A DNA stretch of 64,000 nucleotides from Geodermatophilus obscurus (GTDB lineage: Bacteria; Actinomycetota; Actinomycetes; Mycobacteriales; Geodermatophilaceae), in contig NZ_FRDM01000004.1 in the NCBI RefSeq assembly GCF_900143215.1, positions 186,001 through 250,000 on the forward strand, given 5' to 3'. Shown piece after piece: positions 1 to 64,000 of the stretch. The position numbers and the translations under genes were made by a program. Position 1 is the first letter of the stretch. Each line of letters begins with the position of its first letter. The notes under the pieces were generated by a model. That model was not told the origin of the DNA and made no database searches. It saw only the letters and a list, made by a program, of their open reading frames with translations.

Positions 1-552
1 CGCCGTCGTGCTCACCTCGGCGGCGAGCGCCACGACGTTGTCGCGGGTCTGCTCCCACTGCTGGTCGAGGGTGGCCCGCGTGGTCCGCATGCCCGAGGCC
101 AGGATGTCCAGCCGCTCCAGCACCTGGCTGCGCACCGCCGGCTCGGTCGGGTCCTGGGCGTTGGCCAGGGCGCTGAAGCCCGCCCACACGTCGTCCAGCA
201 TGCTGCGGATGCCGGTCTCCCCCGGCTCGCGGAAGGCGGCCTCGACCTGGGCCAGCGCCTCGTTACCGACGGTCAGCTGCGCGGTGCGCGCCGTCTCCAC
301 CTGGCCGCGCCGCTCCAGGAACACGTCGCGGATCCGGTTGACCTGGCTGGCGTCCACGCCGTTGCCGACCGGACTGCTCACCGAGTGGATCGCGGGGACG
401 GCAGTGCCCCCCATGGCGCGCAGCTCGACCCGCTGCCGCGAGTAGCCGTCGGTGTTGATGTTGGCGATGTTCTGGCCGGTGACGTCCAGCCCGCGTTGCG
501 ACGCCCACAGCGCCGTCCGGGCCGTGTTCAGCCCGCCGAAGGTGGAACTCAC
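1..552 (-). CDS. flgK: Flagellar hook-associated protein 1 FlgK (N-terminal part, runs off the left edge)
   Basis: The visible 184 codons give the N-terminus of FlgK, the first hook-filament junction protein, exported by the flagellar type III system. The start VSSTFGGLNTARTALWASQ is followed by GLDVTGQNIANINTDGYSRQ, the rod/hook-family signature with the SR(Q) variant typical of FlgK rather than FlgE or FlgB. A coiled helical stretch follows. The GTG start at 552-550 overlaps the stop of the bridging mini-ORF 549-629, whose AGCGAGGAG supplies the ribosome-binding site. It lies downstream of flgN on the same strand, so the chaperone is made just before its client. The C-terminus is outside the window. 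Confidence 0.93.
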   Translation of the reverse strand, partial: MSSTFGGLNTARTALWASQRGLDVTGQNIANINTDGYSRQRVELRAMGGTAVPAIHSVSSPVGNGVDASQVNRIRDVFLERRGQVETARTAQLTVGNEALAQVEAAFREPGETGIRSMLDDVWAGFSALANAQDPTEPAVRSQVLERLDILASGMRTTRATLDQQWEQTRDNVVALAAEVSTTA

Positions 553-629
553 TTGTACTCCTCGCTGACGCTCGTCGTCCGCGTTCGCGGCACGCCGGCT
601 CCCCGCTGTGACCTCGCGAGCCCGGTCAC
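549..629 (-). repeat. Bridging mini-ORF element, flgN-flgK copy
   Basis: An 81-nt open frame (26 codons plus stop) on the minus strand. It starts VTGLARSQRG and ends RTTSVSEEYK. Its GTG overlaps the flgN TGA (GTGA) and its TGA overlaps the flgK GTG (GTGA). The 3' part reads CGACGAGCGTCAGCGAGGAG, giving flgK a strong Shine-Dalgarno. The same two-ended overlap and length recur at six other junctions in the window. Whether the peptide matters or only the coupling is unknown. Confidence 0.8.
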
Positions 630-1120
630 AGAGCACCGTCCAGGGTGACCGCGCGGTGCGCGCGCTGGTCGCTGCGCCCGGTCGCCCCGTAGGTGCCGGC
701 CGACGGCGCCTTGACCGACAGCAACGCGTCGCCGAAGGCGGCGAGACCGCCCTCGATCAGCTCGCGGTTGGCGTCGGACAGGCCGCGCAGTTCCGTCACG
801 AGCACCAACAGCGTCTCGTGGTGCTTGGCGTACAGGTCGTTCCACGGGGCCGGGGCGGCCTCGGCGAGCTTGCGCAGCGACGGGTTCACGCCCACGCCCA
901 GCCGCTCGGCGATGACCTCGGTGGCCGCCGCACGCTCCACCTCGATGGTGCGCAGCTGGTCGAGCACGACCTCGATCTCGTGCGCGATGCGTGACAGCCA
1001 GCGGGTCTTGCCCGTGACGATCAGGTACTGCTTCTCCTCCGCCTTGAACAGCAGCAGGTCCAGCAGCTCCTGCTCGCGCCACAGCAACGTCGACAGGTGC
1101 TGGTAGTCCACGCCCCTCAC
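626..1120 (-). CDS. flgN: FlgN-type flagellar export chaperone
   Basis: A 164-residue, mostly helical protein. The central part (EELLDLLLFKAEEKQYLIVTG preceded by LLWREQ) and the later helices match the FlgN fold, the cytosolic chaperone that keeps FlgK and FlgL soluble and delivers them to the export gate. The GTG start at 1120 follows GGAGGGACG. A sigma-28-like promoter lies at 1178-1204, reading leftward. The tail beyond residue about 140 (SAGTYGATGRSDQRA) is low complexity. FlgN sequences diverge strongly, so the call rests on length, helix pattern and position just upstream of flgK. Confidence 0.82.
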   Translation of the reverse strand: MRGVDYQHLSTLLWREQELLDLLLFKAEEKQYLIVTGKTRWLSRIAHEIEVVLDQLRTIEVERAAATEVIAERLGVGVNPSLRKLAEAAPAPWNDLYAKHHETLLVLVTELRGLSDANRELIEGGLAAFGDALLSVKAPSAGTYGATGRSDQRAHRAVTLDGAL

Positions 1121-1177
1121 CGTCCCTCCGTACTCCCCGGGGCAGGCGTCGGTGCTGCCCGCGGGTTCTCAGGAGCA

Positions 1178-1204
1178 GCTTCGGCACCATCCGGGGGGCC
1201 TTGA
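1178..1204 (-). promoter_or_regulatory. Sigma-28 (FliA) promoter of flgN-flgK
   Basis: On the minus strand TCAA (1204-1201), 15 nt, then GCCGAAGC (1185-1178). It matches the window's FliA consensus TCA(A/G)-N16-GCCGATGA with one base less spacing. Its -35 box lies only 10 bp from the -35 box of the fliA promoter, so the two are back to back. Confidence 0.65.
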
Positions 1205-1214
1205 GCCGAGGTGC

Positions 1215-1242
1215 TCAAGTCGGGACGCGTCCGTGCCGATCA
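1215..1242 (+). promoter_or_regulatory. Sigma-28 promoter of fliA (autoregulation)
   Basis: TCAA (1215-1218), 16 nt, GCCGATCA (1235-1242). Predicted transcription start is about 1248, just upstream of the GTG at 1283. This excludes the longer upstream reading frame start at 1211 and implies that FliA drives its own gene. Confidence 0.75.
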
Positions 1243-1282
1243 GGGGGTGCCATCGGGGCCCGAGGCTGCCGAGAAGGGGGAC

Positions 1283-2374
1283 GTGAGCCCATCGCGTGCA
1301 CAGGCGACCCTGCGGTCCAGTGCCTCAGCCTCGCGCCTCCCCGTCGCCCCGGACGCCGGCCCCCCCGCCCGGCCACGCGCGGCCCGGGACACCTCGGCCC
1401 GGGACACCTCGACCCGCGACACCTCGACCCGCGACACCTCGACCCGCGACACCTCGACCCGCGACACCTCGACCCGCGACACCTCGACCCGGGACACCTC
1501 GACCCGGGACGTCGACGCCCTGGTGACCGAGCACCTGCCGCTGGCCGCCTTCGCGGTCAACGCGGTCGCGTCGCGCATCTCGCTGCCCGCGCACGTCAGC
1601 CGCGAGGACCTGCTGTCCTGCGCGCGCGTGGCGCTGGTCGAGGTCGCCCGGCGCTTCGACCCGTCCGCGGGGGCGTCGTTCGCCACGTACGCCCTGGCCC
1701 GGCTGCAGGGCGCCGTCCTCGACGAGTTGCGCTCCGGTGACTGGGCCAGCCGCTCCGTGCGGGCTGCCGCCCGGCGCACCGACGCGGCGGCCGACGCGCT
1801 GGCCATCCAGCTGGGCCGCCCGCCGACGCGCGGGGAGCTCGCCGCCAGCCTCGGCATGGCCACCAGTGACCTCGACTCCCTCCAGGTCGACGTCCACCGG
1901 GCGGTCATGGTGAGCATCGACGCCGAGACCGGTCCGGACGGCACCTCGCTCGACCTGCCCGACACGGGGGAGTCGCCGGAGCGGGCACTGCTGCGCAGCG
2001 AACGGTCCCGGTACCTGCACGAGGCGATCCGCCAGCTGCCCGACCGGCTCGACGAGGTCGTGGAGCGCAACTTCTTCGGAGGCGAGTCCCTCACCGACAT
2101 CGCCGCCGACCTCGGCGTCACCCTCTCCCGCGTCTCGCAGATGCGCGCCCGCGCGCTCACCCTGCTGCACGCGGCGATGAGCGAGGTGTGGGAGGGCAAG
2201 GCCGTGCCGGCCGACGGCGGGGTGCGCGCCCGCAACCAGCAGCGCTCCTACGTCGACCGGGTGGCCGGCCGCAACGCCCCGCCGGCTGCGGCCCCGCCGC
2301 TCCCCCACTCGCGTCCCGTGACCGTTCCGCCGCACCGCAACCCGTGGGTGACGGCGACCGGCCGGAGCGCCTGA
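1283..2374 (+). CDS. fliA: Flagellar/motility sigma factor, sigma-28 (FliA/WhiG type)
   Basis: Directs RNA polymerase to flagellar promoters. The start GTG 1283 is chosen because AGAAGGGGG precedes it and a sigma-28 promoter lies at 1215-1242; this gives 363 residues. The first ~75 residues are a low-complexity leader with eight RDTS pentapeptides. Region 2 follows (PLAAFAVNAVASRISLPAHV to RLQGAVLDELRS, then DWASRSVR, a FliA hallmark). Region 3 contains LGRPPTRGELAASLGM, and region 4 has QLPDRLDEVVERNFF and LTDIAADLGVTLSRVSQM. A ~60-residue Pro-rich tail follows. Typical FliA proteins are 240-280 residues, so both ends are extended. No anti-sigma gene flgM is visible nearby. Confidence 0.92.
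   Translation: MSPSRAQATLRSSASASRLPVAPDAGPPARPRAARDTSARDTSTRDTSTRDTSTRDTSTRDTSTRDTSTRDTSTRDVDALVTEHLPLAAFAVNAVASRISLPAHVSREDLLSCARVALVEVARRFDPSAGASFATYALARLQGAVLDELRSGDWASRSVRAAARRTDAAADALAIQLGRPPTRGELAASLGMATSDLDSLQVDVHRAVMVSIDAETGPDGTSLDLPDTGESPERALLRSERSRYLHEAIRQLPDRLDEVVERNFFGGESLTDIAADLGVTLSRVSQMRARALTLLHAAMSEVWEGKAVPADGGVRARNQQRSYVDRVAGRNAPPAAAPPLPHSRPVTVPPHRNPWVTATGRSA
1381..1515 (+). repeat. 15-bp tandem repeat inside fliA encoding RDTS pentapeptides
   Basis: Eight in-frame units of 15 bp, with GACACCTCG at exact 15-nt spacing from 1388 to 1493. They encode two ARDTS then six TRDTS units, ending in TRDV. The unit length keeps frame, so copy-number change would lengthen or shorten the sigma factor leader without breaking it. 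Confidence 0.9.
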
Positions 2375-2430
2375 GCCCGGCCGGCCCGACCGACCGACCG
2401 ACCGACCGCCGAGAGGGGACCACAGCAGAC

Positions 2431-3210
2431 ATGAGGTACTTCAACCTCACCCACCGGACCAGCGACTGGACGGTGCCCGCGTTCATGGAGCGGGTCTCCA
2501 CGGTGCCCGTCGGCGAGGGCGTGACCGACCTCAGCGAGCGGTACCCCCACCTCCGCGACCGAGGTCCGGAGCTCAGTGAGTACGCCACCCTCTTCGCGAT
2601 CCGACGCCTGCTCCAGGAGTCCTGGCCGGACGGCACCGCGCCGGAGGACGAGCCCATGGTGGGCATCTCCCACTACCGTCGCTACGCGGTCACCGAGCCC
2701 GTGGGCAAGCCCTCGTTCGTCTACGGCCTGGTGACCGCTGAGGAGTTCGAGCAGCTCCCGAACCAGCTCTTCGTCCCCCCGCCGAAGACGATCCTGATGC
2801 CGGCCCCGTTCGACCTCGGCATGCCGGTCGTCACCCAGTACGGCGTCGCACACGTGACCCGCGACCTGCTGCACTTCATGGGCATCGCCGTCGACCTCGG
2901 GGTCGTCGACGGCCGCGCCGTCAGCCACTTCCTGGGCCAGAACGTCATGATCGCCGCGCCGACCACCGGGGTCTTCCCGGCGGAGTGGCTCGTGCTGGTG
3001 CTCGAGGCGCTGGAGAGCGTGGTCGACGCGTTCGAGGCGACGGTCGCCGTTCCTCACGAGGGTTATCAGCGACGGGCTCTCGGCTTCTGTTGCGAGCGCC
3101 TGCACTCCCTGCTGACCGCCTCGCTGGTCGCCCGCTGGCCGGAGGACAAGCTCATCGCCACCCGCCCCGTCGTGGTGAGCGAGGAGGAGACCTACACCGA
3201 CGGCGGCTGA
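2431..3210 (+). CDS. DUF4422-like protein, possible glycan-modifying enzyme
   Basis: 259 residues, cytosolic, no signal or membrane segment. ATG 2431 is preceded by GAGAGGGG. The motif VGISHYRRY (about residues 76-84) resembles the G(L/I)CHYRRY core of DUF4422 proteins found in capsule and exopolysaccharide gene clusters. The later stretches QNVMIAAPTTGVFPAEW and YQRRALGFCCERLHSLL also fit that family's layout. It stands between fliA and the CDP-sugar genes, which suggests a role in building or attaching the flagellar glycan. The N-terminus before residue 40 is unremarkable. The family assignment is by motif memory only and the reaction is unknown. Confidence 0.55.
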   Translation: MRYFNLTHRTSDWTVPAFMERVSTVPVGEGVTDLSERYPHLRDRGPELSEYATLFAIRRLLQESWPDGTAPEDEPMVGISHYRRYAVTEPVGKPSFVYGLVTAEEFEQLPNQLFVPPPKTILMPAPFDLGMPVVTQYGVAHVTRDLLHFMGIAVDLGVVDGRAVSHFLGQNVMIAAPTTGVFPAEWLVLVLEALESVVDAFEATVAVPHEGYQRRALGFCCERLHSLLTASLVARWPEDKLIATRPVVVSEEETYTDGG

Positions 3211-3227
3211 CGGGCCGGCCGCGCGGG

Positions 3228-4106
3228 TCAGGCCATCTGTGCGAGGACGGCGGCCAGTCCCTCGCGGAGGTCGACCGACGGCCGCCAGTCCGGCAGCGGC
3301 GGCGAGTACCGCCACGGCACCATCATCTCCCGCGGCCGGTAGGGACGGGCGCCCCACTGGACCGGCACCGCGGCGCCCAGCAGGTCGCCGACCAGCGCCA
3401 CGAACTCCCGCAACGGCAGGGCCGTCCCGCTGACGGAGTAGGCCGGAGCGTCCGGGCCCGCCAGGTCGGGAGCCCGGAGCAGCGCCGACACCACGTCCGC
3501 GACGTGGGTGAGGTCGATCCACTGCTCCCCCGGCGAGAGGGACAGCAGCTCAGCGGTCCGGTGCGCCCGTACCAGCAGCTGGAGGAGCTTGGTCCGCCGG
3601 TCGTCGGGGCCGTAGGTGTCCGACAGTTCCAGGGTGACCACCCGAAGGGGCGTGCACTCGGCATAGAACTGCAGCACGTCGGCGAACGCCTGCTTGGTGG
3701 CCGCGTACAGGGAGGTGGGACCGTAGCGCCGGCTCTCGTGGTGCTGCCAGATGGTGCCGACGTTGACGAACGTGGCCCCGCGCTGCGCCGACAGGGCCTC
3801 GGCCAGCAGCGTCCCGAGCGTGAGGTTGGCGGCGATCAGCGGGTGGATGTCGGCGAGGTCGTGCACGCCCACGAAGTGGGTCGCGAGGTGGAAGCAGGTC
3901 CCAGGGGCGAACGCCTGGACGGCGTCGGTGAACGCCGCGGCCCCGGCGTCCGCGTGGAGGAGCGCAGTCCGGGGCAGGAGGTCCTCGGGCACCCGGGACG
4001 TCGACCGGGCGACGAGGGCGACCTCCCAGCCGTCGGCGAGGAGCCGACGGACGAGGTGCGGGGCGATGAACCCGCTCGCCCCGGTGACCAGTGCGCGCCG
4101 GTTCAT
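3228..4106 (-). CDS. NAD(P)-dependent sugar epimerase/reductase (AscF-like ketoreductase of the CDP-dideoxyhexose route)
   Basis: 292-residue extended short-chain dehydrogenase. The N-terminus MNRRALVTGASGFIAPHLVR is the Rossmann GxxGxxA/G nucleotide motif. Residues YAATK (in RYGPTSLYAATKQAF) form the YxxxK catalytic pair. DTYGPDDRR is typical of nucleotide-sugar enzymes. Its ATG overlaps the stop of the epimerase gene upstream (ATGA), so the two are translationally coupled. As the last gene of an rfbH-rfbG-epimerase-reductase set it is best read as the final 4-keto reductase that yields the CDP-3,6-dideoxyhexose. The substrate is inferred from context, and generic epimerase activity is possible. 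Confidence 0.72.
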   Translation of the reverse strand: MNRRALVTGASGFIAPHLVRRLLADGWEVALVARSTSRVPEDLLPRTALLHADAGAAAFTDAVQAFAPGTCFHLATHFVGVHDLADIHPLIAANLTLGTLLAEALSAQRGATFVNVGTIWQHHESRRYGPTSLYAATKQAFADVLQFYAECTPLRVVTLELSDTYGPDDRRTKLLQLLVRAHRTAELLSLSPGEQWIDLTHVADVVSALLRAPDLAGPDAPAYSVSGTALPLREFVALVGDLLGAAVPVQWGARPYRPREMMVPWRYSPPLPDWRPSVDLREGLAAVLAQMA

Positions 4107-4645
4107 GCCGTGAAGGGCGTGCGGTACTCGCCGAGCGGGGGGAGTTCCGCGTCGCGGGTCGAGACGACGGGGGCGTCGACCGGCCAGTCGACGCCGGCCG
4201 AGTCCCACCGGATCCCGCCGTCCGTGCCCGGCGCGTACTCGGCGGTGGCGAGGTAGGCCATGGTCGCCTGCTCGGAGACCGCGGCGAAGCCGTGGGCCAG
4301 GCCGACCGGGACGTAGAGCAGCTGCCAGGTCTCGGCGGTCAACGAGAAGGAGGCGTGTCGCCCGTACGTGGGCGAGCCCGCACGCAGGTCGACGACCACG
4401 TCGAAGACCTCGCCGGCGACGCAGCACACGAGCTTGTCCTGGGCGGCCGGCGGCAGCTGGACGTGCAGGCCACGCACCACGCCTCGACGCGAGCGGCTGT
4501 AGAACTGCTCCGGGAAGTGCGTCGGCAACCCTCGGTCCGCGAACGCCGACTCCAGGTAGGTCTTGACCAGCACCCCCCGGTCGTCGGCGTGCACGGTGGG
4601 GACGACGAGGTGGCACCCGGCGATCCCGGTCTCCCGGAACTCCAC
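4103..4645 (-). CDS. RmlC-like sugar-nucleotide 3,5- or 5-epimerase (AscE-like)
   Basis: 180 residues of the dTDP-4-dehydrorhamnose epimerase (cupin) family. FYSRSRRGVVRGLHVQ contains the catalytic His in RGLH(V/F)Q. DVVVDLRAGSPTYGRH and LYVPVGLAHGFAAVSE are the other family motifs, and the C-terminal GGIRWDSAGVDWPV is typical. In the neighbouring CDP-sugar pathway the homologue AscE inverts C5 of the 3,6-dideoxy-4-hexulose. The GTG start at 4645 lies 2 nt after the rfbG stop. No dTDP-glucose genes (rmlA/B) are in the window, which favours a CDP-linked substrate. Confidence 0.78.
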   Translation of the reverse strand: MEFRETGIAGCHLVVPTVHADDRGVLVKTYLESAFADRGLPTHFPEQFYSRSRRGVVRGLHVQLPPAAQDKLVCCVAGEVFDVVVDLRAGSPTYGRHASFSLTAETWQLLYVPVGLAHGFAAVSEQATMAYLATAEYAPGTDGGIRWDSAGVDWPVDAPVVSTRDAELPPLGEYRTPFTA

Positions 4646-4647
4646 GG

Positions 4648-5694
4648 TCAGGCGGCCTCGGCCACGCGGGTGGTCCGATCGGCGAAGGCCAGCACCTGCT
4701 CGAGCGACACGTTCCGGACCGGCTCGCCGGCGGCCGTGCGCCGGGCCCAGTCGACGGTCCAGGCCAACGTCTCGTCGAGGTCCAGCAGGTTCCGCCAGCC
4801 GAGCTGGGTTCCCGCCTTGGCGGCGTCCAACGTCAGCGTCCCCGTCTCGACGGGGTGGTCGGTCTGCCCGTCCTGCTGCCAGGGAGCGCTGCCCTCCCAC
4901 AGCGCCGCGACCGTGGAGGCGACGGTGCCGACGGACACGGCACTGGACGGCGGCGGGCCGAAGTTGAACGCCTCGCCGGAGGCCCGGCCGTCCAGCAGGG
5001 CGTCGACCAGCACGAGATAGCCGTGCAGGCAGTCGAGGACGTGCTGCCACGGGCGGATCGCCCCGGGGTTGCGCAACTGCGGCCGGACCCCGGCGGAGAA
5101 GCCGGCGATGAGGTCGACCAGGAGCCGGTCGGCACACACGTCACCGCCGCCGACGACGTTGCCGGCTCGCGCGATCGCGGTGGGGACGGCGCCGGGTGTG
5201 CTGACCATCCACGACTGGGTGACGATGTCGGCCGCGGCCTTCGACGCCGAGTAGGGGTCCCGGCCGCCGAGCGGGTCGTCCTCGTGGTAGCCCCTCGCCT
5301 GGTCGACGTCCCGGTAGACCTTGTCCGTCGTCACCACGACCTGGGCGCGGACGCTGCCGGTGGCCTGGGCCGCCTCGAGGACGTTGTAGGTACCCAGCAC
5401 GTTGGTCTCGATGGTGAACCGGGGCTCGCGGTAGGACTCGCGGACCAGTGGCTGCGCGGCGAGGTGCAGGACCACGTCCGGCGCGGTACGAGCGACTGCC
5501 TGGCGGACGGCGTCCGCGTCGCGGACGTCGGCGCGCACGTCGCGAGCCACGAGCTCGGCGACCCGCGCCCGCTCGTAGAGCGACCCGGGCGCCGGGTCCA
5601 GGGCCAGACCGTGCACCTCGTGCCCCTGGGCCACGAGTCCGAGGACCAACCAGGCTCCCTTGAACCCGGTGTGCCCGGTGACGAGGAAGCGCAC
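4648..5694 (-). CDS. rfbG: CDP-glucose 4,6-dehydratase
   Basis: 348 residues. MRFLVTGHTGFKGAWLVLGL is the RfbG-type Rossmann motif, with the F-K-G-A/S-W signature that separates CDP-glucose dehydratases from the dTDP enzymes. VVTTDKVYRD and DPYSASKAAADIV carry the catalytic T-D-K/YxxxK residues, and RAGNVVGGGDVCADRLLVD and IRPWQHVLDCLHGYL are further RfbG hallmarks. It converts CDP-glucose to CDP-4-keto-6-deoxyglucose, the substrate of RfbH next door. The GTG start at 5694 lies one base after the rfbH stop. Confidence 0.92.
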   Translation of the reverse strand: MRFLVTGHTGFKGAWLVLGLVAQGHEVHGLALDPAPGSLYERARVAELVARDVRADVRDADAVRQAVARTAPDVVLHLAAQPLVRESYREPRFTIETNVLGTYNVLEAAQATGSVRAQVVVTTDKVYRDVDQARGYHEDDPLGGRDPYSASKAAADIVTQSWMVSTPGAVPTAIARAGNVVGGGDVCADRLLVDLIAGFSAGVRPQLRNPGAIRPWQHVLDCLHGYLVLVDALLDGRASGEAFNFGPPPSSAVSVGTVASTVAALWEGSAPWQQDGQTDHPVETGTLTLDAAKAGTQLGWRNLLDLDETLAWTVDWARRTAAGEPVRNVSLEQVLAFADRTTRVAEAA

Positions 5695-5695
5695 G

Positions 5696-7021
5696 TCAGG
5701 CCTTCCCGGCGCGGTCGCGCAGGTAACCGGTGAGGGTCTCGGCGACGTACTCGAGCATCGGCTCGGTGAGCCCCGGGTACACGCCGAGCCAGAACGAGCG
5801 GGTCATCACGACGTCGGAGGCGCGGAGGTCGCCCACCACGCGCGCCTCGATCCCCCGGTAGGCCGGTTGCCGCAGCAGATTGCCGGCGAAGACCAACCGA
5901 GTGCCGATCTTCTTGGCGTCCAGGTACCGCAGCAGGTCCTCGCGGTCGACCGGGTAGCCGGGTTCGAGGGTGATCGGGAAGCCGAACCACGAGGGCTGTG
6001 AGTGCTCCGTGGCACGCGGCAGGATCAACCCCTCCACGCCGTCGAGGAGCTTGTGCAGCAGCTCGAAGTTCTGGTTGCGCCGTTCGACGAACGTGTCGAT
6101 CTTGCGCAGCTGGCTCACCCCGAGGGCGGCCTGCATGTCGGTGGCCTTGAGGTTGTAACCGATGTGGCTGTACGTGTACTTGTGGTCGTACCCCTCCGGG
6201 AGGTCCCCCAGCTGCCACTGGAAGCGCTTGCCGCAGGTGTCGTCCTTGCCCGTCTCGCAGTAGCAGTCCCGTCCCCAGTCCCGGAAGGACTCCACCTGTC
6301 GCCGGATCAGGGGCGACTTGGTGAAGACCGCACCGCCCTCCCCCGTCGTGATGTGGTGGGCGGGGTAGAACGACACCGTCGCGGTGTCCCCGAAGCTGCC
6401 CGTGCGCCGGCCCCGGTAGGTCGAGCCCAGGGCGTCGCAGCTGTCCTCCACCAGCCACAGGTCGTGCTCGCGGCAGAGTTCGGTGACGGTGTCGAGGTCG
6501 AACGGGTTGCCCAGCGTGTGCGCCATCATGATCGCCCGGGTGCGGGGACCGACGGCCTCACGCAGCTGCTCGGCGACGGCGTCGTAGGTGCCGATCTCGA
6601 CGTCGACGAAGACCGGCTCGAGCCCGTTTTGCAGGATCGGGTTGACGGTGGTGGGGAACCCCGCGGCCACGGTGAGCACCTCGTCACCGGGACGCAGCCG
6701 GCGGAGCCCGATCTTGGGGCTGGTGAGCGCGGACAGCGCCGCCAGGTTGGCCGAGGAGCCGCTGTTGACGAACGTCGCCGACCGGGCGCCGACGTACTGC
6801 GCGAGAGCACGCTGGAACTCCGCCGTGAACCGGCCCGAGGTCAGCCACCCGTCGAGGGACGAGTCGACCAGGGAGGCGATGTCCTCGGCATCGAGCACCT
6901 TGCCCGACACGGGGATGGTGGTCTCGCCCGGCACGAAGGGCGCCGGGGCGAGGGACCCCTGCGCGTAGCCGCGCACCGCGGCCAGGATGTCGTCTCTGCT
7001 CACGGGTGCGTCGACGCTCAA
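5696..7021 (-). CDS. rfbH: CDP-4-dehydro-6-deoxyglucose 3-dehydrase (E1, PLP and [2Fe-2S])
   Basis: 441 residues. It removes the C3 hydroxyl in 3,6-dideoxyhexose synthesis, working with a flavin/iron-sulfur reductase. The aminotransferase-fold PLP lysine is replaced by histidine in [16 protein letters not shown], the diagnostic change of E1 enzymes. The four cluster cysteines fit the E1 pattern exactly: Cys in [10 protein letters not shown], then 57 residues to [12 protein letters not shown], giving C-x57-C-x1-C-x7-C. A TTG start at 7021 is chosen because AGGAGA lies 3 nt upstream; a GTG eight codons later is possible. First gene of the leftward sugar operon. Confidence 0.93.
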
Positions 7022-7417
7022 CGTTCTCCTCGGGTTCGGGGTGGCCCGCCGGCACGCGTGGCCGGCGACCGCGGTGCAGGAGGTCCTGCGCCGGGGGCGA
7101 TGCGACTCGACCTCGAGCGCAGCTGGGACGAGCGGACTCGTGCCGCAGCGTGATGGTTCGCCCACTCACGATAACGGGAGTTCCCCGGCAACCCGCGACC
7201 CGGCGAGAACCCAGGGGCTGCCGTGACCAGCGGGACGCAGGCAGCGGCACGAGGCGCCGACGCGGCGGGGCGTACGGCCGGGAGCCAGGAGTCCCGTCCC
7301 GCGTCGGTACGTTGCGTCGCGAGGGCTCACCGCCCCTGTGACGGGTCCGCCGCGGTCGGCACACGACGCGGCCCCGCGCTCTCCTCAGTCACACCCTCGG
7401 GAAGAGGTGTCCACGTC
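7022..7417. other. Divergent intergenic region rfbH / rfbF
   Basis: About 396 bp between the leftward rfbH operon and rightward rfbF. Frames crossing it have no recognisable product. CACGATAAC at 7167-7175 is the most AT-rich spot and could be a -10 for one direction. No convincing TCAA-N16-GCCGA site was found, so the sugar genes may not be under FliA directly. Confidence 0.5.
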
Positions 7418-8272
7418 ATGAAGGTCGTGCTGCTCGCCGGCGGCTTGGGAACCCGGCTCAGGGAGGAGACGGAGTTCCGACCGAAGCCCATGGTCGAGAT
7501 CGGCGGCAAGCCGGTGCTCTGGCACCTGATGAAGATCTTCGCGTCCCACGGACTGACCGACTTCGTGATCTGCGCGGGGTACAAGGGCGAGCACATCAAG
7601 GAGTACTTCCTCAACTACGCCGCCCACAACAACGACTTCACGGTCAACCTGGGCCGCCCGGAGGAGATCGTCTTCCACGACGCCCACCACGAGAGCGACT
7701 GGACGGTCACGGTCGCCGACACCGGGCCGACCACCATGACCGCAGGCCGCGTGGCGCGCATCGAGCGGTTCGTGCGGGGCGAGCGTTTCCTCGTGACCTA
7801 CGGTGACGGCCTGGCCGACATCGAGGTCCCCGCGCTGCTCGACTTCCACACCGGGCACGGACTCGAGGCGACGTTGACCACCGTCCGGCCGATGTCCCGC
7901 TTCGGCCTGGTCGACACCAGCGCGAGCGGGGTCGTGACCCGCTTCCGCGAGAAGCCGCAGATGGACGGTCGCGTCAACGCCGGCTTCTTCGTCTTCGAGC
8001 CCTCGGTCTTCCGGTTCCTGCGGGACAGCGACCACCTGATGCTCGAGCAGGAGCCCCTGACGGCGATCGCCGCAGAGGGCCAGCTGGCCGCCTACCGTCA
8101 CGACGGGTTCTGGCAGCCGATGGACACCTCCCGTGAGCACGTCCTGCTCAACCAGCTCTGGGACGCAGGCAGGGCTCCGTGGGCGGTGTGGGACCGCTCC
8201 CCCGACCCCGGCGGGTCCACCGACATCCCCGCGCCCCGCTCCGAGCGGGAGCAGCCGGCCCCCGTGCACTGA
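7418..8272 (+). CDS. rfbF: Glucose-1-phosphate cytidylyltransferase
   Basis: 284 residues. It makes CDP-glucose from glucose-1-phosphate and CTP, the entry step to the adjacent rfbG/rfbH pathway. MKVVLLAGGLGTRLREET is the nucleotidyltransferase signature and RPKPMVEIGGKPVLWHLMK the sugar-phosphate motif, with VTYGDGLADI as the metal/nucleotide site. The C-terminal ~30 residues (SPDPGGSTDIPAPRSE) extend past the usual end near 257 residues and look disordered. It is transcribed divergently from rfbH and followed by a strong palindromic terminator. Confidence 0.93.
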   Translation: MKVVLLAGGLGTRLREETEFRPKPMVEIGGKPVLWHLMKIFASHGLTDFVICAGYKGEHIKEYFLNYAAHNNDFTVNLGRPEEIVFHDAHHESDWTVTVADTGPTTMTAGRVARIERFVRGERFLVTYGDGLADIEVPALLDFHTGHGLEATLTTVRPMSRFGLVDTSASGVVTRFREKPQMDGRVNAGFFVFEPSVFRFLRDSDHLMLEQEPLTAIAAEGQLAAYRHDGFWQPMDTSREHVLLNQLWDAGRAPWAVWDRSPDPGGSTDIPAPRSEREQPAPVH

Positions 8273-8290
8273 CCTGGCTGTACGACACCA

Positions 8291-8336
8291 GACGGCGGAG
8301 GGGGCAGGACCAGCTGGTCCTGCCCCCTCCGCCGTC
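8291..8336. terminator. Perfect 46-nt palindrome, bidirectional terminator
   Basis: A 23+23 nt perfect inverted repeat (GACGGCGGAGGGGGCAGGAC at the left end) lies in the 71-bp gap between convergent rfbF and the glycosyltransferase. Reading both ways it would form a very stable hairpin, as expected for a shared terminator. Confidence 0.88.
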
Positions 8337-8343
8337 GCTGCGG

Positions 8344-9423
8344 TCAGGCGCCGAGGCGGTCGGCGCGCGTCCGGATGTCGCGCGCCCGCCGCCACGCCGC
8401 GGCCCAGAGCTCGGCGGTGTGCTCGGTGAGGTGGCGCGCGAGCACCTGCTCGCGGTTGGCCGCGGCCTGCTCGCGACGCCAGTCGGCGTCCTCGATGGCG
8501 CGGGTGAGCGCCGTGGCCCAGTCCCGGGGCCGCTTGGCGCGACAGCCCAGACCGAGCCGCTCGTACTCCGCACTGGGTGAGCGGACGGCGAACACCCCGC
8601 GCGCGGAGTACTCCAGCACCTTCAGCCAGCTCTTGCAGTTGTTGAACGTGTCGATGCGCAGCGGCGCGACACCGATGTCGAACCGCTCCCCGATCGCCGC
8701 GGCATAACCGTCGACGTCCAGGATCCAGGGGATCTCCACCGGGTCCTCGGCCAGCCGCAGCAGCTCGCGCGCGTTCGCGCCCTGCCCCAGGATCGCGAAC
8801 CGGCTCCGGCCCCGGGTCCGGTCCAGCGCCTGCGGCAGCCCGGTGCCCATCTCCTGCAGGTCGTACGGGTGGGTGCCGACCGTGCCGGTCCAGCCGATGG
8901 TGAGCACCTCGGGGTCCCGCTCGTAGGCCGGCGGCAGCTCGGCGATCCGGCGGGGGATCGCGTTCGGGACCAGCATCCCGTGGCCTCCCCTCCCGTACAG
9001 CGCGAGCAGGTTGGGGGTGGACACCGTCACGAGGTCGGCCTCCCGGACGCACGCCTCGGCGATCCGCCCGACACCCTTCCGGACGAGGGCGTCGTGCCCC
9101 TGGTGGCCGGGCGGGAGGGCGGTCAGGTGGTCGTCGACCTCGACGACCACGGCGACGCCCTGGGCCTGCAGCAGCCGCAGGCAGGCGAGCATCTCCCGGG
9201 TCTTGGGCAGCTGGAGGACGACGACGTCGGCGCCCTGGGCATCGACCTCCCGGACGACGAGGGGACCGGCCGGGTCGTCCGGGTCGGGGGCCATGATCGT
9301 CTTGAGGCCGTGCTGGACGGTCACCTCGATGCCGAGGCCGGCCTCGGTGACCGCCCGCGCGGGCTCGGCGATGCGGTGGAACAGCGAGCCGGTGAACATC
9401 GTGTGGGACAGGAGCACGTTCAT
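8344..9423 (-). CDS. GT-B fold glycosyltransferase, candidate flagellin glycosyltransferase
   Basis: 359 residues from ATG 9423, preceded by GAGGACG. The C-terminal half has the layout of GT4-like enzymes: LTIGWTGTVGTHPYDLQ starts the nucleotide-binding domain, and DIGVAPLRIDTFNNCKSWLK with KVLEYSARGVFAVRS is the donor-sugar loop (K-x-L-E-Y). The N-terminal half (MNVLLSHTMFTGSLFHRI, VVVEVDDHLTALP) carries the acceptor side. It sits between the CDP-dideoxyhexose genes and fliC, so transfer of that sugar to flagellin is the natural hypothesis. The acceptor is not shown by sequence. Confidence 0.75.
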   Translation of the reverse strand: MNVLLSHTMFTGSLFHRIAEPARAVTEAGLGIEVTVQHGLKTIMAPDPDDPAGPLVVREVDAQGADVVVLQLPKTREMLACLRLLQAQGVAVVVEVDDHLTALPPGHQGHDALVRKGVGRIAEACVREADLVTVSTPNLLALYGRGGHGMLVPNAIPRRIAELPPAYERDPEVLTIGWTGTVGTHPYDLQEMGTGLPQALDRTRGRSRFAILGQGANARELLRLAEDPVEIPWILDVDGYAAAIGERFDIGVAPLRIDTFNNCKSWLKVLEYSARGVFAVRSPSAEYERLGLGCRAKRPRDWATALTRAIEDADWRREQAAANREQVLARHLTEHTAELWAAAWRRARDIRTRADRLGA

Positions 9424-9789
9424 GGCAGCAGACGTCCTCACGGCGCTCGGACGGCGAGCGCCAGGTGCGTCGCCCTGCGGGATTGCCGCACGGGCGGTGG
9501 GATCAGGGGCGGGGGGGTGGGGTCAGCGGACGCTCCACCCGTCGGCTCACCATCCCGGCCGGCACCGGTCCCCGCCGTCCACCTGCCGGGGACACGCCGC
9601 CCCGCACCCCGTGCGCCCCAGGCGCCAGTCCCGCCCCAACGGCCGTGGGTGACCCGTCCGGCGGGGATCTGCGAGAAACATCCGCGGTTCGCCTCAAGAT
9701 CGGCTCACGAGCGGCCGTAGACCCCTGTGCAAGGCCGCAGCACGGATGCAGCGGTTATCAGGAACGACCCGATTCCAAGGAGGAACACC
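9424..9789. other. Intergenic region between glycosyltransferase and fliC
   Basis: 366 bp. It holds the fliC promoter (9694-9721) and a ~65-nt leader ending in AAGGAGG. The left part is C/G-rich with no frame resembling a known protein. Confidence 0.6.
9694..9721 (+). promoter_or_regulatory. Sigma-28 promoter of fliC
   Basis: TCAA (9694-9697), 16 nt, GCCGTAGA (9714-9721). The leader of about 62 nt ends in AAGGAGG 8 nt before the fliC ATG. Confidence 0.7.
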
Positions 9790-10605
9790 ATGGGTCTGCG
9801 CGTCAACAACAACATCGCCGCGTTCAACGCCTACCGCAACCTGAACGTGACCGATGGTGCGATGGGCAAGTCGCTGGAGAAGCTGTCCAGCGGTCTGCGC
9901 ATCAACCGGGCCGCCGACGACGCCGCCGGCCTGGCCATCTCGGAGGGCCTGCGGGCGCAGATCGGTGGCCTCAAGGTCGCCGTCCGCAACGCGCAGGACG
10001 GCATCTCGGTCGTCCAGACCGCTGAGGGTGCCCTCACCGAGACGCACTCGATCCTGCAGCGCATGCGCGACCTCGCGGTGCAGGCGGCCAACGACGGTGC
10101 CCTGACGGACACCGACAAGGCCAAGGCCAACGAGGAGTTCCAGGCGCTGCAGTCCGAGCTGGACGACATCGCCGACCTCACCACGTTCAACGGCACCAAC
10201 CTGCTGAGCGGCGGCTACACGGGGACGTTCCAGGTCGGGTCGAACGCCGGCGAGACGCTGTCCGTCAGCATCTCGAGCATGGCGGCGTCGTCCCTGGGCG
10301 CCAGCGGGAGCATCTCGTCCCTGGCGACCGCCTCCGCGGCGATCTCGGCGGTCAACGACGCCATCGGCAAGGTCTCCGAGCAGCGCGCCAAGCTCGGTGC
10401 GGTGCAGAACCGGCTCGAGCACAAGATCAACAACCTGAACGCCACCGTCGAGAACCTGACCGCGTCGGAGAGCCGCATCCGCGACACCGACATGGCCCAG
10501 GAGATGGTGTCCTTCACCCGGTCGCAGATCCTGTCGCAGGCCGGTACGGCGATGCTGGCCCAGGCGAACCAGAGCTCGCAGGGCGTCCTGCAGCTCCTCC
10601 GGTGA
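9790..10605 (+). CDS. fliC: Flagellin
   Basis: 271 residues, the filament subunit. The N-terminal D0/D1 starts MGLRVNNNIAAFNAYRNL with KLSSGLRINRAADDAAGLAI. The C-terminal D1/D0 has ESRIRDTDMAQEMVSFTRSQ and ends in GVLQLLR. The middle (about residues 150-185, rich in Ser/Ala/Gly) is very short, so the outer D2/D3 domains are essentially absent. Ser-rich stretches (SVSISSMAASSLGASGS) are plausible sites for O-linked sugar. A strong AAGGAGG and its own promoter and terminator fit a highly expressed single gene. Confidence 0.96.
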   Translation: MGLRVNNNIAAFNAYRNLNVTDGAMGKSLEKLSSGLRINRAADDAAGLAISEGLRAQIGGLKVAVRNAQDGISVVQTAEGALTETHSILQRMRDLAVQAANDGALTDTDKAKANEEFQALQSELDDIADLTTFNGTNLLSGGYTGTFQVGSNAGETLSVSISSMAASSLGASGSISSLATASAAISAVNDAIGKVSEQRAKLGAVQNRLEHKINNLNATVENLTASESRIRDTDMAQEMVSFTRSQILSQAGTAMLAQANQSSQGVLQLLR

Positions 10606-10643
10606 CCTCGGTCCCTGAGCGCCTGAACCGCTAGCACCACCCG

Positions 10644-10674
10644 GTGAGGGGGGAGGCCCAGCCTCCCCCCTCAC
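10644..10674 (+). terminator. Rho-independent-type hairpin after fliC
   Basis: GTGAGGGGGGAGG (10644-10656), loop CCCAG, CCTCCCCCCTCAC (10662-10674): a 13-bp perfect stem 38 nt after the fliC stop. There is no T tract, as is usual in this GC range. Confidence 0.82.
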
Positions 10675-10710
10675 TGGCGTCCCCACCCCTGACCCCGCCT
10701 GGAGGAACCC

Positions 10711-12108
10711 ATGGTCAGCCTGAGCGTCGACGGCCTGATCTCCGGCCTGGACACGACATCGCTCGTCTCCCAGCTCGTCGCGGCCGAGGCGCTGCCGCAG
10801 ACCCGGCTGAAGACGCAGATGAGCGCCGCCCAGAAGGCGGCCGACGCCTACCGCGAGGTCAACACCAAGATCGACGCCGTGCGCACGGCCGCCGCGGCAC
10901 TCACCGCTGACGGTCTCGCCGCGGCCCGGACGGCGAAGAGCAGCGCCACCTCGGTGACCGCGAGCGCCACGTCGACGTCCGTCCCCGGCAGCCGGTTGAG
11001 CTTCACGGTCCGCTCCCTCGCCTCGACCGCCAGTTTCGTCAGCGGCGTCACCTGGGAGTCGGCCAGCACGCCGGTCCGCACCGCCACCACCTCCGGCGGC
11101 ACGGTCGCCGACCCGTGGCCGCTGACGATCAGCCGGCCGGACGGCACCGAGACGGTCCTGACCCCGCCCGCCGGCGCGACGCTGGCGCAGACGGTCGCGT
11201 ACATCAACGGCCTGGAGGGCGCCGGCGTCCGCGCCACGGCCCTGAACACCGGCGACGGCTACCGTCTCCAGCTCACCAGCGCCGTCTCCGGCGAGGACGG
11301 CGACTTCTCCGTCCAGCCGACGGCGGGTGCCGCCTTCTCCCAGGTCTCCATCGCGGCGGACGCCGTGCTCGACCTGGGCGGCGACAACGTCACGGTCAGG
11401 TCGGCGACGAACACCTTCGCCGAGGTGATGACCGGCGTCTCGGTCACGGTCACGGAGAAGAACGCCAGCGGCGTCGTGGAGGTGGGCGAGGACCCGAAGT
11501 CCGTCGCCACCAAGATCAAGACGTTCGTCGACGCGGTGAACTCCGCGCTGAGCACCATCACGAAGCACGGCAACTCCGACAAGGGCAGCACCGCGGCGCT
11601 CAAGGGCGACTTCCAACTGCGCGCGCTGACCGGCCGGCTGCTGCAGAGCGTCTCCGACGCGGTGCGCGGTGCCGGTCCGAACGGCGCTGCCGGCTCACCC
11701 GGCGCCGTCGGCATCGAGCTGACCCGCAACGGCACCGTCACCTTCGACGAGACCACCTTCCTCGCGAAGCTCGCCGCCGACCCCGCCACGGTGCAGCGGG
11801 TGCTCGCCGGGGCGTCCGCCGACAACACGACGACGCCGCCCACCCCGGCCGTCGAGGGGATCAGCCAGCGCCTGGAGGCCCTGACCAAGCGGGTGACGAA
11901 CTCGACCACGGGGACGCTGACCCTGCTGGCACAGGGCCGGGAGGCCCTGGTGAAGGACTTCCAGTCGCGGATCGCGGACTGGGACCAGCGCCTCGCCGTC
12001 CGCAAGGAGGCGCTGACCCGGCAGTTCAGCGCCATGGAGACCGCGCTCAGCTCGCTGAAGAACCAGTCCAGCTGGCTGGCCGGCCAGCTCGGTTCGCTGT
12101 CCGGCTGA
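10711..12108 (+). CDS. fliD: Flagellar hook-associated protein 2 (filament cap)
   Basis: 465 residues. The N-terminus MVSLSVDGLISGLDTTSLVS and VAAEALPQTRLKTQM is the FliD_N signature, with the helical FliD_C domain in the last ~200 residues (KIKTFVDAVNSALSTITKHG; QSRIADWDQRLAVRKEALTR). FliD caps the growing filament and folds incoming flagellin. It is exported by the flagellar apparatus, and its chaperone candidate FliS follows. A GGAGG precedes the ATG. No sigma-28 site was found in the gap, so it probably depends on read-through past the fliC hairpin. Confidence 0.93.
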   Translation: MVSLSVDGLISGLDTTSLVSQLVAAEALPQTRLKTQMSAAQKAADAYREVNTKIDAVRTAAAALTADGLAAARTAKSSATSVTASATSTSVPGSRLSFTVRSLASTASFVSGVTWESASTPVRTATTSGGTVADPWPLTISRPDGTETVLTPPAGATLAQTVAYINGLEGAGVRATALNTGDGYRLQLTSAVSGEDGDFSVQPTAGAAFSQVSIAADAVLDLGGDNVTVRSATNTFAEVMTGVSVTVTEKNASGVVEVGEDPKSVATKIKTFVDAVNSALSTITKHGNSDKGSTAALKGDFQLRALTGRLLQSVSDAVRGAGPNGAAGSPGAVGIELTRNGTVTFDETTFLAKLAADPATVQRVLAGASADNTTTPPTPAVEGISQRLEALTKRVTNSTTGTLTLLAQGREALVKDFQSRIADWDQRLAVRKEALTRQFSAMETALSSLKNQSSWLAGQLGSLSG

Positions 12109-12169
12109 AGCCGGGGCCCGCCCGGCCGATCCTGCTAGTACCCCCCGCTTCCCCCAGGAGACGCACCTG

Positions 12170-12556
12170 ATGAGCACCGCCTCCCTCCGTTCCCGCTACC
12201 TCGGCGACTCCGTCGCGACGGCGTCCCCGCAGCGGATCCTCGTGATGCTCTACGACCGCCTCGTGCTCGACCTCGAGCGGGCCGAGGTCGCCCTGGACGC
12301 CGGGGACCGCACCGAGGCCGCCGCGCAGATCCAGCACGCGCAGGACATCGTCTTCGAGCTCCGCGAGAGCCTGCGGGTCGACGCCTGGGAGGGCGGGCCG
12401 CGCCTGGCCGCCCTCTACACCTGGATGATCACCGAGCTGGTCCAGGCCGGCGTCAAGCGCGACCGCAACCGCGTGTCCGCCTGCCGGCAGATCGCCGAGC
12501 CGCTCCGGGACGCGTGGCGGCAGGCCGCCGCCACGCTCACCGCCTCCCCCGCATGA
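12170..12556 (+). CDS. fliS: Flagellin export chaperone FliS
   Basis: 128 residues, all-helical. SPQRILVMLYDRLVLDLERA is the FliS core and later helices (LYTWMITELVQAGVKRDRNR) complete the bundle. It binds the C-terminal D0 segment of FliC to stop premature polymerisation in the cytosol. It lies 61 nt after fliD and its stop overlaps the next gene (ATGA). Length and order are canonical. Confidence 0.93.
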   Translation: MSTASLRSRYLGDSVATASPQRILVMLYDRLVLDLERAEVALDAGDRTEAAAQIQHAQDIVFELRESLRVDAWEGGPRLAALYTWMITELVQAGVKRDRNRVSACRQIAEPLRDAWRQAAATLTASPA

Positions 12557-12909
12557 CCCCCGGTCGCCCCTCGTCGGCCGGCGGCGAGGCGTCCCGCGAC
12601 TGGGCCGCGGTCCTCGACGAGCTCGAGGGCGAGGTGCTCGCCGCCGAGTCCGTCCTCCGGTCGGACCGGGAGGAACAGATCGCCGCCTGGGGTCGCCGGG
12701 CCGAGGACTGGGTCCCGCCCTCGTCGGCGCTGGGCCCGGTGCCCGAGGACCTCCGCGAGCGCGCCGCCCGGCTGCTCCAGCACCAGCTGGCGGTCGCCGA
12801 GGAGCTGGTCGAGCGGATCATCCAGTCCCGCAGGCAGCGCGACGTCGCCGCCCGGATGTCCTACGGCCCGCCCCGCCCGGTCGCCTCCTACATCGACCGG
12901 GCCCTGTAG
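12553..12909 (+). CDS. Small helical protein in the fliT position
   Basis: 118 residues, coupled to fliS by an ATGA overlap. No signal peptide or membrane segment. It is charged and mostly helical (DWAAVLDELEGEVLAAESVL; LLQHQLAVAEELVERIIQSR), with a short basic C-terminus. In many bacteria the gene after fliS is fliT, the FliD chaperone, which has a similar size and helical make-up. I see no sequence motif that proves it, so the FliT role is inferred from position only. Confidence 0.65.
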   Translation: MTPGRPSSAGGEASRDWAAVLDELEGEVLAAESVLRSDREEQIAAWGRRAEDWVPPSSALGPVPEDLRERAARLLQHQLAVAEELVERIIQSRRQRDVAARMSYGPPRPVASYIDRAL

Positions 12910-12931
12910 CCCGGCCCCGTCCCCCACACCC

Positions 12932-12970
12932 CCGCCCCCCGCGGCGCCGCACCGGCGCCCCGGGGGGCGG
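12932..12970 (+). terminator. GC-rich hairpin ending the fliD-fliS operon
   Basis: CCGCCCCCCGCGGCGCCG pairs with CGGCGCCCCGGGGGGCGG with one or two mismatches around a 3-nt loop, 23 nt after the last stop and upstream of the flgB promoter. Confidence 0.7.
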
Positions 12971-13071
12971 CTGCGTTCCCGGGACCGTGACCCGCAGGGA
13001 CGCACCGCGAGTCACAGTCGGCACGTCCACCCCACCGACGCACAGCCACCACTCCCGTGAGGTCCCACCGG

Positions 13072-13099
13072 TCAGGGGCCGCCGGGCCGGTGCCGATGA
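13072..13099 (+). promoter_or_regulatory. Sigma-28 promoter of the flgB operon
   Basis: TCAG (13072-13075), 16 nt, GCCGATGA (13092-13099), followed by CTGCAG as at the flbD promoter. The leader to flgB is about 115 nt. Confidence 0.75.
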
Positions 13100-13220
13100 C
13101 TGCAGAGCACGGAAAGCGCACCTCTCGCCACGGATCGGCGAACCACTCACTCGCTCGCGAGTGTCTCCTGCGTACCCGGAGGCCGATCGTGTCCTGCTGC
13201 CCTGCCCGAGGAACCGCCCT

Positions 13221-13568
13221 GTGATCGGGGACGTCACCTCGTCGGCCCTGCACTCCGCCCTGGGCGGGCTCGCCCAGCGGCAGCGGGTCACCGCCGACAA
13301 CATCGCGAACCTGCAGACGCCTGGCTTCCTGGCCGGCCGCGTCGACTTCGAGACCGGCCTCCGCGGCGCCCTGAGCAGTGGCTCGACGCCGACCGCCACG
13401 ACCGGCACGGTCCACCGCTCCCTGGAGCCGACCCGGATGGACGGGAACAACGTGAACCTCGACGCCGAGACGGTCATCGCCACCGAGACGGGGCTGCGCT
13501 ACCAGCTGGCCCTCAACGCCCTCGACGGGAAGTACAACGTCATGCGCACCGCGCTGCGGACGGCGTGA
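13221..13568 (+). CDS. flgB: Flagellar proximal rod protein FlgB
   Basis: 115 residues from GTG 13221 (GAGGAA upstream). ALHSALGGLAQRQRVTADN and IANLQTPGFLAGRVDFE form the rod-family N-terminal motif, with the C-terminal helix LRYQLALNALDGKYNVMRTA. FlgB is the innermost rod subunit, polymerising on FliE above the MS ring. It opens the basal-body operon. An upstream in-frame extension to 12987 is rejected because it would cross the promoter. Confidence 0.92.
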   Translation: MIGDVTSSALHSALGGLAQRQRVTADNIANLQTPGFLAGRVDFETGLRGALSSGSTPTATTGTVHRSLEPTRMDGNNVNLDAETVIATETGLRYQLALNALDGKYNVMRTALRTA

Positions 13569-13570
13569 CC

Positions 13571-13651
13571 ATGAGCGAGCTCGCGAGCGAATCGATGGAC
13601 GGTGCCACCGTGCGAGTGCGGCCGACGAGCGCCAGCGAGGAGGAGGCATGA
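13571..13651 (+). repeat. Bridging mini-ORF element, flgB-flgC copy
   Basis: 26 codons plus stop, starting MSELASESMD and ending PTSASEEEA. The ATG lies 2 nt after the flgB TGA and the TGA overlaps the flgC ATG (ATGA). CGACGAGCGCCAGCGAGGAG provides the ribosome-binding site of flgC. Confidence 0.82.
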
Positions 13652-14052
13652 GCACGTTCGACTCCCTCGGCATCTCCGGCTCCGGGCTGCTCGTCCACCG
13701 CAAGTGGCTGGACGCCGTCTCGGACAACATCGCCAACATCAACAACGTCACCTCGACCGACCAGGACGCGTTCCAGGAGCGGCTGATCGTGGCGCAGGCC
13801 GTCGACTACGGCTCCGGCGAGGGCGGGGTCCGCGTGGCCCGGGCCGAGTACGGCAGCGCGGAGGGCCGGATGGTCCACGAGCCCGACCACCCGCTCGCCG
13901 ATGCCAACGGCTACGTGCGGTACCCGGACATCGACCTGGGCGACCAGATGACCCAGCTGATCATGGCGCAGCGCGGCTACCAGGCGAACCTCGCCGTCGT
14001 CGAGCGCGCCACCACCGCCTACCAGGCCGCACTCCAGCTCGGGAAGGGCTGA
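13648..14052 (+). CDS. flgC: Flagellar proximal rod protein FlgC
   Basis: 134 residues. MSTFDSLGISGSGLLVHRKW and VSDNIANINNVTSTDQ are the rod-family N-terminal signature. The C-terminus QLIMAQRGYQANLAVVERAT is the matching helix that pairs with it in the rod. FlgC polymerises after FlgB. It is led by a bridging element rather than by direct overlap with flgB, and fliE follows after 2 nt. Confidence 0.94.
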   Translation: MSTFDSLGISGSGLLVHRKWLDAVSDNIANINNVTSTDQDAFQERLIVAQAVDYGSGEGGVRVARAEYGSAEGRMVHEPDHPLADANGYVRYPDIDLGDQMTQLIMAQRGYQANLAVVERATTAYQAALQLGKG

Positions 14053-14054
14053 CC

Positions 14055-14384
14055 ATGACGTCTCCGATCGGCGGCATCTCGTTCCCTCCGGCCATCACCG
14101 GCCTGTCCGGCGTCACCGGGGCGGCGGCTCCGCCGGACGTCGCGCCGACCACCGGGGCCGGCGACAACGGCTTCGCCTCGGTCCTGGTGTCCTCGGTGGA
14201 GGAGCTGCAGGCCAAGCAGTCGACCTCCGACGGTCTCGCCGTCCAGGCCGCCACCGGCGACCTGCGCGACGTGCACGACTACATGATCGCGGCCAATGAG
14301 GCCAAGCTCGCCACCGAGATGGTCGTGACCATCAAGAACAAGGCCGTCGAGGCCTTCAACGAGATCCTGAGGATGCCGGTCTGA
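14055..14384 (+). CDS. fliE: Flagellar hook-basal body protein FliE
   Basis: 109 residues. The C-terminal half VHDYMIAANEAKLATEMVVT and IKNKAVEAFNEILRMPV matches FliE, the adaptor between the FliF MS ring and the rod. The N-terminal half is Pro/Gly/Ala-rich. Its TGA overlaps the fliF ATG (14382-14386). Confidence 0.92.
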   Translation: MTSPIGGISFPPAITGLSGVTGAAAPPDVAPTTGAGDNGFASVLVSSVEELQAKQSTSDGLAVQAATGDLRDVHDYMIAANEAKLATEMVVTIKNKAVEAFNEILRMPV

Positions 14385-15976
14385 TGCCTGCTGCCCTCGC
14401 CGGTCCGCTGGAGCGGATCCGGTCCGCGCTCTCCACGATCAGCCTGGGCCAGAAGGTCGTCATCGGCCTGCTCGCCGCCGGGCTGGTCCTGGGCGGGTTC
14501 TTCTTCTACCGGTGGATCACCGCCCCCACCTACGCGCCGCTGTTCTCCAACCTGGCCTCGACCGACGCGTCGGCGATCGTCGACGAGCTCAACGCGGCCG
14601 GCGTCGCCTACGAGCTCGCCGACGGCGGTGGGACGATCATGGTCCCGAACGAGCAGGTCTACGACCTGCGGCTGTCGATGAGCGGCAAGGGCCTGCCCGC
14701 GGGCAACGACACCGGCTACACGCTGCTCGACGAGCAGGGCATCACCACCAGCGAGTTCCAGCAGCAGGTCACCTACCAGCGCGCCCTGCAGGACGAGCTG
14801 GCCCGGACCCTGGAGTCGCTGGAGGGCGTACGCACCGCCGTGGTGCACCTGGCGCTGCCCGAGGAGGAGGTGTTCGCCTCCGACGAGGCCGAGCCCACCG
14901 CCTCGGTGCTGCTGGACCTGGCGCCGGGCACCGCGCTGGACAGCGGCCAGGTCCAGGCGGTGACCAACCTGGTCTCCTCGAGCATCGAGGGCATGGACCC
15001 CGAGCAGGTCACCGTGGCCGACGCCAGCGGCGCGGTGCTCTCGGCGCCCGGCCAGGGCGTGACCACCGCCGCCGGCGACGCCCGCTCGCAGCTGGAGCAG
15101 GACTACGAGGACCGGCTGGCCGCCAACGCGCAGGCCGTCCTCGACCCCATCCTCGGCCCCGGCCGCGCCACGGTGTCGGTGCGGGCCGACGTGGACCTCG
15201 ACCAGCGCAGCACCACCTCGGAGACGCACACCTACGACGAGGGCACCCCGCCGATCTCGGAGAGCACGACGACCGAGGAGTACACCGGCACCGGCGCCGC
15301 CGTCGGGGGCATCCTCGGCCCGGAGAACCAGGCCGACGCCGGGGCCGGCAACGGGGACTCCACGTACAACAAGGAGTCGACGACCGCGAACAACGCCGTC
15401 GGGACGACCGTCGAGACCGTCGAGGGCGCGCCCGGGCGGATCAACCGGCTCACCGTCTCCGTCGTCATGGACGACGCCGTCGCCGGCAACCTCAACCAGG
15501 CGCAGGTCCAGCAGCTCGTCGGCAACGCCGTCGGCCTCGACGTCGCGCGCGGCGACGACATCACCGTCGCCTCCATGGCCTTCGACACGACCGCCGCCGA
15601 CGCCGCGGCCGCCGAGCTCGAGGCCGCCCGGGAGGCCGAGGAGCAGGCCCAGATGTGGTCGCTGATCCGCACCGGCGGCATCGCCCTCGGCATCGCCCTG
15701 CTGGTCCTCGTCGTCTGGCTGCGGTCGCGACGGCGTGGGGAGGACGAGGAGGAGGACTACGAGGCCCTCGAGCTCGCCGATGACGTGATGGCCGAGCTGG
15801 ACCGGATCCGCATCGAGAGCACGCGGGCGGTGCCGGTCGTCGACAACGAGGCCCTGGAGCTGGAGGCCGCCGAGCGGGCCCGGGTCCGTGGCGAGATCGC
15901 CACGATGGTCAGTGAGAAGCCGGATGAGGTGGCCGCCATGCTGCGCGGCTGGCTGAGCGAGAGCGGTGCGAAGTGA
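14384..15976 (+). CDS. fliF: Flagellar MS-ring protein FliF
   Basis: 530 residues. A first membrane helix (VVIGLLAAGLVLGGFFFYRW, about residues 26-45) is followed by the YscJ/FliF ring domain (APLFSNLASTDASAIVDELN; VPNEQVYDLRLSMSGKGLP). A second membrane helix (TGGIALGIALLVLVVWLR) lies near residue 440, and the cytosolic tail ends PDEVAAMLRGWLSESGAK, the FliG-binding segment. It anchors the C-ring and houses the export gate. The next gene, fliG, overlaps by GTGA. Confidence 0.95.
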   Translation: MPAALAGPLERIRSALSTISLGQKVVIGLLAAGLVLGGFFFYRWITAPTYAPLFSNLASTDASAIVDELNAAGVAYELADGGGTIMVPNEQVYDLRLSMSGKGLPAGNDTGYTLLDEQGITTSEFQQQVTYQRALQDELARTLESLEGVRTAVVHLALPEEEVFASDEAEPTASVLLDLAPGTALDSGQVQAVTNLVSSSIEGMDPEQVTVADASGAVLSAPGQGVTTAAGDARSQLEQDYEDRLAANAQAVLDPILGPGRATVSVRADVDLDQRSTTSETHTYDEGTPPISESTTTEEYTGTGAAVGGILGPENQADAGAGNGDSTYNKESTTANNAVGTTVETVEGAPGRINRLTVSVVMDDAVAGNLNQAQVQQLVGNAVGLDVARGDDITVASMAFDTTAADAAAAELEAAREAEEQAQMWSLIRTGGIALGIALLVLVVWLRSRRRGEDEEEDYEALELADDVMAELDRIRIESTRAVPVVDNEALELEAAERARVRGEIATMVSEKPDEVAAMLRGWLSESGAK

Positions 15977-17058
15977 CACTGGCGTCCGTCGAGCAGATGG
16001 TCGGCATGGCCCCCGCGGCCGCGCAGACCGCCGTCCTCCCCGCCGTGCGGGAACGGTCGGACATGCCGGGCCTGCGCAAGGCCGCCGTCTTCCTCGCCCA
16101 GCTGTCCAAGGAGGAAGCCGGCGCGCTGCTGGCCAAGATGCGCCCGCGCGAGGTCGAGATGGTGACCCGCGAGCTGATGAAGATCGGCTCGGTCCAGCCC
16201 GCCGACGTCGACGGCGTCCTCGAGGAGTTCCACCACCTGATGACCGCCCAGCGGTTCGTGGGGCGCGGCGGTGTCGAGTTCGCCCGCGAGATCCTCGCGG
16301 CCGGCCTCGGCGAGGACAAGGCCGACGGCATCCTGTCCCGGCTGAACGTCGTCTACACCGAGGTGCCGTTCGCCTCGCTGCGCAACGCCGACGTCCGCCA
16401 GCTGGTCACCTTCCTCAAGGACGAGCACCCCCAGGTCATCGCCCTGGTGCTCGCCCACCTGACCGCCGCGCAGTCGGCCGAGGTGCTCTCCGGGTTCGCC
16501 CCCGAGCAGCAGGCCGCCGTCGCGCACCGCATCGCCACCATGGACCGCACCTCCCCGGAGATGGTCCGCCTGGTCGAGGAGGAGCTCGGCCGCCGGATGG
16601 GGTCGCTGCTGGCCAACCAGGACATGAGCACCGTCGGCGGCGTCGAGACCCTCGTCGAGATCATCAACCGCTCGCCGCGGCCGACCGAGCGCTCGATCCT
16701 CGAGTGGCTCGACAGCACCGACCCGGAGCTGGCCGAGCAGGTGCGCGCGCAGATGTTCGTCTTCGAGGACATCGTCACGATCGACGACCGCTCGGTGCAG
16801 CTGGTGCTGCGCGAGGTCGAGGCCAACGACCTGGCCACCGCGCTCAAGGGCGTGCGCCCCGACGTCCGCGACAAGGTCGTCCGGAACCTCTCCGAGCGCG
16901 CCGCGGAGAACCTCGCCGAGGAGATCGAGCTGCTCGGCCCGGTCCGCACCCGCACGGTCGAGGAGGCGCAGGCCAAGGTCGTCGGTGTCATCCGCACCCT
17001 TGAGGAGCAGGGCGTGCTGACCATCTCGCGGGGCGGTGAGGACGATTTCGTCGCGTGA
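15973..17058 (+). CDS. fliG: Flagellar motor switch protein FliG
   Basis: 361 residues. N-terminal KAAVFLAQLSKEEAGALLAK binds FliF. The middle domain has TFLKDEHPQVIALVLAHLTA (the EHPQ motif, FliM contact). The C-terminal domain contains the charged torque helix around DDRSVQLVLREVEANDLATA and LKGVRPDVRDKVVRNLSERA. FliG turns ion flow through MotAB into rotation. The GTG start overlaps the fliF stop. Confidence 0.95.
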   Translation: MTLASVEQMVGMAPAAAQTAVLPAVRERSDMPGLRKAAVFLAQLSKEEAGALLAKMRPREVEMVTRELMKIGSVQPADVDGVLEEFHHLMTAQRFVGRGGVEFAREILAAGLGEDKADGILSRLNVVYTEVPFASLRNADVRQLVTFLKDEHPQVIALVLAHLTAAQSAEVLSGFAPEQQAAVAHRIATMDRTSPEMVRLVEEELGRRMGSLLANQDMSTVGGVETLVEIINRSPRPTERSILEWLDSTDPELAEQVRAQMFVFEDIVTIDDRSVQLVLREVEANDLATALKGVRPDVRDKVVRNLSERAAENLAEEIELLGPVRTRTVEEAQAKVVGVIRTLEEQGVLTISRGGEDDFVA

Positions 17059-17902
17059 CGACAGCGCCGGGAGCATCGCAGCGAGGAACGAGCGAGGAGC
17101 GGACCGGCGCGCGGAGTCGCGCCAATGGACGTCGCCTGAGCGCACCGCACGGGAGTCCGCGCTGCTGCGGGGCGGCACCGCCGCGCAGGCCGCCCCGCGG
17201 GCGCCGTACACCCGCGCGGTACCGGTCCCGCCGCAGCCGACCGGCGAGCGACGGGCGACCGGCGAGCGGCGGTCGGCGGTGCGCCGGGCGGCCGACGTGC
17301 CGGTGGCCGGGAGCAGGCCGTCGTTCCGGCTCGGCGACGTCTACGCCGAGGAGCTGGCCCGGCTGCGCGAGCAGGCCCGCCAGGAGGGCTACGCCGTCGG
17401 CCACGCCGAGGGCTGCGAGGCCGCCGAGGCCGTGGTCGCCGAGGCCGAGCGGGCCGCCGAGGCGCGCCTGGCCGAGGTGCAGGCCCGCTGGGAGCGGCGG
17501 ATGGTCTCGGCCACCGCTGCCCTCGGCGCGGCCGTCGCCCAGCTCGAGCAGGCCGCCCTCCCGGTCGCCGAGGACGTCCGCGACTCGGTCATCACGATCG
17601 TGCTCACGCTGGTCGAGGACGTGCTGTGCCGTGAGCTCGCGCTCGCCGGCACCCCCGTGGTGGACGCCGTCCGCCGCGCGCTGACGCTGTGCCCGGCCGA
17701 CGCGCCCACCGTCGTCCGGCTGCACCCAGACGACCTCGCCGAGCTGCCCCCCGGGGCGCTGGCCGAGCTGCCGGACACGGTGCGCGTCGTCGGCGACCTC
17801 TCCGTCGAGCGCGCCGGGGCCGTCGCCGAGACCGGCCCCACCCGCGTCGACGCCCAGCTGGGCGCGGCCCTCGAGCGGGTCCGGGCGGTGCTCGCCCCGT
17901 GA
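17036..17902 (+). CDS. fliH: FliH-like export ATPase regulator
   Basis: 288 residues from the earliest in-frame GTG. The recognisable part starts at about residue 95: FRLGDVYAEELARLREQARQ leads into EGYAVGHAEGCEAA, a GxxxGxxxG glycine repeat typical of FliH. The C-terminal domain (DSVITIVLTLVEDVLCRELA) resembles FliH/HrpE. It controls the FliI ATPase, whose GTG overlaps its stop. The start is unsettled: residues 1-50 are encoded by DNA resembling a decayed bridging element (17056-17100), and a later GTG near 17280 would give a cleaner protein. Confidence 0.78.
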   Translation: MRTISSRDDSAGSIAARNERGADRRAESRQWTSPERTARESALLRGGTAAQAAPRAPYTRAVPVPPQPTGERRATGERRSAVRRAADVPVAGSRPSFRLGDVYAEELARLREQARQEGYAVGHAEGCEAAEAVVAEAERAAEARLAEVQARWERRMVSATAALGAAVAQLEQAALPVAEDVRDSVITIVLTLVEDVLCRELALAGTPVVDAVRRALTLCPADAPTVVRLHPDDLAELPPGALAELPDTVRVVGDLSVERAGAVAETGPTRVDAQLGAALERVRAVLAP

Positions 17903-19206
17903 CGATGGGTCTGCTCGACCGCGCCCGCGCGGCGGCCCGCCCGCAGGTGACCGGCTCGGTCGTCGGCGCGATGGGCCTGACGCTCTCCGTCGAGGGGGTC
18001 CCCGCTGCCGTCGGCGACCTGGTGGAGGTCAACCCGTCGCCGCAGGGAGGGCTGCTGGCCGAGGTCGTCGCCGTCGCCCGCGAGCGGCTCACCTGCATGC
18101 CGCTCGGCGAGCTCTCCGGCGTGCACGCCGGCGCGCGCGTGCGTGCCACGGGCATGCCGCTGCAGGTGCCGGTGGGCGAGGCGCTGCTCGGCCGGGTGCT
18201 CGACGGCCTGGGCCGGCCGGTGGACGGCGGCCCGCCGCTGGACCCGCAGTCGCTGGAGTTCGTCGACCTGGCCAGCGAGACCCCGCACGCCCTCACCCGG
18301 ACCCGCGTGGCGGAGCCGCTGACCTCCGGCGTCCGGGTGCTGGACACGATGGTTCCGCTCGGCAGGGGCCAGCGGCTCGGCATCTTCGCCGGCTCCGGCG
18401 TGGGCAAGTCGACGCTGCTGGCGCAGATCACCCGCGGCACCGACGCCGACGTCCGGGTCATCGGGCTGATCGGCGAGCGTGGCCGCGAGGTGCGCGAGTT
18501 CCTCGAGGAGAACCTCGGGGAGGAGGGGATGGCGCGCACCGTCGTCGTCGTCGCCACCTCCGACGAGCCGCCGCTGGTGCGGCTGAAGGCGGCGTTCGTC
18601 GCCACCCGCATCGCCGAGGGCTTCCGCGACCAGGGCCGCGACGTGCTGCTGACGATGGACTCGATCACCCGCACCGCGATGGCCCAGCGCGAGGTGGGCC
18701 TCTCGGCGGGCGAGCCCCCGGCGACCCGCGGTTACCCGCCGAGCGTCTTCGCGATGATGCCCAAGCTGCTGGAGAAGGCCGGGACGGCGTCGGTCGGGTC
18801 GATCACCGGCCTCTACACGGTGCTGGTCGACGGCGACGACCACAACGAGCCGATCGCCGACACCGCCCGCTCCATCCTCGACGGCCACGTGGTGCTGACC
18901 CGCAAGCTCGCCACCGCCGGCCACTTCCCGGCCATCGACGTGCTGGAGTCGATCTCCCGGGTGGCCACCGCGGTCGTGCCGCCGGCGCAGATGGCCGACG
19001 CCCGCGAGGTGCGCCGGCTCATGGGCGCGCTGCGCGACGTCAAGGAGCTCATCGAGATCGGCGCCTACCAGGCCGGCACCGACCCGCTGGTCGACCGCGC
19101 CCGCCAGCTGGCGCCGGCGATCGAGTCGTTCCTGCAGCAGCCGACCGGCGAGCTGACCCCGGCCGGCGACTCCTGGGCGTGGCTCAACCGGATCGTCCGC
19201 TCGTGA
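17899..19206 (+). CDS. fliI: Flagellum-specific ATP synthase FliI
   Basis: 435 residues. The F1-beta-like export ATPase unfolds and feeds substrates to the FlhA/FlhB gate. Walker A AGSGVGKST is at about residues 164-172, IGLIGERGREVREFLEE follows, and Walker B lies in DVLLTMDSITR. GEPPATRGYPPSVFAMMPKL is the T3SS-ATPase signature. GTG 17899 overlaps the fliH stop (GTGA); ATG 17905 is an alternative two codons later. No frame disruption. Confidence 0.96.
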   Translation: MTMGLLDRARAAARPQVTGSVVGAMGLTLSVEGVPAAVGDLVEVNPSPQGGLLAEVVAVARERLTCMPLGELSGVHAGARVRATGMPLQVPVGEALLGRVLDGLGRPVDGGPPLDPQSLEFVDLASETPHALTRTRVAEPLTSGVRVLDTMVPLGRGQRLGIFAGSGVGKSTLLAQITRGTDADVRVIGLIGERGREVREFLEENLGEEGMARTVVVVATSDEPPLVRLKAAFVATRIAEGFRDQGRDVLLTMDSITRTAMAQREVGLSAGEPPATRGYPPSVFAMMPKLLEKAGTASVGSITGLYTVLVDGDDHNEPIADTARSILDGHVVLTRKLATAGHFPAIDVLESISRVATAVVPPAQMADAREVRRLMGALRDVKELIEIGAYQAGTDPLVDRARQLAPAIESFLQQPTGELTPAGDSWAWLNRIVRS

Positions 19207-19661
19207 GGCGCGCCGCCTTCCGGCTGCAACCGGTCCTCGAGGTGCGCCGCACCGAGGAGCGGGCGGCCGCGCTCGCCGCCGCCGAGGCCGCCCGGGCCGC
19301 CGCCGACGCCGATCGCCGCGCCACCGAGGCCGAGGCCGCGGTCGCCGCCGTCCTGCCCACCGGCCCGGTCTCGCCCGGCGCCTTCGCCGCCGCGATGGTG
19401 CTCGGCCGGCTGGCCGCCGAGGACGCCGCCGCGGCCCGGTCGCTGGCGACCGCGTCGGCCGAGCAGGCCGAGCTGGTCCGCGCGGCGTGGACCGCGGCCG
19501 CGCAGCGCACCAAGGGCCTGGACCGGTTGCGAGAACGACACCTGCAGGCGGTGCGACTGGCCGAGCAGGCTGCCGAGGAGAGGACCGTGGACGACCTCGT
19601 CACCGGCCGCTCCGGCCGCCGCCGCACCCGCACCGACGGGGAGGCGGCGTGGACGGACTGA
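19203..19661 (+). CDS. fliJ: FliJ-like flagellar export protein
   Basis: 152 residues, a long Ala/Glu/Arg-rich coiled coil. It begins VRRAAFRLQPVLEVRRTEER, the usual FliJ opening, and has LDRLRERHLQAVRLAEQAAE near the end, like the conserved FliJ C-terminal helix. FliJ sits in the centre of the FliI hexamer like the rotary stalk of F1. The GTG overlaps the fliI stop. Sequence alone is weakly diagnostic, but order after fliI is canonical. Confidence 0.85.
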   Translation: MRRAAFRLQPVLEVRRTEERAAALAAAEAARAAADADRRATEAEAAVAAVLPTGPVSPGAFAAAMVLGRLAAEDAAAARSLATASAEQAELVRAAWTAAAQRTKGLDRLRERHLQAVRLAEQAAEERTVDDLVTGRSGRRRTRTDGEAAWTD

Positions 19662-20608
19662 CCGCGGTGCAGTCCCGGATCAGCGAGATCCAGGCCCGCT
19701 TCCTCACCGTGCCCCGCCCGGCGGTCTCCGCCGACTGGACCGCGGCCGCCAGCGCCGCCGGGCTCACCGGCACCGGCGCGACCTCCGCCGCGGCGGGCAC
19801 CGCCCCCGCCGGCAGCGCCTCGGAGGCCGCCGTCGTCGCCGAGGCCCGCAAGTTCCTCGGCGTCCCGTACCTGTGGGGCGGCACCGACCCGGCCAAGGGC
19901 CTGGACTGCTCCGGCTTCACCAAGCTCGTGTACGGCAACCTCGGCATCGAGCTGCCGCGCACCTCCTCGCAGCAGGCCACCGCCGGCACCGCGGTCGCCT
20001 CGCTGGCCGACGCCCGCCCCGGCGACCTGGTGTTCTTCGACCACTCCCCCGGCCGCCCCGGGATCGACCACGTCGGTATCTACGTCGGCGACGGCAAGAT
20101 GATCGCCGCCCCGCAGGCCGGCGAGGTGGTCAAGGTGCAGGACGTCGGCAACCCGGCGGTCATCCGGCGGGTGCTGCCCGCGGAGTCGGCGTCCGCCGTG
20201 CCTGCAACGGCGGCCGGCGCGTCGCTGTCCGGGGTTCCGTACGCCGACCTGTTCAGCCGGGCCGGCAGCCGGCACGGCGTCGACCCGGCGCTGCTCGCCG
20301 CCGTCGCGCAGCAGGAGTCCGGGTTCAACGCCTCCGCGGTCTCCCCCGCCGGCGCCCAGGGCCTCATGCAGTTCATGCCCGCCACCGCCCGGGGCCTCGG
20401 CGTCGACCCGCTCGACCCCGCCTCGGCCGTCGACGGCGCGGCCCGCTACCTGGCCGACCTGACCGAGCAGTTCGGCTCCACCGAGCTGGGCCTGGCCGCC
20501 TACAACGCCGGGCCCGGCACCGTCCGCCGCTACGGCGGCATCCCGCCGTACGCCGAGACGCAGAACTACGTCCGCAGCGTGATGAGCAAGGCGGAGGCCC
20601 TCAGGTGA
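19649..20608 (+). CDS. Two-domain peptidoglycan hydrolase: NlpC/P60 endopeptidase plus SLT lytic transglycosylase
   Basis: 319 residues. Residues ~55-170 form an NlpC/P60 (C40) domain: YLWGGTDPAKGLDCSGFTKL with the catalytic Cys, and IDHVGIYVGDGKMIAAPQ with the catalytic His. Residues ~195-319 form a Slt/goose-lysozyme-like domain: VDPALLAAVAQQESGFNASA with catalytic Glu, then SPAGAQGLMQFMPATA and GLAAYNAGPGTVRRYG. The start (VDGLTAVQSRISEIQARF) has no Sec signal, so export by the flagellar machine, as for FlgJ, is likely. It would open the wall for the rod. GTG 19649 lies inside fliJ (13-nt overlap). Confidence 0.88.
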   Translation: MDGLTAVQSRISEIQARFLTVPRPAVSADWTAAASAAGLTGTGATSAAAGTAPAGSASEAAVVAEARKFLGVPYLWGGTDPAKGLDCSGFTKLVYGNLGIELPRTSSQQATAGTAVASLADARPGDLVFFDHSPGRPGIDHVGIYVGDGKMIAAPQAGEVVKVQDVGNPAVIRRVLPAESASAVPATAAGASLSGVPYADLFSRAGSRHGVDPALLAAVAQQESGFNASAVSPAGAQGLMQFMPATARGLGVDPLDPASAVDGAARYLADLTEQFGSTELGLAAYNAGPGTVRRYGGIPPYAETQNYVRSVMSKAEALR

Positions 20609-20685
20609 CCGAGCTCGCGTGGGAACCCCGGGACACAGCACAGCCTGTCGTGGGAACGACGAGCGTCAGCGAGGAGAGACCATGA
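20605..20685 (+). repeat. Bridging mini-ORF element, hydrolase-fliK copy
   Basis: 26 codons plus stop, starting VTELAWEPRD and ending TTSVSEERP. GTGA overlap with the upstream stop and ATGA overlap with the fliK start. ACGAGCGTCAGCGAGGAG gives fliK its ribosome-binding site. Confidence 0.82.
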
Positions 20686-21983
20686 CAGCTCCCCTGGCAC
20701 CGGCCGCGCCGGCGCCCGCCCCGGCCGCCGCGAGCCCGGCCGCGACCGATTCGCCCGGCGGGGCCGAGCGCTTCGCGTCCGCCCTGGACGACGCGGTCGC
20801 CGGCGAGCAGAGCGGCCCCCGTGGCCAGGAACGGGCCGCGGAGACCGACGGCGCCCCGGCCGGGCCGGCTCCGGAGGTCCCGGCCGGTGACCAGCCCCCC
20901 GCCGAGCAGCCCGTCGCCGGACAGCCCGCCCTCTCCGGCGCCGGCATGCCACCGGGCCTGTGGGCGCTGCTCACCGGCATCGGCCCGGCAGCGGCCGGAC
21001 CGGCGATCGCCGTCGACCCCGCGGCCGCCGGCTCGGCGGTCGGAACGGTGGCCTCCGCCGTCGCGACCGGCACCGCGGTCCTGCCGTCCGTCGCGCTGCC
21101 CGTCGTCCCGGACGGCGTCCCCGCGGCGGTGCCGCCCGCCGGCATCCCCGCGCCCGCTCCCACCGGGCTCCCCGCGGGCGCGGTCCCCGTCCCGGACGCG
21201 CCGGCAGCCGACGCCGTCCTGCCCACCACCCCCGGACCGGTCCCGGCGACCGCCACGGTCGACCCGCTCCCCGGGATCACCGTCGTGCTCGCCGGTGCGG
21301 ACGCGCCCGGCACCCCGACGGCGCCGGAGCTCGTGACCCCGGACAGCGTCGTACCGCTCCCCCGGCCGGCCGCCGCCCCGGCTCCGGCGCAGGGCCCGGG
21401 CGCCGATCCCGGCTCCGCCCCCGACCAGGACGCCCCGGTGCCTGCCCTGGCTCCGGCCGCGGGCGGGAACCCCGCCGTGGTCGCCGCGCCCGCCGTCCCG
21501 ACGACGGCACCGGCGCCGACCGCCGGTCCGGCCGCTCCGGCCGCTCCGGCACCGCCGGTCTCCGGTCAGGTCGCGCAGCAGGTCGCCGTCCTGCGCTCCG
21601 CCCCGGACGGCACGCACACCATGACCCTGGTGCTCACCCCCGAGACCCTCGGACCGGTCGAGGTCCAGGTGACCCTGAGCCAGGGCTCGGTCGACCTCGC
21701 CCTGAAGAGCGCCACGGAGGCCGGCCGCGCCGCCCTGCTCGAGGCCCTGCCGGACCTCCGTCGCGACCTGGCGAGCGCCGGGCTCACCTGCACCAACGCC
21801 TCGGTGGACCGCGATGCCGGCGGCGCCTGGGCGTCGACCCAGCAGCAGGCGACCGGCGACCGCGCCGGCCAGCAGGGGCAGCCCGACGGCCGCAGCCGGC
21901 CGTGGCTGCGCGGCGCCGACGCCGACCCGGGCCGCCCCGACCCCACCGCCACCCCGTCGTCCGGCCTGGACGTCCGGGTCTGA
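20682..21983 (+). CDS. fliK: Flagellar hook-length control protein FliK
   Basis: 433 residues. The first ~300 are a Pro/Ala/Gly/Val-rich, disordered ruler-like region. The C-terminal Flg_hook domain is clear: HTMTLVLTPETLGPVEVQVT and GRAALLEALPDLRRDLASAG (about residues 307-370). FliK measures hook length and switches FlhB specificity. ATG 20682 overlaps the bridging mini-ORF stop. flgD and flgE follow, as expected. The low-complexity region is composition-driven and will align poorly. Confidence 0.88.
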   Translation: MTAPLAPAAPAPAPAAASPAATDSPGGAERFASALDDAVAGEQSGPRGQERAAETDGAPAGPAPEVPAGDQPPAEQPVAGQPALSGAGMPPGLWALLTGIGPAAAGPAIAVDPAAAGSAVGTVASAVATGTAVLPSVALPVVPDGVPAAVPPAGIPAPAPTGLPAGAVPVPDAPAADAVLPTTPGPVPATATVDPLPGITVVLAGADAPGTPTAPELVTPDSVVPLPRPAAAPAPAQGPGADPGSAPDQDAPVPALAPAAGGNPAVVAAPAVPTTAPAPTAGPAAPAAPAPPVSGQVAQQVAVLRSAPDGTHTMTLVLTPETLGPVEVQVTLSQGSVDLALKSATEAGRAALLEALPDLRRDLASAGLTCTNASVDRDAGGAWASTQQQATGDRAGQQGQPDGRSRPWLRGADADPGRPDPTATPSSGLDVRV

Positions 21984-21995
21984 GAGGAGCGACCG

Positions 21996-22418
21996 ATGAC
22001 CAGTCCCGTCTCCGGGGTGGGCGGCGCCGCCGCCACCTCCGCCACCAGCACGGTGACCCGCGCCGACCAGATGGGCAAGGACGTGTTCCTGCAGCTGCTG
22101 GTCGCCCAGATGCGCTACCAGGACCCGAACAGCCCGGCCAGCACCACCGAGTTCATGTCGCAGACCGCGACGTTCACCCAGGTGGAGAAGCTGGAGGAGA
22201 TCGCCGCGCAGAACGCCTCCCTGGTGGCACTGCAGCGCTCGCTCTCCGCCGGCGCGCTCGTCGGCCACACGGTGAGCTACACCGACGAGAAGGGTGCCAC
22301 CGTCACCGGCACCGTCGGCTCGGTGAAGATCACCGGCGACGAGCCCAGCGCCGTCGTCGACGGCGTCGACGTCCCGATGGGCCGGCTCACCGAGGTCTCG
22401 CTGCCCGGCACGCGCTGA
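21996..22418 (+). CDS. flgD: Hook-capping protein FlgD
   Basis: 140 residues. The N-terminus TRADQMGKDVFLQLLVAQMR and YQDPNSPASTTEFMSQTATF is the FlgD signature. The C-terminal part (GALVGHTVSYTDEKGATVTG) has the short beta domain. FlgD scaffolds hook assembly and is discarded later. GAGAGGAGCGACCG upstream gives a good ribosome-binding site. It is shorter than proteobacterial FlgD (~220 residues), as in other Gram-positives. Confidence 0.93.
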   Translation: MTSPVSGVGGAAATSATSTVTRADQMGKDVFLQLLVAQMRYQDPNSPASTTEFMSQTATFTQVEKLEEIAAQNASLVALQRSLSAGALVGHTVSYTDEKGATVTGTVGSVKITGDEPSAVVDGVDVPMGRLTEVSLPGTR

Positions 22419-22482
22419 GTAAGGACCCCCTTGCCCCCCACCGTTCGCACGCTCACGGCGGGGCCCTGCAAGGGGGCCACCC
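22419..22482. repeat. GGACC-type palindromic intergenic repeat, copy 1 (flgD-flgE)
   Basis: AAGGACCCCCTTGCCCCCCA and GGGGCCCTGCAAGGGGGCC face each other around CGTTCGCACGCTCACGG. The complementary arms (CCCCCTTGC / GCAAGGGGG) could form a hairpin and may act as an attenuator between flgD and flgE. Related copies occur at 23731, 31943 and 62888. Confidence 0.7.
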
Positions 22483-22510
22483 CTGATCACCCTGTTGAGA
22501 GGAGCACCCC

Positions 22511-23731
22511 GTGCTGCGTTCCATGAACTCCGCGATCTCCGGTCTGCGCGCGCACCAGACCAAGCTCGACGTCACCGGCAACAACATCGCCAACGTCAAC
22601 ACCGTCGGTTACAAGGCCTCCCAGACCGTCTTCGAGGACACGCTGTCCCAGGTCATGCGCAACGGCTCGGCGCCGACGGCGCAGTCGGGTGGCACCAACC
22701 CGGCCCAGGTGGGCCTCGGCGTGAAGGTCGCCGGCATCACCACGAACTTCGAGCAGGGCTCGGCCCAGAACACCGGCCGCTCGACCGACTTCATGATCAG
22801 CGGCGACGGCTTCTTCGTCACCCGTGCCGGTAACGAGCAGCTCTACACGCGCGCCGGGTCGTTCAACTACGACGCGTTCGGGAACCTGGTGACCCCGGAC
22901 GGCGCCCAGCTGCAGGGCTGGATGGCGACCGCCGGCGTCGTCGACACGAACCGGCCGATCGGCCCCCTGTCCGTCCCCTTCGGCGGGGTCATGCAGCCGA
23001 CGCGCACCGAGAACGGGCAGGTCGCGGGCAACCTGTCCAGCGGCGCGGCGGTCGGCACCGGCTCGGCGGTCCAGACGCAGTTCACGGTGTACGACGCCCT
23101 GGGGACCGCGCAGCAGATCAACGTCACGTTCACCAAGACCGGCGCCAACCAGTGGGACGTCGTCACCCGCGACGGCAACGGCGCCACCCTGACCACCGGG
23201 CTGACCTTCAGCACGGCCCCGGGCAGCGAGGGTCAGCCCACGGCGGGCGGGACGGTCTCCTTCACCCCGTCGACCGGCACCTGGCCCGGGCCGATCACCA
23301 TCGACCTCACCGAGATGCGCCAGTTCGGCGGGGCCTCCGCGCCCGTGCCGGGTGACGTCGACGGCAACGCGATGGGCACCCTGCAGTCCATCTCGCTCAG
23401 CGGCGACGGCACCGTCATGGGCGTCTACTCGAACAACCTGCGCGAGCCGATCGGCAAGCTGGCCCTGGCCACCTTCGCCAACCCGGGCGGCCTGGCGAAG
23501 GCCGGCAACAGCTCCTTCCGGATCGGCGACAACTCCGGGCAGCCGGCGATCGGCGAGCCCGGTGCCGGTGGCCGCGGCACCCTCATCGCCGGCGCGCTGG
23601 AGATGTCCAACGTCGACCTGGCCGAGGAGTTCACCGGGCTGATCGTCGCCCAGCGCGGCTTCCAGGCCAACAGCCGCGTCATCTCCAGCTCCGACGAGGT
23701 CCTGCAGGACCTGGTCAACCTCAAGCGGTAA
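22511..23731 (+). CDS. flgE: Flagellar hook protein FlgE
   Basis: 406 residues from GTG 22511 (GAGAGGAGC upstream). The N-terminus MLRSMNSAISGLRAHQTKLD and VTGNNIANVNTVGYKASQTV is the hook/rod signature. FMISGDGFFVTRAGNEQLYT is the D1 motif, with the C-terminal VDLAEEFTGLIVAQRGFQAN forming the paired helix. The central domain (residues ~140-320) forms the hook surface. It ends the flgB operon and is followed by a GGACC repeat and a hairpin terminator. Confidence 0.95.
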   Translation: MLRSMNSAISGLRAHQTKLDVTGNNIANVNTVGYKASQTVFEDTLSQVMRNGSAPTAQSGGTNPAQVGLGVKVAGITTNFEQGSAQNTGRSTDFMISGDGFFVTRAGNEQLYTRAGSFNYDAFGNLVTPDGAQLQGWMATAGVVDTNRPIGPLSVPFGGVMQPTRTENGQVAGNLSSGAAVGTGSAVQTQFTVYDALGTAQQINVTFTKTGANQWDVVTRDGNGATLTTGLTFSTAPGSEGQPTAGGTVSFTPSTGTWPGPITIDLTEMRQFGGASAPVPGDVDGNAMGTLQSISLSGDGTVMGVYSNNLREPIGKLALATFANPGGLAKAGNSSFRIGDNSGQPAIGEPGAGGRGTLIAGALEMSNVDLAEEFTGLIVAQRGFQANSRVISSSDEVLQDLVNLKR

Positions 23732-23812
23732 AGGACCTCTCCGTCCGCGGCCCTGCCGCAGGGGCCCGCCGCGAGCCTGCGAGTGGCGGGGGGCGGCGGG
23801 GTCCTTCCCCGT
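23731..23812. repeat. GGACC-type palindromic intergenic repeat, copy 2 (after flgE)
   Basis: Begins AAAGGACCTCTCCG at the flgE stop and ends GGGGTCCTTCCCCG. It contains GCGAGCCTGCGAGTGGCGGG, almost identical to a piece of copy 3 (32096-32115). Confidence 0.72.
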
Positions 23813-23897
23813 TCCAGCACGTCACCGTGGCCCGGTTCCTCGTCCGCGAGGGGCCGGGCCGCCGTCGTCCGGGCACCTCGGCGTCTCCGCAGGTCAC

Positions 23898-23923
23898 CCC
23901 CCTCACCCGCGGGGGTGAGGGGG
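23898..23923 (+). terminator. Hairpin terminator of the flgB-flgE operon
   Basis: CCCCTCACCC and GGGTGAGGGG pair around a 4-nt loop (11-bp stem), just upstream of the next sigma-28 promoter. Confidence 0.72.
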
Positions 23924-23933
23924 CCTGTTCGGC

Positions 23934-23961
23934 TCAAGGCGGGCCCGCGCCACGCCGATGA
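23934..23961 (+). promoter_or_regulatory. Sigma-28 promoter of flbD-motA-motB-fliL
   Basis: TCAA (23934-23937), 16 nt, GCCGATGA (23954-23961). The predicted leader to flbD is about 65 nt. Confidence 0.78.
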
Positions 23962-24030
23962 CAACTGCAGACCGGCAGCCTGCGCGAGCGGTCGCCGCCA
24001 CCCCTCCCCGATCGAGCAAGAGGACCCCTC

Positions 24031-24315
24031 GTGATCCGTGTGACGCGCCTGAACGGAGAGCGGTTCGCGCTCAACCCCGACCTCGTCGAACGGGTCGAGG
24101 GCCACCCCGACACCGTCGTCTTCCTGGTCGACGGCACCAAGTACATCGTCTCGGAGAGCGTGGACGACGTGCTCGTGGAGATCCGCGAGTACCGCGCCAG
24201 CATCCTCGCCACCGCCTACGAGATGGACCGTGGCACCTACCGCTCGCCGTCCCGGACGGAGGAGGTCGACGGGAACGCCGCCGTCGTCCCCTTCCCGGCC
24301 CGCGAGGAGCGCTGA
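24031..24315 (+). CDS. flbD: FlbD/SwrD-family flagellar protein
   Basis: 94 residues. MIRVTRLNGERFALNPDLVE followed by VEGHPDTVVFLVDGTKYIVS matches the short FlbD/SwrD family found in flagellar operons next to motAB. In Bacillus the homologue SwrD raises motor torque. No membrane segment. The C-terminal ~30 residues are variable. The GTG start follows AGAGGACCC; motA begins 3 nt after the stop. Confidence 0.85.
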   Translation: MIRVTRLNGERFALNPDLVERVEGHPDTVVFLVDGTKYIVSESVDDVLVEIREYRASILATAYEMDRGTYRSPSRTEEVDGNAAVVPFPAREER

Positions 24316-24318
24316 CCC

Positions 24319-25089
24319 GTGGACCCCGCCACCCTGATCGGGTTCGTCGTCTCGATGGTCGCCCTGCTGATCTTCATGGTCATGGAGGGCGCCGACCCGA
24401 CGTCGCTGCTCTTCATCCCCGCCATCATCCTGGTCATCGTCGCCACCTTCGGCGCGGCGATGTCCGGCCAGACGATGGACGACCTGAAGAAGATGCCCGG
24501 CTGGTTCAAGCTGGCCCTCACGCCGGCCAAGGTGCCGCCGGCGACCGAGCAGATCGCGACCCTGGTGAGCCTGGCGGAGAAGGCCCGCAAGGAGGGCCTG
24601 CTCGCGCTCGAGGCCCAGGTCAAGACCATCGAGGACCCGTTCCTCAAGCGCGGCCTGCAGATGGGCATCGACGGCACCGACCCCGAGGACCTGCGCGCCG
24701 TCCTGGAGAGCGAGATCGCCGCTCGGAAGGCGGAGGACAAGGTCGCCGCCAAGTTCATGACCACGATGGGTGGCTACGCGCCGACCATCGGCATCGTCGG
24801 CTGCATCGTCGGCCTGATGAACGTGATGGGCAACCTCAGCAACCCGGAGGCGCTGGGCCCGATGATCGCCGCGGCGTTCGTGGCCACGCTGTGGGGCGTC
24901 ATGGCCGCCAACTTCTGGTTCCTGCCGATGGGCGCCAAGATCCTGCGGGTCAGCGAGCTGCAGGCCGCGCAGATGGAGCTGCTGGTCGAGGGCATCGCCG
25001 AGATCCAGGCCGGCACCAGCCCGCGTGCCGTCCGGCTCAAGCTCACCTCCCTCATCCCGCCCAGCGAGCTCGCCAAGGAAGCGGCATGA
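24319..25089 (+). CDS. motA: Flagellar motor stator protein MotA
   Basis: 256 residues, four membrane helices. Helices 1-2 (IGFVVSMVALLIFMVMEGAD; LLFIPAIILVIVATFGAAMS) are followed by a cytosolic loop containing LVSLAEKARKEGLLALEAQV. Helix 3 starts at YAPTIGIVGCIVGLMNVMGN with the conserved TxGxxGTV-like motif, and helix 4 is AAAFVATLWGVMAANFWFLP. It forms the torque-generating stator with MotB. Whether the ion is proton or sodium is not clear from sequence. Confidence 0.94.
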   Translation: MDPATLIGFVVSMVALLIFMVMEGADPTSLLFIPAIILVIVATFGAAMSGQTMDDLKKMPGWFKLALTPAKVPPATEQIATLVSLAEKARKEGLLALEAQVKTIEDPFLKRGLQMGIDGTDPEDLRAVLESEIAARKAEDKVAAKFMTTMGGYAPTIGIVGCIVGLMNVMGNLSNPEALGPMIAAAFVATLWGVMAANFWFLPMGAKILRVSELQAAQMELLVEGIAEIQAGTSPRAVRLKLTSLIPPSELAKEAA

Positions 25090-25124
25090 GCGAGCCGGCG
25101 CACCTCTCCGTGGGGGTGCTGTGA
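25086..25124 (+). other. 12-codon bridging mini-ORF between motA and motB
   Basis: MSEPAHLSVGVL then stop. Its ATG overlaps the motA TGA (ATGA) and its TGA overlaps the motB GTG (GTGA). It starts ATGAGCGAGC like the longer bridging elements and may be an internally deleted copy. Ribosomes leaving motA could be handed to motB through it. Confidence 0.6.
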
Positions 25125-26047
25125 GTTCCGGCGGCCACGGCGGCCGCCGGCGCGGCAAGAAGCACGAGGAGGAGGAGCACGAGAACCACGAGCGGTGGCT
25201 GGTGTCCTACGCGGACATGATGACGCTGCTCCTCGTGCTGTTCGTGGTGCTCTTCGCGATGAGCCAGGTGGACAAGGACAAGTTCGCCGCCCTGGCCAAG
25301 GGTCTGTCCGCGAGCTTCGGCGGGCCGATCACCGTGCAACCCGGACCGACGCCGGAGGGCTCGGTGCTCGACGGGCTCCCCGGCGCGGTCGACATCGCCT
25401 CGGCCATCGTCCCGGAGCAGACCGTGGAGCAGGCGGAGGTGGACGCCGCCGCCGCGCAGGCCGCGCTCGCCGAGGCTCGGCAGGTCGCCGCGGAGGCCCG
25501 GGCCGAGTACGAGGACCTCTCCGAGGTGCGGGCGCAGATCGAGGCCGCGCTGGCCGCCGCCGGCCACGCCGGTGCGGCCCGCTTCGAGATCGACGAGCGC
25601 GGCCTGGTCGTGCACATCGTGGCCGACCAGGTCCTGTTCGACGCCGAGCAGGCGGTGCTGCGACCCGAGGGCCGGCAGATCCTCACCGCGATCGCCCCCA
25701 CGCTGCGCGGGCTGCCCAACTCCCTCGGGGTCGAGGGCCACGCCAACCACCTGCCGGTCACGCCGGGCGGGATCTGGCCGTCGAACTGGGAGCTGTCGGC
25801 CTACCGCGCGACGACCGTCGTCCGGTACCTGACGACCGACGGGGTCCCGGGCGCCCGGATGGTCGCCAACGGCTACTCCGACACCCGGCCGCTGGTCCCG
25901 ACGACGGACCCGAACTCCATCTCCGTCAACCGCCGCGTGGACGTGGTGGTCCTGTCCGATGCCTCCGCGGAGGCCAAGGAACTGCTCCCCGGCCTCGACG
26001 CCGGGACGACCGCCGCCGGCACCCCCCAGGAGGACACCCATGGCTGA
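25121..26047 (+). CDS. motB: Flagellar motor stator protein MotB
   Basis: 308 residues from GTG 25121. A basic/acidic N-terminus precedes one membrane helix, WLVSYADMMTLLLVLFVVLF, with the ion-carrying Asp at residue 32. A plug/linker region follows, then an OmpA-like peptidoglycan-binding domain: LGVEGHANHLP, NWELSAYRATTVVRYL and NSISVNRRVDVVVL. The stator is thereby fixed to the wall. The stop overlaps fliL. An upstream in-frame extension into motA is rejected because it would run 96 nt through motA. Confidence 0.95.
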   Translation: MSSGGHGGRRRGKKHEEEEHENHERWLVSYADMMTLLLVLFVVLFAMSQVDKDKFAALAKGLSASFGGPITVQPGPTPEGSVLDGLPGAVDIASAIVPEQTVEQAEVDAAAAQAALAEARQVAAEARAEYEDLSEVRAQIEAALAAAGHAGAARFEIDERGLVVHIVADQVLFDAEQAVLRPEGRQILTAIAPTLRGLPNSLGVEGHANHLPVTPGGIWPSNWELSAYRATTVVRYLTTDGVPGARMVANGYSDTRPLVPTTDPNSISVNRRVDVVVLSDASAEAKELLPGLDAGTTAAGTPQEDTHG

Positions 26048-26519
26048 CAAGAAGAGCACGAAGGACGAGACGCCCGAGGGCGACGTGGCGAAGGGCGGCG
26101 GCAAGAAGAAGCTGCTCGTCGTCGGCCTCGTGGCGGTGCTCGCGCTCGCCGGCGCGGCGTACTTCTTCCTGTTCGCGAGCAGCGGCGAGGCCGAGGCGGC
26201 CCCCGAGCCCGAGCACGGCGGGTACACCGCCCTGGAGCCGATCGCGGTCAACCTCGCCGGCGGCGGCTTCCTGAAGATCGGTATCACCCTGGAGTACACC
26301 GCGGCGGCCGCCGCCGGCGGGCACGGCAGCGGCGGCGTCGACGGCGCCAAGGCCCTCGACCTGGTGATCGCCACCTACTCGCAGGCCCAGCCGGCGGACG
26401 TCGTGGGCGCCCGGGACGCGCTCAAGGAGGCCCTGGAGCACAAGATCGTCGAGGCCTACACCGAGGACGGCGTGCCGATGGTCATGCACGTCTACCTCAC
26501 GGAGTACGTCACCCAGTGA
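26040..26519 (+). CDS. fliL: Flagellar basal body-associated protein FliL
   Basis: 159 residues. The cytosolic N-terminus is Lys-rich, then one membrane helix (KLLVVGLVAVLALAGAAYFF) and a periplasmic-side domain beginning YTALEPIAVNLAGGGFLKIG, the FliL core. ARDALKEALEHKIVEAYTED follows. FliL rings the stator. The insert TAAAAAGGHGSGGVDG in the middle is a lineage-specific Gly-rich loop. ATG 26040 lies inside motB. Confidence 0.92.
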   Translation: MADKKSTKDETPEGDVAKGGGKKKLLVVGLVAVLALAGAAYFFLFASSGEAEAAPEPEHGGYTALEPIAVNLAGGGFLKIGITLEYTAAAAAGGHGSGGVDGAKALDLVIATYSQAQPADVVGARDALKEALEHKIVEAYTEDGVPMVMHVYLTEYVTQ

Positions 26520-26570
26520 CCATGGGGGGCGAACCGTCGGGGAGCCCCTCGCGCACCACCCGTCACACCC

Positions 26571-26615
26571 GTCCGCCCTGACCGGCCGCGCCCCGCGCCG
26601 CCGGTCAGGGCGGAC
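26571..26615 (+). terminator. Hairpin after fliL whose 3' arm contains the fliM promoter -35
   Basis: GTCCGCCCTGACCGGC (26571-26586) and GCCGGTCAGGGCGGAC (26600-26615) form a perfect 16-bp stem. The TCAG of the fliM sigma-28 promoter (26604-26607) lies inside the 3' arm. Confidence 0.85.
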
Positions 26616-26631
26616 CCGTTCCCCGCCGATG
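26604..26631 (+). promoter_or_regulatory. Sigma-28 promoter of the fliM operon
   Basis: TCAG (26604-26607), 16 nt, GCCGATGA (26624-26631). The last four bases contain the first possible ATG of fliM (26629), so transcription should begin past it, near 26637-26640. Confidence 0.78.
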
Positions 26632-27594
26632 AACCAGTGCGTGACCCGCCCCGAGAACGGACCCGCCCGCACCGGGCGCAGCCGCCGCGGCGAACCCCGC
26701 ACCTACGACTTCCGCCGCCCCACCAAGCTCTCCCGGGAGCACGTGCGGGTCCTGCAGATCGCCCAGGAGGCGTTCGCCCGGCAGACGACGACGGTCCTCA
26801 CGACGATGCTGCGGGCCGGCGCGCGGCTGGACCTGCTGGGCATCGAGCAGCACTCCTACGACGACTACGTCGCCTCCCTCCCGGACCCCTGCTTCCTCGC
26901 GACCTTCACCATCGAGCCGCTGGCCGGCAAGGGCGTGCTGGCGTACCCGCTGGACATCGCGATGGCCGCCGTCGACCACATGCTCGGCGGCTCCGGCTCC
27001 GCCGACCAACCGGACCGGCCGATGACGGTCATGGAGACGGCGATCACCAACCACCTGCTCGGCCGCCTGCTGCAGGAGTTCGCCGGCTCCTTCTCGCACA
27101 TCATCGAGCTGCAGCCCGAACTCAGCGAGATCGAGTACAACCCGCAGCTGGCCCAGGCCGCGTCCGGCTCGGACACCGTGATGGTGGCCTCGTTCACCAT
27201 CGGGATCGGCGGCCGCAGCGGCGAGGCCACGTTGGTGCTGCCCTTCTCCTCCTTCCAGGTGCCGCTGAACAACGCCGCCTCCCCGCAGCTGTCGGAGTCC
27301 GCGCAGGCCAAGCGCCGCCGCGCGTTCGAGGCGCTCAACGAGCGGCTCACCCAGGTGCCGGTCGACGTCGGCGTGCGGTTCGCCCCGCTCGAGGTGTCGT
27401 CGGAGGACCTGCTCTCCCTCGCCGTCGGTGACGTGCTGCTGCTGCGCCACCCGCAGGACGCGCCGCTCGAGGTCACCACCAACGAGGTCACCTTCGCCTA
27501 CGCGATCGCCAGCAACCACCGACGCCGGCTCGCCGCCGCCATCGTCCCGACCCCGGCCACTCCGCAGAACCGAGCCCAGAAGGACACCGCATGA
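26629..27594 (+). CDS. fliM: Flagellar motor switch protein FliM
   Basis: 321 residues from ATG 26629. That codon lies in the -10 of the promoter and has no ribosome-binding site, so GTG 26641 (VTRPENGPARTG), nearly at the predicted transcript start, may be the true start. Recognised by YDFRRPTKLSREHVRVLQIA, QEAFARQTTTVLTTMLRAGA, the CheC-like middle domain (MTVMETAITNHLLGRLLQEF) and the SpoA-like C-terminus (PVDVGVRFAPLEVSSEDLLS). The N-terminal CheY-binding LSQxEID motif is reduced or absent. FliN follows by ATGA overlap. Confidence 0.93.
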   Translation: MNQCVTRPENGPARTGRSRRGEPRTYDFRRPTKLSREHVRVLQIAQEAFARQTTTVLTTMLRAGARLDLLGIEQHSYDDYVASLPDPCFLATFTIEPLAGKGVLAYPLDIAMAAVDHMLGGSGSADQPDRPMTVMETAITNHLLGRLLQEFAGSFSHIIELQPELSEIEYNPQLAQAASGSDTVMVASFTIGIGGRSGEATLVLPFSSFQVPLNNAASPQLSESAQAKRRRAFEALNERLTQVPVDVGVRFAPLEVSSEDLLSLAVGDVLLLRHPQDAPLEVTTNEVTFAYAIASNHRRRLAAAIVPTPATPQNRAQKDTA

Positions 27595-28340
27595 CCGCCA
27601 CCGTGGAGCACTCCCAGGCCTCCGAGACCGTGATCGCCGTCGTGGCCTCCGCCGCCCGGGCCGCGGCCGCGCTGGTGCCGGCGACGGCCGAGCTCGTCCC
27701 CGGCGTCCCGGTCAGCGACCCCGACGCCGTCCTCGTCCCGGCCACGGCCGCCACCGCGGTCGCGGCGAGGCTCTCCGGCGAGGTGAGCGGCGACGTCGTC
27801 CTCGTCGTCTCCGCCGAGGTCGTCGACGCCCTCGCCAACTCCCCCGTCGGCCCGATGGACGTCGCCACGGCGCTGCGCCCGGCCCTCGAGGCCGCCGCGG
27901 CCACGCTGGGCCGGGTGCGCGTCGACGCCGAGCGCACCGAGGACCCGGACACCGCGATGGACGGCCTGCGGGACAAGGGCATGTTCGTCGCCGTCCCGCT
28001 GCTGGCCGACGGCGCCACCGTCGAGGCGGTCCTCGCCCTGCAGGTGACGCTGCCGCAGGCCCGCATCCAGCGCGGCAGCCTGGACCTGCTGCGGCACGTG
28101 GCCATGGAGGTCACCGTCGAGATCGGCCGCACCCGGATGACCGTCGGTGAGCTGCTCTCGCTGCACCCCGGCGAGGTGGTCGAGCTCGACCGCGCCGCCA
28201 GCGCCCCGGCCGACCTGCTGGTCAACGGCACGCTGATCGCCCGGGGCGAGGTCGTCGTCGTCGACGAGGACTTCGGCCTGCGGATCAGCGAGATCATCAC
28301 CGACGCCGCTGCGTCCGAGATCGGGGCGCAGCAGCGGTGA
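27591..28340 (+). CDS. fliN: FliN-type motor switch protein with an extra N-terminal domain
   Basis: 249 residues. The C-terminal ~75 (VAMEVTVEIGRTRMTVGELL; DLLVNGTLIARGEVVVVDED and FGLRISEI) is the FliN/SpoA domain that completes the C-ring. The N-terminal ~150 residues, with DVVLVVSAEVVDALANSPVG, resemble a divergent CheC/FliY-like domain rather than the short leader of enterobacterial FliN. A FliY-like phosphatase function is possible, but the CheC E-N active-site pair is not evident. A bridging mini-ORF separates it from fliO. Confidence 0.88.
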   Translation: MTATVEHSQASETVIAVVASAARAAAALVPATAELVPGVPVSDPDAVLVPATAATAVAARLSGEVSGDVVLVVSAEVVDALANSPVGPMDVATALRPALEAAAATLGRVRVDAERTEDPDTAMDGLRDKGMFVAVPLLADGATVEAVLALQVTLPQARIQRGSLDLLRHVAMEVTVEIGRTRMTVGELLSLHPGEVVELDRAASAPADLLVNGTLIARGEVVVVDEDFGLRISEIITDAAASEIGAQQR

Positions 28341-28417
28341 GCGAGGTGGCGGGCCCCGCCATGAGCGGAGCGACGTACGTCGTGCGGTCACCGGGCGCCG
28401 GCGAGGTGACGGCATGA
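28337..28417 (+). repeat. Bridging mini-ORF element, fliN-fliO copy
   Basis: 26 codons plus stop: starts VSEVAGPAMSG, ends PGAGEVTA. GTGA overlap with the fliN stop and ATGA overlap with the fliO start. It is the most divergent full-length copy; the 3' end reads GGCGCCGGCGAGGTGACG. Confidence 0.72.
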
Positions 28418-28812
28418 CGTGGATGGTCATCCGGCTGGTGCTCTCGCTGGTCTTCATCGGCGGCGTCCTGTGGTTCGCCGCGCGGGTCGCGAAGAAACGC
28501 GGCATCGGTCAGGGCAACGGCCTCATCGAGGTGGTCGCCCGGCAGCGCATGGGCCGGGCCAGCAGCGTCAGCGTCGTCCGCATCGCCGACCGCGTGCTGG
28601 TGGTCGGCTCCACCGAGGAGCAGGTCACCCTGCTCGCCGAGGTGGACGGCGACGTCGTCGAGGAGGCCATCGCCGAGCGGCGGCTGGCCGCCGCCCAGCC
28701 CGCGCTGAGCGGCGGGCCCGCTGGGCCCGGCGCGCTCGCCGGCTCGGTGTTCGACCGCAACGGCTGGACGACGTTCGTCAGCCAGCTGCGGGAGCGGACG
28801 GTCCGCCGCTGA
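28414..28812 (+). CDS. fliO: Flagellar biosynthesis protein FliO
   Basis: 132 residues with one N-terminal membrane helix (MVIRLVLSLVFIGGVLWFAA). A cytosolic domain follows with GLIEVVARQRMGRASSVSVV and ADRVLVVGSTEEQVTLLAEV, the FliO core. FliO helps assemble the FliP ring. The C-terminal ~40 residues (FDRNGWTTFVSQLRERTV) are often present in actinobacterial FliO. TGATG overlap with fliP. Confidence 0.88.
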   Translation: MTWMVIRLVLSLVFIGGVLWFAARVAKKRGIGQGNGLIEVVARQRMGRASSVSVVRIADRVLVVGSTEEQVTLLAEVDGDVVEEAIAERRLAAAQPALSGGPAGPGALAGSVFDRNGWTTFVSQLRERTVRR

Positions 28813-29648
28813 TGACCTCCTCCCCCGCTCCCGTCCGGGGCGTCCCGGTCGCCCGGCGCGTGGGGCTGGTCCTGCTGCTCGCGGCGCTGCTCGGTGTGGT
28901 GCTCGCGCTGCTGGCCGGCCCGGCGTCCGCCGCCCCCACCGCGCCCGTCGAGCCCACGGCCCCGACCGCTCCCGTCGTCCCCGGCGTCGACGGCGGTGTG
29001 GACATCTCGATCGGCGGCGGCAGCCCCAGCACGTCGATCACGCTGATCCTCGCGATCACCGTGCTCTCGGTCGCGCCGGCGGTGCTGCTGCTGGCCACCT
29101 CGTTCACCAAGATCATCGTGGTGCTGTCGCTGACCAGGAACGCGCTGGGCATGCAGATGTCGCCGCCGAACACGGTGCTCACCGGCATCGCCCTGTTCCT
29201 GACGCTGTTCGTCATGGGGCCGGTGTTCTCCGAGATCAACGGGATCGCCGTCCAGCCGTACCTCAACGGCGCCATGACGGTGTCGCAGGCCTACGACGTC
29301 GGCGTCGTCCCGCTGCGGGAGTTCCTGCTCGACAACACCCGCGAGGACGAGCTGTCGCTCATGGTCGGGCTCTCCGGCGAGGAGGCCCCGACCGACGCCG
29401 CGGCGGTGAGCATGACGACGCTCGTCCCGGCCTTCGTGCTGTCCGAGCTGAAGAGCGCGTTCATCATCGGGCTGGTCGTCTTCATCCCGTTCCTGGTGCT
29501 GGACATGCTGGTCAGCGCCGCGCTCATGTCGATGGGCATGATGATGGTGCCGCCGGTGATCGTGTCCCTGCCGTTCAAGCTGCTGCTGTTCGTGGTGGTC
29601 GACGGGTGGGCGCTGATCACGACGGCGCTGGTGGGGAGCTACGGATGA
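28812..29648 (+). CDS. fliP: Flagellar export gate protein FliP
   Basis: 278 residues. An N-terminal signal peptide (VGLVLLLAALLGVVLALLAG, then SAA) is followed by a Pro/Thr/Val spacer. The FliP core is ILAITVLSVAPAVLLLATSF, TKIIVVLSLTRNALGMQMSP and PPNTVLTGIALFLTLFVMGP. VVFIPFLVLDMLVSAALMSM and MMMVPPVIVSLPFKLLLFVV are the FliP signature helices. It forms the pentameric core of the export channel with FliQ and FliR. Confidence 0.95.
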   Translation: MTSSPAPVRGVPVARRVGLVLLLAALLGVVLALLAGPASAAPTAPVEPTAPTAPVVPGVDGGVDISIGGGSPSTSITLILAITVLSVAPAVLLLATSFTKIIVVLSLTRNALGMQMSPPNTVLTGIALFLTLFVMGPVFSEINGIAVQPYLNGAMTVSQAYDVGVVPLREFLLDNTREDELSLMVGLSGEEAPTDAAAVSMTTLVPAFVLSELKSAFIIGLVVFIPFLVLDMLVSAALMSMGMMMVPPVIVSLPFKLLLFVVVDGWALITTALVGSYG

Positions 29649-29725
29649 GCGAGCTCGCGAGCTCGTCGATGAGCACAGCAGCGCCGCGAACGGCCGCGAC
29701 GGGCGCCGGCGAGGAGTCCTCGTGA
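29645..29725 (+). repeat. Bridging mini-ORF element, fliP-fliQ copy
   Basis: 26 codons plus stop: starts MSELASSSMSTA and ends GAGEESS. ATGA overlap with the fliP stop, GTGA overlap with the fliQ start. GGCGCCGGCGAGGAG is the ribosome-binding end. Confidence 0.82.
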
Positions 29726-29997
29726 GCGACGCCGACGTCACCGAGATCGCCGTCGCGACCATGCTGGTCGCCGCCAAGGTCGCCGCACCCGTGCTGCTGA
29801 CCGCGCTGCTGGTCGGGTTCCTCATCTCGCTGTTCCAGGCGGCGACGCAGATCCAGGAGCCGACCCTCTCCTTCGTGCCGAAGATCATCGCGGTCGCGAT
29901 CGCGCTGCTGGTCACGGGCAACTGGGTGCTCTCCGAGCTGGTCACCTTCACCCAGGGCCTGTTCGACTCGCTGCCCCGCCTGCTCGACCGGACGTAG
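29722..29997 (+). CDS. fliQ: Flagellar export gate protein FliQ
   Basis: 91 residues, two membrane helices: LVAAKVAAPVLLTALLVGFL and KIIAVAIALLVTGNWVLSEL. The loop SLFQAATQIQEPTLSFVPK is the FliQ signature. It surrounds the FliPR core of the export gate. GTG start, coupled to the bridging mini-ORF. Confidence 0.95.
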   Translation: MSDADVTEIAVATMLVAAKVAAPVLLTALLVGFLISLFQAATQIQEPTLSFVPKIIAVAIALLVTGNWVLSELVTFTQGLFDSLPRLLDRT

Positions 29998-30002
29998 CGG
30001 CC

Positions 30003-30767
30003 GTGGACCTCGAGGTCCCGGCGGGCACGATGGCGGCGCTGCTCCTCGGCACCGCCCGCGCCACCGGCTTCGTCCTGCTGGCCCCGCCGTTCAACTCCAG
30101 GAGCATCCCGGCCCCGGTGAAGGGGGCGCTGGCGCTGGCGCTGTCGGTCGCGCTGATGACCCGCATCGCCCCGGAGCTGCCGGACCCGACCACCGGCTTC
30201 CTGGTCGTCGGCGCGGTCACCGAGGTCGCCATCGGCGCGGCGCTGGGCTTCGTCGTCCACGTGCTGTTCGCCGCCGTCCAGTACGCCGGCGACCTCATCG
30301 ACCTCACCGGCGGCTTCTCGCTGCAGCCGGCCTACGACCCGCTGTCGATGACGACCAGCTCCTCGGTCGGCCGGCTGCACTACCTGCTGGCGACCACGCT
30401 GCTGTTCACCAGCGGCGGCCACCTGCTCGTCGTGCGCGGCTTCGCCACCTCCTACGAGGGGCTGCCGGTCGGCGGGTCGGTGCCCACCGAGCAGCTGGCC
30501 TCGGTGCTCATCACCGCGCTGTCGATGATGTTCCTGGCCGCGCTGCAGATCGCCGGGCCGATGGTGGCGGTGCTGCTGCTCGCCGACGTCGCGCTCGCCC
30601 TGCTGTCGCGCGCCGCACCCGCGCTCAACATCTTCTCCTTCGGCTTCCCGGTGAAGATCATGCTGACGATGGCCCTGCTCGGCCTGACCTTCCCGCTGCT
30701 GCCCCCCGCCCTGGACGCGCTGCTCGAGCACGCGGTCCGGGCGATGGTCTCCCTGCGGAGCGGGTGA
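30003..30767 (+). CDS. fliR: Flagellar export gate protein FliR
   Basis: 254 residues, multiple membrane helices. TARATGFVLLAPPFNSRSIP and APVKGALALALSVALMTRIA open the protein. GAALGFVVHVLFAAVQYAGD and LIDLTGGFSLQPAYDP(L) form the FliR core, and FSFGFPVKIMLTMALLGLTF lies near the C-terminus. It completes the FliPQR gate. The GTG start is 5 nt after fliQ; flhB follows after 41 nt. Confidence 0.94.
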   Translation: MDLEVPAGTMAALLLGTARATGFVLLAPPFNSRSIPAPVKGALALALSVALMTRIAPELPDPTTGFLVVGAVTEVAIGAALGFVVHVLFAAVQYAGDLIDLTGGFSLQPAYDPLSMTTSSSVGRLHYLLATTLLFTSGGHLLVVRGFATSYEGLPVGGSVPTEQLASVLITALSMMFLAALQIAGPMVAVLLLADVALALLSRAAPALNIFSFGFPVKIMLTMALLGLTFPLLPPALDALLEHAVRAMVSLRSG

Positions 30768-30808
30768 TGGGCGAGACGACGTCCCCCCGGCACGGAGGGG
30801 GGTGAGCG

Positions 30809-31942
30809 GTGGCCAAGGACGGGCCGGGTGGGGAGAAGACAGAGGATCCCACCCCGCAGCGCCTCAAGAAGGCGCGCAAGGAAGGCCAGATCCCTCGGAC
30901 CCAGGAACTGGGCACCTGGGTCGGTGCCGCGGTGGCCAGCTTCCTGCTGCCGATGCTGGTGCGCAACGCGTTCGACGAGGTCGGCGCGATGTTCGTGCAG
31001 GTCGGCGTCGTCGTCGAGACCCCCGAGGTGGAGGCGGTCACGGCCCTGCTCGGGCAGGCGCTGAGCACCTTCGTCACCGTCGCGCTGCCGATGGCGGTGG
31101 CCCTCATGGTCGTCGGCGTCGCCGCGTCCGCCGCGCAGGGCGGGGTCGCGGTCAGCGGCAAGCCGATGAAGCCGACGCTGAAGAAGCTCAACCCGTTCCC
31201 GGGGATGAAACGGATGTTCGGCGGCCAGGGGCTGTGGGAGGCGGCCAAGGCGGTCATCAAGACCGCGGCGCTGGGCACCGTCGTCGTCGTGACCAGCGAC
31301 CGCGCCCAGCAGCTGGTGTCGTCCTCCGGCGCGCTGCCGCTGTCGGCGATCACCGCGACGTTCACCGACTCCGCCGTCCTGATGTTCCGCGTCGTCGCGG
31401 TCACCGGCCTGGTCATCGCGGTCGCGGACTACGTCATCGTCCGCAAGCGGACGATGAAGGAGCTGAAGATGAGCAAGTACGAGATCCAGCAGGAGCACAA
31501 GAACTCCGAGGGCGACCCGCACGTGAAGGCCCAGCGCCGGGCCACGCAGATGGCGATGTCGCGCAACCGGATGATGGCCGAGGTCGCCGACGCCGACGTC
31601 CTGCTGGTCAACCCCACCCACGTCGCCGTCGCGCTGAAGTACGAGCCCGACCGCGGCGCGCCCCGCGTCGTCGCGAAGGGCGCCGACGAGGTCGCCGCCA
31701 AGCTCCGCGAGCGCGCCGCCGAGGCGCGGGTGCCGATGGTGCAGGACGTGCCGCTGGCCCGGGCGCTGCACGCCTCCTGCGAGATCGGCCAGGAGGTGCC
31801 CGCGCAGCTGTTCACCGCCGTGGCGCGGGTGCTGGCGTTCGTGATGCAGCTGTCGGCCCGCGGCGTGCGCGGCGGCTTCCACCGGCCCGGCTTCGCCGCA
31901 CCGGACGTCGAGGACCTGCCCCGGGCGGGTGCCCGCCGCTGA
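30809..31942 (+). CDS. flhB: Flagellar export switch protein FlhB
   Basis: 377 residues. GEKTEDPTPQRLKKARKEGQ is the canonical opening, then four membrane helices. The cytosolic domain starts near GDPHVKAQRRATQMAMSRNR. NPTH (from residue 268) is the self-cleavage site that lets FlhB switch from hook to filament substrates with FliK. PLARALHASCEIGQEVPAQL is also conserved. GTG 30809 follows GGGGTGAGCG. It ends the fliM operon and is followed by a long GGACC repeat block. Confidence 0.95.
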   Translation: MAKDGPGGEKTEDPTPQRLKKARKEGQIPRTQELGTWVGAAVASFLLPMLVRNAFDEVGAMFVQVGVVVETPEVEAVTALLGQALSTFVTVALPMAVALMVVGVAASAAQGGVAVSGKPMKPTLKKLNPFPGMKRMFGGQGLWEAAKAVIKTAALGTVVVVTSDRAQQLVSSSGALPLSAITATFTDSAVLMFRVVAVTGLVIAVADYVIVRKRTMKELKMSKYEIQQEHKNSEGDPHVKAQRRATQMAMSRNRMMAEVADADVLLVNPTHVAVALKYEPDRGAPRVVAKGADEVAAKLRERAAEARVPMVQDVPLARALHASCEIGQEVPAQLFTAVARVLAFVMQLSARGVRGGFHRPGFAAPDVEDLPRAGARR

Positions 31943-32150
31943 AAGAGGACCCTCCTGCCCCCGCGCCTCGGCCCCCTCGCAGGTAGGGGGACCCCGTCCT
32001 CCTCACCGTGGAAGGACCCCGTCCTCCCCACCCTTCGCAGGCTCAGGGCGGGTCCCGGGACGGGGCCTGCGGCGAGCCTCTGGACGGGGCCTGGCGCGAG
32101 CTTGCGAGTGGCGGGGGCAAGGGGGTCCTTCCCCTGCAGGAGGGCCGGCG
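31943..32150. repeat. GGACC-type palindromic repeat block, copy 3 (flhB-flhA)
   Basis: A compound of at least two units: GAGGACCCTCCTGCCCCCG, then GAAGGACCCCGTCCTCCCCA, then GCGAGCCTCTGGACGGGGCC and GCGAGCTTGCGAGTGGCGGG, closing with AAGGGGGTCCTTCCCC. The outer ends are inverted (GGACC / GGTCC). It fills most of the 247-bp gap between flhB and flhA. No gene is seen in it. Confidence 0.75.
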
Positions 32151-32189
32151 GTGCCGCTGGGACGCCAGTGACGGCTGGGGTGGACGGCG

Positions 32190-34268
32190 GTGCCCCGGGG
32201 GAGGCGCTCTGCCGATGAGTCCTCCGTGCAGAAGCTGACGAAGGCCGCCGTCCCCGTCGGCGTGGTGGCCATCGTCCTCATGCTGGTCGTGCCACTGCCG
32301 GCCGCGGTGCTGGACCTGCTGCTGGGGCTGAACATCACCGCGTCGCTGCTGATCCTGCTGGTCGCCATGCAGATCAGGCGGCCGCTGGACTTCGCCGTCT
32401 TCCCCTCGCTGCTCCTCATCGCGACGCTGTTCCGGCTGGCGCTCAACGTCTCCTCGACGCGGCTGGTGCTGAGCGACGGCTACGCCGGCAAGGTCATCGA
32501 GGCCTTCGGGCACTTCGTGATCGGCGGCTCGCTGATCGTCGGTCTGGTCGTCTTCCTGATCCTGACGATCGTCCAGTTCGTCGTCATCACCAACGGCGCC
32601 GGTCGCGTCGCCGAGGTCGGCGCCCGCTTCACCCTCGACGCGATGCCCGGCAAGCAGATGGCCATCGACGCCGACCTCAACGCCGGGCTGATCAACGAGA
32701 AGCAGGCCCGCAGGCGGCGGACCGAGGTCACCGCCGAGGCCGACTTCTACGGCTCGATGGACGGCGCCTCGAAGTTCGTCAAGGGCGACGCCATCGCGGG
32801 CATCATCGTCACGCTGGTCAACCTGATCGGCGGGATGGCGATCGGCGTCATGCAGATGGGCATGGCCCCGGGCGACGCCGTCTCGACCTACTCGCTGCTG
32901 ACCGTCGGCGACGGACTGGTCTCGATGATCCCGGCCCTGCTGCTGTCCACCGCGACCGGCATCATCGTCACCCGCTCGGCGTCCGACGGGGACATGGGCA
33001 GCGACCTTATCGCCCAGCTCGGCCGCTTCAAGCAGCCGGTGCGGATCGCCGGCGGCGCCGCTCTGGCGCTGTGCCTGATCCCCGGCCTGCCCAAGCTGCC
33101 GTTCCTGGTCATCGGCGGGCTCTTCCTGCTCATGGCCGCCCGCATGCAGGAGACCCCGGACGTCGACGAGGACGCCGACCCGCAGGCCACCGCGGACGAC
33201 GAGCCCAAGCCCGACTCCCCCGAGGCGATCGCCGACAAGATGCGCGTCGACCCGCTGGAGCTCGAGGTGGCCTTCGACCTGGTCGACCTGGTGGACGCCT
33301 CCCGCGGCGGCGACCTGCTCGACCGCGTGAAGGCGCTGCGCCGGAAGGTCGCCATGGAGACCGGCCTGGTCATCCCGCTGGTGCGCACCCGCGACAACCT
33401 CGACCTGCCCGCCTCCCAGTACGTCATCTGGCTCAACGGCGTCCCCGCGGCCAAGGGCACCTCGCCTGCCGGCACCGTCCTGGCGATCGGCGACATGCTC
33501 GACGGGCTGCCCGGCCGGGCCACCCGCGAGCCGGTGTTCGGCCTTCCCGCCAAGTGGGTGCCGGTCGAGCTGCAGCGGCAGGCCGAGATGGCCGGCGCCA
33601 CCGTCGTCGACCGCTCGTCGGTCATCACCACGCACCTGGCCGAGGTCGTCCGGCAGAACGCTGCCGACCTGCTCGGCCGGGAGGACGTGCGGCTGCTGGT
33701 CGAGATGGTCAAGCGGACCCACCCGATCGTCGTCGAGGAGCTCACCCCGACGCTGCTCACGCTGGGGGAGATCCAGCGGGTGCTGCACGGGCTGCTCGCC
33801 GAGAACGTCTCCATCCGCGACCTGGTGCGCATCTTCGAGGCGCTCTCGGTCCGGGCGAAGGTGTCCACCGACGTCGACGGCCTGGTCGAGGCCGCCCGGA
33901 CGGCACTCGGGGCGGCGATCAGCCACCCCTACGTCACGCCCGACGAGCGGCTGCACGTCATGACCCTCGATCCGGCGTTCGAGCAGCGCCTGCTGGAGGC
34001 CGTGCGGCAGAGCGAGGCCGGTCAGGTCCTCGCCCTGGACGCCGGCACGGTCGACGCGCTGGTCAACGGGTGCACCGGCCTGCTGACCGACGCCGAGCGG
34101 CTGGGCCTGTCCCCCGTGCTGGTGTGCTCGCCGCAGGTGCGGGCCGCCCTGTCCCGCCTGATGCGTCAGATCCTGCCCCGCCTGCCGGTGATCTCCTACA
34201 CGGAGGTCTCCCGCACGGCCCAGATCGAGTCACTGGGAGTGGTGAACGGTGCCGTTGCCGTCCGTTGA
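32190..34268 (+). CDS. flhA: Flagellar export gate protein FlhA
   Basis: 692 residues. Eight membrane helices in the first ~320 residues, beginning VVAIVLMLVVPLPAAVLDLL and NITASLLILLVAMQIRRPLD. LFRLALNVSSTRLVL and TVVQF-like helices follow, with the FHIPEP-type loop seen as RFTLDAMPGKQMAIDADLNA and EADFYGSMDGASKFVKGDAI. The C-terminal nonameric ring domain docks chaperone-substrate complexes. The start is uncertain: GTG 32190 (used) or GTG 32226, which follows a GCCGATGA (32211-32218) that has only a poor -35. Confidence 0.94.
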   Translation: MPRGRRSADESSVQKLTKAAVPVGVVAIVLMLVVPLPAAVLDLLLGLNITASLLILLVAMQIRRPLDFAVFPSLLLIATLFRLALNVSSTRLVLSDGYAGKVIEAFGHFVIGGSLIVGLVVFLILTIVQFVVITNGAGRVAEVGARFTLDAMPGKQMAIDADLNAGLINEKQARRRRTEVTAEADFYGSMDGASKFVKGDAIAGIIVTLVNLIGGMAIGVMQMGMAPGDAVSTYSLLTVGDGLVSMIPALLLSTATGIIVTRSASDGDMGSDLIAQLGRFKQPVRIAGGAALALCLIPGLPKLPFLVIGGLFLLMAARMQETPDVDEDADPQATADDEPKPDSPEAIADKMRVDPLELEVAFDLVDLVDASRGGDLLDRVKALRRKVAMETGLVIPLVRTRDNLDLPASQYVIWLNGVPAAKGTSPAGTVLAIGDMLDGLPGRATREPVFGLPAKWVPVELQRQAEMAGATVVDRSSVITTHLAEVVRQNAADLLGREDVRLLVEMVKRTHPIVVEELTPTLLTLGEIQRVLHGLLAENVSIRDLVRIFEALSVRAKVSTDVDGLVEAARTALGAAISHPYVTPDERLHVMTLDPAFEQRLLEAVRQSEAGQVLALDAGTVDALVNGCTGLLTDAERLGLSPVLVCSPQVRAALSRLMRQILPRLPVISYTEVSRTAQIESLGVVNGAVAVR

Positions 34269-36435
34269 GGCCGCGTCCCGCGAGGGCGCCATCGCCGCCG
34301 CGCGGGAGAAGTACGGCTCGTCCGTGCGGATCGTCGGAATCCGCCGCATCCGCACGGGCGGGGTGATGGGCTTCTTCACCACCGAGCGCTTCGTCGCCGA
34401 GGTCGAGGAGGCCGCCCCGCCGCCCGCCGTCGAGCGCCGCCCGGCGTCGAAGGCCGAGTCGATGGCCCGCATCGAGGCCGCGCTGCGCCGCGACCCGGTG
34501 CTGCCCGACCCGGTCGACGAGGTGGCCGACCTGCTCGGCGGCGGCGCCGGCCAGCCCGCCGTGGGGCTGTACTCGCGGACCTCCGCGCCGCGCGCCGCCC
34601 GTCCGGGTGCGGCAAGGGGCTTCTGCAAGCCCCCGGCTGCGGCTCCCCCCGCGCCGGCCCCGGCGCCGGCCCCGGCGGCTCCGGTGGCGGCCGACGCCGC
34701 GCTGCCGCCGTCGCCGTTCACCGCCGCGCTCGCCCAGATGGTGGCCCGCGACGTCGACGTGCGGGAGGCCGTGGACGGGGCGGTCGCCGCCGTCGCGGCT
34801 GCCGCTCCCGCTGCTGCCCCGGCTGCCGCTCCGCCCGCGCCCGCTCCGGCTCCCCGTCCCGCTCCCGCCGCCGCTGCACCGAGGCCCGCCCCGGCGCCCG
34901 TCGCCGCCCCCGCCCCGGCGGTGGCCGCCGGCTCCGACGACCTCTCCGACGACCTCTCCGACGACCTGGACGCCGGGCTGGACATCCTCTGGGGCTCGGC
35001 TCCCGCGCCCGCTCCCGCTCCGCAGCCGGCCGCCGTTCCGCGGGCCACCCCCGCTCCGGAGGCGGTCGCCGCCGTCGTCCCGCCGGCACCCGTCGCCCCG
35101 CCGGCACCGGCTCCCCAGCCGGGGCCGGTCGCGGTGCCCGAGTGGGTGCACGAGCCGGACTTCAGCACCGGGCCGATCACCTCCCGCGAGGAGGCGGTCG
35201 CCGAGGTCCTGCGCGCGGCCCTGGCGCACGACACGTCCGACGCGGCGCTGACCCAGCTGCTGCGCGGCGTGCTCGCCGGCTCCTCGCCGGCCGAGCACGA
35301 GGCCGCCCGGACCGACGACGCGTGGGGCGAGGCCTCCGCCGAGGCGCACACCGCCGAGATCCCGGTGTGGGTCGACGCGACCGCCGAGGCCGACGAGTGG
35401 GAGGTGGAGGCCGAGGTCCTGGCGCCGACCGCCAGCGACCCGGCGCCGCTGCCGCTGCCCGCCGACGCCACCACGATCCTGCCGCCGCTGTCGCTGCTGC
35501 CCCCGCCGGCGCCGGGCACCGCGCTGGCGGTGCCGTCGCTGCTGGGCCGCCCGCCGGTGCCCCCGGCGATCGGCCGCGCACCGGGTCGGTCGGTTGCCCG
35601 CGTGGCGCCGCCGACCGCAGCGGCCCGGCTGGCGACCGTGACCCGGCTGCCCGTGGACAAGCGCGCGGCCGCCTGGCGCCGCTCCGCGCCGATGGTGGTG
35701 CCGTCGGTGCGCGGGCGGTCGACGTCCGGCGGCTCCACCGGTCCGCTGCCCGGCGCGGCCGAGGACGCCCTCATCGGCCGGCTGGTGGAACTCGGCGTGC
35801 CCGAGCGGCTGCTCGGCGAGGACTTCGCCGTCGAGGTCGCCCGAGGGGGGGCCTACGCCGCACTGACCCGCGCGCTGGCCGCCGGTCTGCCGGCCGCGCC
35901 GGCGCTGCCCTCGGGGGCGGGCGAGGTGCTGCTGGTCGTCGGGCCCGGCGTCGAGACCCTCGCCGCCGCGCGCTCGCTGGCCGCCTCGCTGCGGCTGGAC
36001 GGCGAGCAGCTGCAGTGGGCCTCCCGCGGCGACCTGGCGGCGCTGACTCCGCGCGACAACCGGATCACCAGCATCGACACGGCCCTCGAGCGCAAGCAGG
36101 AGGCCGACCGGTCGAGCGCGCTGACGATCGTGGCGGTCGACGTCCCGCTGCGCTCCGGTGGCAGCGCCTGGCTGGAGCAGATGGTCGCCGTCTTCGCGCC
36201 GGTCGGCGTGTGGGCGGTCGTCGAGGCCACCCGCAAGCCCGAGGACCTCGGCCCGTGGCTGGACGCGCTGGCCCGCGTGGACGCGCTCATGGTCCAGGAC
36301 ACCGACCTCACCGCCGACCCGGCCGCGGTGCTCGGGCGCACCTCCACGCCCGTGGCCCTCCTCGACGGTGCCCGGGCGACCGCCCACCGCTGGGCCTCGC
36401 TGCTGTGCGAGCGGCTGGAGGGCGCGGGGGCATGA
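34249..36435 (+). CDS. FlhF-like protein with a degenerate SRP-GTPase domain
   Basis: 728 residues. The first ~50 (SREGAIAAAREKYGSSVRIV, then TGGVMGFFTTERFVAEVE) match the FlhF N-terminal region. Residues ~120-440 are Ala/Pro-rich and acidic. The last ~240 follow the SRP-GTPase order (helical N part, EVLLVVGPGVETLAAARSLA, TIVAVDVPLRSGGSAW, PVGVWAVVEATRKPEDLGPW). However, the P-loop G-x-x-G-x-GK(T/S) and the DTAGR motif are lost (GPGVETLAAA; DVPLR). So it is probably a non-hydrolysing relative that places or counts flagella. The GTG overlaps the flhA end by 20 nt. Confidence 0.72.
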   Translation: MPLPSVEAASREGAIAAAREKYGSSVRIVGIRRIRTGGVMGFFTTERFVAEVEEAAPPPAVERRPASKAESMARIEAALRRDPVLPDPVDEVADLLGGGAGQPAVGLYSRTSAPRAARPGAARGFCKPPAAAPPAPAPAPAPAAPVAADAALPPSPFTAALAQMVARDVDVREAVDGAVAAVAAAAPAAAPAAAPPAPAPAPRPAPAAAAPRPAPAPVAAPAPAVAAGSDDLSDDLSDDLDAGLDILWGSAPAPAPAPQPAAVPRATPAPEAVAAVVPPAPVAPPAPAPQPGPVAVPEWVHEPDFSTGPITSREEAVAEVLRAALAHDTSDAALTQLLRGVLAGSSPAEHEAARTDDAWGEASAEAHTAEIPVWVDATAEADEWEVEAEVLAPTASDPAPLPLPADATTILPPLSLLPPPAPGTALAVPSLLGRPPVPPAIGRAPGRSVARVAPPTAAARLATVTRLPVDKRAAAWRRSAPMVVPSVRGRSTSGGSTGPLPGAAEDALIGRLVELGVPERLLGEDFAVEVARGGAYAALTRALAAGLPAAPALPSGAGEVLLVVGPGVETLAAARSLAASLRLDGEQLQWASRGDLAALTPRDNRITSIDTALERKQEADRSSALTIVAVDVPLRSGGSAWLEQMVAVFAPVGVWAVVEATRKPEDLGPWLDALARVDALMVQDTDLTADPAAVLGRTSTPVALLDGARATAHRWASLLCERLEGAGA

Positions 36436-36659
36436 GCCCGCTGCGCTGGGACGTGCTCGCGGTCTCGTTCCTGCTGGCCCTACCACTGCTCGCCCTGGGC
36501 CTGCGCGGTGACCTGAGCGCGCACGACGTCGTCACCCGGCTGCCGTGGTGCCTGGCGGCCGGCTGGGGCGTGGTGGCGCTGCTGCGCTGGGCAGCCACCC
36601 CCCGCCCGTCGGCTCCCTCCTCCCCCGCCGCCGAGGACGCCGACCCCGGGGCGCCCTGA
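36432..36659 (+). CDS. Small two-helix membrane protein ending the flagellar locus
   Basis: 75 residues, coupled by ATGA to the FlhF-like gene. Two hydrophobic segments (VLAVSFLLALPLLALGLRGD and LPWCLAAGWGVVALLRWAA) flank a short polar loop, with a Pro/Ser-rich acidic tail. I do not recognise a family. Position suggests co-expression with flhA and the FlhF-like gene; a role in membrane placement of that protein is possible but not shown. Confidence 0.65.
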   Translation: MSPLRWDVLAVSFLLALPLLALGLRGDLSAHDVVTRLPWCLAAGWGVVALLRWAATPRPSAPSSPAAEDADPGAP

Positions 36660-36680
36660 CCCTCCGGATCCCCTCCGCGG

Positions 36681-36754
36681 CCACTCCCGCGCGGTTCCTG
36701 CAGCGCACGCGCTGGTGCAGCAGCGCCATCGCGCGGGGAACCGCGCGGGAGTGG
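36681..36754. repeat. CTCCCGCGCGG palindrome, copy 1 (left of DUF559 gene)
   Basis: CCACTCCCGCGCGGTTCC (36681-36698) and GGAACCGCGCGGGAGTGG (36737-36754) are an exact 18-bp inverted repeat around 38 nt that contains a further GCGC-rich dyad. A related copy lies immediately right of the same gene (37752-37821). Confidence 0.85.
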
Positions 36755-36804
36755 ACGCCGTCCACAGATCCGGTCGAGCGCTCCCCCGGCCCCGGTGCGG
36801 CCGC

Positions 36805-36816
36805 CAGGCTGGGTGC
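36805..36816 (+). promoter_or_regulatory. Leaderless-type -10 of the DUF559 gene
   Basis: CAGGCT (36805-36810) ends 6 nt before the ATG at 36817 and there is no Shine-Dalgarno, so the transcript probably starts at the ATG. Confidence 0.5.
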
Positions 36817-37752
36817 ATGACGGTCCCGGACCCCGACCCACCGTTCCTCCTGCGCCGCGCCGACGCGCTGGACCGGGGCTTCGACGACGCGGAGCTCGCC
36901 CGGATGGTGCGCCGCGGCGAGCTGCGCCGGCTGCAGCGGGGCACGTACGCGCACAGCCCTGCGGAACTCCCCACGGACGCCGGCGTGCGTCACCGCCTCG
37001 CGGTGCTCGCGACGGTCCCCGGACTCCGCTCCCCGGCCGTGGTGAGCCACCTCTCGGCCGCGGTCCTGCACGGCCTGCCCGTCTGGGGCGTGCCCCTGCA
37101 CCGGGTCCACGTGACTCGCCGCCCGCCGACGAGCGGCTCCGGCAGCATGCGCCTCCACCAGCACGTGGGCCGGGTGCCCGACGAGCACCTCACCGTGGTC
37201 GACGGCCTCGTCGCCACCGGCGTCACCCGGACCGTGGTGGACGTCGCCCGCTCCACGCCCTTCGAGTCCGCCGTCGTGGTCGCCGACCGCGCGCTCCGGA
37301 CGGGCGGGACCACCCGGGAGGACCTGGTCGGCTGCATCCTGGACATGGGGCGGGTCCCCGGGATCCGTGCCGCCGCTCGCGTCGTCGACTTCGCCGACCC
37401 GTTGAGCGAGAGCGTCGGCGAGAGCCGCAGCAGGGTGTTGATCCGCCGGCTCGGGCTCGCCGTCCCCGACCTGCAGGTACGGGTCCGCCGCCGCGACGGC
37501 AGCGTCATGGCGCGGTGCGACTTCGGCTGGGAAGGGCACCGCACGGTCGGGGAGTTCGACGGCCGGGTCAAGTACGGCCGCCTGCTCCGGCCGGGGCAGC
37601 AAACGGGCGAGATCGTCTTCCAGGAGAAGCGTCGGGAGGACGAGTTGCGCGATCACCGCTGGCAGGTCGCCCGCTGGACGTGGGACGACCTGGACCGCCC
37701 TCGCACCGTGGGGGACCGCCTCCTGCGAGCCTTCGCCCGCGGCGACCGCTGA
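36817..37752 (+). CDS. AbiEi-type N-terminal domain plus DUF559 (Vsr-like nuclease fold) protein
   Basis: 311 residues. Residues 1-60 (LLRRADALDRGFDDAELARM, GELRRLQRGTY) resemble the winged-helix AbiEi antitoxin domain that reads as DNA-binding. The C-terminal ~110 residues (GESRSRVLIRRLGLAVPDLQ; RCDFGWEGHRTVGEFDGRVK; EKRREDELRDHRWQVARWTW) match DUF559, related to very-short-patch-repair endonucleases, with D-x-x-W/E-F-D/K residues in nuclease-like order. Many actinobacteria carry several such stand-alone genes; no toxin partner is adjacent. A palindromic repeat stands on each side. Function unproven. Confidence 0.78.
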   Translation: MTVPDPDPPFLLRRADALDRGFDDAELARMVRRGELRRLQRGTYAHSPAELPTDAGVRHRLAVLATVPGLRSPAVVSHLSAAVLHGLPVWGVPLHRVHVTRRPPTSGSGSMRLHQHVGRVPDEHLTVVDGLVATGVTRTVVDVARSTPFESAVVVADRALRTGGTTREDLVGCILDMGRVPGIRAAARVVDFADPLSESVGESRSRVLIRRLGLAVPDLQVRVRRRDGSVMARCDFGWEGHRTVGEFDGRVKYGRLLRPGQQTGEIVFQEKRREDELRDHRWQVARWTWDDLDRPRTVGDRLLRAFARGDR

Positions 37753-37821
37753 CTCTCGCGCGGTTCCCCCTGTCGCCGCGCCGGTGCGACGGCGCGAGGA
37801 CGAGCGGAAGCGCGCGGGAGT
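37752..37821. repeat. CTCCCGCGCGG palindrome, copy 2 (right of DUF559 gene)
   Basis: ACTCTCGCGCGGTTCC (37752-37767), starting at the last base of the gene's stop codon, faces GGAAGCGCGCGGGAGT (37806-37821), with an inner dyad TCGCCGCGC / GGCGCGA. It is an imperfect relative of copy 1. Confidence 0.78.
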
Positions 37822-37835
37822 GGGGCCGGACCGGG

Positions 37836-39131
37836 TCAGCGCGGGAGGTCCTCCAGCATCTCGGTGACCAGCGCGGCGATCGGCGAGCGCTCCGACCGGG
37901 TCAGCGTCACGTGCGCGAAGAGCGGGTGCCCCTTGAGCTGCTCGACCACCGCCGCGATGCCGTCGTGCCGGCCCACCCGCAGGTTGTCCCGCTGGGCCAC
38001 GTCGTGGGTGAGCACCACGCGCGAGCCCGAGCCCAGCCGCGACAGCACGGTCAGCAGCACCCCGCGCTCCAGCGACTGCGCCTCGTCGACGATCACGAAG
38101 GAATCGTGCAGCGACCGCCCGCGGATGTGGGTCAGCGGCAGCACCTCGATGACGTCGCGGGCGGCGATCTCGTCCAGCACGGCCTTCGAGACCAGCGCAC
38201 CGAGGGTGTCGTAGACCGCCTGCGCCCAGGGCGACATCTTCTCGCCCTCGCCACCGGGCAGGTACCCGAGCTCCTGGCCCCCGACGGCGTAGAGCGGCCG
38301 GAAGACGACGACCTTGGCGTGCGCCCGCCGCTCCAGCACCGACTCCAGGCCCGCGCACAGCGCCAGCGCCGACTTGCCGGTGCCGGCCCGCCCGCCGAGC
38401 GAGACGATGCCGATCTCCGGGTCGAGCAGCAGGTCCAGCGCGATCCGCTGCTCCGCGGAGCGGCCGTGCAGCCCGAAGGCCTCGCGGTCGCCGCGCACCA
38501 GCCGCACGTGCTTGTCCGGCGTGACCCGCCCCAGCGCGGACCCGCGCGAGGAGAGCAGCACCAGGCCGGTGTGCGGGGGCAGCTCGGCGGCGGCCGGCGC
38601 GTACACCTCGCCCTCGCCGTACAGGGCGGCCAGCTCGGTGTCGTCGAGCGAGAGCTCCGCCATCCCGGTCCAGCCGGCGTCGACGGCGTCCAGCGCCCGG
38701 TACTCGTCGGTGTCCAGCCCCACCGCCGCGGCCTTGACCCGCAGCGGCACGTCCTTGGTGACCAGGCAGACGTCGGCGCCCTCGGCGCGCAGGTTGAGCG
38801 CGACCACCATGATCCGGCTGTCGTTGCTGTCGTTGCGGAACCCGGCCGGCAGCACCGCGGGGTCGCTGTGGTTGAGCTCGACGTGCAGCGTGCCGCCGTC
38901 GTCGCCGACCGGGACCGGGGCGTCGAGGCGGCCGTGCTGCACCCGCAGGTCGTCGAGCAGCCGCAGCGCCTGCCGGGCGAACCAGCCCAGCTCCGGGTGG
39001 TTGCGCTTGTCCTCGAGCTCCCCGATCACGACGAGCGGGAGGACCACGTCGTGCGCGCCCAGGCGCAGCAGCGCACCGGGGTCGGAGAGCAGGACGGAGG
39101 TGTCGAGGACGAACGTGCGGCGAGGGTTCAC
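37836..39131 (-). CDS. PIN domain-PhoH family ATPase (PhoH2/YlaK type)
   Basis: 431 residues. N-terminal PIN RNase domain ([20 protein letters not shown]; later [20 protein letters not shown] with acidic residues). C-terminal PhoH helicase-like domain: Walker [36 protein letters not shown], and Walker [17 protein letters not shown]. PhoH2 proteins act as sequence-specific RNA-unwinding ribonucleases. The GTG start at 39131 follows CGGGAG; the frame is open upstream but without family similarity. No antitoxin-like partner is seen upstream. Confidence 0.9.
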
Positions 39132-39375
39132 GAGTCGACTCCCGTGGGGCGCCACCCTGATGACAAGGCGCGCCCCGGCTCGAAGGTGACCGGGCCCCGG
39201 CCGAGGAGCCGGGCGCCGGCCCCCCTGGTCGACGAGATCGTCAGCACCAACCGGGCCTCCCGTGGACGGCGAGGTGAGCTCGCCCTCCACCGCGGACGGT
39301 AGGCCGGAGAAGTGACAGGAACACGTCGAAGCGGTGGCGTGTCCCTCCTTCGGGGCACCAGCGGCCCCGACCGTC

Positions 39376-39552
39376 TCAGCGAGGACGGCGGGGCCGGACG
39401 GCGACCAGCACCCAGACCAGCGGCACCAGCAGGACCGGCCACTGCAGGCTCAGGTCGCCGAGCCACCACAACCCGCCGACCAGCAGCACGGCCAGCCACC
39501 CCGCCGTCCACAGGCCCAGGTCCCGGGCCTCCTCCGGGGTGTGCCGCGCCAT
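39376..39552 (-). CDS. Small two-helix membrane protein
   Basis: 58 residues from ATG 39552, which follows GGGAGGTGAC, an excellent ribosome-binding site. A polar start ([15 protein letters not shown]) is followed by two hydrophobic segments ([34 protein letters not shown]) and a basic end. No family recognised. It lies between the DUF885 and PhoH genes on the same strand. Confidence 0.6.
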
Positions 39553-39585
39553 GTCACCTCCCGCCACGTCATCCCACCCGCCTGC

Positions 39586-40800
39586 TCAACCGGCCCGCAG
39601 TTCGCCGGCGACGGTGGCCGGGGTGAGGGGCTCGTCGAGCAGGCGGCCGAAGCGGTCGGCGACCGGCTGCTCGGCCGGGCGGGCGTCCAGCCACCGCGAG
39701 AGCAGGTCGAAGCCCTCGACGTAGCTGGTGGTGTAGGCCCGCCACAGCGGGTGGGTGAGGAAGCGCAGCTGCTGGCGGGCCCGGTCAGCGCTCACCAGCG
39801 ACCAGCGCTGGATGTAGGCCGCCACCTCGTCGGCGTCGGCGCCGCGGTCGTGCAGCAGGACGGCGGCGTCCTGGCGCACCCGGTTGAGCGGCGCGGCCGC
39901 CGCCGCGACGCGCTCGGCGAGGTGCCCGTCGAAGTGCAGCCCGAGGTCACCGAGCACCTCGGCGGCCCACGGTCCCCAGCCGGCCCCGATCGCGGCCTGG
40001 ACGCCGAGGTCGGCCAGCCCCTCGGCCATCAGGCACTCGGGGGTGTTGACCAGGAAGACCGTGTGCTCGAGCCGGGCACCGCGCTCGACCAGGCCGAGCT
40101 CCTTGCGGCAGTGCTCGGTGTGGTGCCCCGGGTAGGCCTCGTGGGCCACCAGGTGGGGCAGCTGGCCCAGCCGGTGCGGCAGGTCGGCGTTGATCGCCAC
40201 GCGGGAGCGGTAGTCGCCCTCGTAGTAGTTGAAGCCCGACCACGGCTTGTCGGTGACCACCTCGTAGCGCACCGTCTCGACCTCGGGCAGCCCGTAGTCG
40301 GCGCGCACCCGGTCGCGCAGCGCGCTGGACAGGGCGTGCACCGCCTCGGCCAGCCGCTCGGGCGGGCACTCCTCGCGGCGGCGGTGCGCGGCGTAGCGCT
40401 CGGCCAGCGCTCCGCTGCCGGGCAGCAGGGCGTCGAGCTCGGCGTGCGCGGCGGCGTAGCCGGCCGGGTCGCCGAGGGTGAGGTCGACCTGGAAGTAGCT
40501 GCGCACCTCCTCGAGGAAGGGCACCGGCTCGCCGGCCATCTTCCGGGCGGTGCACTCCAGCCCGGTCAGCTGACCGCGGAGGAACCCGGCGCGGTCGGCG
40601 GGCAGGCCGGCCGCGTCCAGCTCGCCGAGCAGCGCGCGGGCCCGGTCGCGCAGCCCCTGCGGGGTGGGCGCCGGCTCGTCCTCCACCGCGGCCCGCACCC
40701 GCCGGTCACCGGTGTAGGCGTCGACGAAACCGGGCTCCAGCCGGTCGAAGCGCAGCCCGAGCCGCACGTACTCCAGGGGGACGTCGAGCGAAGGCGCCAT
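39586..40800 (-). CDS. DUF885 family protein, likely zinc peptidase-like
   Basis: 404 residues. LPHLVAHEAYPGHHTEHCRK carries the H-E-x-x-P-G-H-H motif of DUF885, a zincin-like metal site. LMAEGLADLGVQAAIGAG supplies the downstream acidic residue, and VTDKPWSGFNYYEGDYRSRV is also family-typical. No signal peptide, so cytosolic. DUF885 proteins are grouped with metallopeptidases but substrates are mostly unknown. GAAACT ends 7 nt before the ATG, a possible leaderless start. Confidence 0.82.
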   Translation of the reverse strand: MAPSLDVPLEYVRLGLRFDRLEPGFVDAYTGDRRVRAAVEDEPAPTPQGLRDRARALLGELDAAGLPADRAGFLRGQLTGLECTARKMAGEPVPFLEEVRSYFQVDLTLGDPAGYAAAHAELDALLPGSGALAERYAAHRRREECPPERLAEAVHALSSALRDRVRADYGLPEVETVRYEVVTDKPWSGFNYYEGDYRSRVAINADLPHRLGQLPHLVAHEAYPGHHTEHCRKELGLVERGARLEHTVFLVNTPECLMAEGLADLGVQAAIGAGWGPWAAEVLGDLGLHFDGHLAERVAAAAAPLNRVRQDAAVLLHDRGADADEVAAYIQRWSLVSADRARQQLRFLTHPLWRAYTTSYVEGFDLLSRWLDARPAEQPVADRFGRLLDEPLTPATVAGELRAG

Positions 40801-40813
40801 GACCAGCAGTTTC

Positions 40814-41593
40814 TCAGCCGCCGAAGCGACGGTGCCGGGCGGCGTAGGCGCGCAGCGCCCGCAGGAAGTCGACGCGGCGGAAGTCGGGCCAGTAGACGTC
40901 GGTGAAGTGGAACTCCGAGTGCGCGGTCTGCCAGAGCAGGAACCCCGAGAGCCGCTGCTCCCCGCTGGTGCGGATCACCAGATCGGGGTCGGGCTGCCCG
41001 CGCGTGTAGAGGTGCTCGGCGATGTGCTCGACGTCGAGCTCGCTCACCAGCTCGTCCAGCGTCGTCCCCCGTTCGGCGTGCTCGGCCAGCAGGGAACGGA
41101 CGGCGTCGGCGATCTCCCGCCGGCCGCCGTAGCCGACGGCGAGGTTGACCGTCGCGCCCGGCCGGTCGCGGGTGTCCTCGGCGGCCTGCTTGAGGACGGC
41201 GACCGTCTCGGCCGGCAGCAGCTCCAGGGCACCCACGGGGCGCAGCTGCCACCGCCGGTCCGGGGCGGCGAGGTCCTCGGCGACGCCCTCGATGATCCGC
41301 AGCAGCGGCAGCAGCTCGGGCTCGGGGCGGGACAGGTTGTCGGTGGAGAGCAGGAAGAGCGTGACGACCTCGACGCCGGCCTCGTCGCACCACCCGAGGA
41401 ACCCGGCGATCTTGTCCGCGCCGCGGCGGTGACCGGCGTTGGGGTCCTCCAGCCCGATGGCCCGCGCCCACCGCCGGTTGCCGTCGACGATCACCCCGAC
41501 GTGCCGTGGGATCGCCGCGCCCTCCAGCGCCCGGGCGAGCCGGTGTTCGTACACCTGGGTGAGGACGTCGCGAGCCCACTGCCGCATCCCCAC
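40814..41593 (-). CDS. Z-isoprenyl diphosphate synthase (UppS family)
   Basis: 259 residues. RHVGVIVDGNRRWARAIGLE is the substrate-binding P-loop with catalytic Asp. GHRRGADKIAGFLGWCDEAG and FLLSTDNLSRPEPELLPLL follow, and DLVIRTSGEQRLSGFLLWQT with SEFHFTDVYWPDFRRVD is the C-terminal signature. It adds isopentenyl units in cis to make a short or long polyprenyl diphosphate. Actinobacteria often have a short-chain (Z,E-farnesyl) and a long-chain paralogue; which one this is cannot be told here. GTG 41593 or ATG 41587 are both possible starts. Confidence 0.9.
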   Translation of the reverse strand: MGMRQWARDVLTQVYEHRLARALEGAAIPRHVGVIVDGNRRWARAIGLEDPNAGHRRGADKIAGFLGWCDEAGVEVVTLFLLSTDNLSRPEPELLPLLRIIEGVAEDLAAPDRRWQLRPVGALELLPAETVAVLKQAAEDTRDRPGATVNLAVGYGGRREIADAVRSLLAEHAERGTTLDELVSELDVEHIAEHLYTRGQPDPDLVIRTSGEQRLSGFLLWQTAHSEFHFTDVYWPDFRRVDFLRALRAYAARHRRFGG

Positions 41594-41715
41594 GGTGGGT
41601 CACAGTAGGCCCACTCCACGAGTCCACGTGCACCCCTTCCCGACCTGCACGAAGGTCTCGGCGGCTGCCGGGGAGATCACGGTCGGGTCCCGTCGCCGCA
41701 CTCCCTACGGGTGCG

Positions 41716-41727
41716 TAACCTCGGCGC
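41716..41727 (+). promoter_or_regulatory. Leaderless-type -10 of trhA
   Basis: TAACCT (41716-41721) ends exactly 6 nt before the ATG at 41728; there is no Shine-Dalgarno in between. Confidence 0.6.
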
Positions 41728-42540
41728 ATGAGCGTCCCCAACCGGAAGGGCGAGACCGTCCGCGTCGAGGCCGACGGCGCCCAGATCGAAGCCCCTCCGG
41801 GCCCGGCGGTGGCCACCGTCCTCCAGGAGGGCGAGCAGGTCGAGCGGACCTGGACCGCGGAGGACTTCGGCGACCGCGACTGGGACCACCCCGACACCCG
41901 GCCGCGGATGCGCGGCTGGCTGCACCTGTTCTCCTTCTTCGGCGCGATCGTCGCCGGGGCCGTGCTCGTCCCGCTGGGCTTCGTGCTCGGCGCCCGCGCC
42001 GGCGTCTCGGTGACCGTCTACTGCGTGACCATCTGCGGCCTGTTCGGCATCAGCGCGCTGTACCACCGGCGGCGCTGGTCACCGCGCGGCTGGAAGATCA
42101 TGAAGCGGCTCGACCACTCGATGATCTTCCTGTTCATCGCGGGGACGTACACCCCCTTCGCCCTGCTGGCGGTCGACCAGCCGACCGGCTACTGGGTGCT
42201 CGCCGGCGTCTGGGCCGGTGCGCTGGCCGGTGTCCTCCTCAAGCTCACCTGGCCGACCGCGCCGCGGTGGGTCGGCGTGCCCCTCTACATCGGGCTGGGC
42301 TGGGTCGCGGTCTTCGTCCTCACCGACATCCTGCACATCGCCGGCGTGACCTCGCTGGTGCTGCTCGCCGTCGGCGGCGTGCTCTACACGCTCGGCGGGG
42401 TGGCCTACGCGATGAAGAAGCCCAACCCCTGGCCCGGCGTCTTCGGCTACCACGAGGTCTTCCACGCGATGACCGTCGTGGCCGCCATCTGCCACTACAT
42501 CGCCGTCTACTTCGCGATGTACAACTCCCCCTTCGTGTGA
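41728..42540 (+). CDS. trhA: Hemolysin III/PAQR family membrane protein TrhA
   Basis: 270 residues, seven membrane helices. ISALYHRRRWSPRGWKIMKR and LDHSMIFLFIAGTYTPFALL hold the first conserved Ser/His/Asp residues. GYHEVFHAMTVVAAICHYIA at the C-terminus holds the metal-site histidines (HxxxH). In bacteria TrhA affects membrane fluidity and energy homeostasis; haemolysis is not implied. The first ~60 residues are a polar cytosolic extension (TWTAEDFGDRDWDHPDTRPR), longer than usual. Confidence 0.9.
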   Translation: MSVPNRKGETVRVEADGAQIEAPPGPAVATVLQEGEQVERTWTAEDFGDRDWDHPDTRPRMRGWLHLFSFFGAIVAGAVLVPLGFVLGARAGVSVTVYCVTICGLFGISALYHRRRWSPRGWKIMKRLDHSMIFLFIAGTYTPFALLAVDQPTGYWVLAGVWAGALAGVLLKLTWPTAPRWVGVPLYIGLGWVAVFVLTDILHIAGVTSLVLLAVGGVLYTLGGVAYAMKKPNPWPGVFGYHEVFHAMTVVAAICHYIAVYFAMYNSPFV

Positions 42541-42641
42541 CCTCCGGTCAGACACCGCGGCGATGACACCGCCGTCCTACCGGACGGCACCGCGGCCACG
42601 TGCCGTTCCCGACTGCGTCGAGCCGCTGCGTCCCTCGATCG

Positions 42642-42764
42642 CGGAGGCCTCCGGCCCCCACTCCTCAGGACTGCGGCTGCGCCGCAGATCCCCTCCTCGA
42701 CCCACCTCCCGTCCGTTCTCGGGGGAGCCTCCGGCCCCCGCTCGGACGAACGCGGCTGCGCCGC
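42642..42764. repeat. Two copies of a GGCTGCGCCGC intergenic repeat
   Basis: GGAGGCCTCCGGCCCCC and GGGAGCCTCCGGCCCCC start two units about 80 bp apart, each ending in CGGCTGCGCCGC. They fill the gap between convergent trhA and the flavoprotein gene. No gene is seen in the 231-bp gap. Confidence 0.7.
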
Positions 42765-42771
42765 GCCCCGC

Positions 42772-44025
42772 TCAGCTGAAGGGCCGGCGCTCGTCCATCC
42801 GGTTGGACAGCCGGCCGGCGGTGCGCCAGGTGCGGGCGACGAGGTCGCGATCCTCGTCGGTGACCAGGTTGCCCATCACCCGCAGCGCGACGGTCATCAG
42901 TGGCCGCGAGCGCATGCCCACCGGGCCGGCCGCGGGCAGGAACCGCGGGACGGTGAGCAGCCCGGCCAGCCGGCGGGCGATGGAGAACGCCTCTCCGTAG
43001 TGCCGGCGCAGGGTGGCCGGCCAGGCGTGCGTCCAGTCGTCCTCGCCGAACAGCTCCAGCACGGTGCGGCCGGTCTCCAGGCCGTAGTCGATGCCCTCGC
43101 CGTTGAGCGGGTTGACGCACCCGGCTGCGTCGCCGACGAGCGCCCAGTTGCGACCGGCCACGCCGGAGACCGCCCCGCCCATGGGCAGCAGCGCCGACGC
43201 CGGCGCCTCCACCGGCCCGTCGAGCCGCCAGTCCTCACGGCGGGCGTCGGCGTAGACCTCGATCAGCGCCTTGAGCTGCACCCCGGCCGGACGGCGGGCG
43301 GTGGCCAGCGTGCCGACGCCGATGTTCACCTGCCCGGCCTCCGCGCCGAGCGGGAACACCCAGCCGTAGCCGGAGAGCAGCTCCCCCTCGGCACCGCGCA
43401 GCTCCAGGTGCGAGGAGATCCACTCGTCGTCCGCCCGCCCGGAGCGCACGTAGCCGCGCGCGGCGACGCCGTAGGCGGTGTCGCGGTGCCACTCGCGGCC
43501 GAGCACCCGGCCCAGCGGTGAGCGGACGCCGTCGGCCACGACCAGCCGCCGGCAGCCGACGGTGACCGCCTCGTCGTCCGCCGTCTCGAAGACGACGCCG
43601 GTCACCCGGTTCCCGTCCCGCTCGACGTCGACTGCCCGCGCCCCCTCCAGCGGGACGGCGCCGCCGGCCAGTGCCACGTCGCGGATCCGGGCGTCGAGCT
43701 CGGTGCGCGGCACCGCGCTGCCGTGGTCGGGGAACGCGCCGCCGGGCCAGGGCAGCTCCCACGTCCGGCCGAAACCGGCGGCGCGCAGGCCGCGGTTGCG
43801 CGCCCGTGAACGCGCCCAGTTCCCCAGGCCCAGCAGGTCGAGCTCCGCGATCGCCCGCGGGGTCAGCCCGTCGCCGCAGGGCTTGTCGCGGGGGAAGACG
43901 GCCGCGTCGGCGAGGACGACGTCGTGCCCGGCCCGGGCGGCCCAGGCGGCGGCCGCTGCGCCCGCCGGGCCGGCTCCCACCACGAGGACGTCGGTGTCGG
44001 TCGGGACGGCGGCACTGGCTGGCAC
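42772..44025 (-). CDS. Geranylgeranyl reductase family FAD-dependent oxidoreductase
   Basis: 417 residues. DVLVVGAGPAGAAAAAWAAR is the FAD dinucleotide motif. FPRDKPCGDGLTPRAIAEL is the geranylgeranyl-reductase P-x-x-K-x-C-G-G/D signature, and WALVGDAAGCVNPLNGEGID is the second FAD motif. YGWVFPLGAEAGQVNIGVG is also typical. Members reduce prenyl double bonds, for example of menaquinone or polyprenols. GACACT ends 6 nt before the GTG, consistent with a leaderless transcript. Confidence 0.88.
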   Translation of the reverse strand: MPASAAVPTDTDVLVVGAGPAGAAAAAWAARAGHDVVLADAAVFPRDKPCGDGLTPRAIAELDLLGLGNWARSRARNRGLRAAGFGRTWELPWPGGAFPDHGSAVPRTELDARIRDVALAGGAVPLEGARAVDVERDGNRVTGVVFETADDEAVTVGCRRLVVADGVRSPLGRVLGREWHRDTAYGVAARGYVRSGRADDEWISSHLELRGAEGELLSGYGWVFPLGAEAGQVNIGVGTLATARRPAGVQLKALIEVYADARREDWRLDGPVEAPASALLPMGGAVSGVAGRNWALVGDAAGCVNPLNGEGIDYGLETGRTVLELFGEDDWTHAWPATLRRHYGEAFSIARRLAGLLTVPRFLPAAGPVGMRSRPLMTVALRVMGNLVTDEDRDLVARTWRTAGRLSNRMDERRPFS

Positions 44026-44067
44026 TCCCCCAGTGTCCCCGGCTCAGGCGCTCGCGCCGCGTCCCCC

Positions 44068-44730
44068 TCAGCCGAAGACCGGGAACCGCTCGGCGGACGA
44101 CCCCAGGACGGCGCGGTCGGCGTCGTCCAGCGGTTCCCGGCCGGTGCCGCGCCGGGCCGCGGTCCCGTCGTCCCACGCGACCGGCAGCGGGCCGCCGAGC
44201 AGGCCCTCGAGCACGCGGCGCACCTCGGCCAGGGCCTCGGGTGCCGGGCCGGGCCGGTCCAGGTGCGCCACCAGGTCGAGGTGGTGCACCGCGGCCTCCA
44301 CGGCCAGCGTGGACAGCAGGTCGTCGGCGCGCAGGACGTGTCCCTGGGTGCCGACCAGGTCGTCGGGCGCGATCCGCTCGCCGAGCACGGTCACGGCGGC
44401 GACGAGTTCCGCGTACACCGCGGACAGCTCCGCGAGCCCACCCGTGACGCTGGCGCGGACGCGGGTGCGCCAGGCGACGTCCTCGTCCTGCGCCGCGGTC
44501 GGCTGCCAGGCCCGCCAGTAGGCGACCGCGTCGCTGGTGGCCGGCGGCTCCGCCGGGGTGGCCAGCGCGACCAGGCCCCGGCGGACGTCGTCGACCAGGT
44601 GCAGGGTCAGGTCCAGGACCGCCCACCCGGAGCACCCGGTCGGCTGCCAGGCCTCCTCCGGCCGCAGGTCCGCGACCAGCGCGGACAGCGACCGGTAGGT
44701 GGCGGTGAGCAGCTCCGTCGGCGAGGGCAC
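44068..44730 (-). CDS. DinB / maleylpyruvate isomerase-type thiol-dependent protein
   Basis: 220 residues from GTG 44730, six nt after CAGGCT (leaderless type). The N-terminal four-helix part contains PTGCSGWAVLDLTLHLVDDV, the W-x-V-x-D-x-x-x-H pattern of mycothiol-dependent isomerase N-domains. LLSTLAVEAAVHHLDLVAHL holds the other metal histidines (E/H-x3-H). A metal-bound mycothiol transferase or isomerase activity is likely, in keeping with mca elsewhere in the window. The substrate is unknown. Confidence 0.78.
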   Translation of the reverse strand: MPSPTELLTATYRSLSALVADLRPEEAWQPTGCSGWAVLDLTLHLVDDVRRGLVALATPAEPPATSDAVAYWRAWQPTAAQDEDVAWRTRVRASVTGGLAELSAVYAELVAAVTVLGERIAPDDLVGTQGHVLRADDLLSTLAVEAAVHHLDLVAHLDRPGPAPEALAEVRRVLEGLLGGPLPVAWDDGTAARRGTGREPLDDADRAVLGSSAERFPVFG

Positions 44731-44749
44731 CCGGGCAGCCTGGCAGGCC

Positions 44750-45373
44750 TCAGTCGACCTGCGGGCCGCGGGCCCGGACCTCCTCGACCGACGCCATCGC
44801 GGCGCGCAGCTCACCGAGCCACTCGTCGGTGTGCTGCGCGACCAGCCGGACGGCCCAGGCCAGCGCCTCGGACCGGGACCGGGCGACCCCGGCGTCCACG
44901 AGGGTGTCGAGCACCAGCCGGTCGGGCTGGCGCAGCCGGGTCATCACCGGCACCGACAGGTTGGTGAAGACCTCCCGGACGTCGCCGCAGGCCGCGCCCC
45001 AGGCGACCGAACGGCCGTAGCGGGCCTGCGCGGCGTCGGCGACGGCCATGCGCTGCTCGCGGGTCTCCTCGCGGAAGCGGGCGATCCGCCCGGCCCGCGC
45101 GGCTGCGGCGTCGCCCTCCCCGGCCTCCGGCTCGGCCAGGGTGCCGACGACGGTGATCTCGTCGCGGTCGACGGTCAGCTCGACCGGCCCGGTGAACCAG
45201 TCGTCGGGTAGCCGCCCGGCGAACCAGCCGGCGACCTCGGCGCGCTCGACCGAGGGCGGCGCGTCCGGGCCCCGGCCACGGCCGCCGGGACCGCGACCGC
45301 GTGGGCCGCGGAACCCGCCGCGCATGCCGGCGAAGGGGTTCTCGGAGGAGAAACGGTGGTGGTGTCCGTGCAC
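44750..45373 (-). CDS. Ribbon-helix-helix-like protein with an RGG-type N-terminus
   Basis: 207 residues. Residues 1-40 are His then Arg/Gly-rich (FRGPRGRGPGGRGRG). A middle domain (WFTGPVELTVDRDEITVVGT) follows, then a long helix region. The C-terminus TRLRQPDRLVLDTLVDAGVA and RSRSEALAWAVRLVAQH looks like a ribbon-helix-helix DNA-binding unit. The short gap upstream carries two 8-nt-spaced TTACAC repeats (45395-45408), the kind of site such proteins bind, so it may repress itself. GGGAGG precedes its ATG. No name is justified. Confidence 0.7.
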   Translation of the reverse strand: MHGHHHRFSSENPFAGMRGGFRGPRGRGPGGRGRGPDAPPSVERAEVAGWFAGRLPDDWFTGPVELTVDRDEITVVGTLAEPEAGEGDAAAARAGRIARFREETREQRMAVADAAQARYGRSVAWGAACGDVREVFTNLSVPVMTRLRQPDRLVLDTLVDAGVARSRSEALAWAVRLVAQHTDEWLGELRAAMASVEEVRARGPQVD

Positions 45374-45390
45374 GACGGCCTCCCGAGTAG

Positions 45391-45412
45391 GTGATTACAC
45401 ACTTACACGGTA
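45391..45412 (-). promoter_or_regulatory. TTACAC direct repeats: promoter/possible operator of the RHH-like gene
   Basis: TTACAC at 45395-45400 and again at 45403-45408, flanked by GTGA and GGTAAG. On the coding strand this reads GTGTAAGTGTGTAATCAC, including a TGTAAT -10-like hexamer. It is unusually AT-rich for this genome. Confidence 0.5.
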
Positions 45413-45428
45413 AGCCGAAGCGGTACGG

Positions 45429-47426
<1,998 letters not shown>

Positions 47427-47530
47427 AGCCGTCCTCCTCTCACATCGAATGACGGGCCCGGTGGCGCGGACACCGTGGTCCGCTCACGTCAGGCGCTCGC
47501 ACGAACAGGCGCCTGTGACGCAGGTCTTGC

Positions 47531-47686
47531 ATGGCGGGACCGGAGAAGTACCTCGATGAGGCCCGGCAGCGGGCCATCCGCCCGGTGCGGGAGCTCGCCG
47601 CGGACGGCGTCACGGTGACCGCCCGCCGGCGGGTCGGCCAGCAGCTGGGCATCGACACCGACACGCTGCGCTGTTCGGCGAGTCGT
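47531..47686 (+). pseudogene. IS3-family transposase OrfA remnant
   Basis: The first ~50 residues (PEKYLDEARQRAIRPVREL and VTARRRVGQQLGIDTDTLR) resemble the helix-turn-helix start of IS3-type OrfA (P-R-K-Y-x-E-E-x-R-E-R-A, LGI-x-x-x-T-L-R-x-W). The match ends after DTLR, where the W-V-x-Q-A motif is lost and the frame runs into unrelated sequence. No OrfB or terminal inverted repeats are seen. It marks the left edge of the decayed zone 47.5-51.2 kb. Confidence 0.65.
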
Positions 47687-47733
47687 CAGCCCATCCGCAC
47701 CTCGGGGGCGCGGCGGGAGTGCTCGTCAGGGCG

Positions 47734-47973
47734 TCACCGGTTCCAGTCCATCGCGCTCGGGATGTTCTCCTCCCCCAGCGACCACCACGCGAGCTGTCCC
47801 GGGGCCAGGGTCAGATAAGCGAACTCGGGCTGGCCCGGAAGGCGCGCCATCAGCGTCAAGAACTGGTTGCTCGCTCGTGCTGTCGAGATCTCCTTCGCAC
47901 GACTGGCCAGATCGACGGAGTCCTCCAGTTCCCAGATGAGATCGGTCCCGGCCATCCGCAGCATCTTCGGCAT
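47734..47973 (-). CDS. Small hypothetical protein
   Basis: 79 residues: MPKMLRMAGTDLIWELEDSV and QFLTLMARLPGQPEFAYLTL, then APGQLAWWSLGEENIPSAMD. No motif, signal or membrane segment that I recognise. Amino-acid composition is balanced, unlike the Arg/Pro-rich shadow frames here, which supports it being real. No clear Shine-Dalgarno. It lies in the decayed zone beside the IS3 remnant and may have arrived by transfer. Confidence 0.5.
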   Translation of the reverse strand: MPKMLRMAGTDLIWELEDSVDLASRAKEISTARASNQFLTLMARLPGQPEFAYLTLAPGQLAWWSLGEENIPSAMDWNR

Positions 47974-48335
47974 GGCTCAGCCAATCAGTCGCGGAGCTGG
48001 ACGGGCCACTTGACCGACGCCATCGCCGCCGGCAGGGGCGACCGGAGAGCTCAGCCGCGACCGACTCGCCCGGCTGCGCGCAGCCGGCATCTGCGCAGCC
48101 CGGGGCACGGTCGTGGCCGCACGAGTCCGTTCGGCGCGGCCGGACCGTGAGCCGTATCGTGGCCGGTACGTCCGCCGAATGCGGACCCTGCCCCGGACCC
48201 GGCAGCGACACGCTCCACTGCTCAGGGGACGAGGGCGTCGCATGCCTGGACGATCACGACACGGCCTGCACGTGGTTCGGGACGGCGACGCGCCGGCCGG
48301 ACCCGGCGACTTCACCGTTGTGGGGAGTTGGGTCG
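47974..48335. other. Stretch with no supportable gene
   Basis: About 360 bp. All frames give Arg/Pro/Ala-rich translations without family likeness. It may hold the remains of an anti-anti-sigma gene, which often precedes a gene like the next one, but I cannot show this. Confidence 0.4.
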
Positions 48336-48889
48336 GTGCGTCTCACTCTGCCAACTGAAGCGGGACACATCACCGACCCTGGCCGTGGTCCGCGCCGTGC
48401 CGGCGCCGGACGACTGCGCTCGGAGCCGCCGCCACCGTCCTGCGCCGGGCACTGGATGCCTTTCGCCGCGAGTCCGACCTGAGCGAGGACGAGCGCTACG
48501 ACCTGCTCCTGGCCGCCTGCGAGGCCATCAGCGATGCGATCGAGCACGCCAGGAATCCGACCGAGCCGTTCTTCGAGGTCCTGGCCGAGATCGGCGACGC
48601 CCAGGTCACGATCACCGTCTGCGACCACGGCCGCTGGCGGGATGCGTTCGCCGGCACCGACCGGGGGCGGGGGCTGCGGGTGATGTGGCTCCTGACCGAC
48701 ACCACGGTCGCCGCCGGACGAGACGGGACGACGGTGACGATCCGCAGCAGTCCTCGGCACGGTCGGCACCTGGTCGCCCCGTACGGCGAGCGCGGAGCCG
48801 GGAACGGCAGCCGTACGTCACCCGGGGTGGGACAGCGGCCCGCGCCTGCGGCGGCGCCGGGGAGGGGCACATGGAGTCGAGAGCGGTGA
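48336..48889 (+). pseudogene. Anti-sigma/RsbW-like HATPase gene, frameshifted near its start
   Basis: GTG 48336 (GGGGAG upstream) begins VRLTLPTEAGHIT, the usual opening of RsbW/SpoIIAB-like serine kinases, but this frame degenerates. From about 48425 another frame, without any start codon of its own, gives the body: LLLAACEAISDAIEHARNP (N-box), VTITVCDHGRWRD (G1) and TDRGRGLRVMWLL (G2). At least one indel between 48375 and 48425 separates the two. Such proteins hold a stress sigma factor until released. The N-box Asn is Asp here. The 3' end overlaps the next reading frame. Confidence 0.75.
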
Positions 48890-49590
48890 GGGAGATCCTG
48901 TCCGCGGTCTAGACCGGCTCCCGCGACGGGGAGGACCTGCCCGACGGCCTGGTGCGCCTGTCCGCCCGGACCCTGCCGGTGAGCGGCGTGGGGATGGCGT
49001 TGATGACCGATGAGGGTCCGGCCGGCACGGTGGCCGCCAGCGACGACGGGGCGCTGCAACTGGAGGAACTGCAGTTCACCCTCGGCCAGGGGCCGTGCGT
49101 GGACGCCTCGCGCACCGGCCGCCCGGTCCTCGCGCCCGATCTGGCAGTCACCTCGCGGCAGACCTGGCCGCAGTTCGGCGCCGGCGCCGACGCCGCCGGA
49201 CTCCGGGCGGTCTTCGCCTTACCCCTCCAGGTAGGCGGCATCCGCCTCGGCGTGCTCGACCTCTACCGGGACACCGCCGGCGAGCTCTCCCGGGAGGAAC
49301 TCACCGGCGCGCTGTCGTTCGCCGACGCCGCCACCCACCTCCTGCTGGACCTGCAGGCCCAGGACACCGCGCGGCGGATGCCGCCCCCGCACGCGCTGGA
49401 GGTCCTGGACGACCGGGCCGAGGTGCACCAGGCGACCGGGGTCGTCTCCGTGCGCGCCGGAGTGAGCCCGGCCCAGGCGCTGGCGCTGTTGCGCGCCCGG
49501 GCGTACGCCGAGGGACGCCCGATCGGGCACCTGGCGGGCGACGTCCTCGACGGGGTGGTCGCGCTCGGCGGGGACGACGACCATGACTGA
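48871..49590 (+). pseudogene. GAF-ANTAR regulator with in-frame amber codon 14
   Basis: ATG 48871 after GGAGGGG gives MESRAVREILSAV, then TAG at 48910-48912. The same frame then continues TGSRDGEDLPDGLVRLSART through a full GAF domain (LGQGPCVDASRTGRPVLAPD; FALPLQVGGIRLGVLDLYRD). It ends in an ANTAR RNA-binding domain (EVHQATGVVSVRAGVSPAQA, LALLRARAYAEGRPIGHLAG). ANTAR proteins bind paired hairpins to stop transcription termination. A reinitiation at GTG 48952 would save the GAF-ANTAR body, so some product may persist. Confidence 0.82.
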
Positions 49591-49646
49591 CCGACGCCGC
49601 AGCACGGCAAGGAGCCACGGTAGCCGGCCACCGGGTGGAGGAATGC

Positions 49647-50398
49647 ATGGTGCGCGAGCAGCGCCTGATCGAGGTCTTCGTCGAGCTGGCCGACACCTTG
49701 GTCGAGCAGTTCGACGTGGTGGGCCTGCTGCAGACCCTCACCGAGCGCTGCGTGGACCTGGTCGACACCGACGCCGCGGGGCTGCTGCTCGACGACCAAC
49801 GCGGCAACCTGCGACTGATCGCGCACACCCACGAGTCCGCGCGACTGCTGGAGCTCTTCGAGCTGCAGCAGCAGGAGGGACCCTGCCTCGACTACTTCGC
49901 CACCGGCCAGGTCATCGCCAACATCGACCTCGCCACCGCCACGGACCGGTGGCCGGTGTTCACGCGAGCTGCACGCGAGGTCGGATTCGGCACCTCCCAC
50001 GCGGTGCCCCTGCGGCTGCGGCAGCAGGTGATCGGCGCCCTGAACCTGTTCAGGGCCGAACGGCGACCGCTCAGCGACAACGATCTCGCCGTCGCCCAGG
50101 GACTCGCCGGCATCGCCACGATCGGCCTGCTGCACGAGCGCGCGTCCGCGACCAGGTCATGCTCTCCGAGCAGCTGCAAACCGCCCTGCACAGCCGGATC
50201 CTCATCGAGCAGGCGAAAGGCGTCCTGTCGGCCCAGACCGGAACAAGCGTGGAGGCGGCCTTCGCCCTCATGCGCACCCACGCCCGCCGCACCGGACAAC
50301 CGCTGACCGCGCTCGCCGGCCCCGTCGTCGCGAGGCGAGTTGCCGGCAGCGCCCTGCAGCAGGCAGCGGCATCCGTCGAGGACCATTGCGCCACCTGA
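49647..50398 (+). pseudogene. GAF-ANTAR regulator split by a one-base deletion
   Basis: ATG 49647 (GGAGGAATGC before it) gives a complete GAF domain: VREQRLIEVFVELADTLVEQ, QQQEGPCLDYFATGQVIANI and SHAVPLRLRQQVIGALNLFR. After LLHERA at about 50140 the frame shifts by one base in a CGCGCG run (50138-50146). The other frame resumes RDQVMLSEQLQTALHSRILI and EQAKGVLSAQTGTSVEAAFA, a good ANTAR domain. The combined length (752 nt) is one base short of a multiple of three. A sequencing error in the CG run is the main alternative. Confidence 0.82.
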
Positions 50399-50490
50399 TC
50401 GACAGCCGCGGGGCCCACGACGACCATCCCGTGCCTGCGGCCTGACAGCGGTTCTCAGGTGGGTCGGCGGGCCGGCTGGTGCCCGGGGGC

Positions 50491-50520
50491 GTTCGACGCG
50501 TTCCCGGTGACGCGTCGAAC
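50491..50520. terminator. Hairpin after the second GAF-ANTAR gene
   Basis: GTTCGACGCG and CGCGTCGAAC form a perfect 10-bp stem around a 10-nt loop. It may be a terminator. Confidence 0.5.
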
Positions 50521-50819
50521 GGAGGGGACTCCGCCGACGAGCAGCCCCATGCCACTCATCCCGACCCAGCGCCGTGGGTCGGGCACCGCGGGGCCCGCCG
50601 ACAAGCCCGCCGGGATGCACGATCTCCGTGCACGCTTCACCCCTGCTTCTCCCTGTAAGCAGGGGTGGAGGCCTCCGCAGGGAGTGGACGGCCGCGCCTT
50701 CGACAGGCGGTCCGCGTCGGTGGCCTCGGCCCGGCACCGGTCGAGCACCGCCCCGCCCGAGTGCCGCCCCGCCCGAGTGCCGCCGGCCGCCTCGCCCGCA
50801 CCGGTTCCCCCGGCCTCGT

Positions 50820-51056
50820 CAAGCAACACGAACACCGCTGTGACTGCCCAGCCCATGAGCGCCGGGGGCGGAACCTGCTCGAACGTCCGGTCGGGGACCG
50901 TGGGCACGCCGACGTCGGTGGGCACGGGCCCGCGGCGAGCCCACACGGTCACCGTGCGGTAGACCGGCGCGAACCTCCGGAGCACGGTGAGCACTGCAGC
51001 GGGCCGACCAGGTCCAGCACGGTCAGCCCGGGGTGGAGCACGAAGGCGATGAGACG
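50820..51056 (-). pseudogene. DJ-1/PfpI family fragment (N-terminal part, frameshifted)
   Basis: Minus-strand RLIAFVLHPGLTVLDLVGPL matches the opening of DJ-1/PfpI amidotransferase-like proteins. After LQ a one-base shift leads to VLTVLRRFAPVYRTVTVWAR and TDVGVPTVPDRTFEQVP(PP), the next conserved stretch. The PGG/nucleophile-Cys region does not follow. There is no start codon and the 3' part dissolves into Gly/Ala-rich sequence. Confidence 0.6.
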
Positions 51057-51212
51057 CTACTCCGGCACGGGTCGGCCGGGAGGGACACTGCCGGGGTCGC
51101 GCAGCGTCCGGGCGATCTCGTCGTCGGCGAGGCCCGGCCCCACCCCGCCGAGCAGCGGCTGCGGGTCGTACTCCGCGGCCAGCTGCCACGCGAACGGGGA
51201 CCTCGCGTCCAC
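51057..51212 (-). pseudogene. DJ-1/PfpI family fragment (C-terminal tail)
   Basis: A 51-residue frame, SPFAWQLAAEYDPQPLLGGV and GLADDEIARTLRDPGSVPP, then stop. A-x-Q-L-x-x-E-Y-D-P-Q-P is the typical C-terminal motif of DJ-1/PfpI-like isonitrile hydratases. It begins 2 nt after the CelD-type gene's stop and lacks the rest of the fold. With the N-terminal fragment just downstream it suggests that two tandem homologues were deleted into each other. Confidence 0.55.
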
Positions 51213-51213
51213 T

Positions 51214-52299
51214 TCAGGCCGGCCTGTCGCGGCGCGGCCGGGCCGAGGCCAGCGCGGCGACCAGCCCCCTGCTCACCGGCGAGGCGAAGGGCGCCACCAC
51301 GGTGGAGAGGGCGCGCCGACCCGGCCAGACCCGCGCCTCCATCTCGGTCGGCCCTCCGGTGCAGACGTCCCTGAACGCGGTCGACTCACCGGCGAAGCGG
51401 TCGGCGTAGTCGACCATCGCGAGGATCCCCGGCACGTGGGCGCGGTACCGCTCGTCGTGGGCGGTCTTGAGGTGGAACGCGCCGCCTCCGGCGTGGACCG
51501 CCATCTCCATCGCCACGGGGCCGTCGGGGACGTCCAGCGAGCGCAGCTCGAGGCGACCGGTCGCACCGAACCGGCGGCACACCTCGCGGAAGAAGGCCGT
51601 GGTCGCCGGATCGCAGGCCATGGCGGTGCCGGCTCTCCCCTTCCACCCGGAGGCCTCCATCTGCAGGAAGAGCTCCACGGCTCCCGGGTCGGCCGACCGG
51701 TCGACCGAGCTCACCGGGCCGGCCTGCCGCTCCAGCCCGCGTCGAGCGCGCCGCCGCCGCTCGCGGCGGTCGTCCCCCAGGAGGGCGCCGTCCTCGGTGC
51801 GCGCGAGCACGGCCAGCTCGTAGCCGTTCCGCCGCCGGACGTCGATGCCCAGGGACGCCGCGGCCTCGTCCAGCGCAGCAGCGACGGGTCCTCCGTCGCC
51901 GAGGTCCTCGATCTCGAGCAGCACAGCCCCCTGCCGCACCCGCCACGGGGCCTGCAGGAGCGCGCAGAGGGACCGGGTCGCGCGATCGGCGTCGACCAGC
52001 GGTGTCCCCAGCACCTGGAAGTCGTGCGTCCAGGACACCAGCGCCGGCACCGGCGCACGGTTGCGCCACCGCCGGACGGCGAGCACGGGCAGGACGGCGT
52101 CGAGCCGGTCCCCGTCGGCGACCACGAGGAGCCGCGCGCGTCGCCCGTCAGGCAGGTGGCGCATCGCCGGCAGGAGCATGTCGGGCTCGTTGCACGGGTT
52201 GGGCTCTGCAGCACGCTCGGCCAGGTCGCGCCAGGCCGCCTCGACGGAAGGGCTGATGTCCTCCGGGCCCAGCAGGCACACCGCTGCCTCAGCTCGCAC
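51214..52299 (-). CDS. GNAT-fold acetyltransferase of the CelD/BcsL type
   Basis: 361 residues. N-terminal half PEDISPSVEAAWRDLAERAA with NEPDMLLPAMRHL is the usual CelD-family start. The C-terminal acyltransferase half has FLQMEASGWKGRAGTAMACD, FFREVCRRFGATGRLELRSL and FHLKTAHDERYRAHVPGILA. The E-x-S-G-W-K-G motif and K-x-x-(Y/H)-D-E-x-(Y/F) are diagnostic. Members modify exopolysaccharides or cell-wall sugars. GTG start at 52299. It appears intact although it borders the decayed zone. Confidence 0.8.
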   Translation of the reverse strand: MRAEAAVCLLGPEDISPSVEAAWRDLAERAAEPNPCNEPDMLLPAMRHLPDGRRARLLVVADGDRLDAVLPVLAVRRWRNRAPVPALVSWTHDFQVLGTPLVDADRATRSLCALLQAPWRVRQGAVLLEIEDLGDGGPVAAALDEAAASLGIDVRRRNGYELAVLARTEDGALLGDDRRERRRRARRGLERQAGPVSSVDRSADPGAVELFLQMEASGWKGRAGTAMACDPATTAFFREVCRRFGATGRLELRSLDVPDGPVAMEMAVHAGGGAFHLKTAHDERYRAHVPGILAMVDYADRFAGESTAFRDVCTGGPTEMEARVWPGRRALSTVVAPFASPVSRGLVAALASARPRRDRPA

Positions 52300-52787
52300 T
52301 GGTTCCGACTCCGATCGCTCGTGATCGGTCGGCCGCAGGCCCCGGCAACGCCCCTCCCCGTGACCGCCGTCGATGACGACGGGTCGCGGACCGAGCCCCC
52401 GCTGGCCGTCCTCGGCCGGGATGGTGCCAGCTCAGCGTGGTGATCCGGACGCCCGAGGAGGATCAGTCGCCCGAACGGACGACGCCGCCGCCGGCCGGGC
52501 GCCCGCACACCGGCGGACGATCGACGGCAGTCCCGGCTGGGCGCGAGACGCCTCGTTCCGCGCCTGCGCCGTGGGGCGTGTGGCGACCGTCCGTGGACGC
52601 CGCGTCACCCGAACGGGCTCGTAGCACGAGCTGCCCGGACCGACCGGGAGGCTCGCCGGGATTGTTCGTCATCTCCTGTCGTGAGGTCCGCTGGAGGTTC
52701 GTCAACTCGACATGTCGACACCCATGGCACCGGAGGCCGGGCTCGGCAGATCCTGCCGTCGGCACCGATTCCTCGAGGAGGCCCGCC
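52300..52787. other. Intergenic region without a supportable gene
   Basis: 488 bp between the divergent CelD-type and AMIN-like genes. Frames through it are Arg/Pro-rich and carry no motifs. It should contain both promoters; I cannot place them reliably. Confidence 0.45.
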
Positions 52788-53348
52788 GTGAACCGATCCC
52801 GGTTCCTCACCCTCGCCGTCTCCGCCCTCGCCGCGCTGGGGGTCGCCGCACCCGCCACGGCGGGTGCGGCCCCCTACTGCGGCATCACCTGGGGCTCCCA
52901 ACCGGAGGTGACCGGCCGCGCCGACCCCGGGGACGACCTGGTCCAGAACGTCCGCGCCGGGCGGCACGAGTGCTTCGACCGGGTCGTCGTCGACGTGGCC
53001 GAGGTGTCCGGCTTCGACTCCTGGTCGGTCCGCTACGTGCCCTCGGTGCGCGAGGACGGCAGCGGAACGGCGGTGCCGCTGCGCGGTGGCGCCGACCTGC
53101 AGGTCACGCTCGGCGCGGTGGCCTCCGACGACCGGGGCCGCCCGACCTACGCCCCGGCGAACCGGCGGGAGGTCGTCGACGTGAGCGGCTACCGCACGCT
53201 GCGGCAGGTGGCCTGGCTCGGCTCGTTCGAGGGCCACACCGGCATCGGCATCGGCACCCGCGCCCGGCTGCCGTTCCGCGTCTTCGTCCTCGAGGGCTCG
53301 TCCGCCGGCGTCGACCGGCTGGTCGTCGACGTCGCCCACCGCTGGTAG
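52788..53348 (+). CDS. Secreted AMIN-like domain protein
   Basis: 186 residues from GTG 52788 (GAGGAGG upstream). Signal peptide RFLTLAVSALAALGVAAPAT then AGAAPYCGI. The mature part has CGITWGSQPE, a RAGRHECFDRVVVDVAEVSG motif and VAWLGSFEGHTGIGIGTRAR with PFRVFVLEGS, the AMIN-like beta-sandwich of actinobacterial envelope proteins thought to bind cell-wall polymers. It has two cysteines only (CGI, HECF), which could pair outside the cell. It is intact and probably monocistronic. Confidence 0.82.
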   Translation: MNRSRFLTLAVSALAALGVAAPATAGAAPYCGITWGSQPEVTGRADPGDDLVQNVRAGRHECFDRVVVDVAEVSGFDSWSVRYVPSVREDGSGTAVPLRGGADLQVTLGAVASDDRGRPTYAPANRREVVDVSGYRTLRQVAWLGSFEGHTGIGIGTRARLPFRVFVLEGSSAGVDRLVVDVAHRW

Positions 53349-53372
53349 CCCGCAGCGGCGGCGGCCGGCCGG

Positions 53373-53699
53373 TCAGCCCCCAGCGGGGCCCGGCCGGTCG
53401 TCGTCCCGGCGCGGCGCCTCGATCGCCCGAGGTGCCCGCCGCAGCGTGTCCAGCAGCTCCTGCCCCGGCTCGGGTCGCGGGTCGACCAGCTCGGCCGGGG
53501 TGTCGGGGACGATCACCTGCGGCCCGTCGTCCCCGGCGTCGAAGCTGCGGGGCACCCGCTTGAGGTGGGTGGTCATCGACCGCACCAGCAGCAGGATGGC
53601 GAGGAAGAGCAGCACGGTCAGCAGGGCACCGATGGGGCCGGCCTTGCCGACGTCCTCGGGCAGCTGCTGGTCGGCCGCCAGGAGCACGAACCCGGTCAT
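53373..53699 (-). CDS. Small membrane protein coupled to mca
   Basis: 108 residues. One membrane helix (AGPIGALLTVLLFLAILLLV) follows a short outer N-terminus, then a basic, Pro-rich cytosolic tail (SMTTHLKRVPRSFDAGDD). Its ATG overlaps the mca stop. Similar small membrane proteins follow mca in many actinobacteria; the function is unknown. Confidence 0.75.
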   Translation of the reverse strand: MTGFVLLAADQQLPEDVGKAGPIGALLTVLLFLAILLLVRSMTTHLKRVPRSFDAGDDGPQVIVPDTPAELVDPRPEPGQELLDTLRRAPRAIEAPRRDDDRPGPAGG

Positions 53700-54583
53700 C
53701 GGGCGACCACCTCACTGCGGACCCCGGCGAAGAGGTCGTCCTCGGGCACCGGCGAGTCGACGACCGACCGGGCCAGCTCGTAGTCCTCGGTCGGCCAGAT
53801 CCGCTGCTGGACCTCCAGCGGGCAGGCGAACCAGCGGCCGTCCGGGTCGATCTGGGTGGCGTGCGCGATCAGCGCGGCGTCCCGGACGGCGAAGTACTCG
53901 GCGCACGGCACCCTGGTGGTGACCCGGTGCGACATGTCCCGCTCGGGGTCCCAGTTCTCCAGCCACTCCGCGTAGGGGGACTCCTTGCCCGAGGCCAGGA
54001 TCGCCTCGTGCAGCGCTCGCGTCCGGGGCAGCGTGAAGCCCATCTGGTAGTAGAGCTTGAGCGGCTGCCACGGCTCCCCGAGCTCGGGGTAGCGGTCGGG
54101 GTCGCCGGCGGCGTCGAAGGCGTGCACCGAGACCTCGTGGGTCTTGATGTGGTCCGGGTGCGGGTAGCCGCCGCGCTCGTCGTAGGTGGTGATCACGTGC
54201 GGCTTGAACCGGCGGATCAGCTCGACCAGCGGGGCCGCCGCCTCCTCGATCGGCACCAGCGCGAAGCAGCCCTCGGGCAGTGGCGGCAGCGGATCCCCTT
54301 CCGGCAGGCCGGAGTCCACGAAGCCGAGGAACTCCTGCTCGATGCCGAGGATCTCGCGGGCGCGGGCCATCTCCTCCCGGCGGATCTCCGGCAGGCGCTC
54401 CCAGACGTCGGGCCGGTCCAACGCCGGGTTGAGCACCGAGCCGCGCTCACCTCCGGTGCAGGTCGCCACCATGACGCGGACACCCTCCGCGACGTACTTG
54501 GCCATGGTCGCGGCGCCCTTGCTCGACTCGTCGTCGGGATGGGCGTGCACGGCGAGCAGGCGCAACGGGTCTGCTTCGGTCAC
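53696..54583 (-). CDS. mca: Mycothiol S-conjugate amidase
   Basis: 295 residues from GTG 54583. It cleaves mycothiol S-conjugates to release mercapturic acids, a zinc-dependent detoxification step. LLAVHAHPDDESSKGAATMA has the zinc ligands His15 and Asp18 in AHPDDE. TCTGGERGSVLNPALDRPDV and TTYDERGGYPHPDHIKTHEV supply the rest of the LmbE-type site. LYYQMGFTLPRTRALHEAIL distinguishes Mca from MshB. GATGAT ends 6 nt before this GTG (leaderless type); the ATG eight codons upstream (54607) is the alternative. Confidence 0.92.
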   Translation of the reverse strand: MTEADPLRLLAVHAHPDDESSKGAATMAKYVAEGVRVMVATCTGGERGSVLNPALDRPDVWERLPEIRREEMARAREILGIEQEFLGFVDSGLPEGDPLPPLPEGCFALVPIEEAAAPLVELIRRFKPHVITTYDERGGYPHPDHIKTHEVSVHAFDAAGDPDRYPELGEPWQPLKLYYQMGFTLPRTRALHEAILASGKESPYAEWLENWDPERDMSHRVTTRVPCAEYFAVRDAALIAHATQIDPDGRWFACPLEVQQRIWPTEDYELARSVVDSPVPEDDLFAGVRSEVVAR

Positions 54584-54800
54584 CGGTCCATCATCCACCG
54601 GCTCCACCGGGTGCCGCCGCCGTCCGGGCCCACGATCGGGTGTTCGTGGCGCTCGTCACGCTGCGGTCCGCTAGCGTTCCGCATCCCGGAGGCGGGGTGC
54701 GGGCGGAACACCGACCCCGGCCGACGGTGTTACGTTGGCCGTTCTGAACGCGGCCGTTCCCCGGACGGGGAGCGGCCACCGACATTTCAGGAGCACTACC

Positions 54801-55304
54801 GTGTCCACCCCCACTGACGAGCAGAACCAGGGCGTCTGGCTGACCCAGGAGGCCCACGACCGGCTGCGGGCCGAGCTCGACCAGCTGGTGGCGGGCCGCC
54901 CGGCCATGGCCGCCGAGATCAACGCCCGCCGCGAGGAGGGCGACCTCCGTGAGAACGGCGGCTACCACGCCGCCAAGGACGAGCAGGGCAAGCAGGAGGC
55001 CCGCATCCGCCAGCTGGAGGACCTGCTGCGGAAGGCCCGCGTCGGCGACGCGCCCACGACGGCGACGCACGCTGCCACCGGCACCGTGATCACCATCCGC
55101 TTCCGGGGCGACGACGACACCGAGAAGTTCCTCCTCGGCTCGCGCGAGATCGCCGGGACGACGGGTCTGCAGGTCTACTCCCCCGAGTCGGCGCTCGGTT
55201 CGGCCATCCTCGGCGCGGAGCCGGGGACGACGGTCACCTACCAGGCACCCAACGGCCGCGACATCACCGTCGACGTCGTCGCCATCGAGCCCTTCGTCCC
55301 CTGA
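54801..55304 (+). CDS. greA: Transcription elongation factor GreA
   Basis: 167 residues from GTG 54801 (CAGGAGCAC upstream). The N-terminal coiled coil carries the acidic tip NARREEGDLRENGGYHAAKD that enters the polymerase secondary channel and triggers cleavage of backtracked RNA. The C-terminal FKBP-like domain has TVTYQAPNGRDITVDVVAIE. TACGTT at about 54732 could be its -10. A bridging element joins it to the RNHCP gene. Confidence 0.95.
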   Translation: MSTPTDEQNQGVWLTQEAHDRLRAELDQLVAGRPAMAAEINARREEGDLRENGGYHAAKDEQGKQEARIRQLEDLLRKARVGDAPTTATHAATGTVITIRFRGDDDTEKFLLGSREIAGTTGLQVYSPESALGSAILGAEPGTTVTYQAPNGRDITVDVVAIEPFVP

Positions 55305-55317
55305 CCGGGGTCCCCTC

Positions 55318-55398
55318 GTGACCGAGCTCGCGAGGTCACGCAGGCACGCAGCGCCCGGGGGCACCGGGCCGACGAGCGCCAGCGAGGAGGACCGGTGA
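55318..55398 (+). repeat. Bridging mini-ORF element, greA-RNHCP copy
   Basis: 26 codons plus stop: starts VTELARSRRHA and ends PTSASEEDR. It begins 13 nt after the greA stop, and its TGA overlaps the downstream GTG (GTGA). CGACGAGCGCCAGCGAGGAG is the ribosome-binding end. This copy shows that the element is not limited to flagellar genes. Confidence 0.82.
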
Positions 55399-55724
55399 CC
55401 CGTCCTGCGCGCTCCCGGCGGACGGAGAACACTGGGTTCGCCTGCGTCCACTGCGGGTCGGCGGTGCCGGCGAACACCGACGGGCACTACCGCAACCACT
55501 GCCCGGTGTGCCTGTGGTCGCTGCACGTCGACGACCTCCCCGGCGACCGGGCGAGTGCGTGCCGGGCGCCGATGGAGCCGATCGGCCTGGTGGAGAAGTC
55601 GGGCAAGGGCTGGCAGGTGGTCCACCGCTGCACGGCGTGCGGCCACCGCCAGCCCAACCGGCTGGTCCGCGAGGGCGACCTCCCCGACGACCTCGACGTC
55701 GTCCTCTCGCTACCCTGGTTGTAG
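55395..55724 (+). CDS. RNHCP domain zinc-finger-like protein
   Basis: 109 residues. FACVHCGSAVPANTDGHYRN and RNHCPVCLWSLHVD give the name-giving RNHCP box. Another Cys pair (HRCTACGHRQPNRLV) and Cys in RASACRAPM make a zinc-ribbon-like set. Family function is unknown; nucleic-acid binding is plausible. It follows greA through a bridging element, so they are probably cotranscribed. Confidence 0.9.
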   Translation: MTRPARSRRTENTGFACVHCGSAVPANTDGHYRNHCPVCLWSLHVDDLPGDRASACRAPMEPIGLVEKSGKGWQVVHRCTACGHRQPNRLVREGDLPDDLDVVLSLPWL

Positions 55725-55755
55725 CGAGGCCGACCGCGCCGCCCGGCTCCAGCTC

Positions 55756-57825
55756 TCAGCCGGCCGGCAGCAACCCCCGGCGGCGCAGCAACGGGGTGGG
55801 GTCGGCGTCCCGGCCGCGGACGGCGCGGAAGGCCTCCAGCGGGTCGACCGACCCGCCGACGGCGAGCAGCCGCGACCGGAACACCTCGCCGTTCTCCCGC
55901 CGCAGGCCACCGTTCTCCTTGAACCACTCCACGGTGTCGGCGTCGAGCACCTCCGACCAGATGTAGGAGTAGTAGCCGGCCGCGTAGCCCCCGGCGAAGA
56001 CGTGCTGGAAGTACGTCGTCCGGTAGCGCGGCGGCACCAGGTCGTGGGCGACGCCGGCCGCCTCCAGCGCGACCCGCTCGAACTCCTGGGGGTTCCCCAC
56101 CTCCGTCTCCGGCGTGATCCGGTGCCAGGCCTGGTCGAGCAGCGTCGCCGCCAGGTACTCCAGCGTCGCGAAGCCCTCGCCCCACAGCTGCGCGGCCTCG
56201 ATCGCCTCGACCACGCTGGCCGGCAACGGCTCGCCGGTGTCCACGTGCCGGGCGTAACCGGCCAGGACCTCCGGCCACAGCGCCCACATCTCGTTGACCT
56301 GGCTCGGGAACTCGACGAAGTCCCGCGGCACGCTGGTGCCGGCGAACCGCGGGTAGGTGACGGCGGAGCTCAGGCCGTGCAGCGTGTGGCCGAACTCGTG
56401 GAACAGCGTGTTGACCTCGTCGAGGGTGAGCAGGGTGGGCTGCCCGTCGGCGCCCCGGGTGACGTTGAGGTCGTTCACGACGACCGGCCGGGTGCCCAGC
56501 AGGCGCGACTGGGTGACGAACGAGCTCATCCAGGCGCCGCCGCGCTTGCCCTCGCGGGCGTAGAAGTCGCCGAGGTAGAGGCCGACCGTCTCGCCCGCCG
56601 CGTCGGTGACCTCCCAGACCCGGACGTCGGGGTGGTAGCCGACGAGGTCCGGCCGGGGCGTGAAGCGGTAGCCGTAGAGGCGTTCCGCGGTGGCGAAGAC
56701 GCCGTCGACGAGCACCCGGTCCAGCTCGAACCACGGCCGCAGCGCCGTGGTGTCCACCGAGTACCGCTCGGCGCGCACCCGTTCGCTGTAGAACGCCCAG
56801 TCCCAGGGCGCCAGCTCCGTCACGCCGTCGGTGGCGGCGACCTCGGCCAGCGCGGCGGCCTCCGCCTGCGCGTTGGCCATCGACGGGCCCACCATCCGGG
56901 CGAGCATCGCGTCGACCGCCTCGGTGCTGCCCGCGGTCTGGTCGGCCAGCACCAGGTCGGCGTGGGTGTCGAAGCCCAGCAGCCGGGCCCGCTCGGCGCG
57001 CGTCCGGGCGATGCGGACGGCGACCGGCCCGTTGTCGTGCTCGCCGCCCGACGCCCGGCCCACCGACGCCTCGAAGACGCGGCGACGCAGCTCCCGGTTC
57101 CGCAGCTTGGCCAGCACCGGCTGGCCGGTGGGCAGCAGCAGCGGGATGAGGAACCCGGGAACCCCGCGGTCGGCGGCGGCACGGGCCGCCGCGGCGACCT
57201 CCTCGGCCCTGAGCCCGTCGAGCTCCGCGGCGTCGGCGACGACGACGGCGGCGGCCTCGGTGGCCAGCTGCAGGTTCTGCCCGAACGTCGTCGACAACTC
57301 CGACAGCTCGCGGTTCAGCTCGGTCAGCCGGGCCCGGCCGGCCTCGTCGAGGCGCGCGCCGGCGAGCACGAAGTCCAGGTGGTAGCGCTCCACCAGCCGC
57401 ACCGCCTCGGCGTCCAGGCCGCTGTCGTGCCGCTGCACGTGCACGGCGTCGATGCGGGCGAAGAGCGCGGGGTCCAGCCGCAGGGCGTCGGCGTGCGCGG
57501 ACTCCAGCGGGGCCAGCTCCCGCTCGATCTCCCGCAGCTGGTCGGTCGCGACCGACGAGGCGAGGTTGTGGAAGACCGCGCCGGCGCGGCGGTACAGCCG
57601 TCCGGACCGCTCCAGCGCGACGACGGTGTTCTCGAACGCCGGCGGCTCGGGCGACCCGACGATGGCAGCGACCTCGGCGCGCTGCTCGGCCATCCCGGCC
57701 AGCACCGCCTCGCGGCAGTGCTCCAGGGTGATCTCCGCGAAGGGCGGCAGCTGCAGCGGCAACGGCGACGGCTCGAGCAACGGGTTGTCGGCGGACGGGG
57801 CGGCGGAGGCGGGAACGGCGCTCAT
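55756..57825 (-). CDS. M3 family zinc oligopeptidase (Dcp/OpdA type)
   Basis: 689 residues from ATG 57825. VNTLFHEFGHTLHGLSSAVT holds the HExGH zinc motif. PRDFVEFPSQVNEMWALWPE supplies the downstream Glu, and FAGGYAAGYYSYIWSEVLDA is the dipeptidyl-carboxypeptidase signature near the C-terminus. No signal peptide, so a cytosolic peptide-degrading enzyme. CAGGAT ends 8 nt before the ATG. Dcp versus oligopeptidase A cannot be separated by eye. Confidence 0.92.
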   Translation of the reverse strand: MSAVPASAAPSADNPLLEPSPLPLQLPPFAEITLEHCREAVLAGMAEQRAEVAAIVGSPEPPAFENTVVALERSGRLYRRAGAVFHNLASSVATDQLREIERELAPLESAHADALRLDPALFARIDAVHVQRHDSGLDAEAVRLVERYHLDFVLAGARLDEAGRARLTELNRELSELSTTFGQNLQLATEAAAVVVADAAELDGLRAEEVAAAARAAADRGVPGFLIPLLLPTGQPVLAKLRNRELRRRVFEASVGRASGGEHDNGPVAVRIARTRAERARLLGFDTHADLVLADQTAGSTEAVDAMLARMVGPSMANAQAEAAALAEVAATDGVTELAPWDWAFYSERVRAERYSVDTTALRPWFELDRVLVDGVFATAERLYGYRFTPRPDLVGYHPDVRVWEVTDAAGETVGLYLGDFYAREGKRGGAWMSSFVTQSRLLGTRPVVVNDLNVTRGADGQPTLLTLDEVNTLFHEFGHTLHGLSSAVTYPRFAGTSVPRDFVEFPSQVNEMWALWPEVLAGYARHVDTGEPLPASVVEAIEAAQLWGEGFATLEYLAATLLDQAWHRITPETEVGNPQEFERVALEAAGVAHDLVPPRYRTTYFQHVFAGGYAAGYYSYIWSEVLDADTVEWFKENGGLRRENGEVFRSRLLAVGGSVDPLEAFRAVRGRDADPTPLLRRRGLLPAG

Positions 57826-57996
57826 CGCCGCCCATCCTGCGCCCGACCGCACGAGTGCACCCGGGTGGCCCGGAACCGACCCCGGTCCGGACCACCCGGG
57901 GCCGGGCCCCCAGCGGAGCTGCTCCGCGCGGGTCGGGACCGCTCCTGGCGCGGTGTCGGCGGTTCCCGGGAGCCGGGGTCCTGCAGGTGCTCCCCG

Positions 57997-59235
57997 TCAG
58001 CCGGTGGTCACCGTGTACCCGGCCCGGTCGAGCCGGGCCAGCAGCTCCTCGGCGTGCTCGGGCCCGCGGGTCTCCAGGACGACGAACACCTCCACCTCGC
58101 CGAGGCCCAGCCGGGTCGCCGTCCGCTCGTGCTCGACCTCCAGCACGTTGGCGCCGACCTGGGCCAGCTCCGTGAGCACCGCGGCCAGCGACCCCGGTCG
58201 GTCGGGCACCCGCAGCCGCAGCGACTGGTAGCGCCCGGCCGCGGCCATGCCGTGCTGCACCACCTTGAGCAGCAGCACCGGGTCGATGTTGCCGCCGGAG
58301 ACGACCGCGACGACGGGCGGCGGGAAGGCGGCCGGGTCAGCGAGCACGGCGGCGACGGCGGCCACCCCGGCCGGCTCGACGACGAGCTTCGCCCGCTCCA
58401 GGCAGAACAGCAGCGCCTGCGAGAGGTCCTCCTCGCTGACCGTGCGCACCTCGTCGACCAGGTCGCGGACGTGCGCGAACGTCAACTCCCCGGGCGAGCC
58501 GACGGCGATGCCGTCGGCCATCGTGGTCATCCCCGTCAGCGCCACCGGCCGGCCGGCTGCCAGCGACCCGGGGAAGGCGGCGGCCGCCGCGGCCTGCACG
58601 CCGACCACCCGCACGTCGGGACGGCGGGCCCGCACCGCGGCCGCGACACCGGAGACCAGGCCCCCGCCCCCGGTGCAGACGACGACGGTGGCCACGTCGG
58701 GGCACTGGTCGAGGACCTCCAGGCCGACCGTGCCCTGCCCGGCGATCACGTCGGGGTGGTCGAACGGGTGGACGAACACCGCGCCGGTGCGCTGCGCGTG
58801 CTCGGCGGCGGCCGCCAGGGCCTCGGTCAGCGAGGCGCCGCCCAGCCGGGCCTCGGCGCCGTAGCCGCGGGTGGCCGCCACCTTGGGCAGCGGCGCGCTC
58901 TCCGGCATGAACACCGTCGCCCGGATGCCCAGCAGCTGCGCGGCCAGCGCCACCCCCTGCGCGTGGTTGCCGGCGCTGGCCGCGACGACGCCCCGCGCCC
59001 GTTCCTCGGGCGACAACCGCGCCAGCCGCGTGTAGGCACCGCGGATCTTGAACGAGCCGGCGCGCTGCAGGTTCTCGCACTTCAGCCACACCGGGCCGCC
59101 GACCCGCTCGGCCAGCGCCCGCGAGTGCTCCAGCGGCGTGCGCCGGACGACGCCGTCCAGCAGCGCCGCCGCGGCCTCGACGTCCGCTCCCCCGACCAGC
59201 GCGACGCCGTCCCGCCGCGGCTCTCCCGCCACCAT
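57997..59235 (-). CDS. ilvA: Threonine ammonia-lyase (threonine deaminase)
   Basis: 412 residues. It converts threonine to 2-oxobutanoate, the first step to isoleucine. NLQRAGSFKIRGAYTRLARL carries the PLP lysine (Lys63). SAGNHAQGVALAAQLLG and VVCTGGGGLVSGVAAAVRA are the substrate and phosphate loops. The C-terminal ACT domain (SLRLRVPDRPGSLAAVLTEL; ANVLEVEHERTATRLGLGEV) is single, as in the shorter IlvA/TdcB-like forms with regulatory tail. GAAGAT ends 6 nt before the ATG. Confidence 0.92.
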   Translation of the reverse strand: MVAGEPRRDGVALVGGADVEAAAALLDGVVRRTPLEHSRALAERVGGPVWLKCENLQRAGSFKIRGAYTRLARLSPEERARGVVAASAGNHAQGVALAAQLLGIRATVFMPESAPLPKVAATRGYGAEARLGGASLTEALAAAAEHAQRTGAVFVHPFDHPDVIAGQGTVGLEVLDQCPDVATVVVCTGGGGLVSGVAAAVRARRPDVRVVGVQAAAAAAFPGSLAAGRPVALTGMTTMADGIAVGSPGELTFAHVRDLVDEVRTVSEEDLSQALLFCLERAKLVVEPAGVAAVAAVLADPAAFPPPVVAVVSGGNIDPVLLLKVVQHGMAAAGRYQSLRLRVPDRPGSLAAVLTELAQVGANVLEVEHERTATRLGLGEVEVFVVLETRGPEHAEELLARLDRAGYTVTTG

Positions 59236-59305
59236 GGGTCGATCTTCGCAGCACGGAGGCCCAGGTGGCAGCGACGGACGGGTGCCCGTGCCGCCGGTCG
59301 CGTCG

Positions 59306-59318
59306 TACCGTGGCTGGG
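59306..59318 (+). promoter_or_regulatory. Leaderless-type -10 of the MoxR-like gene
   Basis: TACCGT (59306-59311) ends 7 nt before GTG 59319; no Shine-Dalgarno follows. Confidence 0.5.
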
Positions 59319-60824
59319 GTGACGGACCCCGGCGTTCCCGCCTCCGCTCCCCCTGCACCCACGACCCTCGGCGAGCTCCGCGACAGCGGGGCCACCCCCC
59401 GGCCGGTCAAGGCCGAGATCCGCGCCAACCTGCTCGCCCGCCTGGCCGCCGGCGAGCCGTCCCTGCCCGGCATCGTCGGCTTCGAGGACACCGTCGTCCC
59501 CGAGGTCGAGCGCGCCCTCATCGCCGGCCACGACCTCGTCCTGCTGGGCGAGCGCGGCCAGGGCAAGACCCGGCTGATCCGCACCCTGGTGGGCCTGCTC
59601 GACGAGTGGACGCCGGTGCTCACCGGCAGCGAGCTCAACGAGCACCCGCTGGCCCCGATCAGCGTGTGGGCCCACCGGCAGATCGCCGAGCACGGCGACG
59701 CCACGCCCGTCGGCTGGCTGCACCGCAGCGAGCGCTTCGGCGAGAAGCTGGCCACCCCGGACACCAGCGTCGGCGACCTCATCGGCGACGTCGACCCGAT
59801 CAAGGTGGCCGAGGGCCGCACCCTGGGCGACCCCGAGACGGTGCACTACGGCCTGGTGCCGCGCACGAACCGGGGCATCTTCAGCGTCAACGAGCTGCCC
59901 GACCTCGCCGAGCGGATCCAGGTCTCGCTGCTCAACGTGCTGGAGGAGCGCGACATCCAGATCCGCGGCTACCGGGTGCGGCTGCCGCTGGACCTGCTGC
60001 TGGTGGCCAGCGCCAACCCCGAGGACTACACCAACCGCGGCCGGATCATCACCCCGCTCAAGGACCGCTTCGGCGCCGAGGTGCGCACCCACTACCCGAT
60101 CGAGCTGGCCGACGAGGTGCGCCTGCTGACCCAGGAGGCGCACACCAGTTGGCCGGGGTGGGCGGGCGGCAGCGACGCAGCCGGCCGGGCGGGGGCCGGC
60201 CTCGCCCGTGGTGAGCAGCTGGAGACGCCGCTGGTGCCCGAGCACCTGGTGGAGATCGTCGCCCGCTTCACCCGGCTGGTCCGCGACTCCAACCACGTCG
60301 ACCAGCGCTCCGGCGTCAGCGCCCGGTTCGCCATCGCCGGGCTGGAGACGGTGGCCGCCTCCGCCGTCCGCCGGGCCGCCCTCGCCGGGGAGACCCGGCC
60401 GGTCGCCCGCGTCGTCGACCTGCCCAGCATCGTCCCGGCCAGCCGGGGCAAGGTCGAGTTCGCCGACTCCGGCTCCGACCCGGACGACGAGCGCGAGACC
60501 GAGGTGCTCGAGCACCTGCTGCGCCAGGCGACCGCGCAGACCTTCCGGGCCCGCTGCGCCGGGCTGGACCTGACCGGACTGCAGGAGCACTTCACCGGCG
60601 GGGAGACCGTGGAGTCCGGCGAGCTGGTGCCGGCCGCCGCGCTCCTCGGCCAGCTGGGCACCATCCCGAAGCTGGCCGAGCTGCTGGGCCGGCTGGGCGT
60701 GCCGGAGGGCGAGCAGTCCGCCGAGCAGGCCGCCGCCGCGGTGGAGTTCGCCCTGGAGGGCCTTTACCTGACCCGGAGACTGGCCAAGGACACCGACGGC
60801 GTGCGCACCGTCTACGGAGCCTGA
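59319..60824 (+). CDS. AAA+ ATPase of the MoxR / magnesium-chelatase-like family
   Basis: 501 residues. Walker A LLGERGQGKTRLIRTL, then a long insert with HPLAPISVWAHRQIAEHGD. RGIFSVNELPDLAERIQVSL carries Walker B, followed by NVLEERDIQIRGYRVRLPLD, ASANPEDYTNRGRIITPLKD (sensor) and SGVSARFAIAGLETVAASAV. Such ATPases work with a VWA partner, encoded next, to load metals or remodel protein complexes. GTG 59319 fits a leaderless start; the frame is open upstream without similarity. Confidence 0.88.
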   Translation: MTDPGVPASAPPAPTTLGELRDSGATPRPVKAEIRANLLARLAAGEPSLPGIVGFEDTVVPEVERALIAGHDLVLLGERGQGKTRLIRTLVGLLDEWTPVLTGSELNEHPLAPISVWAHRQIAEHGDATPVGWLHRSERFGEKLATPDTSVGDLIGDVDPIKVAEGRTLGDPETVHYGLVPRTNRGIFSVNELPDLAERIQVSLLNVLEERDIQIRGYRVRLPLDLLLVASANPEDYTNRGRIITPLKDRFGAEVRTHYPIELADEVRLLTQEAHTSWPGWAGGSDAAGRAGAGLARGEQLETPLVPEHLVEIVARFTRLVRDSNHVDQRSGVSARFAIAGLETVAASAVRRAALAGETRPVARVVDLPSIVPASRGKVEFADSGSDPDDERETEVLEHLLRQATAQTFRARCAGLDLTGLQEHFTGGETVESGELVPAAALLGQLGTIPKLAELLGRLGVPEGEQSAEQAAAAVEFALEGLYLTRRLAKDTDGVRTVYGA

Positions 60825-60825
60825 C

Positions 60826-60903
60826 GTGAGCGAGCGTGCGAGCTCACGCATGAGCACAGCGTCCAGGGCCACTGGGCCGACGAGCGTCAGCGAGGAGGGC
60901 TAG
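60826..60903 (+). repeat. Bridging mini-ORF element, MoxR-VWA copy
   Basis: 25 codons plus TAG: starts VSERASSRMSTA and ends PTSVSEEG. It starts 1 nt after the MoxR gene stop, and the last base of its TAG is the first base of the VWA gene's GTG (TAGTG). CGACGAGCGTCAGCGAGGAG precedes. The only copy with a one-base rather than ATGA/GTGA overlap. Confidence 0.8.
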
Positions 60904-62888
60904 TGGTCAGGAGGCCCGGCAGGGGCCACCGGTACGGGCGCTGGCGGGGCGGGCCCGACCCGCTGGCCCCGCCCTACGACCTGGGCAGCGCGGTCGACGA
61001 GATCGGCGACTCGGTGCTCGGCGGCAGCGGCGTGCGCGAGGCGCTGCGCGAGCTGCTGCGCCGCGGCATGGACGGCCGGCGCGGGCTGGACGAGCTGCGC
61101 CGGTCGGTCCGCGAGCGGCTGCGGCAGGCGCGCAACGCGGGGCGGATGGACGGCACCCTGCAGGAGGTCCGGGAGCTGCTCGACCGCGCCGTCGAGGCCG
61201 AGCGGCGGGAGCTGTTCCCCGACCCGGACGACATGGCGCGGCTGGCGGAGGCCGAGCTCGACGCGCTGCCCGAGGACACCGCGGGCGCCGTCCGGGCGCT
61301 CAAGGAGTACGACTGGCGCTCCGCGGAGGCCCGGCAGGCCTACGAGCAGATCCAGGACCTGCTGCGGCGCGAGGTGCTCGACAGCTCCTTCGCCTCGATG
61401 AAGCAGGCGCTGGAGAACGCCACCGAGGGCGACGTGCAGGCGGTCAAGGACATGGTCGCCGACCTCTCGCAGCTCATCGACGCGCACAACCGCGGGGAGG
61501 ACACCGACGAGCAGTTCCAGGAGTTCATGGAGAAGCACGGGCAGTTCTTCCCCGACGACCCGCAGTCGGTCGAGGAGCTGATCGACTCCCTCGCCCGCCG
61601 GGCGGCCGCGCAGGAGCGGATGATGGCCGGCCTCTCCCCCGAGCAGCGCGCCGAGCTGGCCGACCTGATGGCCCAGACGATGCAGGACATGGGGCTGGCC
61701 AGCGAGATGGCCCACCTGCAGGACGCCCTCCGCCAGGCCCGGCCCGACCTGCCCTGGGGGCAGCGCGGGCAGGTGCCCGACGGCGAGCAGTCCCTCGGCA
61801 TGGGCGACGCCACCAGCGCCGTCGCCGAGCTGGCCGACCTGGAGGCGCTGTCCAACCAGCTGTCCCAGGGCTACGCCGGGGCCTCGCTGGCCGACGTCGA
61901 CGAGGAGCTGCTCGAGCGGGCGCTGGGCCGGCCCGCGGTCGACGACCTCGCCGCACTGCGCCAGATGGAGCGCGAGCTGGAGCGGCAGGGCTACCTCAAC
62001 CGCTCGGACGGGAAGCTCGAGCTCTCGCCCAAGGCCGTCCGCCGGCTGGGCGCGACCGCGCTGCGCCGGGTGTTCGCCCAGCTCGACGCCACCGGCCGCG
62101 GCGAGCACGACGTCGCCGACGCCGGCGCCGCCGGGGAGCTGACCGGCAGCTCCCGGGAGTGGCGGTTCGGCGACGAGCAGCCGCTGGACGTCGTGCGGAC
62201 GGTGAAGAACGCCGTCCTGCGCACCGCGCACGAGCCCCGCGCGGACGACGACCGGCGCGTGCGCATCGCCGTCGAGGACTTCGAGGTGGTCGAGACCGAG
62301 CGGCGCACCGGGGCCGCGGTCGCACTGCTGGTCGACCTCTCCTACTCCATGGCGCTGCGCGGCACCTGGGGTGCGGCCAAGTCGACGGCGATGGCGCTGC
62401 ACTCGCTGGTGACCACCCGGTTCCCGCAGGACGCCATCCAGATCATCGGCTTCTCCTCCACCGCCCAGGTGCTGCGCCCGGAGACCCTCGCCGAGCTGAG
62501 CGTGGACACGCTGCAGGGCACCAACCTGCAGCACGGGCTGATGCTGGCCCGGCGCTTCCTCGCCCGGCACAAGGACGCCGAGCCGGTGGTGCTCGTGGTC
62601 ACCGACGGCGAGCCGACCGCTCACCTGGAGGACGACGGGACGCCGTTCTTCTGCTGGCCGCCGATGCCGGAGACCATCGCCCGCACCGTCGCCGAGGTGG
62701 AGCGGGTGGCCCGGTCGGGGGCGACGATGAACGTCTTCGCCCTCGATCCCGAGCCCGGGCTGGTGCGCTTCGTCCACGACATCACCCAGCGGGCCGGCGG
62801 GCGGGTGTTCACCCCCGACAGCGAGCGGCTCGGCGAGTACGTCGTGGCTGACTACCTGCGCACGAGGCGGGGACGCCGGGCCCGCTGA
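60903..62888 (+). CDS. VWA domain protein paired with the MoxR-like ATPase
   Basis: 661 residues. A long helical N-terminal part (LRELLRRGMDGRRGLDELRR; FMEKHGQFFPDDPQSVEELI) precedes a von Willebrand A domain from about residue 470. The metal site is intact: VALLVDLSYSMALRG (D-x-S-x-S, near residue 478), TNLQHGLMLARRFL (Thr) and VLVVTDGEPTAHLEDDG (Asp). With the upstream ATPase it forms a chelatase-like pair; the client is unknown. GTG start overlaps the bridging element stop. Confidence 0.88.
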   Translation: MVRRPGRGHRYGRWRGGPDPLAPPYDLGSAVDEIGDSVLGGSGVREALRELLRRGMDGRRGLDELRRSVRERLRQARNAGRMDGTLQEVRELLDRAVEAERRELFPDPDDMARLAEAELDALPEDTAGAVRALKEYDWRSAEARQAYEQIQDLLRREVLDSSFASMKQALENATEGDVQAVKDMVADLSQLIDAHNRGEDTDEQFQEFMEKHGQFFPDDPQSVEELIDSLARRAAAQERMMAGLSPEQRAELADLMAQTMQDMGLASEMAHLQDALRQARPDLPWGQRGQVPDGEQSLGMGDATSAVAELADLEALSNQLSQGYAGASLADVDEELLERALGRPAVDDLAALRQMERELERQGYLNRSDGKLELSPKAVRRLGATALRRVFAQLDATGRGEHDVADAGAAGELTGSSREWRFGDEQPLDVVRTVKNAVLRTAHEPRADDDRRVRIAVEDFEVVETERRTGAAVALLVDLSYSMALRGTWGAAKSTAMALHSLVTTRFPQDAIQIIGFSSTAQVLRPETLAELSVDTLQGTNLQHGLMLARRFLARHKDAEPVVLVVTDGEPTAHLEDDGTPFFCWPPMPETIARTVAEVERVARSGATMNVFALDPEPGLVRFVHDITQRAGGRVFTPDSERLGEYVVADYLRTRRGRRAR

Positions 62889-63000
62889 CGGAGGACCCTG
62901 TCGCCCACCGGAGAAGGACCCCGTCCTCCTCATCCCTCGCACGCTCGGGACGAGCCTCTGGACGCGGCCGGCGGCGGGACCCTGCAGAGGGGCCGCCGTC
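62888..63000. repeat. GGACC-type palindromic intergenic repeat, copy 4
   Basis: GGAGGACCCTGTCGCCCA, AGAAGGACCCCGTCCTCCTC and CGAGCCTCTGGACGCGGCC recall copy 3 almost piece by piece. It ends CCTGCAGAGGGGCC, as copy 1 ends CCTGCAAGGGGGCC. It fills the gap after the VWA gene. Confidence 0.7.
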
Positions 63001-63006
63001 CACCGG

Positions 63007-63018
63007 CAGACTGGGCCG
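63007..63018 (+). promoter_or_regulatory. Leaderless-type -10 of the GNAT gene
   Basis: CAGACT (63007-63012) ends 6 nt before GTG 63019. Confidence 0.5.
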
Positions 63019-63495
63019 GTGACCGCCGAGCCGAGCGCCGTGACCGTCGAGGAGGTATCCGCCGAGGCGACCTACGACCTGCGGCGCGCGGTCCTGCGGC
63101 CGGAGGGCGGGGAGGTCGTCTGGGCAGGCGACGACGACCCGGCCACCGTGCACCTCGCCGCCCGCACGCCCGACCGCCGAGTGGTCGGCGTGGCCCGGCT
63201 GAGCCCCGCCCCCTGCCCCTGGCGCCCGGAGGCACGGGCGCCGTGGCAGCTGCGCGGCATGGCCACCGACCCCGCGGTGCGCGGGGCGGGCGCCGGCCGG
63301 GCGCTGCTGGGGGCCTGCCTCGCGGCAGTGGCACAGCGCGGCGGCGACCTGGTCTGGTGCGACGCCCGCACGACCGCGGCCCGGTTCTACGAGCGGGCCG
63401 GCTTCACCGTGGTCACCGGCGAGTACGACAAGCCGGGCATCGGCCCGCACGTCGGCATGGTCATCCCCGTAGCGGGTGCGTCCCGCTCGAGCTGA
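63019..63495 (+). CDS. GNAT family N-acetyltransferase
   Basis: 158 residues. WQLRGMATDPAVRGAGAGRA is motif A with the acetyl-CoA loop (R-G-x-G-x-G/A-like). GGDLVWCDARTTAARFYERA and GFTVVTGEYDKPGIGPHVGM complete the fold. N-terminal LRRAVLRPEGGEVVWAGDDD is common in a small subfamily of stand-alone acetyltransferases with unknown substrate. Its 3' end overlaps the convergent DUF2252 gene by 35 nt. Confidence 0.88.
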   Translation: MTAEPSAVTVEEVSAEATYDLRRAVLRPEGGEVVWAGDDDPATVHLAARTPDRRVVGVARLSPAPCPWRPEARAPWQLRGMATDPAVRGAGAGRALLGACLAAVAQRGGDLVWCDARTTAARFYERAGFTVVTGEYDKPGIGPHVGMVIPVAGASRSS

Positions 63496-64000
63496 TCCCC
63501 GGGATCCGCCCGGTGCGGAAGGCGTCCACGAACATCCGGAAGTCGTCCTGCGTGCGGTGGGCGTAGTCGTGCGCGAAGTCGACCAGGTCGGCGATGAACT
63601 CCTCGCGCCGGTCCCCGACCATCGCGGTGACCGCCTCCTCGGTCTGGAACGGCACCAGCGTGTGGTCGCTGTCGGCGTCGCCGACGCAGTGCACCTTCGC
63701 CGTCGCCCGCCCCAGCTGGGCCAGCACCGGGGCGATCTGCTCCGGCTCGGTGAGGTCGTCCCAGTCCAGGTCCGTCTCGTAGGGCGAGAGCTCCTGGACG
63801 ACGAAGCCGACGCCGTCGATCTCGGTGTGGCCGAGGAACTGGGAGGCGTTGGCCTGCAAGGCGCGCTGGGAGATCGCGGTCCGGTGGCCCTCGTGCTCGA
63901 AGGACGCCCGGATGTCGGCATCCCGCACGATCCGGCTGGGCGCCGGCACGTTGCCCTGCTTGAGGGAGAGCACGACGTCGTTCTCCAGCGCCTGGTCGTA
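63461..64000 (-). CDS. DUF2252 family protein (C-terminal part, runs off the right edge)
   Basis: About 179 codons are visible, open to the window edge. YDQALENDVVLSLKQGNVP, then RTAISQRALQANASQFLGHT, ELSPYETDLDWDDL and LGRATAKVHCVGD match the C-terminal half of DUF2252, a kinase-like fold related to aminoglycoside phosphotransferases. The end (SSSGTHPLRG) lies inside the convergent GNAT gene. Upstream sequence is needed for the catalytic residues. Confidence 0.85.
   Translation of the reverse strand, partial: YDQALENDVVLSLKQGNVPAPSRIVRDADIRASFEHEGHRTAISQRALQANASQFLGHTEIDGVGFVVQELSPYETDLDWDDLTEPEQIAPVLAQLGRATAKVHCVGDADSDHTLVPFQTEEAVTAMVGDRREEFIADLVDFAHDYAHRTQDDFRMFVDAFRTGRIPGISSSGTHPLRG

What the first reader, a model, noticed from the sequence alone, without database searches (positions are those of the whole stretch)
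549..60903. A dispersed 26-codon bridging mini-ORF joins adjacent genes by overlapping stop and start at both ends
Seven junctions (flgN-flgK 549-629 minus, flgB-flgC 13571-13651, hydrolase-fliK 20605-20685, fliN-fliO 28337-28417, fliP-fliQ 29645-29725, greA-RNHCP 55318-55398, MoxR-VWA 60826-60903) carry the same element. In each it is an open frame of 25-26 codons, opening on or within 13 nt of the upstream stop, and closing exactly on the downstream start (ATGA, GTGA or TAGTG). The aligned peptides share (M/V)(S/T)ELA at the start and TS(V/A)SEE near the end with a variable middle, yet length stays 26 in six of seven. The DNA end CGACGAGCG(T/C)CAGCGAGGAG is a built-in Shine-Dalgarno. So the element inserts between coupled genes and restores coupling while relaying the ribosome. 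It recalls the mycobacterial MIRUs, which also sit at overlapping stop/start sites, but the sequence is different. It is on both strands and in unrelated operons, so it is a genome-wide family.
Basis: partly seen in the sequence, partly recalled or inferred. Interest (0 to 1): 0.88.

Follow-up and report, generated by a model that had tools for sequence, protein, structure and literature searches.

The report
Start-codon-seeking mobile mini-repeat with target-matched guides
A 77-letter DNA repeat has spread through a group of soil bacteria by landing exactly on gene start codons, and most copies examined carry short internal stretches that match the letters at their own landing site, which hints at how the repeat picks its target.

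Summary
The repeat is real and genome-wide. In the own genome (Geodermatophilus by kinship) 63 copies were scored: 49 of 62 testable ones sit exactly on an in-frame gene start, none on antisense coding. The unit is 77 nt from RTGA to RTGA, also forms tandem arrays, and empty orthologous sites show clean insertion 3' of an RTGA start. It is a MIRU-type element; MIRU-type 53-nt units recovered from the family of Gordonia share site and geometry.

The mini-ORF as such is weakly supported: other frames are as open, codon position 3 is not freer, indels only mildly favour multiples of three. The built-in Shine-Dalgarno and the clean RTGA insertion explain tolerance.

New here: in 150 non-redundant copies, internal segment 41-50 is complementary to the right junction 75-84, and 37-39 is identical to 82-84. 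Positions 82-84 lie outside the element, in the downstream gene. The match is confined to one register, stops at 84, holds within subclasses and within this genome, and fades with copy divergence. I read it as base-matched target choice with an unknown trans-acting enzyme. mRNA pairing and template correction remain rivals.

The parts
549..629 (-). element copy flgN-flgK; right guide 41-50 = 580-589, identity segment 37-39 = 591-593, downstream flank letters 82-84 = 546-548
   Evidence: identity segment matches flank at 2 of 3, right guide at 1 of 3 (older-looking copy)
13571..13651 (+). element copy flgB-flgC; guide 41-50 = 13611-13620, SD-like GAGGAG = 13637-13642, right junction 75-84 = 13645-13654
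   Evidence: right guide matches flank gca 3 of 3; orthologous copies in three relatives (L204-L206)
20605..20685 (+). element copy before fliK; 37-39 = 20641-20643 (CAG), 41-43 = 20645-20647 (CTG), flank 82-84 = 20686-20688 (cag)
   Evidence: unusual flank cag matched 3 of 3 by both internal segments
28337..28417 (+). diverged element copy fliN-fliO; 41-43 = 28377-28379 (ACG), flank 82-84 = 28418-28420 (cgt)
   Evidence: right guide matches natural fliO flank 3 of 3; 26 of 30 relatives' junctions empty
29645..29725 (+). element copy fliP-fliQ; 37-39 = 29681-29683, 41-50 = 29685-29694, right junction = 29719-29728
   Evidence: both segments match flank gcg 3 of 3; empty ATGA site in L175
55318..55398 (+). 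element copy greA-RNHCP; 37-39 = 55354-55356, 41-43 = 55358-55360, flank = 55399-55401 (ccc)
   Evidence: both segments match flank 3 of 3
60826..60903 (+). element copy MoxR-VWA, 78 nt, right RTGA replaced by TAGTG
   Evidence: left out of the 77-nt covariation sets because it lacks the right RTGA
13571..13592 (+). example of left hairpin segment (positions 1-22, stem 1-6/17-22)
   Evidence: covariation of 1-22 and 5-18

Best explanation
A non-autonomous MIRU-type mobile mini-element. SHOWN: a 77-nt unit is added cleanly 3' of an RTGA that is usually a start codon overlapping a stop; the unit ends in its own GAGGAG-N5-RTGA, so the downstream gene regains a Shine-Dalgarno and start; copies are sense-oriented, sometimes tandem, and differ between related species. 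SHOWN: internal segments match the junctions: 17-23 pairs with 0-6 on the left, 41-50 pairs with 75-84 on the right, and 37-39 repeats 82-84; 0 and 82-84 are host letters. INFERRED: these segments act as guides when the element inserts, so a copy lands where the start codon plus the next three letters fit its guides, probably with a recombinase supplied in trans. INFERRED: copies persist because insertion at that place keeps translation (and coupling) of the gene going, not because the peptide matters.
For: Empty/filled pairs at fliP-fliQ: of 30 loci read, 6 carry this family (L184 diverged), 8 a second family, 1 a remnant, 15 nothing; 12 further loci, none filled. fliN-fliO: 3 of 30 this family, 1 the second family, 26 empty. 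Flank matching in 150 non-redundant copies: register 0 sum z 62 for the helix against -16 to 9 at other shifts of 1-6, and 26 against -5 to 4 for the identity; of 3,726 flank-versus-element tests 11 exceed z 5 and all involve positions 0 or 82-84. In an earlier set of 125, all three identity letters match in 63 against a shuffled mean of 15 (maximum 28 of 500). Holds within each subclass and in 40 own-genome copies and, more weakly, in 17 Pseudonocardiaceae copies. Both segments depend on the flank given the other (z 3.1-5.9 and 7.5-13), hardly on each other given the flank (z 2.2-2.8). Match falls with divergence of the copy (rho -0.27, p 0.0008), as expected if it is set at insertion. Flanks are natural: empty fliO and fliQ orthologues carry the same or both letter types. 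MIRU-type units of another family also repeat the two letters after RTGA at both ends, 15 and 13 of 18.
Against: No mobilising gene was found: Y1 transposase 0 of 9 genomes; IS110 in 8 of 9 but only 4-mismatch, unconvincing motif hits and no 5' hairpin in 12 IS110 loci. Pairs 49-76 and 50-75 are inside the element and do not decay with divergence (rho -0.03), so part of the pairing is structural. Some rare flanks are matched by both segments in a copy whose guide is unique in the genome (fliK, CAG/CTG), which a simple inherited-guide model does not predict. Old, vertically shared copies at fliN-fliO still match. No transposition was observed; start-codon preference itself could be selection.
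Confidence: 0.5

Rival explanations
1. Cis-acting mRNA structure. The helix 41-50/75-84 hides the downstream start codon while the Shine-Dalgarno lies in its loop; a ribosome translating the mini-ORF opens it. Guide and codon 2 co-evolve to keep the helix.
For: Helix is contiguous across the junction and includes element-internal pairs; predicted with probability above 0.5 in 64 of 150 copies, mean folding z -0.76; orthologous copies at one gene with different flanks often each match their own flank.
Against: Identity of 37-39 with 82-84 cannot be a cis helix and is independent of the helix; the identity, not a complement, is what MIRU-type units show. G-U is not enriched among non-Watson-Crick cells of hairpin 1 (12 of 85) or the internal pairs (28 of 169), and only slightly at the flank pairs (13 of 79 against 11 percent expected). 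The seven window copies fold no better than shuffles, z -1.29 to 0.83. Match decays with divergence.
Confidence: 0.22
2. Template correction: the near-palindromic segments are repeatedly copied from the flank by hairpin template switching, so matches arise after or during insertion without guiding it.
For: Matches even to rare flanks (CAG, CGG, TCG, GTG) in guides unique in the genome.
Against: Direct-repeat identity with the flank is not a product of simple inverted-repeat correction, and the flank, not segment 41-44, is the hub; sharp stop at 84 and decay with divergence.
Confidence: 0.15
3. Bridging mini-ORF kept by selection as a ribosome relay, with the middle drifting freely.
For: Start/stop geometry at both ends; 23 of 45 non-77 copies keep frame against 15 expected.
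Against: Openness equal in other frames, no codon-position-3 freedom, upstream non-coding in 15 own-genome copies, and the middle does not drift freely.
Confidence: 0.08
4. REP/BIME-type element moved by a RAYT (Y1) transposase.
For: The 20-mer is also the loop of REP-like hairpins in Nocardioides and other records.
Against: Y1_Tnp absent in 9 of 9 genomes tested while the same search rings in 5 of 14 controls.
Confidence: 0.03

Closest known systems
Mycobacterial interspersed repetitive units (MIRU)
   Same: Short repeat, sense-oriented, inserted at RTGA start codons with -4 overlap, contains an ORF coupled to the next gene (as described in the review PMC12548453, passages seen), tandem arrays; MIRU-type units recovered here (53-nt period in 14 of 18) end in AGCGATGAGGAGGAG-type purine-rich SD-like DNA and repeat the letters after RTGA at both ends. 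A 24-nt hairpin cassette occurs in three MIRU-type loci (L381, L387, L407) and in some copies of the present family (L283, L338, L345).
   Different: Different core sequence and host family; 77-nt unit with a left hairpin and a complementary right guide not seen in the 53-nt units. The cassette is weak as proof of descent: only 3 of the 30 cassette loci read in that family lie in MIRU-type context.
IS110 bridge RNA (PMC11208160, passages seen)
   Same: Two internal segments that fit opposite strands of the target and overlap on the same target letters; found by target-RNA covariation in the same way.
   Different: No recombinase in the element, 77 nt only, no RNA shown; matched letters cover the element's right end plus 3 host letters rather than both halves of the target.
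IS200/IS605 and REP/RAYT single-strand transposition (recalled)
   Same: Insertion 3' of a tetranucleotide that the element also carries at its right end; hairpins and guide pairing near ends.
   Different: No Y1 transposase found.

Membership tests
MIRU | short interspersed repeat inserted at start codons with an ORF coupled at -4 nt (PMC12548453) | tested here: met
   29 of 46 with co-directional upstream gene have the exact overlap; 49 of 62 on a gene start
MIRU | mobility (filled and empty orthologous sites) | tested here: met
MIRU | tandem copies | tested here: met
   arrays at 77-78 nt spacing
MIRU | sequence homology to mycobacterial MIRUs | tested here: inconclusive
   shared cassette and similar SD-like core, but the cassette is mostly outside MIRU-type context there
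MIRU | host is Mycobacterium | tested here: not met
   kinship and contig matches to Geodermatophilus; named hits also in Blastococcus, Modestobacter, Pseudonocardia, Amycolatopsis, Kutzneria
IS110 bridge-RNA system | recombinase in the same element | tested here: not met
   77-nt unit; no convincing element motif at 12 IS110 loci
IS110 bridge-RNA system | guide segments covarying with both target strands | tested here: met
IS110 bridge-RNA system | a transcribed guide RNA bound by the recombinase | not testable with these tools
   no transcript data
REP/RAYT | Y1 transposase in the genome | tested here: not met
   0 of 9
Rfam RNA family | match to a curated family | tested here: not met
   six loci with copies, no match at E up to 1

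The most novel reading that the evidence does not exclude
MIRU-type elements are self-addressed mobile elements: each copy carries a two-strand guide (one segment fitting each strand) that names a start codon plus the next three letters, and a trans-acting recombinase inserts it there. This would be a guide-directed insertion system as small as 77 nt, separate from known bridge-RNA elements, and would explain why MIRUs land on start codons.
Probability: 0.3. Interest if true: 0.92.

Novelty: new variant of a known kind. Interest (0 to 1): 0.74.

Why it matters
How MIRUs and similar elements move and choose start codons is, as far as my seven literature searches showed (listings only), not explained in the papers held. 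Target-matched internal segments give a concrete, testable mechanism, in non-pathogenic hosts, for elements of the type used for decades as typing markers. If the segments are guides, this is a very small programmable, start-codon-directed insertion system; if they are mRNA structure, it is a portable translational-coupling module. Either way, annotation of short ORFs at these junctions should be treated with caution.

Tried and rejected
Simple RNA folding of the seven copies: no excess stability. Rfam: nothing. Mini-ORF as selected peptide: rejected as main driver. Autonomous partner: contig-end and 5'-only copies turned out to be tandem arrays, degenerate copies or cassette variants; IS110 loci showed no convincing motif; viral contigs gave 3 loci, none with an element around the motif; plasmids gave no match. 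Flank overwritten by the element: not needed, since empty relatives carry both codon-2 types. Target-site duplication as the whole explanation: the segment 37-39 is inside the unit, and the left end does not follow flanks such as cag, so duplication alone fails for this family; for 53-nt MIRU-type units and the second family a duplication of RTGA plus two or more letters remains possible.

Rows dropped: one search left out, by eye, 19 loci of other REP-like contexts and then 32 of 171 rows without a nearby RTGA; one search used 135 of 139 with a recognisable 5' end; searches used 77-nt copies only, thinned at 80 percent identity (79 of 90, 125 of 154, 150 non-redundant); one search used 18 of 29 MIRU-type units (11 lacked an RTGA at the expected place). 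Copies not assigned to Pseudonocardiaceae were not all named.
Full report
What was checked. The seven elements are in the window as described. The window lies in a 5.24-Mb genome of 112 contigs. Two genomes given as 'same genus' have contig lengths and elements that coincide with Geodermatophilus chilensis B12 (35,769-base contig) and G. pulveris (220,159-base contig) records, so the host is inferred to be a Geodermatophilus in the genome taxonomy.

Genome-wide family. Patterns for the 3' end, the whole 77-nt frame and the 5' hairpin give 79, 43 and 73 hits against 6, 0 and 2 for reversed patterns. Among 135 copies from several organisms 90 have exactly 77 nt from RTGA to RTGA. Tandem arrays with 77 or 78-nt spacing occur. 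Named genomes with the 77-nt pattern: Blastococcus mobilis 37, Geodermatophilus sabuli 32, Kutzneria viridogrisea 29, Pseudonocardia nigra 13, Amycolatopsis arida 9, a Modestobacter 8, G. aquaeductus 5, P. halophobica 4; none in Gordonia, Gandjariella, Nocardioides and Microlunatus genomes (8 of 12 genomes positive, reversed control 0).

Place and orientation. A codon-usage test on 63 own-genome copies puts 49 of 62 on an in-frame gene start and none in front of antisense coding; co-directional coding lies upstream in 46, with the exact 4-nt overlap in 29; 15 have non-coding upstream and 1 antisense. Ordinary RTGASC sites pass the same start test in 29 of 227 cases. In 120 of 171 rows the right RTGA starts exactly 5 nt after GAGGAG, which makes the 3' end a Shine-Dalgarno for the next gene.

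Insertion is clean. At fliP-fliQ a close relative (L175) reads ctacgg-ATGA-GCGACGCC while the window reads ctacgg-ATGA-GCGAG...CTC-GTGA-GCGACGCC: 77 nt added, left RTGA kept, right RTGA supplied by the element. Of 30 relatives' loci 6 carry this family, 8 a second RTGA-bounded family, 1 a remnant and 15 nothing; 12 more loci carry nothing. At flgB-flgC 4 of 30 are filled; at fliN-fliO 3 of 30 carry this family, 1 the second family and 26 are empty.

The mini-ORF. It is open in 145 of 150 copies, but so are frame +2 (144) and an antisense frame (150). Variation per codon position is 0.84, 0.80 and 0.73 bits. Of 45 copies that are not 77 nt, 23 keep the frame where 15 are expected by chance, 6 of 13 in the own genome. 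So translation is possible and its ends are well placed, but there is little sign that the peptide or the frame is under selection.

The variable middle follows the landing site. Numbering from the first R: in 79, then 125, then 150 non-redundant 77-nt copies the left hairpin pairs 0-6 with 17-23, the segment 41-50 pairs with 75-84, and 37-39 equals 82-84. Position 0 belongs to the upstream gene and 82-84 to the downstream gene. Fractions at 43-82, 42-83 and 41-84 are 0.87, 0.87 and 0.73 against 0.47, 0.67 and 0.39 in shuffles; identity at 37-82, 38-83 and 39-84 is 0.81, 0.83 and 0.58 against 0.44, 0.65 and 0.37. Positions 44-46 face the invariant TGA and cannot be tested. Sliding the register by 1 to 6 removes the signal (helix sum z 62 against -16 to 9; identity 26 against -5 to 4), and only positions 0 and 82-84 of all flank columns scanned show z above 5. 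The signal persists inside the two main subclasses (41-84: z 4.7 and 6.7) and among 40 own-genome copies (41-84: z 5.7, 43-82: 4.6, 37-82: 4.9), so it is not just two lineages. In 17 Pseudonocardiaceae copies most of these pairs point the same way with z 1.4 to 5.2, but 49-76 and 0-23 do not. In the window five of six testable copies match the flank at all three right-guide letters; flgN-flgK matches one.

What the match means. Given segment 41-43, segment 37-39 still depends on the flank (z 5.3, 5.9, 3.1); given 37-39, segment 41-43 still does (z 13.0, 7.5, 9.2); given the flank, the two hardly depend on each other (z 2.8, 2.2, 2.6). The flank is the hub. Orthologous genes with different second codons carry copies of the fitting class, for example ccg and gcg flanks in L045/L324 and L072/L130, while others fit poorly (L302). 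Empty fliQ orthologues within the genus show both codon-2 types (L438, L439, L440) and empty fliO orthologues show the natural cgt or cct flank, so the flank comes from the gene and not from the element. The flank match weakens as copies diverge (mean 5.06, 4.51, 4.27, 3.25 of 6 in bins of 66, 65, 15 and 4 copies). I therefore favour target choice at insertion. Against it: element-internal pairs 49-76 and 50-75 do not weaken, old copies at fliN-fliO still match, and the fliK copy has a guide unique among 41 own-genome copies. RNA folding gives moderate support to a cis helix (64 of 150 copies above 0.5 probability, mean z -0.76), so an mRNA role cannot be excluded, but the direct-repeat identity is outside its reach.

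Relation to MIRUs. A review (PMC12548453, passages seen; it cites Supply 1997, which I have not seen) describes MIRUs as mobile and inserted at start codons with an internal ORF coupled at -4 nt. In 201 genomes of the family of Gordonia polyisoprenivorans a MIRU-type core was found in 5. Of 29 units read, 18 had RTGA at both expected ends; 14 have a 53-nt period, and the first and second letters after RTGA agree between both ends in 15 and 13 of 18, shuffled 5.6 and 6.0; that 53 bp is a known MIRU class is recalled. The second Geodermatophilaceae family (11 rows) looks similar by eye. A 24-nt hairpin cassette occurs in some copies of all three, but 27 of 30 cassette loci read in the Gordonia family are not in MIRU-type context, so common descent is not proven.

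Machinery. Y1 transposase is absent in 9 of 9 genomes tested; IS110 recombinases are present in 8 of 9, without convincing element motifs in 12 loci. The logic of two segments fitting opposite strands and overlapping on the same target letters resembles the IS110 bridge RNA (PMC11208160, passages seen), but membership is not claimed.

Noticed in passing
L174, L180, L185, L190, L191, L193, L195, L196, L335, L194: A second RTGA-bounded repeat family (CGAGCGAGCATCGC...GCGACCGAGGAGCGGAACGAG...GGAGTCGAGCC-ATGA) sits at the same fliP-fliQ junction in eight relatives and at fliN-fliO in one.
   Followed up: partly
L283, L338, L345, L174, L195, L196, L335, L381, L387, L407: A 24-nt hairpin cassette GGGGGCACCNCCCGCTTGCGGGGG is found inside copies of different RTGA-bounded families and also alone in many places.
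   Followed up: partly
L133, L136, L119, L121, L138, L064, L114: The exact 20-mer of the 3' end is also the loop of REP-like hairpins in Nocardioides and in a low-GC record labelled Blastopirellula, with other stems.
   Followed up: no
ends of G000 contigs C35/C68, C45, C55 (L038, L049, L276, L277): Several contigs break inside tandem arrays of the element, so arrays may be longer than assembled and variable in number.
   Followed up: no
window 1324-1510: A 15-nt tandem repeat (CCCGCGACACCTCGA type) of eight or more units.
   Followed up: no
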